From IMG/VR virus record IMGVR_UViG_3300021440_000087, positions 1 to 32,341 of that record: a stretch of DNA of 32,341 nucleotides, one strand, 5' to 3'. How positions within the stretch are numbered: the first letter of the stretch is position 1; every line of letters begins with the position of its first letter. The translations under genes and the position numbers were made by a program. This document shows, one piece after another, positions 1 through 32,341 of this stretch. Origin of the DNA: a virus. The notes beneath the pieces were generated by a model. That model was not told where the DNA came from. It ran no database searches and saw nothing but the letters and a program-made list of their open reading frames with translations.

Positions 1-1
1 T

Positions 2-547
2 GGCCCAGCTGACCCAGATAAAAAGTCTTTAACTGCTGAGGAAGGGAAAGCTACGTCTTACTTTACTACCGCTACTGCAGCTAGTGAAAACTTAAATACG
101 TTGTATCCTAAGGCTGATATTCGTAAACTAAGAGCTGAGCAGTTAATAAGCGAGGTTCCAGTAATTGGCAAGGCTTCTAGTTTGGTTTTAAACAAAAGTC
201 TTTCGGGCGATGAGCAGAGTCTAACTCAAGCAGAAGCTCAGTTTTTAGACTCTATCAATAGATTTAGATCTGGCGCGAATTTGACTGAGTATGATATAGA
301 CTCTGCTAAAAAGACATTTTTTGAAATGCCTGGCGATGGTGAGCAAACAAAAAAACAAAAAGCCGAAGCTAGGCAAATTGCCGTAGAAGCTATGAAGCCC
401 GCGGCAGGGCTGACTAGAAGAAACGATGACGTGCCTAAATTAAGCAATACTAAAGTTTCAAGAAAAGTAATTAGAGCTGGCACTGATGAAAATGGCCGCA
501 GAGTGTATATGCATGCTGATGGCTCTACTGACTTTACACCATACTAA
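2..547 (+). CDS. Phage ejection/internal structural protein, 5' end cut by the window
   Basis: The frame is open from base 2 to the TAA at 545-547, so the TTG at 101 is not needed as a start and the gene begins outside the window. The visible 181 residues are hydrophilic and helical (TAEEGKATSYF..., NRFRSGANLTEYDIDSAKK, MPGDG) and end in GRRVYMHADGSTDFTPY. This pattern, with a Pro-Gly-Asp core and a short C-terminal 'G-R-V-Y...DGS' tail, resembles structural or DNA-transfer proteins encoded just before transglycosylase-bearing internal virion proteins in podovirus-like phages. That is recall of family appearance, not a search. Its stop codon overlaps the ribosome binding site of the next gene, so the two are expressed together late in infection. 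Exact role unknown. Confidence 0.75.
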   Translation, partial: GPADPDKKSLTAEEGKATSYFTTATAASENLNTLYPKADIRKLRAEQLISEVPVIGKASSLVLNKSLSGDEQSLTQAEAQFLDSINRFRSGANLTEYDIDSAKKTFFEMPGDGEQTKKQKAEARQIAVEAMKPAAGLTRRNDDVPKLSNTKVSRKVIRAGTDENGRRVYMHADGSTDFTPY

Positions 548-555
548 GGTGAAAT

Positions 556-3096
556 ATGGCTATTACATGGGACGATGAAGTAAACTCAAGCTCAAGTAAA
601 GAGACTCACTTAGTTGGTCTTGAAAAGCAGTATGGCTTAGATAATGGCGTGCTAAAAGGCTTGTGGAATACTGAGTCTGCAAAAGGCACAAACATGAGAA
701 CTAAGCTGTCTTCTGCTAAAGGGCATTTTCAGTTTATTGATAGTACCGCAAAAATGTATGGGCTGAAAAATCCTGACGACTTTTATGAGGCGTCCGATGC
801 TGCAGCTAGATACTTAAAAGACTTAAAAGACCAGTTTGGTGGCGACATTGTTAAAGCTATAGCGGCTTACAAAGCAGGCCCAGGTGCTGTTAAAAAGAAT
901 GGCATAGCAGCCCCTGCTATGGGGAAAAATGCTGATGCTGCGTATATCAATAAAGTCTTAGGTACTCCTAATGCAGATAATATAACATGGGACGAGTCTC
1001 CAAATGGCGCAGTTGGTTCGCCTAAAGTAGACAACTCGATTAGTGCTAAAAATCAGTTTGCGTCTGACCCGCATGCGGGTATGGAGCATCCTGCACAGCC
1101 GAGTCCTACGGAATTTTTTGACCCTGTACAAAAAGGTGCATTTAAAATAGGCTTACATACACCATGGGGGCAATCTGCAATGATACACGCTGGGCGTGTA
1201 GCTTCTGGATTTATTGAGCAGGGAAAAAAAGCAAGCAACTTTTTAGGTCGAGTTTTTGAGAATGACCCTGCAGTGTTAAGAGATAGCTTTGCTAGGGACG
1301 ATGCTATAGACGCCAAGCGTGCTGATGAAACTCATTCCTATGAACCTTTTCAGATAAGTTCTCCATTAGGGTCAGGCCTGGTAGGTGGGGCTTTACCATA
1401 CTTAATTACAGGCCCTACTATTGGCCCTGTAGCTGCTAAAGCCGCAGCGGGTCTAGGCGACTTAATAGGAGCTCCTATAGTTGCCGGAGCTCGTGCCGCC
1501 ACTGATGCGGGTATTAAAGGCGCATCAGGGCTATCTGCTAGTAGCAACCCGCTTACGCGTGGTTTTGGTAAAATGCTAGAACGCGACGTGATACAACCTA
1601 CTGTGCTTGCACGGGAAACTGCTAAAAACAGCCGTTTTACTAATGTTAACAACCCTATGTTTGCTGATTTAAAGCGTACTCTGACAACTGCCCCGCTGAC
1701 AGGCGCTTTAGAAGGCGCGTCTAATATAGACACTAGTGCTACTGGCGGCGCTTTAGAAGGCGTTGTAGGTGGGGTAGCTGGCAAGACTTTACGGCCTTTT
1801 ACAAATAGGATTCCATCCTACTACAGCAAGCCTAATCAAAAGCTAATTGACTGGTACCAAAAACAGGGGGCTAACCTTTTACCTGGCGAAATGACAGGCT
1901 CTTCAACGCATCAACAAATAGAGTCTCAATTAAGAAAAAGCATAGGTTACTCAAATGAATTTCAAGTGCACGATGCAAGTAAAAATCTTACAAATAGTAG
2001 AATAGCTTATCAAGCTATGGGTATTTCGCCTAAGCATTATTTTGATAAAGAAACTAAAATGATTAAGCAGGTTGAGCCGGAAGTTTTGGACGCTCATAGA
2101 AATTCTTTGAAAGCACAGTATAACGCACTAGAAGCAAGCACTACTCCAGTATTTGATAAAGCCAACTTGGCCAGTCTTGACGCTCACGTTAAAGCTATTG
2201 CAGAAAGCCCATTTACAGAAGCCGCTAAGTATAGCAAACTTGCACAAAAAGCTGTAGACATGGCAAAAGCTACGCTAGTGCAAAATAGAAACAGCTTTAC
2301 TTCTCGCTATGAAACAGGTAAAAATTTTGATGGTACCACATACAAAAATATAAGGGCTATGCTTAAAGATGGCATCGATGGAGCCTACAAAGTAGGTGAC
2401 AATAATGCTGCCAAGCAGCTACAACCATTGTTGCAAGAGCTAGACCAAGCTGCTGAAAGAGGAGTTGCGCGTGCTAAAGGCACCACAAGCGCTAAGCACT
2501 GGAAAGACCTTAACACTAAATATGCTATGACTAACTTAGTAATAGAGCATGGCATGGGAACTAATGGCATTGACCCAACAAGGCTGTATAGCCATTTGCG
2601 CTCAAATGACGCAATGAGACTCTTTTTAGACAAGGGGCCACCACAACTGCAAGCTCTTCAAAAGCTAGCTAAAGTGGGTGACATTCTTGCACACCAAGAT
2701 AAGTCATTTGGTGCTATGAAGCAGCCTAAGTCTTTGGGTGTTTTTACAAGTATTGGACAAATGACTAGCGTGCCAGGATTATCCCAGCTAACAAAGCTAG
2801 GGGCAGCCCCACTACTGTGGGCCTACAAGAAAGGTTACCCAGGCACTACTGGTTTCCTTAACATGCATCCAGAAGCAACGTTGCCAGTTGGTCCATTTAG
2901 AGCTAAGATAGGCCGATACTGGGAAGGCCCTGGTATTTATACACATGCTGCTGCTCAAAGTGGTCAGACACACGACAAATTACTACGCGGTAGTGTTAAC
3001 GCAGCTAAGTATGTTGGTAAAGGCATTAACGATACAAGTGATATTGTAAGCAAAGGCTTGGCTGATCTTTTAAAGTATAATTCAACAGGAGAATAA
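556..3096 (+). CDS. Internal virion / DNA ejection protein with N-terminal lytic transglycosylase domain
   Basis: An 846-residue protein. Residues about 18-135 form an SLT-type (lysozyme-like) lytic transglycosylase domain: catalytic Glu40 in WNTES, then GHFQFID (56-62) and AAYKAGPGAV (103-112), the usual E-S, G-x-x-Q and A-Y-x-A-G-P-G blocks. Such domains cut peptidoglycan locally during genome entry, as in T7 gp16. Residues about 270-310 are a long Gly/Ala-rich hydrophobic stretch that could enter a membrane; the remainder is mostly helical and of unknown function. The start is ATG 556 with AAGGTG about 5 bases upstream, overlapping the previous stop. The peptide ITWD(D)E occurs twice, at residues 3-8 and 143-148, flanking the enzyme domain. 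The gene is followed 1 base later by the next gene, so it is part of one late operon. Confidence 0.85.
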   Translation: MAITWDDEVNSSSSKETHLVGLEKQYGLDNGVLKGLWNTESAKGTNMRTKLSSAKGHFQFIDSTAKMYGLKNPDDFYEASDAAARYLKDLKDQFGGDIVKAIAAYKAGPGAVKKNGIAAPAMGKNADAAYINKVLGTPNADNITWDESPNGAVGSPKVDNSISAKNQFASDPHAGMEHPAQPSPTEFFDPVQKGAFKIGLHTPWGQSAMIHAGRVASGFIEQGKKASNFLGRVFENDPAVLRDSFARDDAIDAKRADETHSYEPFQISSPLGSGLVGGALPYLITGPTIGPVAAKAAAGLGDLIGAPIVAGARAATDAGIKGASGLSASSNPLTRGFGKMLERDVIQPTVLARETAKNSRFTNVNNPMFADLKRTLTTAPLTGALEGASNIDTSATGGALEGVVGGVAGKTLRPFTNRIPSYYSKPNQKLIDWYQKQGANLLPGEMTGSSTHQQIESQLRKSIGYSNEFQVHDASKNLTNSRIAYQAMGISPKHYFDKETKMIKQVEPEVLDAHRNSLKAQYNALEASTTPVFDKANLASLDAHVKAIAESPFTEAAKYSKLAQKAVDMAKATLVQNRNSFTSRYETGKNFDGTTYKNIRAMLKDGIDGAYKVGDNNAAKQLQPLLQELDQAAERGVARAKGTTSAKHWKDLNTKYAMTNLVIEHGMGTNGIDPTRLYSHLRSNDAMRLFLDKGPPQLQALQKLAKVGDILAHQDKSFGAMKQPKSLGVFTSIGQMTSVPGLSQLTKLGAAPLLWAYKKGYPGTTGFLNMHPEATLPVGPFRAKIGRYWEGPGIYTHAAAQSGQTHDKLLRGSVNAAKYVGKGINDTSDIVSKGLADLLKYNSTGE

Positions 3097-3097
3097 A

Positions 3098-3322
3098 ATG
3101 GCAGGTAAATACAAGGTAACAGGCGTTAGCCAACCTACATTTAGACAAGCAAAAGCATACGCGGAAGGCAGAGCAGGTAAAGTTGCTGGTCTTGTTGCAG
3201 GCAATAATCCACATGGTGCTACTACACCCGCGGGTATTTCGTGGCTAGCGGGATTAAACGAATACAATACTGTGGGTGCTGTGCAACCTAGAGATCATTG
3301 TGCAGATTTACCTAAAGTATAG
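3098..3322 (+). CDS. Small protein resembling ribosome modulation factor (RMF/CrpP-like)
   Basis: 74 residues, ATG with a GGAG 7 bases upstream inside the end of the previous gene. The pattern A-x-x-x-G-x-x-A-G (AYAEGRAGKVAG), then NPH, then a Trp-x-x-Gly (WLAGLNEY) follows the layout of the RMF family, small basic proteins such as E. coli RMF (55 residues), which binds 70S ribosomes and promotes 100S dimers; CrpP belongs to the same family. The match is by pattern only and the phage protein has longer ends. If correct it could act on host ribosomes, or be a virion-associated member with another job, since it sits among late structural genes. No membrane segment or signal peptide. Alternative: an unrelated small structural protein. 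Confidence 0.7.
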   Translation: MAGKYKVTGVSQPTFRQAKAYAEGRAGKVAGLVAGNNPHGATTPAGISWLAGLNEYNTVGAVQPRDHCADLPKV

Positions 3323-3369
3323 GCTAAACGAATGGCGCACGAGACGCGCTAACTTTACTGGAGTATTGT

Positions 3370-3753
3370 ATGAACAATGAACAAAACTTTTTAACAGAGC
3401 TTTTAGAGCTGTTTAATCATTTAACACAACACCTTCACAAACTGGAGAAACTTATTATGTCTACTCAAGAAGAACTAGCAACACAACTAACAGCGGTAAA
3501 CACAAATTTGAGCAATATTTTAACGCAACTTTCAAAAGTGTCCACAGAAGTTAGAGCTGCTACTCAATCACAGCTTGATGCAATCTTAGCTTTACAAGGG
3601 CAGCTCGCAACAGGACAATTGTCACCAGAAGCACAAGCGGCTTTAGACGCAGTTATTGCAACTACTGGGCAGCTATCTGCGTCTGTACAAAGCCTAGATG
3701 ATATTAACCCAGATGCTCCAGCGCCAGCTGTAGACCCCGCTCCTGTAGTCTAA
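3370..3753 (+). CDS. Small coiled-coil phage protein of unknown function
   Basis: 127 residues. The start ATG 3370 has GGAG at 3360-3363, 6 bases away. Residues 30-95 (STQEELATQLTAV onward) are a heptad-like, Gln/Leu/Ser-rich segment that should form a coiled coil; the C-terminus is Pro/Ala-rich (DAPAPAVDPAP). A second in-frame ATG at 3457 has its own GGAG at 3444-3447, 9 bases upstream, so a 98-residue short form is possible; the peptide from this point looks like a stand-alone phage coiled-coil protein. It lies between the RMF-like gene and the endolysin, separated from the latter by a hairpin. Function not recognised; small oligomerising structural protein is the best guess. Confidence 0.7.
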   Translation: MNNEQNFLTELLELFNHLTQHLHKLEKLIMSTQEELATQLTAVNTNLSNILTQLSKVSTEVRAATQSQLDAILALQGQLATGQLSPEAQAALDAVIATTGQLSASVQSLDDINPDAPAPAVDPAPVV

Positions 3754-3772
3754 TAGCAGTATATTTTCAATC

Positions 3773-3794
3773 AAGGTCAGCGCTTGCTGGCCTT
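3773..3794 (+). terminator. Stem-loop between the coiled-coil gene and the lysis cassette
   Basis: AAGGTCAGC (3773-3781) pairs with GCTGGCCTT (3786-3794) across a 4-base loop, nine pairs including one G-T. It is followed by GTTACG rather than a clear T-run, so it may be a weak terminator or an mRNA end-protecting hairpin. It marks the junction to the G+C-richer lysis cassette. Confidence 0.45.
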
Positions 3795-3812
3795 GTTACG
3801 TAGAGTATTTAT

Positions 3813-4469
3813 ATGAACTATTTACAGAAATATCAGCAACAACTAGGCTTAGCCCCTGATGGAATCATGGGGCCTAATACCGCTAAGGCGATGATGGATG
3901 ACTTAGGAATAACCGATAAGTTGTTATTTGCACATGTTATCGGACAGGTAGCGCATGAAAGCGGCCTATATACCCATTTTCGTGAAAACTTGAACTACGG
4001 TGCGGCTGGGCTGCTTAATATCTTCAAGAAATATTACACGGTGCGTAATGAGCTGGATGAATTAGTGCCCAATCAGGCATTAATAGCGGCACATGAGCGA
4101 AAACCAGAGCTTATCGCTAATCATGTCTATGCTAACCGCATGGGAAATGGTGATGAGGCCAGCGGCGATGGTTGGCGTTATCGTGGTATATTTGGGCTTC
4201 AACTCACCGGAAAGACTAACATTACAAAGTTCCTGGATAGCATAGGCTTGCCAGCAGATACCGACTTGGATAGTTTAAAGGATAACCCTAAAGTTTATTT
4301 TCAAGCGGCTTTCTACTGGTTTAATGAGAATGCCGTTGATAAGAAGTGCGTTGACATGAGTGATAGCTGCATATTAACGGTAACCAAGCGCGTTAATGGC
4401 GGTACTAACGGACTGGATGACCGTAAGGTTCAGACTAAGAAAGTATTTAAAGCTTTGGGGTTGGCCTGA
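3813..4469 (+). CDS. Endolysin, GH19 chitinase-type glycosidase
   Basis: 218 residues. Residues 4-27 (LQKYQQQLGLAPDGIMGPNT) look like half of a peptidoglycan-binding motif. From residue 35 the protein is a GH19 (chitinase class I-like) domain, common among phage endolysins of Gram-negative hosts: catalytic Glu49 in AHESG, a second acidic residue in FRENLNYGA (Glu58), and the hallmark GDGWRYRG followed by LQLTGKTN. It hydrolyses peptidoglycan glycan strands at the end of infection. No signal peptide or signal-anchor is visible, so it should need the holin encoded three genes downstream to reach the cell wall. The next gene overlaps its stop by one base (TGATG). Confidence 0.92.
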   Translation: MNYLQKYQQQLGLAPDGIMGPNTAKAMMDDLGITDKLLFAHVIGQVAHESGLYTHFRENLNYGAAGLLNIFKKYYTVRNELDELVPNQALIAAHERKPELIANHVYANRMGNGDEASGDGWRYRGIFGLQLTGKTNITKFLDSIGLPADTDLDSLKDNPKVYFQAAFYWFNENAVDKKCVDMSDSCILTVTKRVNGGTNGLDDRKVQTKKVFKALGLA

Positions 4470-4741
4470 TGGAATCGGCAGTTATCGCTTTATTTGTCTA
4501 TTCGGTGCTGATTTCTGCAAAATATTTACAGCAGCGCGCGGAACTTCAAGATGTGGCCAAAAAAATTGTAGAGCTTACCAAAATAGTTAAAGAAATTGAC
4601 CCTTATATTGAGCGTATCAGCACTGAGTGTTCCGACTGGAAGGAACGTTGTCGAACCCTTGAGTTTGAACGCAATGCCGAACGTGAGACTGTTAGGCGTG
4701 TACGTGCTATATTTGAACCAGTAGTGTATGAGTGTGAATGA
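4469..4741 (+). CDS. Rz-like inner-membrane protein (candidate i-spanin)
   Basis: 90 residues. An N-terminal hydrophobic segment (residues 3-18, SAVIALFVYSVLISAK) is followed by a charged helical region (QQRAELQDVAKKIVELTKIV...) with coiled-coil character, ending acidic. This is the architecture of Rz-type i-spanins, which sit in the inner membrane and span the periplasm to disrupt the outer membrane at lysis. It overlaps the endolysin stop by one base and the next gene by four (ATGA), so the lysis genes are translationally coupled. A second protein of similar build follows at 5059, so which one is the true spanin subunit is not settled. No lipoprotein partner embedded in it was found. Confidence 0.65.
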   Translation: MESAVIALFVYSVLISAKYLQQRAELQDVAKKIVELTKIVKEIDPYIERISTECSDWKERCRTLEFERNAERETVRRVRAIFEPVVYECE

Positions 4742-4860
4742 AGCCTAATCAAGAAAACATACCAATGTGGTTAATCATATTGCTGATATGCTCAGTGTTC
4801 GTCTGTACTGTGGCGCTATGGGTGTGGCTTGGGTTTAAGGTATTAGAGGCGATGCCGTGA
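4738..4860 (+). CDS. 40-residue single-span membrane protein in the lysis cassette
   Basis: ATG at 4738 overlaps the previous stop (ATGA) and the gene ends at TGA 4858-4860, which overlaps the GTG start of the holin candidate (GTGA). The peptide MKPNQENIPM is followed by one strongly hydrophobic stretch, WLIILLICSVFVCTVALW, and a short tail FKVLEAMP. Exact fit between two coupled neighbours is the main argument that this very short gene is real. Single-span proteins in lysis cassettes are usually holins, antiholins (pinholin-like) or spanin partners; there is no lipobox. Role inferred from context only. Confidence 0.65.
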   Translation: MKPNQENIPMWLIILLICSVFVCTVALWVWLGFKVLEAMP

Positions 4861-5072
4861 GCCGATTAGAGTTTGCTATCCGCTTTAGTACGTTAGTATT
4901 TGCTTTTGCCTTGATAGTTTATGTCATTCATGCAGATAAGCCGATAGCGATCATTGCTAGCATGATATCGATCATCGTAGCGGCTTTATCGGGTGACTGG
5001 TCACGGGCTAACACTAACACGACGATTATTAACAACGACCCGGCAGAAGGTATCCCCGATGAAACTGAGTGA
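4857..5072 (+). CDS. Holin candidate with two membrane spans
   Basis: 71 residues starting at GTG 4857, coupled to the preceding microgene. Two hydrophobic helices are evident: STLVFAFALIVYVI (about 11-25) and IAIIASMISIIVAAL (about 30-44), separated by HADKP, with a polar acidic tail. Small size, two spans and location between the endolysin and an Rz-like gene fit a holin, which would form inner-membrane lesions that release the endolysin. Alternative: antiholin or spanin accessory. The next gene starts inside it, at 5059. Confidence 0.7.
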   Translation: MSRLEFAIRFSTLVFAFALIVYVIHADKPIAIIASMISIIVAALSGDWSRANTNTTIINNDPAEGIPDETE

Positions 5073-5433
5073 GTTTGGCATGGTGGCTGGGATTGTTTCC
5101 GCCGTATCTGTGGGCGGCACGATTGCCGCTTATAGCCCGCCTTGTGAGATTAACAAGGATGCTTTAAGAACGATTGAAGACCAAAACAAGCGCCTAAGCG
5201 AGCAGAACGAACGCTTAAGCGATGCCAATAAAGTGATTCAGGACGCGCTGGCTAAGTTGCCAGATGACCAGCAAAAGCTGGTTAAGATGATGGAAGATAA
5301 CGACTTTAAAGGCAAGCAGCTCGATAAAGAGATTGCTCGCTTTCAAAACGAACCATGTAAACCAGTTGTTAAGTCTAACTTAACAACTGAAGATGTTTTA
5401 TTAAGCATGGTTCTAAAAAAAAGCCACCTGTAA
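5059..5433 (+). CDS. Rz-like membrane-anchored coiled-coil protein
   Basis: The start is ATG 5059: GAAGG lies 8 bases upstream, and 5059 places a hydrophobic segment right at the N-terminus (MVAGIVSAVSVGGTIAAY, residues 8-25). An in-frame start at 4993 would lie deep in the holin gene and has no good binding site. After the anchor comes a charged coiled coil (RTIEDQNKRLSEQNERLSD). The protein ends at TAA 5431 after 124 residues. Anchor plus periplasmic coiled coil fits an i-spanin or Rz analogue. Codon 120 onward contains the A8 run 5415-5422 in the phase A-AAA-AAA, a classical -1 slippery heptamer. The overlapping -1 frame stays open and encodes a proline-rich segment plus a membrane helix (next entry). 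Confidence 0.7.
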   Translation: MKLSEFGMVAGIVSAVSVGGTIAAYSPPCEINKDALRTIEDQNKRLSEQNERLSDANKVIQDALAKLPDDQQKLVKMMEDNDFKGKQLDKEIARFQNEPCKPVVKSNLTTEDVLLSMVLKKSHL

Positions 5434-5606
5434 ACACTGGCTTAACCCTCCCTATATTGCCGCCTGGGGGTCAACTGGGCGGCATTTCAGTTCAGCTTAA
5501 CCAACCCAACACACCAAACAAAGAACCACCCGGCGTGCCTTTGCCTTCTGCTTTTTGGTTATTTTTAGCGGGGTTGGTTATGATATGCACCTATTTAGGC
5601 TCATAA
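5391..5606 (+). CDS. Possible -1 frameshift extension of the Rz-like protein (proline-rich plus C-terminal membrane span)
   Basis: In the -1 frame relative to the gene at 5059, codons are open from 5391 (after a TGA at 5388) to TAA 5604-5606, with no ATG, GTG or TTG near its beginning. It could be reached by slipping on the heptamer 5415-5421, giving KPPVNTGLTLPILPPGG, a Pro/Gln/Asn-rich stretch, then PSAFWLFLAGLVMICTYLG, a clear membrane helix, at the very C-terminus. A stem TGCCGCCT/GGGCGGCA (5458-5465 with 5477-5484) lies about 36 bases downstream of the slip site. That is far for a stimulator, and it may simply be a terminator. Alternatives: a miscounted homopolymer (nine A would fuse the frames), or decay of an Rz1-type gene. 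Confidence 0.4.
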   Translation, partial: RCFIKHGSKKKPPVNTGLTLPILPPGGQLGGISVQLNQPNTPNKEPPGVPLPSAFWLFLAGLVMICTYLGS

Positions 5607-5612
5607 ACCGCG

Positions 5613-5822
5613 TTATACGACAACTGTTGCAAACACTGATTTATAACCACTTTCATTGGCTGTCTTAATTTCATCATCATTTGGATAGCCAAGAACTATT
5701 TCCCATGCCGACTTTTCATTTTCAAATGTACTATCTAGGCAAATGTCACCATTTGGCTTAATGATTGCCCATGCTTGCGTTATTCGCCTACTTTCCCACT
5801 CGGTCATCGTATAACCACACAT
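5613..5822 (-). CDS. Small hypothetical phage protein
   Basis: 69 residues, ATG at 5822 reading leftward, convergent with the lysis cassette. The core AWAIIKPNGDICLDSTF... EKSAWEIVLG resembles small phage proteins that pair an 'I-x-x-x-G-x-I' hairpin with a following 'A-W' helix, but I cannot assign a function. No strong ribosome binding site is visible; a second Met at residue 6 is an alternative start. It is the last gene of the leftward accessory operon. Confidence 0.5.
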   Translation of the reverse strand: MCGYTMTEWESRRITQAWAIIKPNGDICLDSTFENEKSAWEIVLGYPNDDEIKTANESGYKSVFATVVV

Positions 5823-5888
5823 TCAAGCCGACGCTTACCGTCAGCGGTTTCGTTTAAGTTTTATGCAGCGCGGCACGTTAATTCTGCG

Positions 5889-6215
5889 TTATGCACAACC
5901 AGCTAGTACTGTCAGAAATTTCTTACCTCCCAGTTGTCTTGACATCTTGTAGCACTCAAACATCGTTTCACGTTCCTCTGCTGTTGGCTCAGGCAACATA
6001 TATTCACCACAATGCGTTGTATCGTATTCCCCATCCCAAAATCTTTCTTCTGGTACGTGTTTCCTTAGCCACGGCTCAACTGATCGCATTACATTAGGGA
6101 GCATGTATGGCATCAACCCGCGTTCGCCCATTATATTTTCAAGGTCTTCATAAACGTGGCTCATTTCAGTATGCAAGATGTTTGTCGTTAAATTTCTTAA
6201 TCTTTGTATGTTCAT
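5889..6215 (-). CDS. Conserved hypothetical phage protein
   Basis: 108 residues. The start is ATG 6215, chosen over the TTG just before it because AGGA lies 8 bases upstream of the ATG. Sequence features: a basic N-terminus (NIQRLRNLTTNILH), then EMSHVYEDLENIMGE, a 'MLPNVMRSVEPWLRK' helix, RFWDGEYD and an acidic C-terminal half (LPEPTAEERE). I recognise this as the kind of protein often found among early genes of tailed phages, without known function. No membrane segment or metal motif. It follows the Lar-like gene after about 60 bases. Confidence 0.65.
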   Translation of the reverse strand: MNIQRLRNLTTNILHTEMSHVYEDLENIMGERGLMPYMLPNVMRSVEPWLRKHVPEERFWDGEYDTTHCGEYMLPEPTAEERETMFECYKMSRQLGGKKFLTVLAGCA

Positions 6216-6278
6216 CAATAAAATCCTGGTTATTAGTCTAACAAATCGCTCAAGGTGTACATGACGCTTTGCCTATTT

Positions 6279-6602
6279 TCACATTGCATAGTCATAAGCA
6301 CACTCCCAGCACATAACGTCCGAATCATTTAAAGGACTCTGTGTATAGGCACTGCCGCCGCAAGCGCTGCATATGCCTATAACTTTATGTTGAATTTCTT
6401 TTGTGTCATAGCTAAAAGTCTCGTCAACTCTTGAGTTCCAAGCATTGACTGCTTGTTCTTTTGTCGACTTAAAATCAATTGTTGCGCCACACCCAGTACA
6501 ATCAACATGCCATGTCCAATGAACGTCGTAATCGCTTGATTGGTCTTCGGAGACATAGGCTTGGCTGCCACAAAAAGGGCACGGTAGTAGCTCTACGCTC
6601 AT
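6279..6602 (-). CDS. Lar-like zinc-ribbon protein (restriction alleviation family)
   Basis: 107 residues. It starts LLPCPFCGSQAYV and continues with CTGCGATIDF and a closing AVNAWNSR, the layout of the Lar family: two CxxC pairs making a zinc ribbon, then a W-N-x-R end. A second cysteine cluster follows (CSACG...CWEC), so it is longer than a plain Lar domain of about 60-70 residues. Rac prophage Lar reduces restriction by type I enzymes; for most phage relatives activity is untested. ATG 6602 overlaps the stop of the 42-codon gene upstream (ATGA) and has AGGGGG nearby. Family call fairly sure, function inferred. Confidence 0.75.
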   Translation of the reverse strand: MSVELLPCPFCGSQAYVSEDQSSDYDVHWTWHVDCTGCGATIDFKSTKEQAVNAWNSRVDETFSYDTKEIQHKVIGICSACGGSAYTQSPLNDSDVMCWECAYDYAM

Positions 6603-6727
6603 TGTGAACCCCCTATTTTGACAATATTAGCCCCTGCATTTGGCTGTATTCTTGCGGGACAGCCGTGTAGGTGTGCAATATCAATAATAGAACTGCCTTT
6701 TTGTTTGCATAATTTACAAATAAACAT
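6599..6727 (-). CDS. 42-residue cysteine/histidine microprotein
   Basis: The ATG at 6727 shares its A with the ligase stop (TAATG), and its TGA at 6601-6599 overlaps the Lar-like start (ATGA). GAGGA sits about 8 bases upstream of the ATG inside the ligase end. The peptide begins MFICKLCKQKGSS and contains HLHGCPAR; the CxxC plus HxHxC spacing could bind one zinc ion. The double overlap argues strongly that it is translated. No function can be assigned; a tiny zinc-binding partner for the Lar-like protein or ligase is possible. Confidence 0.65.
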   Translation of the reverse strand: MFICKLCKQKGSSIIDIAHLHGCPARIQPNAGANIVKIGGSQ

Positions 6728-7776
6728 TATTCTTCCTCTCTAAATGCAATTGCCACAGGATGAAAAGGCACGCCGTCTTTTGTAAATTCTGCAAACTCGA
6801 TTGTTAGCATTTTACCAACGTACAGATATGCTTTTTCGTAAATTTCATGTTTTTTCTCCATAGTGCCTGGCGCAGTAACTGAAACTATTCTGCCGTTGGG
6901 CGTAGCACAATGTAGTATAGCCCACCCATCCTTGGAAGGTATTATGCTGTTAACTATAACTTCCATGTCAAGTCGCATCTTAACTTTTAATAACTGTGAT
7001 GACCGCTTGCCTGGCTCGTATGGCTTATTGTTATCTCTGAACATTAATCCTTCAAATCCTTTAGTTTGCACACATTCTAAATAACTTTTTGTAGCCATTC
7101 CTCTTGTATATTCGCCAAATGTAGGTGCAATAACAACATTGCCTGATAGTTTATAGCCGTGTAAATCAGACATTCTTTGCTCAAAATGGTCTTTTGTAAT
7201 TTGGTCATACACAATGTATGTCAAATCTTTGTTTGCAGGTTTTACGCTTCTAACAATACTTGAAATAGTTTGTAGAGGCTTACCATGTATGTAAAGCTCA
7301 CCATCTAACGTAGTGCCTTCGGGAATATCCATTCCTTCAAGAATATGTCCAACAGTGTTGATAGGTTTTCCATTACGAGAATAAGCAATAAGCTCATCGC
7401 CTAGGCGTGTTATCAAACAGCGGTGACCATTATACTTGTATTGCCAGAATCCATCTCGATTATTGCGCTGTCCATCATAAGTTTGTGCTAACATAGGCTT
7501 AAGTAGTTTACTAGCATTAAGCCCCATGCTATCTTTAGCTTCTTCAATTGTCTCGCAGTATCCTTTATCTTTTTGCCTATTAATGCGGGATTCCATTCGT
7601 AGATTCAATTGCTCTTTCAAGGAGCGTCCAGACTGGTTCCGCTCAATTTCTTCATATTGAGTTTGCTTAGCACCCCCTAGTTGCCCCCATTCGATAGCAA
7701 TTATATCTGGCCCCTGCTGATATACAGTCCATTCTTGAATTGCGCCTGTAGCGCTAACTTTGTATAATGTTTTCAT
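6727..7776 (-). CDS. ATP-dependent DNA ligase with N-terminal WGR-like domain
   Basis: 349 residues from ATG 7776. A GTG three codons earlier is also possible, but the protein start MKTLYKV fits a domain beginning. Residues 1-45 look like a WGR domain (QEWTVYQQ, IEWGQLGG), a nucleic-acid-binding module. The nucleotidyltransferase core has motif I KYNGHR with the adenylated lysine at about 114, motif III LDGELYIHG, motif IIIa YIVYDQ, motif IV EGLMFRD and motif V LLKVK, followed by an OB-fold. It seals nicks such as those between Okazaki fragments. Motif I has Asn where many ligases have Asp (K-x-D-G). The start overlaps the upstream gene's end by 23 bases. Confidence 0.92.
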   Translation of the reverse strand: MKTLYKVSATGAIQEWTVYQQGPDIIAIEWGQLGGAKQTQYEEIERNQSGRSLKEQLNLRMESRINRQKDKGYCETIEEAKDSMGLNASKLLKPMLAQTYDGQRNNRDGFWQYKYNGHRCLITRLGDELIAYSRNGKPINTVGHILEGMDIPEGTTLDGELYIHGKPLQTISSIVRSVKPANKDLTYIVYDQITKDHFEQRMSDLHGYKLSGNVVIAPTFGEYTRGMATKSYLECVQTKGFEGLMFRDNNKPYEPGKRSSQLLKVKMRLDMEVIVNSIIPSKDGWAILHCATPNGRIVSVTAPGTMEKKHEIYEKAYLYVGKMLTIEFAEFTKDGVPFHPVAIAFREEE

Positions 7777-8281
7777 TTGCAACACTCACATAAATTTCAA
7801 TATCATAATCAGCTGTATGGCATTCCAGTTGTATTGAGCCGTCTTCTCCCGGGACGGCTTGCCAAGAGTATTCTGACAACAAACTGGCAATTTCTTTTGC
7901 CTTCGCTATTGTCTCATTGTTCGGAGCAGCGCCAGTGTACCCGTTCCATCCTTCAGGCAATTCTGCAAAGCTTTCTAGTACTTCGTTAATTGGTTTTATT
8001 TGTTCACTTACAATTTTACAGTCTTTTACTAATTTTAAGTTTTCTTTGGCAATGTAGGCCCTATACAATGTTTCAGCCTGATAGTTAGGAGTAAACTCAC
8101 CTGTATCTAAGAAAAACCAGTGTCCTTCACTTGGCGAGCATATTTTGCGATGTTCAGTATGCTTTGTTTTAAATGGCCAAAAGCCTTTTGTGATTTCGAC
8201 GTCTACTTCAGCATAGTCTGTACTGTTTATTCCAGACCCAGTCGACCCTATCATTTTAAAGTTTGACAGTTTAATCTGCAT
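7754..8281 (-). CDS. Hypothetical phage protein with 'LPEGWNG' C-terminal domain
   Basis: 175 residues, ATG 8281 preceded by GGAGG at ideal spacing. The N-terminal half has DVEITKGFWPFKTK and KICSPSEGHWFFLDTGEF and appears beta-rich. The C-terminal half starts at ELPEGWNGYTGAAPNNETI, a motif seen in many small uncharacterised bacterial and phage proteins in which 'L-P-x-G-W-x-G' is followed by 'P-x-x-x-T-I' and a helix, then a strand pair (DGSIQLECHT). No catalytic residues recognised. It overlaps both neighbours, so it belongs to the ligase operon. Function unknown. Confidence 0.7.
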   Translation of the reverse strand: MQIKLSNFKMIGSTGSGINSTDYAEVDVEITKGFWPFKTKHTEHRKICSPSEGHWFFLDTGEFTPNYQAETLYRAYIAKENLKLVKDCKIVSEQIKPINEVLESFAELPEGWNGYTGAAPNNETIAKAKEIASLLSEYSWQAVPGEDGSIQLECHTADYDIEIYVSVANENIIQS

Positions 8282-8429
8282 TTTTAATCCTCCTTTTTAA
8301 TTCATTTGCAAGTTCAGGTGTAATGAGCTTTGTTCTAGCCCATTGCTTATGGTATTTCACTGCAACTGTTTCTCCATAGCTTTCAAAAGAAATCTTGTCG
8401 CCTTTTTGTACGGCTTTTATTCTGCTCAT
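8271..8429 (-). CDS. 52-residue basic hypothetical protein
   Basis: ATG 8429 overlaps the stop of the preceding gene (ATGA) and is preceded by GGAGGAG. It ends at TAA 8273-8271, eleven bases inside the next gene. The peptide (MSRIKAVQKGDKISFESYGE, ending ELKRRIKNAD) is basic, with a short beta-hairpin-like N-terminus and a helical C-terminus. A small nucleic-acid-binding role is possible but not shown. Strong ribosome binding site and coupling on both sides support it. Confidence 0.7.
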   Translation of the reverse strand: MSRIKAVQKGDKISFESYGETVAVKYHKQWARTKLITPELANELKRRIKNAD

Positions 8430-8608
8430 CTATAGTCTCCTCCAAATTCATAAATATCAGTTAATTCATTGCGTTTTTGTTCAATTCTTTTTTGTATAGC
8501 TTTTGCAATTGTTGGTGACTTTGCCATATTTGATTTTAGCATAAATTCATCTTGCTGAATTTCTTCGTGCAAGCGGTTAATTCTTTTTTTATCCTGTATA
8601 TCTAACAT
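8426..8608 (-). CDS. 60-residue helical hypothetical protein, first gene of the ligase operon
   Basis: ATG 8608 has AGGAG about 9 bases upstream and lies about 22 bases after the predicted transcription start of the consensus promoter at 8638-8666. The protein is highly charged and entirely helical by composition (RINRLHEEIQQDEFML, AIQKRIEQKRNELTD), perhaps a two-helix hairpin or short coiled coil. No family recognised. Position right behind the strongest-looking promoter in the window suggests an early, abundant product. Confidence 0.7.
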   Translation of the reverse strand: MLDIQDKKRINRLHEEIQQDEFMLKSNMAKSPTIAKAIQKRIEQKRNELTDIYEFGGDYR

Positions 8609-8637
8609 CTTTTAACTCCTATTTTAAGTGAAATTTT

Positions 8638-8666
8638 ATTATATCATACTTTTAAACAAATGTCAA
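8638..8666 (-). promoter_or_regulatory. Consensus sigma70 promoter for the ligase/accessory operon
   Basis: Reading leftward: TTGACA (8666-8661), exactly 17 bp, TATAAT (8643-8638), with TG one base before the -10 (extended -10). Both hexamers are perfect consensus. It lies in the short gap between the polymerase stop and the 60-residue gene at 8608. Confidence 0.85.
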
Positions 8667-8672
8667 CTGCCA

Positions 8673-11375
8673 TTAAAGTATTTCTATATACTGGATATTA
8701 AGTGTTCTCCAACTTTCACTATCAAGCGTCGCACGAACATATACAAAGGTTCCTGGAATTGCCGCTTCTGATAAAGCTTTACCGTTCATCTTTTCATAGT
8801 TCTTATAATTGACTAGCATAATTATAGAATCGGTATCATCTTTTATAATGAATCGAAGATATAAGCTATTGCCTTCGATTCGCCTGCCTTCACGTCTCGC
8901 TAACGCCTGATAATCATTAACATCGCGAATATCAAGTGTTTCAATTACCCCTATTATTTCATACTTACCTTTTGATTTAACATCCTTAATGAATGATATA
9001 TTCTGAGTAAACAACTCCCCAAATTTAGTTTTTATAGGATACAGGTCGTCATAAATAGTAACAGGATTCATTAACTTTTTCATTAACCCAGGGGTAATCT
9101 TGCCTGTTTTCCTATTCTTAACAATATCCTTTGCTTTAGATATACCTATGCCATCAATATTAATAAGACCCCCTAAAAGAATGTCATCTTTAATAGTCCA
9201 ATATACATCCGATTCATCAGGGTCTACCGCTTTGTACTTCATTCCATCATTTTCAACAAGGTCGCGTAAAAGGCTCACGCCAGCTTGCTCATCGGCAACA
9301 TGATTTAAGTTAGCAATTGCAAATTCTTTAGGATAATTAGCTTTGAAATAAGCAGTCCAGTATGATACGACAGCATAACTAACAGCATGAGATTTATTGA
9401 ACAGCCACGAGCCAGACTTATTGATGTTTTCCCACAAAGCGGTAGCATCTTCTTTAGAGAACTCTACCATGCATCCTTCAATGAACTTGTCCTTGTACTG
9501 TGAAAAGAAGGCATCGCCCATAGACCTAGAAGCGGCAGCACGTAAAGAGTTAACGTCTTGCCATGACATTCGCCCCATTTCTTTACATATTGACATCATT
9601 TGTTCTTGGTAAACTACAACCCCTAATGATTCCTCTGTTATTTCTTTATGTTTGTTTGATAGGTATATTGGTTCTTTGTTACCCTTTTTAATTTCAATAT
9701 ATCGACCAGTGCCACCTGAGTTCAAAGCACCAGGCCTACTCAAAGCAGTAATCAAAGCAAGATCGTTAAAACATTCAGCCCCGATTTGCTTAACGATATT
9801 TCGTAAGGCAGCTCCCTCAAACTGAAAAATGCCGTTCAGGCGCATATCAGCGAATAATTGATAGGTCAAAGAATCCCCTAAATCAAGCGCATACAGGTCG
9901 TTTATAGTCATCCCTATGCTACCGCATATCTCTGATAAAATCGTTAGCGTACGAAGCCCTAGCGCGTCTATTTTAAGTAGCCCTACGTAATCAGCCCCCT
10001 TCTTGTCAAGCTGTATAATCCCTGCCCTCGAATCAACCGCCGCAAAGTTATTAAGCGGCTTATTAGAGACAATAATACCAGCGGCATGCTTACCAGCATG
10101 ATTAGCCAATCCTTCAACATCATAACATAATCGCATAACAGGATATTGATTAATAAAGGTTTTTCCAGCTTCTGTATCTTCAAAAGTATCCTCAAGTGTA
10201 TTAGATGCCCTAGCATCACCACTACTTCTTTCAACGATTGAGTTTTTAACATCTTCTGTTAAATATTTAGGGATACCTAAAGCATAAGCAAATTCAGCTA
10301 TAGCAGATTTAGCTTGTAATCTGTTTATGTTTGCAACTGCGCTAACATTACCAGTCCCGTATTTCCTTATAAGATAGTCTATAACAAAACTTCGACTATC
10401 ATCAGGGAAATCCACATCTATATCAGGCAAGTCGCTTCTGTTAATGTCAATAAATCTTTCAAATAACAATTTATGCTCGATAGGATTAATTTCAGTTATG
10501 TCCATCAAGTAGCAAACAAGTGAGCCAGCAGATGAACCACGACTTGGGCCAACTAATATTCCATTTTTCTTTGCGTGCTTAATCATATCAGATACGATTA
10601 AGAAATAATCTTCATATCCTTTTGATTTAATTAATCCAAGTTCATATTCAAGCCGCTCTGAATATTCGATTTTGTACTTATGGCTATCAATACAAATGCT
10701 ATGCAAATCTTTAATGCCATCAAAGTGAACCATTTCTGCTTTAGTGATGCTAGCATTGCACAGCATTGCATAATCAGTTAGCTCGACGCAATCTTTACCA
10801 AAATATGCGATAGCTTCTCTTTCGCTCAAAACGTGTTGAGGACAACAAGCGGTATCAAAGTGAAAGTTTCTATCATCACCACGTTTACTAGAGCCAGCAA
10901 CAATTTGATAAATATCCCTATCCTGCAAATTGATATAGCTATTGTAATCAATATAAATATTGCCATCATTTGTAAAGTTCCTAGGCTTTAATTCAGAATG
11001 ATTGTCAATTACAATTATATTTTTCGATATTCCTTGCCATTGGTCAATTGAAAGCCTAGGTATATAATAGAATTGATTCCAAACTTTACTCGTCAAATAG
11101 TTTATTTCTTTTAATCCTTCATTATTCTTAGCAATCAATATGGTTTCAAATGAATGATAATCAAATCGTTCATTTAAGTTTGAGCAAACTTGTAATCGTA
11201 CACCAAAAATAGGCTTTTTGCCAATGGCATTGCATTCTTTTTCAAGATAAACATGAGAAAAAGTATTGTTATAGTCAGCAATGCCAATATAATTCCCTGG
11301 TAACTTAACAAGGTCTTTTACTTTTGAGTAAGATTTACCAAAAGAATATTCGCTTAATAGTGCAATATGGATCAT
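8673..11375 (-). CDS. DNA polymerase III alpha-like (family C) replicative polymerase
   Basis: 900 residues from ATG 11375. The 17 extra upstream codons are discarded because they overlap a coupled microgene and precede the natural PHP start MIHIALLSEYS. Order: PHP-like domain (1-230), palm with GPSRGSSAGSLVCY (286-299) and the catalytic pair in PDIDVDF (317-323), third catalytic Asp in KIDALGLRTLTIL, fingers with NKSHAVSYAVVSYW, a helix-hairpin-helix (DGIGISKAKDIV), and a C-terminal OB-fold-like region. Shorter than E. coli DnaE (1160). The PHP metal site is degenerate (L replaces the second His; DYN instead of the DHG-type motif), so proofreading probably comes from the separate exonuclease two genes upstream. 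Start coupled by ATGA overlap. Confidence 0.93.
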   Translation of the reverse strand: MIHIALLSEYSFGKSYSKVKDLVKLPGNYIGIADYNNTFSHVYLEKECNAIGKKPIFGVRLQVCSNLNERFDYHSFETILIAKNNEGLKEINYLTSKVWNQFYYIPRLSIDQWQGISKNIIVIDNHSELKPRNFTNDGNIYIDYNSYINLQDRDIYQIVAGSSKRGDDRNFHFDTACCPQHVLSEREAIAYFGKDCVELTDYAMLCNASITKAEMVHFDGIKDLHSICIDSHKYKIEYSERLEYELGLIKSKGYEDYFLIVSDMIKHAKKNGILVGPSRGSSAGSLVCYLMDITEINPIEHKLLFERFIDINRSDLPDIDVDFPDDSRSFVIDYLIRKYGTGNVSAVANINRLQAKSAIAEFAYALGIPKYLTEDVKNSIVERSSGDARASNTLEDTFEDTEAGKTFINQYPVMRLCYDVEGLANHAGKHAAGIIVSNKPLNNFAAVDSRAGIIQLDKKGADYVGLLKIDALGLRTLTILSEICGSIGMTINDLYALDLGDSLTYQLFADMRLNGIFQFEGAALRNIVKQIGAECFNDLALITALSRPGALNSGGTGRYIEIKKGNKEPIYLSNKHKEITEESLGVVVYQEQMMSICKEMGRMSWQDVNSLRAAASRSMGDAFFSQYKDKFIEGCMVEFSKEDATALWENINKSGSWLFNKSHAVSYAVVSYWTAYFKANYPKEFAIANLNHVADEQAGVSLLRDLVENDGMKYKAVDPDESDVYWTIKDDILLGGLINIDGIGISKAKDIVKNRKTGKITPGLMKKLMNPVTIYDDLYPIKTKFGELFTQNISFIKDVKSKGKYEIIGVIETLDIRDVNDYQALARREGRRIEGNSLYLRFIIKDDTDSIIMLVNYKNYEKMNGKALSEAAIPGTFVYVRATLDSESWRTLNIQYIEIL

Positions 11376-11491
11376 ATAACACCAATTATTGTTAAAATTA
11401 AACAGCAAATAATAAAACCAAAACAAAAGGTTAATATTAAAATAAGAGTACTGTAAAATAGGTCCACATAAAATAATTCATCACGTTTCAT
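11372..11491 (-). CDS. 39-residue membrane microprotein between exonuclease and polymerase
   Basis: ATG 11491 overlaps the exonuclease stop (ATGA) and TGA 11374-11372 overlaps the polymerase start (ATGA). GAGGAAA lies about 10 bases upstream. The peptide begins MKRDELFYVDLFYS and is then hydrophobic to the end (LILILTFCFGFII, CCLILTIIGVI), one long or two short membrane helices. Precise coupling on both sides indicates a real gene or at least a translated link that carries ribosomes into the polymerase frame. Function unknown; anchoring the replisome or another phage product at the membrane is one possibility. Confidence 0.65.
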   Translation of the reverse strand: MKRDELFYVDLFYSTLILILTFCFGFIICCLILTIIGVI

Positions 11492-12033
11492 AAGATAATA
11501 TTTCCTCTTTTTATTAGCTCAAAGAAACACTCGCTTTGGTCTTGTACATCGTTCATAGCGCGATGCTTTATCCCTGGTCTATCTTTTTGAAATAGCTCTT
11601 TGTATAGTTTGTCAAGCGACAAGCGGTATCCTCTTATATCATAAGATTTTACCACTGTGCAAATCTGTATAGGTGGCCAAGGGAACGCGCAAATTTGGTC
11701 AATCCTTAACAGCTCATTTGCAAGCATATCTCTATCAAAACCTAGGTTATGCCCTGTAGCATACTTACATCCTATAAAAAAGTCTGCTAAGTCTTTATAT
11801 ATCTCTACAAATGTTGGCGCATTTTTAACCGCTTCGTCGTTTATTCCTGTTATTTTTGTTACTATTTCTGGGATAGGTATCTCTGGGTTGATCATTGAAT
11901 GAAAGTTTGCAACGATATTGCCATCTAAATCAAATTTTCTGCAATATATTTCAGTAATCTTTGGTTGTTCTTTGAGCGGCGCTGCGTTTGGCTTAAGCAA
12001 CCCCGTTGTCTCTGTATCAATCGCGACGATCAT
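11488..12033 (-). CDS. DnaQ-like 3'-5' exonuclease (DEDD family, proofreading candidate)
   Basis: 181 residues. The start is ATG 12033, with GGAG 6-7 bases upstream; longer in-frame starts lie inside the previous gene and lack a binding site. Exo I motif DTETTG is at the very N-terminus, Exo II is GHNLGFDRDML, and Exo III is HRAMNDVQDQ (HxxxxD, DEDDh type). Such domains remove misincorporated nucleotides in trans for alpha-type polymerases. It is translationally linked through a 39-residue gene to the family C polymerase, which has a degenerate PHP domain, so a dedicated proofreading subunit is the natural reading. Confidence 0.9.
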   Translation of the reverse strand: MIVAIDTETTGLLKPNAAPLKEQPKITEIYCRKFDLDGNIVANFHSMINPEIPIPEIVTKITGINDEAVKNAPTFVEIYKDLADFFIGCKYATGHNLGFDRDMLANELLRIDQICAFPWPPIQICTVVKSYDIRGYRLSLDKLYKELFQKDRPGIKHRAMNDVQDQSECFFELIKRGNIIL

Positions 12034-12901
12034 ATTTTTCTCCATATTCAGCATCAAGCAAAAGTTCAAGTGTGTGGATGGCTTTTTTCAAATCCATTGC
12101 CTTGCCTTTGTCGCGATGGCGAGTAACGTATGCTATTACCGCTGATTCTGCTCCTTCTAGGTGGTTTTTGTGACAATAATCAAAAGGTTGAATAGCTAAC
12201 TTTGAATAATGATTCCCACCAATTTGAGTTTTCTTTGCATCATTCATTTTTAGTCCTTTTGGAAAATTACCAGTTTGAAAATCCCATGTAGCGTCGTCAT
12301 ATCTTTTTCGAATAAACTTTATGCAGTTTTCTTCTATCAATGCCAAGTTGTGTAACTTGCTATGGTTATCATACCCAATACTACCAGACTTGTGAGTTCT
12401 TTCAAGTGGTGATTGGCCAATAACCATAAATTTACCACCTGACTCTAATGCCTTAAATGCAAGTACAGATTCTTCTAGTCCATATTTTAAATTTTTAATG
12501 TCATTATGCCAATCAACACCTTCAAGTAACTTAGTTTTAATAAACAATCCTCGATTAGTCCCAATCATGCAGTTTTTAATCTCAAATAATTCACGAGGAT
12601 AGCGTGAACCAAATACATTTAAAACAGCAGGTTGTTGTTCTTCTAATATTTTTTCTACTCTCTTGTAATATTTAACACAGTCTTGATTCCAAATAAAGTC
12701 GTCGTCGCATTGCATTACATAGTCGCATTCCACCCTAATATTAGTTCTAAACATACACATATAAGGCTCATCATACCCACGAGTGTCAATAACATCTATA
12801 ACCCAGTTTGGGAAATTCATAGACATGTAATTATTAAATGATTGTATAAATACGCTTCGTCTGTCATAATAAAAACTTGGCACTAATAATAATATTTTCA
12901 T
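12017..12901 (-). CDS. Fusion: GT-A-like glycosyltransferase domain plus DUF3310 (gp1.7-like nucleotide kinase family)
   Basis: 294 residues. Residues 1-205 look like a GT-A glycosyltransferase: LLLVPSFYY, then YVMQCDDDFIW with a DxD-type metal motif (66-68), GSRYPRELFEI, a GTNRGLF block, GLEESVLAFKALESGG and ERTHKSGS. Residues 219-290 are DUF3310: KTQIGGNHYSKLAIQPFDY, NHLEGAESAVIAYVTRHRDK, DLKKAIHTLELLL. T7 gp1.7, which phosphorylates dTMP and dGMP, is usually placed in this family. An internal ATG at 12247 has AAGGA with good spacing, so a stand-alone kinase-like product may also be made. The ATG start overlaps the ThyX stop. The transferase substrate is unknown: a phage DNA base, a host surface sugar, or something else. 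Confidence 0.78.
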   Translation of the reverse strand: MKILLLVPSFYYDRRSVFIQSFNNYMSMNFPNWVIDVIDTRGYDEPYMCMFRTNIRVECDYVMQCDDDFIWNQDCVKYYKRVEKILEEQQPAVLNVFGSRYPRELFEIKNCMIGTNRGLFIKTKLLEGVDWHNDIKNLKYGLEESVLAFKALESGGKFMVIGQSPLERTHKSGSIGYDNHSKLHNLALIEENCIKFIRKRYDDATWDFQTGNFPKGLKMNDAKKTQIGGNHYSKLAIQPFDYCHKNHLEGAESAVIAYVTRHRDKGKAMDLKKAIHTLELLLDAEYGEKYDRRD

Positions 12902-13629
12902 TTTGCACCTGATGGGTCTGCTACGTGATTAGTTTGTTCCCAAGCATATTTTATTACGCATTTTTGAGTATCTGTAATTTGCACAGTATATTCTTGTACT
13001 GGGCATTCTGTGTATCTAGGGAAACAGCATATACCAGTTTGCACACAAGCTACGTTAATAAAAGGCTCTGCCCAAGGATGAACGTAAATTACAGCCGCTT
13101 TCATTGCCTTGAACACGTCTTGATACTCGCCAGAAGTTCTCACGCACAACCGAGTCAGAGCGGTATCGTGCAACGTGCGTAAATCAGTTTTGACAATTAT
13201 GTTTGTTAATATATCAGTTGGTAAACATCCTCTGGCATCTTGTATTGGAACGCCTTGTTCTATTTGTTCTTTATAACAAGCTAATGAAGTATAAACAGCG
13301 TCGTCATAAGATTCATTAAGACCAAGGTTGTATACACCACTTTCGCTTGCATCTACCGCTCGTAGTGATTCTTGTGCGTATGATTGCGTGCGAGTCCTAA
13401 CAAGCTGGTGAGTGAAGTTCCTGCTAACATTTTCTATCGAAAATATATAAGAAACAAATTCCCATGATGATTTGATAGTATCCTTGATTTTATCAAGTTC
13501 TTCCATTTTTCTTTCATATGGCCAATCGTAAATATCTTGTTTTCTTTTAACTCCTTTTAACCTAGTTCCTCTAGTGAATATTAAAAGTTCTAATGCATCT
13601 GGTTGATAATCAATCAATGTTACTTTCAT
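12898..13629 (-). CDS. thyX: Flavin-dependent thymidylate synthase ThyX
   Basis: 243 residues. The ThyX signature R-x-R-x7-S is present as RTR (78-80) TQSYAQE S (88), followed by LR. The second conserved block DARGCLPTDILTNIIVKTDLR and the C-terminal LCVRTSGEYQDVFKAM also fit. ThyX makes dTMP from dUMP with methylenetetrahydrofolate, FAD and NADPH. The central His of the usual RHR triad is Thr here, a deviation worth checking. The start overlaps the stop of the FAD protein by four bases and the gene is coupled to the DUF3310 fusion, which fits a nucleotide-supply operon feeding the polymerase. Confidence 0.9.
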   Translation of the reverse strand: MKVTLIDYQPDALELLIFTRGTRLKGVKRKQDIYDWPYERKMEELDKIKDTIKSSWEFVSYIFSIENVSRNFTHQLVRTRTQSYAQESLRAVDASESGVYNLGLNESYDDAVYTSLACYKEQIEQGVPIQDARGCLPTDILTNIIVKTDLRTLHDTALTRLCVRTSGEYQDVFKAMKAAVIYVHPWAEPFINVACVQTGICCFPRYTECPVQEYTVQITDTQKCVIKYAWEQTNHVADPSGAK

Positions 13630-14501
13630 TTTACCACCTTATCATATTCGTTTAAGTTAACCCACTCTTTTATCCTTAAAACATCGTTGTAAATATCGTC
13701 TAACTGTATGTTTCTCCATGTTGCGAATCTACCAAGGGAATATATGTTGTGTTCTTTCGTTAATTTATAGATAATTTTTTTTACAATGTCATTGTCAATA
13801 GTCGTAAGCTTTCCGTATTTTTGCTCATAATTTTCAATTACAGGAGTAACCCTAATCCCCATCAGACCGAAAGATGTCAATACTTGTTCAATATCTGATT
13901 TTATTATATTAAAACTTGATTCGATAATCAATTCGTTCCCTACTATAGATGCCCTGTACACAGCGGTAGATGTACCTGTGTAATAGTTTGTCATGTGGGC
14001 ATCGCAATTTGGAACTATAAATTTACTTATTAAAATTGTATTATATTCTAGTTTTGGTATTTCAATACCTAAATTAGAACATAACACATCAATTGGAAGT
14101 GTACTTATTATTGTGGAACTATGCTCTTTCATTAGATTAATATTATATCCAAAAAAAGGATTGCACATTTCAATTAATTTTTCATGCAAGTTGCTTGGCG
14201 CAATATATCTTTCCTCTGTGTCAAGATTACATATAGACCTGTGCGATACTTTTGAAGATACTTTTCTGGAGTATCTTGCTATGTAGTGTGGCGATAATTG
14301 CACATTGTGGTCGTTATGCCAAATGCCTTTATATACTTTTACTTTTTTGAAAGGTATACCAAGTGCTTTTGAAATTAAATCGTTTTTGAATCTTAAAATT
14401 GCTTGATGCTTTTTTATTTCTTTAAGTGGTTCATATACTTGTGCCCCTGGAATCATTAGCGATGCGATACATCCACTTAGGCCTGCACCTAAAATTATCA
14501 T
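13626..14501 (-). CDS. FAD/NAD(P)-binding oxidoreductase-like protein
   Basis: 291 residues. The N-terminus MIILGAGLSGCIAS is a GxGxxG Rossmann dinucleotide-binding motif. The C-terminal YSLGRFATWRNI resembles the FAD-contacting 'G-R' end of UDP-galactopyranose mutase-like and amine-oxidase-like flavoproteins. The middle (STLPIDVLCSNLG, TAVYRASIVGNELIIESS) fits the substrate domain of that fold. A reductase that serves ThyX, or a sugar-nucleotide enzyme working with the neighbouring glycosyltransferase, are both possible. ATG 14501 has GGGA 7 bases upstream. It lies just behind a terminator, so its operon either relies on read-through or has a promoter I could not identify. Confidence 0.7.
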   Translation of the reverse strand: MIILGAGLSGCIASLMIPGAQVYEPLKEIKKHQAILRFKNDLISKALGIPFKKVKVYKGIWHNDHNVQLSPHYIARYSRKVSSKVSHRSICNLDTEERYIAPSNLHEKLIEMCNPFFGYNINLMKEHSSTIISTLPIDVLCSNLGIEIPKLEYNTILISKFIVPNCDAHMTNYYTGTSTAVYRASIVGNELIIESSFNIIKSDIEQVLTSFGLMGIRVTPVIENYEQKYGKLTTIDNDIVKKIIYKLTKEHNIYSLGRFATWRNIQLDDIYNDVLRIKEWVNLNEYDKVVK

Positions 14502-14520
14502 GTTTTATCCCACAAATAAA

Positions 14521-14544
14521 ATAGGGCATAATTAAATGCCCTAT
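14521..14544 (-). terminator. Rho-independent terminator behind the orphan gene at 14.6 kb
   Basis: ATAGGGCAT (14521-14529) and ATGCCCTAT (14536-14544) form a perfect 9-bp stem with a 6-base loop. Reading leftward the stem is followed by TTTTATTTG, a T-rich tail. It separates the 198-residue gene from the FAD/ThyX operon. Confidence 0.8.
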
Positions 14545-14566
14545 GGATTTACGTTAAGTATAATAA

Positions 14567-15163
14567 TTAATACTTGGCTTTTATTTTTTGAACGAAATCA
14601 AATATACCAAGATGTTTGGCTCTGAACCGCTTTGTGTTTTCTGTGCCAACTTCATCAAGATAATCTGTGAACTGCTCAACTGTTGCATTTATGTTATCAA
14701 GAATCCACTTGTACATGTTGGTATCGAAATTTGAACGACCTTCGCCTGGTTCTTGTTTAGGTTTCTTGAAAAATTCTACTTCATTTTTCTTACACCACAT
14801 CCTAACAGATGTAGCGGCAGAGCGGTCGTTAGCATCAAGTGCTTCCATCACTTTTACCAATGCTTCGTCAAAAGTTGCCTCAACAGTCAAATCAAGACCA
14901 GAAAGCAACTTATCAAGGATTTCGCTCCTTTCTTCTTTACTCTTTGCAAAACCACATTCGACCATCAGCTGGTTAAAGTAACGGGCGACATTTGCAAACT
15001 TGGCACCAGCCATCAACATTGCCATTTTAACTGCATCTTCGTCAACATTTTCTTTTGCCATTTCTGCTTGAAAAGCAGCCTTGATAGCACCCATAGCAGG
15101 GTCAGATTTAGTGTCCTCTGTATCTTCTTGAGTTGATTCTGTATTTTCGGTATTTTTATCCAT
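14567..15163 (-). CDS. Acidic hypothetical protein with C-terminal 'GTxNxxRF' domain
   Basis: 198 residues, AGGAA 8 bases before ATG 15163. The first 25 residues are very acidic (NTENTESTQEDTEDTKSD) and probably disordered; the middle is helical (MAMLMAGAKFANVARYFNQL); basic FFKKPK follows. The last about 45 residues (TVEQFTDYLDEVGTENTKRF) match the end of the protein at 23686-24246 (TVDEMKAFINKIGTKNFIRF), so the two are paralogous at least there. It has its own promoter (15196-15224) and terminator (14521-14544), unusual within this leftward block, which suggests separate, possibly high expression. Function unknown; regulator or nucleic-acid-binding protein are guesses. Confidence 0.75.
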   Translation of the reverse strand: MDKNTENTESTQEDTEDTKSDPAMGAIKAAFQAEMAKENVDEDAVKMAMLMAGAKFANVARYFNQLMVECGFAKSKEERSEILDKLLSGLDLTVEATFDEALVKVMEALDANDRSAATSVRMWCKKNEVEFFKKPKQEPGEGRSNFDTNMYKWILDNINATVEQFTDYLDEVGTENTKRFRAKHLGIFDFVQKIKAKY

Positions 15164-15195
15164 TGCAAATTCCTATTTATGTTAAATGAGCGGTC

Positions 15196-15224
15196 AGTCT
15201 AGCAAAACTTTTACACCCTGTCAA
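15196..15224 (-). promoter_or_regulatory. Sigma70-type promoter for the 198-residue gene
   Basis: Leftward TTGACA (15224-15219), 17 bp, TAGACT (15201-15196), with TG one base before the -10 (extended). It overlaps the 3' end of the helicase gene and lies about 33 bp from ATG 15163. Confidence 0.65.
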
Positions 15225-16783
15225 TACTCATACTTTAAAACTTTCGAATATTTCGCGCTTGAATCTATTAAAATCCTGTTCGGATTTTTTAAATTGCCTA
15301 AAAAGCTATGTAAAAATTCATTACAGCATCGTAAATCAGTAGGGCTAGCGCCCCTAAAAGCTAATACGTTAACGGCTCTTGTACGTGCGTAGCCGGTATG
15401 ATTTAAACAGAAAAGCTCATTAAAAAACTGTATGCCGCTCAGATACGTGCATTTGATCGCTTGTATCTCACTAGGCAGATCAATCAGCTGATAAGAAACC
15501 GAGTCAACAGCGTACCATGCCCTATTCTCAGCAATAACCTCAATCCTAGAGCTAGTGTATTCAAGTTTAGTCTCAAAAACAAATTCATGCCCACACTCAT
15601 TACAAACTCTACAAGCAGGATAAGTTAATGATTCACACTCTGGGCAAGTTTTATATATTGGTTCGCCTATTGTCTTATCAAGTTTATATTTATCTTTTAC
15701 TTGTACGGCATTAATTGGGCCAAGTCTCTTAGTATTCCCAGCAAAGTCAAGAAAAACACAGAAATCTTTTCCAGGATATATGCGAGTGCCCCTGCCAGCA
15801 GATTGAACATGCAAAACTGGTGATTCAGTAGGGCGCAACATAACAATTAAATCAATACCAGGGTCATCATAACCAGTAGTAAGCATGTTTACGTTAACCA
15901 AAGCTGTAATATCACCTGATTTATGTGCATTAATTACCCAATCTTTATCAAAATCCATTTTAGAGTGCACAACACCAGCCTTAATGCCTTTTAATAACAA
16001 TGCCTCCGCTATGTGTTCGGCGTGTTTTATGTCAATCGCGAATATAAGCCACTTATTACATTTATATTGGTCAGCAATGTAAATAGTTTCCAATAATGCT
16101 GCTTCTGTTATTTCATCTTTATCTATCAAGGATGACATTTCTTTATCAATGAATTCACCACCTCTATGATGTAATCCAGAAGTATCAATATTTAATTGCG
16201 TGCTAGGCACTTTCAATCTACAAAGATAACCATCTTCAATAAGTTTATTGAAATTATCAACGCTAGTTAAATCATAAATTAAATCACTAAACAACGAAGT
16301 AGGCTTGCCATACATCAATCCACTAGATAAGCGGTAAGGCGTAGCAGTAAGTCCTAAGTATATCTTGCCTACGCTATTCAAAAATAGCCTGTACATAGAG
16401 TTATCTTCATTACTTATGCTATGACATTCATCAATTATAACTAGGCCTATATCATTAAATAATTCTGGTTTCTTATAGACTGATTTAATCCCCGCTATAG
16501 TCACATCTTTAACAATTCTTGAATCTAAGCCAGCTGAATATAACCCAATATTAGGCAATAATTCAGCTAGTTGTCGATAATCTTGTTGCAGTATTGATTC
16601 AGAGTGTGACAAAATCAACACCTTAGTTTTCCACTCAGTGTTAACAAACGCTGCAATCATTGCAATTACAAGGGACTTGCCAGTTCCTGTAGGCATAGCA
16701 ATAATACCATGCCTATCAGGACGCTGCATCATATAGTCAATCGCGCTGTTATACGCTTCAATTTGATATGGTCTTGGTTTCAT
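15221..16783 (-). CDS. Superfamily 2 DEAD/DEAH-type helicase with zinc ribbon
   Basis: 520 residues. Motif Q region RPYQIEAY (4-11), Walker A MPTGTGKS (30-37), DECH box (118-121), motif III GLTATPYR, then the second RecA fold with NVNMLTTGYDDPGIDLIV and motif VI QSAGRGTRIYPGK. A four-cysteine ribbon CPECESLTYPACRVCNEC near residue 400 resembles those of phage helicases that resemble the UvrB/type III restriction helicase branch. Likely role: unwinding or remodelling branched DNA in replication or recombination. It sits between the nuclease and the orphan at 14.6 kb; no ribosome binding site stands out before ATG 16783. Confidence 0.9.
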   Translation of the reverse strand: MKPRPYQIEAYNSAIDYMMQRPDRHGIIAMPTGTGKSLVIAMIAAFVNTEWKTKVLILSHSESILQQDYRQLAELLPNIGLYSAGLDSRIVKDVTIAGIKSVYKKPELFNDIGLVIIDECHSISNEDNSMYRLFLNSVGKIYLGLTATPYRLSSGLMYGKPTSLFSDLIYDLTSVDNFNKLIEDGYLCRLKVPSTQLNIDTSGLHHRGGEFIDKEMSSLIDKDEITEAALLETIYIADQYKCNKWLIFAIDIKHAEHIAEALLLKGIKAGVVHSKMDFDKDWVINAHKSGDITALVNVNMLTTGYDDPGIDLIVMLRPTESPVLHVQSAGRGTRIYPGKDFCVFLDFAGNTKRLGPINAVQVKDKYKLDKTIGEPIYKTCPECESLTYPACRVCNECGHEFVFETKLEYTSSRIEVIAENRAWYAVDSVSYQLIDLPSEIQAIKCTYLSGIQFFNELFCLNHTGYARTRAVNVLAFRGASPTDLRCCNEFLHSFLGNLKNPNRILIDSSAKYSKVLKYEY

Positions 16784-16805
16784 TAGCTTGTTCGTAAATT
16801 ATACT

Positions 16806-17624
16806 TTATAATACTTTGCATATTTTATATTTGTTGCATCCAATGCGTTGTTCATCTTGGATTAAATTTTTATTATGAAGCCTGCAATGCCACTTACCTT
16901 CCATTTCAATATCAACAAACTCGCACGTTCTACAATTAATATTTGGTACTGCTTGTTCATGACATACCGCTTTGAATGCACACCACTGGCACAAATAATA
17001 TTCTATATCTCCTATCTTGTCAGGTGGGAATTCACTCATTAATACACTATTAAACTTTCTATCAATGTCACTATAATATGTAGCGTCATACTCAACTAAC
17101 TCAATATAATATTCGCTTGTATTCTTGTTATAGCAAAGATATAAACAAAATCTTAAGCCAAGTTTTCCCATATACGCCTGCATTTGCGAATAATGAGTAG
17201 GTTTTTCTTTCTTTACACCTCGCTTAACAATAGCAGCCCAAGCTAGTGCATTTGATGTTTTAATCTCAAGCAACATCCTATCATTGCTATTGGGCAAGCA
17301 TATAATGCCATCAATATGCCCTAAAGCATGACCATAAGACCCTTCGACAGACAATTGTTCATCGGTAATAGTGAAGCCATGAGCAATTAAATCTTTTTTG
17401 ATTTCTGCTTCTAGTGTGTGCCCTAAATCAAAAATACGCTTTGTCTGCTTAGTAATCAAATCATCACTAGCCCAGCGAAAAGAATACCATAGCTTTCGTA
17501 AACAAGGTTCGCCGCTTGATGAATATCCTAGGTATCCTCTTTGGGTCTGTTTAATCATTCCTTCATTAAGAATATTGGCAATGTTCTGTCCAGCGGCACT
17601 ATTTTGCTTAGGAAGTATTGCCAT
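16806..17624 (-). CDS. PD-(D/E)XK nuclease, RecB/Cas4-like, with cysteine cluster
   Basis: 272 residues. GHIDG (102-106) and EIKTS (120-124) give the D...ExK active site, followed by YSQMQAYM (145-152, the Q-x-x-x-Y motif of RecB-like nucleases). Cys41 in SGEPCLRKLWYSFRW plus C-terminal cysteines (YYLCQWCAFKAVCH) fit the Fe-S binding arrangement of Cas4/AddB-type enzymes. A further group, CRTCEF...WHCRLH...GCNKYKIC, adds a zinc-ribbon-like tail. It probably makes or trims ends for the recombinase encoded upstream. Its ATG shares a base with the lipoprotein stop (TAATG), with AGAGAAG upstream. Confidence 0.88.
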   Translation of the reverse strand: MAILPKQNSAAGQNIANILNEGMIKQTQRGYLGYSSSGEPCLRKLWYSFRWASDDLITKQTKRIFDLGHTLEAEIKKDLIAHGFTITDEQLSVEGSYGHALGHIDGIICLPNSNDRMLLEIKTSNALAWAAIVKRGVKKEKPTHYSQMQAYMGKLGLRFCLYLCYNKNTSEYYIELVEYDATYYSDIDRKFNSVLMSEFPPDKIGDIEYYLCQWCAFKAVCHEQAVPNINCRTCEFVDIEMEGKWHCRLHNKNLIQDEQRIGCNKYKICKVL

Positions 17625-17806
17625 TATCTTCTCTTATTCATATCACGTAATTGGTCATTACGCTGCATTTGGTAAATTGTTAAGTATTCGCCCATTCTTT
17701 GGTAATGGTCTTCTGCTTCTGGGCTGTATGCAACAGGTCGCCCATCACCGAACCAAAACTCATGTGAGCAGCCAGTTAAGCACAGTAATAGTATTAAGTA
17801 TTTCAT
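17624..17806 (-). CDS. Small predicted lipoprotein
   Basis: 60 residues: MKYLILLLCLTGC is a short signal peptide with a lipobox (L-T-G-C), predicting lipidation at Cys13 and a mature protein of about 48 residues (SHEFWFGDGRPVAY..., then a charged helix). GAGG lies before ATG 17806. A lipoprotein made within an early replication operon is unusual. Phages such as T5 use small lipoproteins to block receptors against superinfection, which is one inferred role here. An o-spanin (Rz1-like) is less likely because the gene is 12 kb from the lysis genes. No proline-rich region. Confidence 0.7.
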   Translation of the reverse strand: MKYLILLLCLTGCSHEFWFGDGRPVAYSPEAEDHYQRMGEYLTIYQMQRNDQLRDMNKRR

Positions 17807-17893
17807 TTTGTTACCTCAAGTTAGGTTGCCGCTCTTTCAGGTATGTGCCGAGTCATGTAACATCCAAGTCTTTTGAATCAGACGTTTTAACTT

Positions 17894-18166
17894 TCAACAA
17901 GTCAATCTCACGTTGCAATCGATTGTTTCTTCTAAGACTGCTCTAATATCAATCTCTGGTGCTTCTTCAAATTGCTCTGGTTTTATACTAAGCAAGCCCC
18001 ATTTTATAGAGCTATCCTCAGTGTAATTAGACTCATTAGTATGCGACCAGCCGCTTGTCTTAAAAGCTTTAGCTTCATTTATTAAATAAAGTATACTTTC
18101 TGCACTGATATACTTAGTATCTACTTCAAGTATGTTATTGTAGCTTAATTCGATATAAACTTTCAT
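17894..18166 (-). CDS. Hypothetical protein, 90 residues
   Basis: The start is ATG 18166, chosen over an in-frame ATG four codons earlier because GGAG lies 7 bases upstream of 18166. The protein begins MKVYIELSYNNILEVDTKY, then a helix and a Ser/Thr/Asn-rich loop (SGWSHTNESNYTEDSS), ending in IDIRAVLEETIDCNVRL. Mildly acidic, soluble, no recognised motif. The leader carries the sequence AAAGAGCGGCA seen also upstream of the lipoprotein gene, and a 7-bp hairpin separates it from the DUF669-like gene. Confidence 0.6.
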   Translation of the reverse strand: MKVYIELSYNNILEVDTKYISAESILYLINEAKAFKTSGWSHTNESNYTEDSSIKWGLLSIKPEQFEEAPEIDIRAVLEETIDCNVRLTC

Positions 18167-18187
18167 TTTATTCTCCAAAATTAAAGT

Positions 18188-18215
18188 GCCGCTCTTTGGG
18201 GTTGCGCTGAGCGGC
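18188..18215 (-). terminator. Intergenic hairpin between the DUF669-like gene and the next gene
   Basis: GCCGCTC (18188-18194) pairs with GAGCGGC (18209-18215) around a 14-base loop. Reading leftward it is followed by ACTTTAATTTT, which is T-rich but not a clean run. Could be a weak terminator or processing element. Its left arm is repeated near 17828. Confidence 0.45.
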
Positions 18216-18226
18216 GAGCGCGTAGA

Positions 18227-18658
18227 TTATTTCTTAGCGAATGGATTTGATTTAGGCTTAGAGCCATCAGCACTTGCTTTGCTAAACTTCTTAATGTCAG
18301 CACCAGGATAAGCATCGTCATCAGGACGCTTAACAACACTAATCATAAGCGGTATGTTTTTCAATTCGTCAGAGTCTACAACTTTAGCAGGGTCTTTGCC
18401 AATTGCATTGATAATCTTTTTCAATTGCCCATTAGCAATTTTAACTGCCATTTCATTCGGGTTTATAAGATTAAGATTACAAAAAACCAGAGAACCTTTC
18501 TGTGCGCCTTCAAGAATCTTAAAGTGCAAAGAAAGATATTCTCCATCACCGCTGTTTGTGGTTTTCATTTCTGTTTTAATGATTTCAGCAAGATAGTCTC
18601 CTGTTGGGCATATATCGTCTGATTCGTCTGTGCTAAAACTTGTTGGTAATTTTGCCAT
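18227..18658 (-). CDS. DUF669-like protein, probable ssDNA-binding/recombination accessory
   Basis: 143 residues with GDYLAEIIKTEMKTTNSGDG, YLSLHFKILEGAQKGSLVF, LNLINPNEMAVKIANGQLKKI and AIGKDPAKV, the order of conserved blocks in DUF669 phage proteins. These are OB-fold-like and usually lie next to Sak4 or similar recombinases, acting as an SSB-type partner; this is family knowledge, not shown here. The C-terminus is basic and Ser/Lys-rich (SKASADGSKPKSNPFAKK), unlike the acidic tail of classic SSB. The leader AGGAAATAAAA is nearly identical to that of the Sak4-like gene upstream, 52 bases away. Confidence 0.8.
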   Translation of the reverse strand: MAKLPTSFSTDESDDICPTGDYLAEIIKTEMKTTNSGDGEYLSLHFKILEGAQKGSLVFCNLNLINPNEMAVKIANGQLKKIINAIGKDPAKVVDSDELKNIPLMISVVKRPDDDAYPGADIKKFSKASADGSKPKSNPFAKK

Positions 18659-18710
18659 TTTTATTTCCTATTAAGTTAAAAGTTATTTAGTTTAGTTTCA
18701 GTTTTTTACT

Positions 18711-19379
18711 TCATTTTTTTACCCCTTTTATTTTATCGAATAATAATGTTAAGTCTGGTTCTTCAAACTCGTCTAGTTTACCGCTTCTATCTTTACATAC
18801 ATGGTTTATGTCGCCTTGTGTTTGCAAATATCGATATTTTATGCCATCTTTATCAACGCCAATTCGTAAACATAGCAACAAATCAAAGAAATAGGGTATG
18901 TTCATATTTAATTGTTGGCCTGGGAATGATGGCCTGTAGGCACATATGCCTGTATCTGCATCCTCTATCCTTGCTTGTTTGCTTACAAAATAAACATGCT
19001 TGTTTTCAATATCGCGAAAAGCACGTATCGCTGATAATAAATCATCAGCAAGTCTGCCATAAGCCTTGCGAGGGTCCTTCTCGTCCTGCTTATATTCAGC
19101 CAAGATAGTTTCGGCGATGTCACTAAGCGAATCTAGACATATTGTTTGATAATCTGAATCTATGCAATAGTCATATGCTTCAACTAATTCATCATATGAA
19201 TTAACCTTAATAACAGGTAAATCATGTCCAGCAAGTGGCAACAAACCGCTTTCAGATGATATGATAATAGGATTAGGAGCAGTAGCAATTAAAGAGGTCT
19301 TGCCAACACCTGCGTCTCCATAGACCATCATTTTAATAAATGATGTCTGCTCTTTTGTGCTTGTAATGTTAATTGCCAT
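18711..19379 (-). CDS. Sak4-like RecA-fold ATPase (single-strand annealing/recombination)
   Basis: 222 residues. Walker A GDAGVGKTSL (21-30), Walker B TICLDSLSD (about 79-87), KHVYFVSKQ and PSFPGQQLNMNIPYFFD match phage AAA_24/Sak4 proteins, which bind ssDNA and promote strand annealing with an SSB partner. The DUF669-like gene directly downstream fits that partnership. AAAGGAAAT precedes ATG 19379. A promoter-like TTGCAT, 16 bp, TAGTAT lies just upstream (19408-19435). Confidence 0.85.
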   Translation of the reverse strand: MAINITSTKEQTSFIKMMVYGDAGVGKTSLIATAPNPIIISSESGLLPLAGHDLPVIKVNSYDELVEAYDYCIDSDYQTICLDSLSDIAETILAEYKQDEKDPRKAYGRLADDLLSAIRAFRDIENKHVYFVSKQARIEDADTGICAYRPSFPGQQLNMNIPYFFDLLLCLRIGVDKDGIKYRYLQTQGDINHVCKDRSGKLDEFEEPDLTLLFDKIKGVKK

Positions 19380-19407
19380 TTTTATTTCCTTTGGTAATAA
19401 GTTATGG

Positions 19408-19435
19408 ATACTATTCTTAATTGCATTTTATGCAA
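19408..19435 (-). promoter_or_regulatory. Possible promoter with overlapping palindrome before the Sak4-like gene
   Basis: Leftward TTGCAT (19435-19430), 16 bp, TAGTAT (19413-19408). The -35 is one arm of the palindrome TTGCAT-TTT-ATGCAA (19421-19435), so a repressor or dimeric protein could bind there. It overlaps the end of the DUF932 gene. Confidence 0.4.
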
Positions 19436-20198
19436 ATTCTTCCAACATTTCGTCAGCAATTTCCCATAACTTCTGATTAATTTCAATATTCCTATCAATT
19501 TGTGTGATTGGTCTCGTTTTGCCTTTTAAACCGCTTTCAGATTCACAACCAATACCGCCTTTTAAGATGTTTTCCTGTATAACGTTGAAAACAGTCCAAA
19601 GGTCCCTAGCGGTATCATAAGAGCGGCGAGGTTCCAATAATAACGAGCTGTCGATATTCCGATCATTATATACAGTCAATTTCATCAGTTCAGCGACATA
19701 CAACGCTGAGTCATGTGTTAATTGCACCGCTTGCATAGCTTCACTTCTCTTTACAGTTTCAAGGCTAAGTGTAATTGTGTTTTCCAAGCCTTTGTTAACG
19801 CTATCTAATGTTAAGGAGTCGTGTTTCTCGCTATATCCACCATTATCAACAAAGGCAATAAGTCCATTAGAGCATACCAAACGAAAAATGCCACTATAAA
19901 GTGAAAGGCGAGATTTGCCATTGTGCGAGTTAGTCATAACCAGCTCACTAATGCCGTTTTTATTTTTACTATCTAGTTGTTCAGAATGACGAAATCGAAC
20001 CATGTGTTTGCCCACGTCAGCATCAATAGTATTAAAGGATTGTGTAGCCGATACAGGGAAATATCCTTGTTTCTCGAATTCCTGAATAATATTAAAAGAA
20101 TTAATAAAAGTATATCTATCTGATAAGTGTTCCGCTTCGTGGGCCGCAAATGCTGCTGGCACTATTATGCGTAGTTGGTCATAGTCTAGGGTTTTCAT
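19428..20198 (-). CDS. DUF932-type phage/plasmid protein
   Basis: 256 residues. The start is ATG 20198: GAGGAA lies 7 bases upstream and itself overlaps the alternative ATG at 20210. YFPVSATQSFNTIDADVGKHMVRFRH, ELVMTNSHNGKSRLSLYSGIFRLVCSNGLIAF and the later helical region correspond to the DUF932 family, widespread in phages and plasmids, often near recombination genes and of unknown biochemical function. It is the first gene of the leftward early operon behind a good sigma70 promoter (20251-20279). Confidence 0.82.
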   Translation of the reverse strand: MKTLDYDQLRIIVPAAFAAHEAEHLSDRYTFINSFNIIQEFEKQGYFPVSATQSFNTIDADVGKHMVRFRHSEQLDSKNKNGISELVMTNSHNGKSRLSLYSGIFRLVCSNGLIAFVDNGGYSEKHDSLTLDSVNKGLENTITLSLETVKRSEAMQAVQLTHDSALYVAELMKLTVYNDRNIDSSLLLEPRRSYDTARDLWTVFNVIQENILKGGIGCESESGLKGKTRPITQIDRNIEINQKLWEIADEMLEEFA

Positions 20199-20250
20199 GT
20201 CATTCCTCATATTGTGTTAAAGTTTTTGCACCTCTTTCTAGTGCGTGATA

Positions 20251-20279
20251 ATAATAGCATAAATAGTTTAGCAATGCAA
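20251..20279 (-). promoter_or_regulatory. Leftward early promoter
   Basis: TTGCAT (20279-20274), 17 bp, TATTAT (20256-20251), with TG before the -10 (extended). Transcription would begin near 20244 and run into the DUF932/Sak4/nuclease/helicase genes. The leader contains a CACAATATG motif (20215-20207). Confidence 0.7.
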
Positions 20280-20327
20280 GTAGCATATCTTGTATGTGTT
20301 TAAAATTTGAGCACAATATGTAGTGTA

Positions 20328-20356
20328 TTGCAAAAAGTCTTGCATAGGCGTAATCT
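20328..20356 (+). promoter_or_regulatory. Rightward early promoter for the primase-helicase
   Basis: TTGCAA (20328-20333), 17 bp, TAATCT (20351-20356). A second perfect -10, TATAAT at 20395-20400, lies closer to the gene but has only a poor -35. The 226-bp gap 20211-20436 otherwise holds the divergent leftward promoter and a CACAATATG motif at 20312-20320. Confidence 0.55.
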
Positions 20357-20436
20357 GATTATCCTGCGCGGGTTTTGATTATAAACCTGCAATTTATAAT
20401 TTTTGTGATTGTTAGCTAGGAGTTTATGGTGTTTCT

Positions 20437-22764
20437 ATGAAAGAATGGTCTTTTGATACAGAATTGTTTTTGACGCATTTCCATGGTAAGCAAATATTTG
20501 TTGTTATGGACGATGTTTTAAATCGCCCGAGACACCAACAAAGAGAATACCGCTTTGCAAGACAGAATTTGAATCCACGAAATAATGAGCATAAAGAGTC
20601 TATATTCTTTACAGTTAATGAATTAGACCAGTCTAAAGACCCAGAAAGAGAAAGGACTTCTGCAATGTTTGTGCGTGCTAGAGCATTGTTTGGTGACGAT
20701 GATGTTAAAAGGAAAGAGCCTAGGAATGATTTTGATTTAAAGCCTTCATTAATTGTTCAATCATCTAGTTCTCCTGATGGTAACAAATATCATTATTATT
20801 GGTTAATATCAGATAATAGTACATTAGATCAATGGAATATTCTTCAATCTAAATTAGTTACACATTGTGGATTTGACAAAGGCGCCAAGGATTGTACTCG
20901 ATATTTAAGATTGCCTGGTTATTTACATTGGAAGGATAAGGATAATCCTAGCAGGGTTTGTTTTATTGACAATAATATAAAATACTCTTTTGGTGAATTA
21001 AATAATGTGTTTGGTAAATATTCAGATGTCTCTGTTGGTGAATCTACATCAAATTCTATTAATCCTAAATTTGTACCAGAGATAGATGACCCAGTATTTG
21101 ATGCTATTAATAACAGAGGGCTAATAATTGAGCGCATAGGTAATGGTACTTATAGGTTAGATTGCCCTTGGACTTGTAATCATACTGATAAGACACCTGA
21201 TGGTAGTGCTAGATATTTCCTGGCGCATTATAATGGATATGACCAAGGGAATTTTAAATGCCATCATGGTCATTGTCATGATAAAAATGTATTTAGTTTA
21301 AAGGAATATTTAGGAATTGATGAGGAATATGAAAACTGGGAATCTATTGAGCTAAATGATGTATTTAAAGATGAAGCCATAAACCTAGAGTTTCCTATGC
21401 CACCAGGGGACTTAGGTGAATTTATCCAAGAATTATACGAAATGCAGCGTTATCAGTATAAAGAGGTTGCATTTGTTACTGGTATGGGTCTTTTAGCTGG
21501 TATTTGTGGTAGAAGATTCAATGTAGAAGATTTAGGACTGAATCTTTATATGACTATATTGATGGATACTGGTATGGGTAAAGACTTTATAGGGAAAACT
21601 ATAAAAAGGATATTGGCTACGTATGACAAATTAGGCGGAGGTGTCAGCTTCATTGGCGCTCAGAGGTTTACCGCTTCCAAGGGTCTTGTTTCTGACTTAC
21701 AGAACTCTAGGTCACAGATTTGCGTATTTACAGAAGCTGGACTATTAATGCAAAGCGGGTCAGGAGACCAAGAGAACTTAAGGAAAGCCATATTAAGCTT
21801 GTATACATTGAGTGATTATAATGGACAAACTGGCAGAGAGCTTTACAGTAAAAATGTGGATGATATTAAAAGTATTAAATCACCCGCTTTGAGCATCATC
21901 AATGAGAGTACGCCTAGTACTATATTGTCTGGGTATCATAAACAAAATGATGTTGAAAATGGACTATTGCCTAGGCAAAATCTGTATAGAGTTGATTGTG
22001 ATAAACCTTATCATAATAAGAATATAAGACCAGATTTGAGTGATAAATTAATAAATAAGATAAAGTTTCTTATAAATTTGTGTAAATCTTGTCAGTCTAC
22101 TGATGAATATGTACCAATAATACTAGAGTGGTTTGACTTAGAAGATGATGTGGATGATTTTGAAAGTACCGCTACTGATTTGCACAATAAGAATAAAGGG
22201 GATTTTAAAGGTGGTATGTGTTCGAGGATGCCTGTTAAGGCCAAGAAATACGCCGCTTTGGCAAGCATCTTCAATAATAGGAAGGAGTATGGTTCTATAC
22301 AGGATGTTCCTAATTCGATGGTTATAGGCGAAAAAGAATGGACATGGGCTAAAAATATGGTTTTGTATGAATTCAATCAGCTATTTAAGTTCTTTGCTGG
22401 TTCTAATTTCATAAATATTAAGGAGGATTTAGCCAAAACTGTAGTAGCACCCGCTTTGATTAAGATACTTCAAGGGCGTTTTGCCAGTTATAAACCAAAT
22501 AAAGAGGATAAAGATTCAAAAATAGTTAGAATGAATCTTTTGTCGCAAGTTCTTAAGCATAATAAGAGTCTTAAATATAGTGATTCTATCAGTGACCCTG
22601 TTAATGGATTAGAGGAAGTTTTGAGCTATATGAGAACTCTTGGGTATATTGATATAATTGACGCTAAGCAAAAAACTGGTGGAAATAGGTCAAAATATGA
22701 GCGCCGCTTTTGTGCACAGGATGGTGTAAAAGTTTTGAGGTCACTAACAGAATTAGTCAGTTGA
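20437..22764 (+). CDS. Replicative primase-helicase (RepB-like AEP primase plus DUF3987-like ATPase)
   Basis: 775 residues. Residues 1-200 resemble archaeo-eukaryotic-type primases of the RepB/D5 neighbourhood: RALFGDDD (82-89, metal ligands), QSSSSPDGNKYHYYWLI (108-124), DCTRYLRLPG (152-161). Residues 240-285 carry Cys/His pairs (CPWTCNH, CHHGHCHD), a likely zinc site. From about 325 a DUF3987-like helicase follows with Walker A MDTGMGKD (376-383), FIGAQRFTASKGL and VFTEAGLLM. It should prime and unwind at the phage origin, which I place in the repeat-rich DNA directly downstream. AGGAG at 20418-20422 is 14 bases from ATG 20437, with a 4-codon frame (20426-20440, ending ATGA) in between that may couple initiation. 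Confidence 0.85.
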   Translation: MKEWSFDTELFLTHFHGKQIFVVMDDVLNRPRHQQREYRFARQNLNPRNNEHKESIFFTVNELDQSKDPERERTSAMFVRARALFGDDDVKRKEPRNDFDLKPSLIVQSSSSPDGNKYHYYWLISDNSTLDQWNILQSKLVTHCGFDKGAKDCTRYLRLPGYLHWKDKDNPSRVCFIDNNIKYSFGELNNVFGKYSDVSVGESTSNSINPKFVPEIDDPVFDAINNRGLIIERIGNGTYRLDCPWTCNHTDKTPDGSARYFLAHYNGYDQGNFKCHHGHCHDKNVFSLKEYLGIDEEYENWESIELNDVFKDEAINLEFPMPPGDLGEFIQELYEMQRYQYKEVAFVTGMGLLAGICGRRFNVEDLGLNLYMTILMDTGMGKDFIGKTIKRILATYDKLGGGVSFIGAQRFTASKGLVSDLQNSRSQICVFTEAGLLMQSGSGDQENLRKAILSLYTLSDYNGQTGRELYSKNVDDIKSIKSPALSIINESTPSTILSGYHKQNDVENGLLPRQNLYRVDCDKPYHNKNIRPDLSDKLINKIKFLINLCKSCQSTDEYVPIILEWFDLEDDVDDFESTATDLHNKNKGDFKGGMCSRMPVKAKKYAALASIFNNRKEYGSIQDVPNSMVIGEKEWTWAKNMVLYEFNQLFKFFAGSNFINIKEDLAKTVVAPALIKILQGRFASYKPNKEDKDSKIVRMNLLSQVLKHNKSLKYSDSISDPVNGLEEVLSYMRTLGYIDIIDAKQKTGGNRSKYERRFCAQDGVKVLRSLTELVS

Positions 22765-23103
22765 TTTGTTTTGTATTTGTTCTGTTTTATATATTTGTTC
22801 TGGTTTTTTAAAATTTGTTCTGTGTTTGTTCTATTTCATTAAGTAAAATCGGGGAATTAAGTAAAATGATTTACTCGAGTTTTCTTTTATAAATCATAAA
22901 GTTAGGTGCAAAAAGTAATTAAGTAAAAAAAACCCCCCTGTGCGCGGGTGAGAGGGTGACCAGAACAAATCCAGAACATGACGATATGCGCAATTACTTA
23001 ATTACTTAATATCTCACTAAAGGGTAAATCCTCTATTTAAAAACAACAATTTACGTCAAGTAATCGTTAAGTATTTAGATTACTTGATTACTTAATCGAA
23101 AAA
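22765..23103 (+). repeat. Iteron-rich non-coding segment, candidate replication origin
   Basis: 339 bp without a gene. Left part: TTTGTTCTG-type 9-mers at 22765 (one mismatch), 22776, 22794, 22814 and 22825 (last base A), with two pairs 11 bp apart. Their inverse CAGAACAAA/CAGAACATG occurs at 22961 and 22972, again 11 bp apart. Second family: TTAAGTAA at 22839, 22857, 22919 and its inverse TTACTTAA at 22994, 23002, 23088, plus degenerate copies near 23059-23087. A C6 run (22933-22938) and GC-rich tract 22933-22963 lie in the middle. Direct and inverted iterons in AT-rich DNA between the primase-helicase and RusA fit an origin; an operator array is the alternative. Confidence 0.65.
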
Positions 23104-23121
23104 ATGCTTACTGGACTAAAA

Positions 23122-23514
23122 ATGATTAATTTATACTTAAACTGGATGCCTTCTATTAACAATTATTATGTAAAGACACGTAATGGAGTGTTCCTATCTA
23201 AGTCTGGCAGACTTTCCCAACAAAGCGGTATTGAATTAATAAATCAACAGCTCGGTAATATCGAAACGATAACTAGCAACATACATTTATCAATAGTGCT
23301 ATATCCCCCTAATAATAGAATCTATGACATAGACAATAGATTAAAGCCGCTCTTAGATACACTGCAAAAGTCGAGAGTAATAGACAATGACGCACAGGTA
23401 CAACAACTAGCGGTGTATAGGGGAAGTGTAGTCAAAAACGGCGCTTATTATCTCGTTATCCGTGAAGCGGGTTTTATCATCCCTAATACCGATCAGGGAC
23501 GCTCATTAATCTAA
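23122..23514 (+). CDS. rusA: RusA-like Holliday junction resolvase
   Basis: 130 residues from ATG 23122, which has GGA six bases upstream; an ATG six codons earlier (23104) has no visible binding site. NNYYVKTRNG near the start and YDIDNRLKPLLDTLQKSRVIDND (catalytic acidic residues in DIDN, LLD and DND) followed by QQLAVYRG are diagnostic of RusA. It resolves branched intermediates before packaging and fits the Sak4/nuclease/helicase recombination set. Directly downstream of the candidate origin. Usual family length (about 120-130). Confidence 0.92.
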   Translation: MINLYLNWMPSINNYYVKTRNGVFLSKSGRLSQQSGIELINQQLGNIETITSNIHLSIVLYPPNNRIYDIDNRLKPLLDTLQKSRVIDNDAQVQQLAVYRGSVVKNGAYYLVIREAGFIIPNTDQGRSLI

Positions 23515-23530
23515 AATCTATAGGGGTACA

Positions 23531-23651
23531 AGGCGCGAAAACGCCTAGCCCTAGGCTACCCTACCTCATAGCGGTAAAACGGGCTTAAATCGCCGTATTT
23601 TGATAGCGATTCGCTATTACAGGCAAAAGAAAGCCCGAATAAATCGGGCTT
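23531..23651. terminator. Cluster of hairpins between convergent genes, with a leftward terminator
   Basis: AAGCCCGA (23631-23638) and TCGGGCTT (23644-23651) form an 8-bp stem with a 5-base loop. Leftward it is followed by TCTTTTGCC, so it ends the leftward gene 23686-24246. Further left are AGGCG/CGCCT (23531-23546), TAGCC/GGCTA (23546-23558) and the near-perfect palindrome ATAGCGATTCGCTAT (23603-23617 approximately), which may serve the rightward RusA transcript. A TTG/TGT microsatellite lies at about 23657-23672. Confidence 0.7.
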
Positions 23652-23685
23652 AACATATTGTTGTTGTTGTTGTTTAAAAATTAAC

Positions 23686-24246
23686 TCATTTGTTATACAT
23701 TGCATGCACTTTGTTAAACATTTCGCCTCGTGCTATTAAATGCGAAGTAAATCTAATGAAGTTTTTAGTACCGATTTTATTAATGAAAGCTTTCATTTCG
23801 TCAACTGTGCGCACTTTTTCTGCACAGAACGCGTTAAACTTATCATCTAAGCTGTCACCGCGTGCACCTGTGCGTGTAACTTTGACATCAAGTAAAGTAA
23901 TAATTGTCTGAAGTATTGCTTTATCGCGAATCTTAAAAAGATCTCGGCAATACATTTTAAGCGTGTTGCCCCTAATGCCGCTATCAATTAAGCGGCGCGC
24001 TTCTATTATTTGTTCGTCATTTAGATAGTCTTGCAGTGTTTTATCCTTAGATTGTTCAGGTTTTGCACTTTGTTCATATTGTTTAGATAACTTAACCTTT
24101 CTTGCAAGCGCATTATTCAATTGCTCAGCAGTAAAAGGACAACCGTTGTCGCTTTTAGCTTTCGCTTGTTCACGTGTTAGTCCTTCGATCGTTGTCAAAT
24201 ATTTGCGATAGATTGCGCCTAATGCTTGTTCTTTAGTAGTGTTCAT
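23686..24246 (-). CDS. Hypothetical protein paralogous at its C-terminus to the one at 14.6 kb
   Basis: 186 residues. ATG 24246 has CAGGAA about 8 bases upstream. Helical and mostly basic (EGLTREQAKAKSDNGCPF, LNNALARKVKLSKQYEQ), then DEQIIEARRLIDSGIRGNTLKMYCRDLF, which could be a helix-turn-helix-like region. The last about 45 residues (TVDEMKAFINKIGTKNFIRF) align with the end of the 198-residue protein at 14567-15163. Both genes have their own promoter and a strong terminator. Function not recognised; a DNA-binding regulator or replication accessory is conceivable. Confidence 0.75.
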   Translation of the reverse strand: MNTTKEQALGAIYRKYLTTIEGLTREQAKAKSDNGCPFTAEQLNNALARKVKLSKQYEQSAKPEQSKDKTLQDYLNDEQIIEARRLIDSGIRGNTLKMYCRDLFKIRDKAILQTIITLLDVKVTRTGARGDSLDDKFNAFCAEKVRTVDEMKAFINKIGTKNFIRFTSHLIARGEMFNKVHAMYNK

Positions 24247-24267
24247 TGTTTAGTTCCTGTGTTTGTG

Positions 24268-24432
24268 TTAATGTTGTTCGTCAAATGCGTCTTTATATAA
24301 ATCGTAGTAATCAGCTTCACTAATTACAATCACACATAAAGCGGTTTCACAGTTATCAATTGTATCGAGCAGTGTATCTTGTGAACAATAAATTATCATG
24401 CCGTTTTCGTCGATTACTTTATAGTAGTTCAT
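24268..24432 (-). CDS. 54-residue acidic hypothetical protein
   Basis: ATG 24432, preceded by AACACAGGAACTAAT; almost the same leader (AACACAGGAACTAAAC) precedes the next gene at 24246. The peptide MNYYKVIDENGMIIYCS has the 'Y-x-V-x-x-x-x-G-x-I' hairpin of many small phage proteins, then an acidic helix (EADYYDLYKDAFDEQ). Too small for a function call, but a strong binding site, a promoter at 24487-24515 and codon use like its neighbours support it. Confidence 0.65.
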   Translation of the reverse strand: MNYYKVIDENGMIIYCSQDTLLDTIDNCETALCVIVISEADYYDLYKDAFDEQH

Positions 24433-24486
24433 ATTAGTTCCTGTGTTAAGTGTTTAAGTTAGCAGTAAAACATTTACTGTGAACAT

Positions 24487-24515
24487 ATTGTGCACTAAGT
24501 TTTACACAATGTCAA
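24487..24515 (-). promoter_or_regulatory. Leftward promoter for the two small genes at 23.7-24.4 kb
   Basis: Leftward TTGACA (24515-24510), 17 bp, CACAAT (24492-24487). The weak -10 coincides with the CACAATATG motif (24492-24484) also found twice in the other divergent region at 20.2-20.3 kb, suggesting a controlled promoter. Confidence 0.55.
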
Positions 24516-24540
24516 GTGTTTATTGCAATAGTTTTGAATT

Positions 24541-24676
24541 AATAAGGTGAAGTGAGAGAACCAGCGCATCAAGCGGGAAACCATGAAGGTGGGTGGGGGG
24601 GGCTTTTTGAAGCTAGTGCCTTACACCAATCACCTCACGCAAATCCCAAAAAAAAATTTTTCAAAAAAAAATTTTT
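24541..24676. repeat. G-run and twin A9T5 tracts upstream of the late promoter
   Basis: A G-rich stretch GGTGGG-T-G8 at about 24588-24602 is followed after 45 bp by two copies of nine A plus five T (24648-24661 and 24663-24676), separated by one C, period 15 bp. The A-tracts abut the -35 at 24681 and could act as bent DNA or an UP element. This gene-free stretch next to the terminase small subunit is also a natural place for a packaging signal; nothing else was recognised in 24541-24680. Confidence 0.6.
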
Positions 24677-24680
24677 ATTC

Positions 24681-24710
24681 TTGACAAAGCACCCCATTTC
24701 GTGTTAATTT
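24681..24710 (+). promoter_or_regulatory. Late promoter upstream of the terminase genes
   Basis: TTGACA (24681-24686), 18 bp, TAATTT (24705-24710), with TG two bases before the -10. Start near 24717, only about 27 bp before ATG 24744. Directly preceded by A-tracts and followed by an operator-like repeat pair, so probably regulated. Confidence 0.65.
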
Positions 24711-24719
24711 GCTCCTAAC

Positions 24720-24739
24720 TAGAACAAACACAGAACAAA
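24720..24739 (+). promoter_or_regulatory. Operator-like pair of AGAACAAA repeats
   Basis: TAGAACAAA (24720-24728) and CAGAACAAA (24731-24739) are 11 bp apart, one helical turn. The same 9-mer with the same 11-bp spacing occurs inverted and direct in the candidate origin region (22765-22833, 22961-22980). Located at the predicted transcription start of the late operon. Confidence 0.55.
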
Positions 24740-24743
24740 TAAA

Positions 24744-25136
24744 ATGGCAATCGCAAGCAAAGGTATTTACAGAGAAATTGATCTGAATACAATGCAATAC
24801 TTTGACATTATTACTTTAAATGAAGTCGAGTGTATGGCAGCGGGTCTAGAACCAGAGGAAGTTTTAGCTTACTATGGCTTAACAATGCCAGAAGTCGAAG
24901 CGTCAAAACAAGATTACTTCTACTTTTGCAGGGCATACAATAAAGGTCGCACAGAAGCAAAGCGGAAAGCGGTTCAATCTTTGTTTCAATCAATGGGCGG
25001 TCAGAAGGGCAAAGAGTCTAGTATATGCTATCTGAAACATTTTGGCTCTGATATCTGGAAGAAAAGTGAGGAGTCTGATGGAAATGATGATAATTTTAAA
25101 TTCACTGTAACTTTGCCTATGAAAACAAGTTTCTAG
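24744..25136 (+). CDS. Terminase small subunit (candidate)
   Basis: 130 residues, ending one base before the large subunit gene. LNEVECMAAGLEPEEVLAYYGLTMPEVE is a helix-turn-helix-like start, followed by RTEAKRKAVQSLFQSM and KGKESSICYLKHFGSDIW, the repeated-helix pattern 'A-x-x-S-L-x-x-x-A...A-x-x-x-x-L-K' found in phage small terminases. It would bind the packaging site and recruit the large subunit. The C-terminus FKFTVTLP is typical of the last strand. Identification rests on pattern and on the neighbouring large subunit. No clear GGAGG is visible; the AGAACAAA repeat lies where the binding site would be. Confidence 0.75.
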   Translation: MAIASKGIYREIDLNTMQYFDIITLNEVECMAAGLEPEEVLAYYGLTMPEVEASKQDYFYFCRAYNKGRTEAKRKAVQSLFQSMGGQKGKESSICYLKHFGSDIWKKSEESDGNDDNFKFTVTLPMKTSF

Positions 25137-25137
25137 G

Positions 25138-26559
25138 ATGGTAAAAGAGATTAATTATATCGCTAATCCAACAGGAGCGTTATTCCATAATGACGATAGC
25201 ATGGTTCGTGCTATTATGGGCCCGTTTGGAAGCGGTAAATCTGTCGCATGTGTCGTTGAGCTCTTATTAAGAGCGCACCAACAAATGCCAGATGCAAATG
25301 GCATTAGGCGCACACGTTGGGTTATTATCAGGAACACATATAGAGAACTCCTAGATACCACTATGGAGACATTTTTCGAGTGGATTCCTAAGTCAGCTGG
25401 AGAGTACCAAGCGGGAAACATGAAGTTCATAATGCGCCATAAGCTTGATGATGGTACCAGACTCGAAGCGGAGTTTATTTTTCGTGCCTTAGATAAGCCA
25501 GATGACGTCAAAAAACTTTTATCCTTAGAGATAACTGGCGCTTTTCTTAATGAAGTTCGCGAGATTCCTCGTGTTATTGCTGATGCGGTAAGCGGTCGTC
25601 TTAGGTTCCCTAAGACTGTTAAAAAGGATGGAAAAAAAGTTTATGGCGCAACATGGAGAGGAGTCATAATGGATACTAACCCACCTGATTCTGACCATTG
25701 GTTCTATAAAATATTTGAAGAAGAAAAACCAGAAGGATACAAACTGTTCAAGCAGCCTTCTGGTATTTCACATAACGCTGAAAATATGAATAATCTGGAA
25801 GATACATATTATACTGATATGATGCGTGGTAAAACAAAGCAATGGATTGATGTCTATGTTCATGGATCTTATGGCTTTGTATCAGATGGATCTCCTGTTT
25901 ATCCTGAGTACAATGATGACTTACACTATACAGATTCACCAATTAATTTATCAGCAAGATGGACTCTATACGTTGGTATAGACTTTGGCCTAACACCAGC
26001 AGCGGTAATTGGTGTTAAACAGCCTTCTGGCCAGATTATCATTATAGATGAACTTGTCACATTTAATATGGGAGCGACATCATTTGGTAAACTTCTTCAT
26101 GAAAAGCTCGGTTCGCACAAATATTCTATATTCTCAAACATAGAGATATATGGAGACCCTGCTGGTGAACAGCGCGCCCAGACAGATGAAATGACACCTT
26201 TCCTAATTCTTGCCAACAATGGCCTTGATGTCTGGCCAACTTATACGAACGATTTTACAATTCGCAGAGAAGCAGTAGCAAATTCATTAACTACACTTGA
26301 TTTTACTGGTAAACCTTCTCTTATGATTGCCTCTGGTGCACCTATGTTTCGTAAAGCCATGGGTGGAGGATATAAATACAAAAGATTATATGTCTCAAAT
26401 GAAGACAGATTCAAAGAAGTCCCAGACAAAAATTCATATTCACACGTAGCAGAAGCGGGACAATATCTAGTTCTTGGTGCTATTGGCTCATCTAATACAA
26501 TAGGTGGATCTAATCATAAAAAATTGGATTATTCACGTACATTAAGAGGAATAAGGTAG
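25138..26559 (+). CDS. terL: Terminase large subunit
   Basis: 473 residues. ATPase: Walker A GPFGSGKS (28-35), IIRNTYREL (63-71), Walker B-like ITGAFLNEV (132-140) with catalytic Glu, then MDTNPPDSDHWFY (178-190). Nuclease (RNase H fold): YVGIDFGLTPAAV (278-290) with the first metal Asp, IIIDEL and EIYGDPAG. This motor cuts and pumps DNA into the procapsid. Motifs and the portal next door fit podovirus-like (T7/P22 neighbourhood) enzymes. Length is somewhat shorter than T7 gp19 (586). Confidence 0.93.
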   Translation: MVKEINYIANPTGALFHNDDSMVRAIMGPFGSGKSVACVVELLLRAHQQMPDANGIRRTRWVIIRNTYRELLDTTMETFFEWIPKSAGEYQAGNMKFIMRHKLDDGTRLEAEFIFRALDKPDDVKKLLSLEITGAFLNEVREIPRVIADAVSGRLRFPKTVKKDGKKVYGATWRGVIMDTNPPDSDHWFYKIFEEEKPEGYKLFKQPSGISHNAENMNNLEDTYYTDMMRGKTKQWIDVYVHGSYGFVSDGSPVYPEYNDDLHYTDSPINLSARWTLYVGIDFGLTPAAVIGVKQPSGQIIIIDELVTFNMGATSFGKLLHEKLGSHKYSIFSNIEIYGDPAGEQRAQTDEMTPFLILANNGLDVWPTYTNDFTIRREAVANSLTTLDFTGKPSLMIASGAPMFRKAMGGGYKYKRLYVSNEDRFKEVPDKNSYSHVAEAGQYLVLGAIGSSNTIGGSNHKKLDYSRTLRGIR

Positions 26560-26566
26560 CTCTAAT

Positions 26567-28729
26567 ATGAAACAAAAAATTGATGATGCCTTTGTTCTTT
26601 CTGTAATTAATAATGAGATAGAGCAAACACTATCGTTTTCTCCGAATAACTTTTCAAGCGGCACCTCTATTGACATAGAGACCCCGCTTAATTATTACCT
26701 TGGTAAACCTGATGGCACTGAGGTTGAGGGCCGTTCACAGGTTACCTCCACAGACGTCGCAGACTGTATCGAGTGGATTATGCCTTCTGTAATGGAAGCT
26801 TTCCTTGGCTCAGCTGATTGTGTTTCATTCGACCCTATTAATCCTGAAGATGAAGAACAAGCGGAGCTGGAAACAGAGTACGTCTATGACGTTTTAATGA
26901 AGAAAAATGATGGGTTTGTTATTCTTCATCAAATGACAAAAGATGCACTTCTACAAAACAATGGTATTAGCAAAGTCTACTACACTAAAGAAGAAAAAGT
27001 TGAAACTGTTTCTTATTCTGGTCTTACGCAAGAACAGCTACATTTATTGGTAAACACAAAGAAAGACATCGATATTTTCTCTTTAAAAGAAGATGTAACC
27101 GACTTTGGCACTTTTTATGATGTTCAGTTTAAAAACACTTGCACCTATGGTAAAATAAATGTTGAGTCTGTACCACTAGAAAACATAAAAGTTAATTCAG
27201 ACCACAATTCTATTAATCTGACAAATGCTCGATTTGTTTGTCATGAAATGGTCAAAACTTACACTGACCTTATCAATTTAGGTATACCTGAAAAAACTAT
27301 AAAAGACTTGCCTTTTGCTAATAGCTATCGCAATTCGTTTAGACAAGAAGCTCAGAACGAGTCTGTTTTAAGCTCTCGTAGCTCTATTGATATGACTATG
27401 CAGGAATACGACTTGCAAGAGTCTTACTTGTACATGGACTACAATAATGATGGCATTGCTGAATATGTCAAAGTCACTACAGTAGGCGAAGGTACACCAA
27501 CACACCTTATTTCTGTTGAGCCTCTTCCTGATGGCTCTCCTTGGGTTGGCTGTACTGCTATTTTGATGTCTCATAAGTTTAGAGGCCTATCTATTTATGA
27601 TAGAGTAAAGGAAATACAAGATCAATCAACAGCGGTATTGCGCTCCACTTTAGACAATTTCTATCTTCAAAATAATCAAGAAAAAGAAGTTGTGCAAGCT
27701 CTTGTTGTTGATATGGACGAATTGCTTACATCTACACCTGGTGGCATTAAGCGTGTTAAGCAAGCTGGTGCTATCAACCCTATCCCTGTACAAGCTTTTA
27801 CAGACTCTCCTATTCTGCTAATGCGGTACTTAGCCGAAATGAAAGCAGGGCGTACGGGCGTTTCTGCTGATGGCCCTTCTGCGCCTCAGAACATTGGTGA
27901 CAGAGTAGGTTCACAAGGCGTTGCACAGTTGATGACTGCTAAAGAAGCGCTTTCTGGTCTCATTGTTCGTGTTTTGGCCGAAACTGGTCTTAAGCCTATT
28001 TATATAAAAATTAGAGATTTAGCACATAAGCATATCGATACTATTGAAGACTACAAATTTAAAGGCCGTTGGGTTCAAGTTAACCCTTCTGAGTGGATTC
28101 CTAGAAGCTTAACTACTGTAAAAGTAGGTTTAGGCGCTGGTAATAAGCAAGAAAAGCTTGCCGCAATTGGTCAATTACAAAGTATACAAGCCACGCTTGC
28201 TAGTTCGCCATTTACTTATTTGTTGGACGATACTCGTATTTACAACACAATTAACGAGTTTTGTAAGCTTTCTGGTCTTCATTCTGCTTATAAGTATGTG
28301 CTAGACCCGCAGTCTGATGTTGCAAAGCAGCAAAAACAAATGCAACAACAATCACAAGCGGAAGCGAGTGCTAAAGCTGAGCAGGTACAAGTGGCTCAGA
28401 TGCAGATGGAGGCATCTTTGGCGCAAGCTGAGCTCGGCAAAGCGGAAGCTATGCAGCAAAGTGTTAGGTACAAAGCGGAAGCTGAGGCTAATAAGCAAAA
28501 GCTTGACTTGGCTAAACATCAATACGAAGCTAAACTAGCTATTATTGAACAACAGTATGAGCAAATGAAAATATTGGCAGATGATGCTAATAAGAGTGCT
28601 GATATGGAGCTTCGTCATAAAGCTATGGATGTTGATGTGTTTAAGACGCTTACTACAGTCAATGCACAAAAAGATATTGCATTGATTAATGCTAGCTCAA
28701 AAGAAAACAAACCTGGTGAAGCAGCATGA
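26567..28729 (+). CDS. Portal protein
   Basis: 720 residues, 7 bases after the terminase stop. PLNYYLGKPDGTEVEGRSQVTSTDVADCIEWIMPSVMEAF is the typical N-terminal start of P22/SU10-type portals. Later come LYMDYNNDGIAEYVKVTTVGE, DRVKEIQDQSTAVLRSTLDN and SADGPSAPQNIGDRVGSQGVAQLM. The last about 130 residues (QQKQMQQQSQAEASAKAEQV and onward) are a long Gln/Ala/Glu-rich coiled coil like the barrel of P22-type portals. It forms the dodecameric DNA channel and packaging motor dock. The stop overlaps the next start by four bases (ATGA). Confidence 0.93.
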   Translation: MKQKIDDAFVLSVINNEIEQTLSFSPNNFSSGTSIDIETPLNYYLGKPDGTEVEGRSQVTSTDVADCIEWIMPSVMEAFLGSADCVSFDPINPEDEEQAELETEYVYDVLMKKNDGFVILHQMTKDALLQNNGISKVYYTKEEKVETVSYSGLTQEQLHLLVNTKKDIDIFSLKEDVTDFGTFYDVQFKNTCTYGKINVESVPLENIKVNSDHNSINLTNARFVCHEMVKTYTDLINLGIPEKTIKDLPFANSYRNSFRQEAQNESVLSSRSSIDMTMQEYDLQESYLYMDYNNDGIAEYVKVTTVGEGTPTHLISVEPLPDGSPWVGCTAILMSHKFRGLSIYDRVKEIQDQSTAVLRSTLDNFYLQNNQEKEVVQALVVDMDELLTSTPGGIKRVKQAGAINPIPVQAFTDSPILLMRYLAEMKAGRTGVSADGPSAPQNIGDRVGSQGVAQLMTAKEALSGLIVRVLAETGLKPIYIKIRDLAHKHIDTIEDYKFKGRWVQVNPSEWIPRSLTTVKVGLGAGNKQEKLAAIGQLQSIQATLASSPFTYLLDDTRIYNTINEFCKLSGLHSAYKYVLDPQSDVAKQQKQMQQQSQAEASAKAEQVQVAQMQMEASLAQAELGKAEAMQQSVRYKAEAEANKQKLDLAKHQYEAKLAIIEQQYEQMKILADDANKSADMELRHKAMDVDVFKTLTTVNAQKDIALINASSKENKPGEAA

Positions 28730-28983
28730 TTAATTATGAACAGCTAGTTGTGACAGAGTATATGCGATATACTGAAAACTTTGGTGCTATCTCTATGAAA
28801 CAACTAGAACAGCCTATCAAGTCGCTTACAGATATGCATTCACAAAACAATGAAGCAGTTATGCAACAAATTAGCGATCTTGCAAACACTGTACAAGGAC
28901 TACACGAATCAGTAAATAGACCTCGTATTAAAAGACCAATACGTGATGAAAATGGCTTAATAACGCATGTTATAGAGGAATAA
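28726..28983 (+). CDS. Small coiled-coil protein after the portal
   Basis: 85 residues, coupled to the portal by ATGA. A helical body (MKQLEQPIKSLTDMHSQ, MQQISDLANTVQGLHESV) ends in RPRIKRPIRDENGLITHVIEE. The basic-then-'DENG-I-x-x-V' tail is recurrent in small phage proteins encoded right behind portal genes. Function unknown; a scaffold-like or portal-associated role fits location and composition. Confidence 0.7.
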   Translation: MINYEQLVVTEYMRYTENFGAISMKQLEQPIKSLTDMHSQNNEAVMQQISDLANTVQGLHESVNRPRIKRPIRDENGLITHVIEE

Positions 28984-28984
28984 A

Positions 28985-29416
28985 ATGGCTTCTACTAGTT
29001 TTACAAACTTAACAAGAAATTTATGTATTGCAAGGCATAACTTTTCTAGTGACACATTAAAAGTTTTGCTTGTTTCAAGTATCCCATCTGAAGCAAACTT
29101 AGACACATGGATTGCTCGTTCTGATGTTACTAATGAGATAACAGGAACAGGCTATACTGCTGGCGGCATTGCGCAAGCCTATACGTTTAACGCAATAGAC
29201 ACAACTAACAATAGAAATACTCTTACGCTAACAAACATTGTTAATGGGTGGACTGCTTCTACGTTTAGTGCGGTTGGAGCTATTGTTTACAAAAATAGCG
29301 GCACTAATACAACTGACTACCTTGTTGGATTTGTTGATTTTGGTGGCACTGTAACTGCTTCTTCTGGTAACTTTAGTATCACTTATACAAGTGATATTCT
29401 TGTGACAAGAGTATAG
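28985..29416 (+). CDS. Phage structural protein of the 'GTGYTAGG' type
   Basis: 143 residues. Blocks such as DTLKVLLVSS, TGTGYTAGGIAQAYTF, LTNIVNGWTASTFSAVGAIVYK and YLVGFVDFGGTVTASSGNFSI form a beta-rich protein seen in many tailed phages between portal and fibre genes. Exact role is not known to me: decoration protein, head fibre base or minor tail component. The start ATG 28985 overlaps the end of the previous gene region by none (1-base gap), so it is in the same operon. Confidence 0.75.
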   Translation: MASTSFTNLTRNLCIARHNFSSDTLKVLLVSSIPSEANLDTWIARSDVTNEITGTGYTAGGIAQAYTFNAIDTTNNRNTLTLTNIVNGWTASTFSAVGAIVYKNSGTNTTDYLVGFVDFGGTVTASSGNFSITYTSDILVTRV

Positions 29417-29417
29417 T

Positions 29418-29783
29418 ATGCCTCGTTTCTCTGATAGAACAAAGGAAACAACGACAACAACAGGAACGGGCACTGTTACCCTATTGGGCGCAGTTAGCCA
29501 GTTTAACCCGTTCAGTACTGATTTTGCCGTAGGTGATACACAGATACCTTATGCGATTGTTGGGCAGACTGGGACTGAGTGGGAGACTGGTTACGGTACG
29601 TTGGTCACGTCTAGTACGCTAAGCCGCGATCAGGTAGCAGAGTCATCAAATGCAAATGCCTTAGTTAACTTCAGTGCAGGGACTAAGGACGTATTTGTCA
29701 GTATTCAAATGCACATAGCTAATCAGCTGACCGAACTAGGTTTAGCTAATGCCCTTTCAATGGGCAATGTCCCCTTAATGTAG
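29418..29783 (+). CDS. Minor structural protein, 'ETTTTTGTGTVTL' family
   Basis: 121 residues starting MPRFSDRTKETTTTTGTGTV, then YAIVGQTGTEWETGYGTL, TLSRDQVAESSNANALVNFS and GTKDVFVSI. I recognise this arrangement from small virion proteins that occur widely in phages next to fibre genes; function unknown. DNA composition shifts from AT-rich to more balanced within this gene (about 29.5 kb), which suggests a mosaic junction. Confidence 0.75.
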   Translation: MPRFSDRTKETTTTTGTGTVTLLGAVSQFNPFSTDFAVGDTQIPYAIVGQTGTEWETGYGTLVTSSTLSRDQVAESSNANALVNFSAGTKDVFVSIQMHIANQLTELGLANALSMGNVPLM

Positions 29784-29790
29784 GAATATT

Positions 29791-30234
29791 ATGGCAGCCA
29801 ATAATTTACCCATGTATGTCAAAGCCGTTAGTAATAGCTCAACGGGTGGCAGTACCAAGACTTTTTCCGCCAAGATTACACTTGCCGCCAATGACTTTGA
29901 TGGCACAAACGCTAACAATGTCCTGGTAGCAACTATGGATAGCGTTAATGGTTCATTCTTGCTGGGATTCATGTGCAAAGCTAACGGCACTAACGTTGCA
30001 TCTGTTGCACGTATGTTCTTGAATAATGGCTCAACTAACGCAACAGCGACAAATAACACGTTTCTGAGCGAGTTACCGTTGCCTGCAACTACAGCAGCAG
30101 CAGCAGGCATTACCTCTAACGATATTTGGTGGCCTATTAACAGACCATTTGAACCTGGGACTAAAATATATATTGGGCTAGGTACTGCTGTTGCTGCTGG
30201 CTGGCAGTTTATTCCGTTCTACGGGACTTACTGA
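29791..30234 (+). CDS. Hypothetical structural protein
   Basis: 147 residues, beta-rich, with LPMYVKAVSNSSTGGS, KITLAANDFDGTNANNVLVATMDSVNGSFL, VARMFLNNG and a final GTKIYIGLGTAVAAGWQFIPFYGTY. The jelly-roll-like pattern and hydroxyl/Asn-rich composition match phage capsid-decoration or fibre-associated proteins. The stop shares a base with the next start (TGATG). No enzymatic motif. Confidence 0.7.
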   Translation: MAANNLPMYVKAVSNSSTGGSTKTFSAKITLAANDFDGTNANNVLVATMDSVNGSFLLGFMCKANGTNVASVARMFLNNGSTNATATNNTFLSELPLPATTAAAAGITSNDIWWPINRPFEPGTKIYIGLGTAVAAGWQFIPFYGTY

Positions 30235-31175
30235 TGTCAGCACCTATGTATCTACCCGGCTATGGCATGAATACAGACGTATTCTATGCTACTGCGCCTT
30301 CTAGTACACAGAGGCACTTGCAAATATGGCATAAGCCACGCAACAAGACCATGGCGCAATTTGTCCTGGTCGGTTGCGGTGGCAACGGTGGTGCTGGCGC
30401 AATTGGCGCAAACAGCACTGCAGCTGGAGGAGGAGGAGGTGGTTCTGGTGGCGTAAGTATACTCACTGTGCCATTGAATTTCCTGCCGCCAGTGCTTTAC
30501 ATCAACGTGATGCAAGGCGGTGGTGCGGCTGCATCGTATATATCGGTGACATCCAATACGCCTACTACCAGCCCCACAGCATCTTATTTACTGTTAATCG
30601 CTAACAACGGCGGTAATGGTGGTAATGCTGCCGGTGCAACAGCTGGTGCTGCTGGTACAGCGGGTGCTGTTGCTACTATTGCCAACAATATTCTTGCTGG
30701 CTGGGGTAACTTTAACTTTATGGCTGGTCAGTTGGGCATTATCGGTGGGGTTGCTGTTGCGGGTGGTGCATTAACGCTACCTACATCCGGCGCATGTACA
30801 ACCGGAGGTACAGGTGGTGGCGACTTGCCTGCTGCTGCTACGGCTGGCACAAACGGCGGTATGATTAACGGGTCGGCTCAGACCGGCTCACCGTATGAAA
30901 TTGGTAACCGACTCGGTGGCGTTGGCGCTGCTGCTGCAACTACTCCAGCGGGTTCTGGTACACCAGGGGTAGTATTGGGCAATCATTACTTCTTGGGAGG
31001 TACTGGTGGTGGCTCTACGCACGGTACGGCGACTGGTGCAGGCTTAGTGCAGTCAAACGGCGGTGATGGTGCTTATGGGTGTGGTGGTGGTGGCTCAGGT
31101 GGTGCATTAACTGGCTCGGCAGCTGGCAAGGCTGGTCGTGGTGGCGATAGCATCTGCTTTATAACTACCTGGTAA
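30234..31175 (+). CDS. Glycine-rich fibre/adhesin protein
   Basis: 313 residues. After LQIWHKPRNKTMAQFVLVGCGGNGGAGAIG the protein is dominated by glycine-rich motifs (AAGGGGGGSGG, NNGGNGGNAAG, GGTGGGDLPAAA, GGTGGGS, CGGGGSGGALTGSAAGKAGRGGDS). This is the layout of phage glycine-rich adhesins and tail-fibre tips, where stacked polyglycine II helices carry variable receptor-binding loops (as in gp38 adhesins of T-even-like phages). Likely binds the host surface. Base composition is G+C-rich relative to the following gene. Alternative: head decoration. Confidence 0.8.
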   Translation: MSAPMYLPGYGMNTDVFYATAPSSTQRHLQIWHKPRNKTMAQFVLVGCGGNGGAGAIGANSTAAGGGGGGSGGVSILTVPLNFLPPVLYINVMQGGGAAASYISVTSNTPTTSPTASYLLLIANNGGNGGNAAGATAGAAGTAGAVATIANNILAGWGNFNFMAGQLGIIGGVAVAGGALTLPTSGACTTGGTGGGDLPAAATAGTNGGMINGSAQTGSPYEIGNRLGGVGAAAATTPAGSGTPGVVLGNHYFLGGTGGGSTHGTATGAGLVQSNGGDGAYGCGGGGSGGALTGSAAGKAGRGGDSICFITTW

Positions 31176-31176
31176 T

Positions 31177-32163
31177 ATGAATCTAGGATTTAGCTCACTT
31201 AGCGAATCTCCATTAAGCACCCTAACTACTGTAGGGTCGTCTAATAATGGTAATGCGAGTGCTAGTCTATTTTCAGTCACTTTGTCTGGAGCATCTGGAA
31301 ATGCTAGTGGTAGTGCTAGTGCATCTGGTGCAGGATTCGAAGTACAACTAACTGGTAGTAGTGGTTCTGCGTCTACTGCTACTAATGGTAATGCAAGCGG
31401 CGCAGGATTTAGCGTACAGCTTACTGGCAGTAGTGGTAGCGCTTCTGGAACTACTAATGGTTCCGCTACTGGCTCTGGCTTTAATGTACAGATAACAAGT
31501 GCTAATGGTACAGCATCTACTTCGGCTAATGGTAATGCAAGTGCGGCAGGGTTTGAAGTACAGCTAACAGGTGCAAGCGGTAATGCTTCTACAGGTGTAA
31601 ATGGGAGCGCTACAGGCTCAGGGTTTAATATACAAATAACAGGAATCAGCGGGACTGCTTCTAGTAGTGGAAGTGCAAGTGGTGCTGGTTTTAATATACA
31701 AATCACTGGTGCTAATGGCAATGCGTTTACAAACTTAAATGGCAATGCGTCTGGTTCTGGTTTTGGCATATTGATAACAGGCAGTAATGGTACTGCCTCA
31801 GATGGTTCAGGAATACAACAAGACGCTAAAGGAATAAGCGGTAAGAAACATGTTACTTATGTAAAGCGTGAAAAACAGCAAGAAGTAATAAAACTGAGAC
31901 CTGAGGAAATAGACCAACAGGTTTATAATCTATTATTTAATGAAGCAAAAGAGGTAATCAAAGATGCAAACATTAAGACTTCTAGCGTTGACGTTCTTGC
32001 TGATTCCGTGGTGTCTAATGTTATTGATAAGTTTAGTGAGATTCAAGCCGCTGTATCTCGAGAACAAGCGTTAGAAGAAGCTCGTTTAAATGCGCAAAGA
32101 ATTATTGAGCAGTATTTAGAGATGCTTCGAAGAGAAGACGAAGAAATTTTATTGTTATTATAG
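31177..32163 (+). CDS. Repeat-bearing fibre-like protein with C-terminal coiled coil
   Basis: 328 residues, starting one base after the adhesin. Residues about 24-210 are tandem repeats with a Gly-Phe (or Leu-Phe) step: Phe at 32, 54, 78, 102, 126, 150, 172 and 196, i.e. mostly 24-residue units of the type NGNASGAGF-x-VQLTG-x-SGSAST. Two flavours alternate (ASGAGF-VQLTG and ATGSGFN-IQIT). A basic linker (GKKHVTYVKREKQQEVIK) leads to a charged helical C-terminus (EALEEARLNAQRIIEQYL-like). It probably forms a beta-rich trimeric shaft with a coiled-coil base. Attachment site in the virion unknown. Confidence 0.75.
   Translation: MNLGFSSLSESPLSTLTTVGSSNNGNASASLFSVTLSGASGNASGSASASGAGFEVQLTGSSGSASTATNGNASGAGFSVQLTGSSGSASGTTNGSATGSGFNVQITSANGTASTSANGNASAAGFEVQLTGASGNASTGVNGSATGSGFNIQITGISGTASSSGSASGAGFNIQITGANGNAFTNLNGNASGSGFGILITGSNGTASDGSGIQQDAKGISGKKHVTYVKREKQQEVIKLRPEEIDQQVYNLLFNEAKEVIKDANIKTSSVDVLADSVVSNVIDKFSEIQAAVSREQALEEARLNAQRIIEQYLEMLRREDEEILLLL
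31246..31806 (+). repeat. 72-bp tandem coding repeats
   Basis: Seven to eight units encode the 24-residue repeats (two units shortened to 22 residues). At DNA level they diverge by synonymous and conservative changes, with recurring GGTAATGC and GGTTCTGG-like blocks, so expansion or contraction by recombination is possible. Confidence 0.75.
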
Positions 32164-32172
32164 GAGACTGAT

Positions 32173-32319
32173 GTGGAATTAGAAGAAGCTTTGTGCGAAC
32201 TTCATGAGACTGGAGGTGTACTCCGTAGAAAAGCCTGGGAGTCAGATATAGGTATTTCTCTTGAAGATGCTATTGCTAGTGATTGGGAAGTTGTTGATTA
32301 TTCAGAGGATGATGAATAG
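32173..32319 (+). CDS. 48-residue protein resembling a minimal Tad2/DUF2829-type domain
   Basis: GTG 32173 with AGGAG six bases upstream; ends TAG 32317-32319. The peptide MELEEALCELHETGGVLRRKAW ... ISLEDAIASDWEVV has the pattern 'EAL-x-x-L...G-x-x-x-R-x-x-W...A-x-D-W-E-V' of short phage proteins in the DUF2829 family, whose member Tad2 sequesters Thoeris signalling nucleotides. Here the middle strands are largely missing, so binding activity is doubtful. Acidic tail (DYSEDDE). The family relation is by pattern, moderate to low certainty; that it is a gene is more certain. Confidence 0.6.
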   Translation: MELEEALCELHETGGVLRRKAWESDIGISLEDAIASDWEVVDYSEDDE

Positions 32320-32341
32320 TGTCGCTTTCATCTAAAAATGA
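32319..32341 (+). CDS. Possible start of the next gene, cut by the window end
   Basis: A GTG sharing a base with the preceding TAG (TAGTG) opens a frame MSLSSKN that runs off the window. GAGGA lies about 11 bases upstream. Too short to judge; included because coupled starts are the rule here. Confidence 0.3.

Follow-up and report, generated by a model that had tools for sequence, protein, structure and literature searches.

The hexamer AAGCGG is about five times more common than expected by chance in the genome of a bacterial virus (the window, the whole stretch of 32,341 nt analysed here) and is kept by selection. From its relatives, the complete phage sequence would be expected to measure ~40 kb. 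The best explanation is that the phage's own archaeo-eukaryotic-type (AEP) primase-helicase (20437-22764, + strand) probably recognises these sites, although we hold this with limited confidence. AAGCGG, with its core AGCGG, would be a strand-specific signal maintained by the phage for its own replication module. The primase-helicase would start primers at AGCGG template sites and therefore copies of the motif would have to recur at intervals from a few hundred bases to ~2 kb on the lagging-strand template, whichever strand that is, with the spacing of the motif setting Okazaki-fragment length. If true, the genome alone reveals which site an uncharacterised phage primase recognises, primase specificity and lagging-strand spacing could be read straight from sequence, and phage genomes contain primer sites on both strands as a selected ruler. 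In model phages, primase sites are frequent and 3-4 bases long, the opposite of the selected ruler proposed here.

Enrichment and lineage distribution of AAGCGG

AAGCGG was counted on both strands of the window and compared to Markov expectations. The motif count located 56 copies, in agreement with the ~55 copies of AAGCGG/CCGCTT reported in a preliminary description of this DNA, with 32 on the + strand (3635-3640, 3959-3964, 4303-4308, 8571-8576, 9437-9442, 9530-9535, 10053-10058, 10847-10852, 11621-11626, 16329-16334, 18347-18352, 21753-21758, 23223-23228, 23465-23470, 23990-23995, 24339-24344, 24571-24576, two copies starting at 24960 and 24967 within 24960-24972, 25230-25235, 25409-25414, 25466-25471, 25590-25595, 26453-26458, 26656-26661, 26859-26864, 28356-28361, 28440-28445, 28473-28478, 31395-31400, 31575-31580 and 31836-31841) and 24 on the - strand (1549-1554, 4880-4885, 5126-5131, 7003-7008, 8762-8767, 9227-9232, 11829-11834, 13095-13100, 14627-14632, 16967-16972, 17512-17517, 18051-18056, 18781-18786, 19246-19251, 19531-19536, 19727-19732, 20132-20137, 20550-20555, 21671-21676, 21884-21889, 22253-22258, 22451-22456, 22704-22709 and 26684-26689). 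Markov models predicted 8.5 (order 0), 10.7 (order 1) and 11.7 (order 2) copies. The third-order model, the check suggested earlier, predicted 24.0, which the observed count clearly exceeds, and the fourth-order model predicted 45.9. AAGCGG ranked first among 1,991 non-palindromic hexamers at Markov orders 0-3, and the order 4 model absorbs the excess only because the AGCGG core is itself 3-fold enriched (106 seen vs 33 expected). Shuffling that preserved proteins and codon usage left AAGCGG at 4.3 times the shuffled level, with the excess present in sense, in antisense and in every codon phase. Genes held 52 copies as compared to 12 in the codon-preserving shuffle, 35 in sense and 17 in antisense orientation, and the NAA-GCG-G phase held 18 of the 35 sense copies. 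The Markov ranks and shuffles together ruled out a codon or composition artefact.

Conservation was assessed in a relative with 82% identity (G001), in which 26 of 39 AAGCGG sites were conserved as compared to 31% for anagram hexamers (p 2e-5), so that sites were kept twice as often as control hexamers. The Markov, shuffle and conservation results bear out the earlier reading of AAGCGG as a replication or recombination-type DNA oligomer, as the word is strongly selected and unexplained by codon use or composition.

The AGCGG clade is delimited by relatives of the DnaE polymerase. The word is AAGCGG/AGCGG[T/C] in the subclade of the window and AGCGGA in Vibrio and Cronobacter podoviruses, and AGCGGA or GCGGAA ranked first de novo in five further DnaE relatives (L122-L125, L127). 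The motif co-segregated with a set of genes encoding, in the window, a DnaE-type DNA polymerase (8673-11426, -), a DnaQ-type exonuclease (11488-12069, -), a RadD-like SF2 helicase (15221-16783, -), a Cas4-domain exonuclease (phrog_1990; 16806-17624, -), a Sak4-like annealing ATPase (18711-19379, -), the primase-helicase and a RusA-type resolvase (23104-23514, +); a DUF669 protein is encoded at 18227-18658 (-). The motif was absent in relatives that had only terminase, portal and ligase in common with the window phage, and a role as a packaging signal was ruled out as terminase and portal are common to phages without the motif. The AGCGG word was not enriched in other Vibrio and E. coli phages. 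G017 and G018 encode an RY3-type primase and the full module, yet showed almost no motif enrichment. As judged from these sequence comparisons, the AGCGG word is a property of the phage clade and not of the host.

Spacing of the motif and the primase as candidate reader

Spacing was evaluated using a composition-free scan over all hexamers, with a shuffled 95% level of 3.88. GCGGAA/AGCGGA was at the top of the scan in RY3, Ss1 and G005, with the statistic above the shuffled level in RY3 and Ss1 and below it in G005 (about 3.5). Motif copies were evenly spaced per strand in RY3, Ss1, G005 and G019. The combined p for per-strand evenness of AGCGGA was 3.6e-9 over six genomes and strand alternation was also significant (p 1.6e-5). 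Sites were enriched in the window and in G001, but even spacing was not found in these two genomes. Unrelated phages with NrS-1-type primases demonstrated the same layout using TGTGGG or TGTGGTTA. Ten phages had TGTGGG/GTGGGC first in the scan, Seurat and CAjan had TGTGGT/TGGTTA, NP1 had TGTGGT and RHph_Y17 had CTGTGG. GTGG was purged to 0.2x in Kakheti25 and RcMotherGoose. No evenly spaced motif was found in MSW-3, pKp383, phi105 or phiSP119-3, which carry an NrS-1-like primase without the rest of the module, and even spacing was not found for TTGGT in G002, G003, G006 and G007 or for GTGGA in G010. In the open-licence papers searched, no account was found of phages with evenly spaced primase motifs.

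The N-terminal domain of the window primase matched RepB_primase (PF16793, E 4e-9), placing it with the AEP-type primases, and weakly matched a PrimPol AEP domain (E 0.0035); the remainder is a phrog_3022-type helicase part. The primases of Kmi2C and Seurat matched NrS-1 primase chains (E 4e-27 and 6e-8, respectively) and the NrS-1 HBD family, with the Kmi2C match falling below the family cut-off. The NrS-1 primase-polymerase recognises GTGG and TTTGGTTA (PMC8718748), and the spaced motifs TGTGGG and TGTGGTTA agree with these sites. The motif class partly followed the primase N-terminal class while the helicase, Cas4 and Sak4 persisted, with GTGG accompanying NrS-1-type, AGCGGA RY3-type and AAGCGG[T/C] RepB-type (window) primases. 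The AGCGG core, however, was lost in G017/G018 and spanned two N-terminal types, RepB (window and G008) and another AEP-like type (RY3, Ss1 and G005), and the sole motif difference between them was the base after AGCGG, T/C with the RepB type and A with the RY3 type. Homology between these two domains was not detected, as profile comparison gave no match. Predicted structures of both N-terminal types were poor (pLDDT about 43).

As the copies in relatives are evenly spaced per strand, the word probably marks primase start sites, and we infer that the primase is the most likely reader of AGCGG here. The preliminary description had included the primase among its candidates, in our judgement rightly. 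Counted against primase reading are the core shared across domain types, G017/G018, the uneven spacing in the window and G001, and MSW-3, pKp383, phi105 and phiSP119-3. That many dsDNA phages with an AEP primase-helicase write their own start sites as a per-strand ruler, with an even, strand-alternating word particular to the lineage (AGCGGA, TGTGGG or TGTGGTTA) and strays purged in some, is in our estimate evenly balanced between true and false. The predicted primase sites would be AGCGGA for RY3 and Ss1, TGTGGG for Kakheti25 and Kmi2C, and TGTGGTTA for Seurat and CAjan, and the spacing scan would offer a composition-free route to such signals.

Other candidate readers and the orientation flip near 22.9 kb

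The main alternative, which we consider possible but unlikely, is a Chi-like role for AGCGG, as a signal encoded by the phage itself. In this scheme the RadD-like helicase and the Cas4-type nuclease would process DNA ends, one orientation of AGCGG would switch them and the ssDNA would be passed to Sak4; if true, the phage encodes a recombination signal for its own enzymes. Directional reading from both ends would likewise need sites on each strand, but surplus Chi sites should do no harm, yet GTGG was purged outside the spaced copies. The helicase-Cas4-DUF669-Sak4 set was present in nearly all spaced-motif phages and phages with an NrS-1-like primase without the full set had no spaced motif; however, Axp1 and NP1 have a spaced motif and Cas4 was not detected there, and the motif varied (GTGG, AGCGG, CTTGGG) despite conserved helicase, Cas4 and Sak4. 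In B. subtilis, AGCGG is the sequence to which AddAB responds, and S. aureus has GAAGCGG as its Chi (PMC8022716, PMC4824097). No AddAB gene was identified in the phage; the RadD-like helicase and Cas4-type nuclease were found instead.

It is improbable that another protein of the module reads the motif, such as a DNA-organising protein or RusA acting on Holliday junctions 5' of CC (CCGCT). E. coli RusA prefers CC. RusA was found in the window, G001, G005, RY3 and Ss1, but also in the non-enriched G017/G018, it was not detected in the GTGG-motif phages, and a resolvase does not need per-strand regularity.

We consider it very improbable that AAGCGG is a replication-polarity oligomer with an origin near 22.9 kb, as had been proposed in the preliminary description. 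The regional counts of AAGCGG and CCGCTT behind that proposal stood (20 vs 1 from 23.2 kb to the end, 3 vs 17 at 11.8-22.7 kb and 6 vs 2 at 8.5-11.7 kb), the order of signs along the window gave fewer runs than chance (16 vs 28.5 expected, p 0.001 for random sign order), and the flip coincides with AT-rich intergenic repeats separating primase and rusA (22764-23096, no strand assigned; ATTTGTTCTG in direct and inverted copies, ATTAAGTAA/TTACTTAAT), a putative origin or control region. However, synonymous-codon shuffles run per region reproduced the antisense share of each block: 2/19 copies were antisense in the right arm (expected share 0.17), 3/14 at 11.4-20.3 kb (0.15), 4/6 in dnaE (0.44) and 6/7 in the primase gene (0.51, P 0.07). 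The flip had been described as independent of gene direction, but it is mostly gene direction and local codon context. The 50 AGCGG copies without a preceding A did not flip (10+/8- at 11.7-20.3 kb), and no polarity was found in RY3, Ss1, G005 or PVA7, in which orientation mostly alternates instead. Polarity at 22.9 kb as a replication signature was therefore rejected as the main cause based on the regional codon shuffles.

That AAGCGG simply follows from codon usage or from a host signal (Chi or DNA uptake sequence) is already refuted and scarcely credible. The sense excess (35:17) would fit codon usage, but the shuffle yields only 12 of the 52 genic copies, sites are conserved, and the same core is enriched in both Cronobacter and Vibrio phages and not in other phages from the same host groups. 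In Cronobacter and Vibrio, Chi has, or is predicted to have, the sequence GCTGGTGG (PMC8022716).

Comparison with known systems

The Pasteurellaceae uptake sequence ACAAGCGGT includes AAGCGG, but the window has only 2 full copies and the clade covers Vibrio and Cronobacter phages. AddAB Chi sites (B. subtilis AGCGG; S. aureus GAAGCGG) have the same 5-base core, and AAGCGG is, like them, asymmetric, over-represented and strand-specific. Unlike AddAB Chi, the word here is specific to a phage lineage whose hosts have another Chi, and it shows alternating even spacing in relatives. The RSF1010 RepB' primase uses the ssiA and ssiB sites (PMC4538821), and the N-terminal domain of the window primase matches the same Pfam family, RepB_primase; the ssi sites are two special plasmid sites as compared to dozens of short motifs here. 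Compared with the NrS-1 primase-polymerase, the present system has AGCGG as its core and, as putative reader in the window, a RepB-type instead of an NrS-1-type primase, and no account of genome-wide even spacing was found in the open-licence papers searched. The NrS-1 site (5'-GTGG-3'/5'-TTTGGTTA-3', PMC8718748) resembles the motif here as a template sequence that is short, asymmetric, rich in G and built around a Y-GG core, and evenly spaced TGTGGG or TGTGGTTA occurs in genomes that encode relatives of the NrS-1 primase.

AAGCGG enrichment and selection

AAGCGG occurred 56 times in the window (32 on the plus strand and 24 on the minus strand) compared to 8.5 to 24.0 copies expected under Markov models of orders 0 to 3, and it ranked first among all hexamers under every order, confirming the strong enrichment claimed in the preliminary description. 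The AGCGG core was present 106 times compared to 33 expected, with A favoured before it and T or C after it. Within genes 52 copies of AAGCGG were observed (35 sense, 17 antisense) compared to 12 after shuffling synonymous codons with proteins and codon usage kept, and the surplus was present in all six strand/phase classes. In an alignment to the closest relative of the window, G001 (82% nucleotide identity), AAGCGG was intact at 26 of 39 sites as compared to 31% of 299 anagram control hexamers (Fisher p 2e-5). The AAGCGG excess is selection at the DNA level.

Orientation around 22.9 kb

It had also been proposed that motif orientation flips near 22.9 kb independently of gene direction. The regional counts of AAGCGG and CCGCTT were correct and the order of signs along the window was non-random; independence from genes did not hold, as region-specific codon shuffles predicted the antisense share of each block. 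AGCGG copies without the preceding A showed no flip at 22.9 kb in the window, and no polarity was seen in RY3, Ss1, G005 or PVA7. Together these results indicate that the flip is mainly gene direction and codon context. The sole weak residue beyond the codon-shuffle expectation was in the primase gene, where 6 of 7 AAGCGG copies were antisense (P 0.07).

Distribution and spacing among related phages

The window record of 32,341 bases, classed as linear by IMG/VR, encodes a terminase, portal, ligase, DnaE polymerase, DnaQ-type exonuclease, ThyX, RadD-like helicase, Cas4-type exonuclease, DUF669, Sak4, primase-helicase and RusA. On this gene set it groups with phages of ~40 kb, among them RY3 (Vibrio phage vB_ValP_VA-RY-3, MW900438) and Ss1 (Cronobacter phage vB_CsaP_Ss1, KM058087). 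AT-rich intergenic repeats ATTTGTTCTG and inverted ATTAAGTAA/TTACTTAAT between primase and rusA (22764-23096) are a candidate origin or operator region. The C-terminal third of 12017-12901 matches phage nucleotide-kinase-type families, and its N-terminal part appeared glycosyltransferase-like by eye.

AGCGG was enriched in the window, G001, G008, L051, G005, RY3, PVA7 and Ss1, and AGCGGA or GCGGAA was the de novo top word in L122-L125 and L127. Enrichment was absent from G002, G003, G004, G006 and G007, which have terminase (56-59% identical), portal and ligase in common with the window and lack the replication module; AGCGG thus tracks the replication/recombination module and not packaging. 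A host signal was ruled out, as AGCGG is found in Cronobacter and Vibrio phages, whose host groups have GCTGGTGG as their reported or predicted Chi (PMC8022716). The module was present with no clear AGCGG enrichment in G017 and G018 (L110-L113), where TAGCAG was weakly enriched in its place. In L047 (G014), a relative sharing terminase, primase and recombination genes, AGCGG was replaced by CTTGGG, with 55 copies compared to 12.5 expected.

These phages differed in the base that follows AGCGG. AGCGGT and AGCGGC were enriched in the window, G001 and G008 with AGCGGA barely so (1.2-1.5x), and AGCGGG was also enriched in the window and G001. AGCGGA was enriched 4.3-6.8x in RY3, Ss1, G005 and PVA7 and 3.6x in L051, and AGCGGT was enriched in none of these five. 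Per-strand AGCGGA spacing was more even than random placement in RY3, Ss1, G005 and G019, and orientation alternated beyond chance in RY3, Ss1 and G005 (combined p over six genomes 3.6e-9 for spacing and 1.6e-5 for alternation). No even AGCGGA spacing was seen in PVA7 or G020 taken singly, and even spacing was not found in the window or G001. A composition-blind layout scan of all hexamers placed GCGGAA/AGCGGA at the top in RY3 (about 5.0), Ss1 (4.0) and G005 (3.5), compared to 96 codon-shuffled genomes, in which the score of the best hexamer had a 95% point of 3.88 and a maximum of 4.34.

Probable primase sites or a possible Chi-like signal

With enrichment upheld as selected and polarity mostly explained by genes, these sequence comparisons shift the reading of the preliminary description toward a signal of the replication module, and we interpret AAGCGG/AGCGG as a probable strand-specific signal of the phage's own module. 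The AGCGG copies would most likely be primase recognition sites. The layout scan, covering only the first 40 kb of many of these phages, returned TGTGGG or GTGGGC in Kakheti25, IME_AB3, R3, phiAxp-1, RcMotherGoose, FtMidnight, Birtae, Eidolon, Kmi2C and yarpen. Seurat and CAjan gave TGTGGT together with TGGTTA, NP1 gave TGTGGT and RHph_Y17 gave CTGTGG, and the GTGG words of VpKK5, BcepGomr and Me-ZS1 were weaker; nothing exceeded the null in T7, PaP3, MSW-3, pKp383, phi105, phiSP119-3 or PYS40. GTGG was down to 0.2 of expectation in Kakheti25 and RcMotherGoose, the remainder being mostly within spaced TGTGGG copies. The primases of the GTGG-pattern phages match the NrS-1-type family, and these words agree with the sites recognised by the NrS-1 primase-polymerase, 5'-GTGG-3' and 5'-TTTGGTTA-3' (PMC8718748), which favours the primase reading.

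Other words were depleted in this group. Kakheti25 (L074-L075), RcMotherGoose (L084-L085) and R3 (L080-L081) had no GAGG on either strand of their coding sequence, compared to 76-102 copies expected, and Eidolon and FtMidnight had almost none. GAGCGG had 0 copies compared to 8-17 expected in Kakheti25, R3, IME_AB3 and RcMotherGoose, in which AAGCGG was normal.

Primase recognition is also favoured because phages that keep the helicase, Cas4 and Sak4 differ in motif according to the class of their primase N-terminal domain. This domain is RepB-type in the window and G008 and another AEP-like type in RY3, Ss1 and G005, with no homology detected between the RepB and RY3 types. An AGCGG core common to both types does not fit primase recognition well; either the shared primase C-terminal part helps recognition, or a new domain adapted to existing sites, or another protein may be the reader. 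The G022 primase (L224-L225, 22781-25090) combines a RepB-type AEP domain with an RY3-type helix-bundle region, which points to domain shuffling. A serious rival to primase recognition is that the RadD-like helicase and the Cas4 nuclease would respond to AGCGG as the phage's Chi-like signal, and in its favour the phage core is the same motif, AGCGG, as the Chi of B. subtilis AddAB (PMC4824097, PMC8022716).
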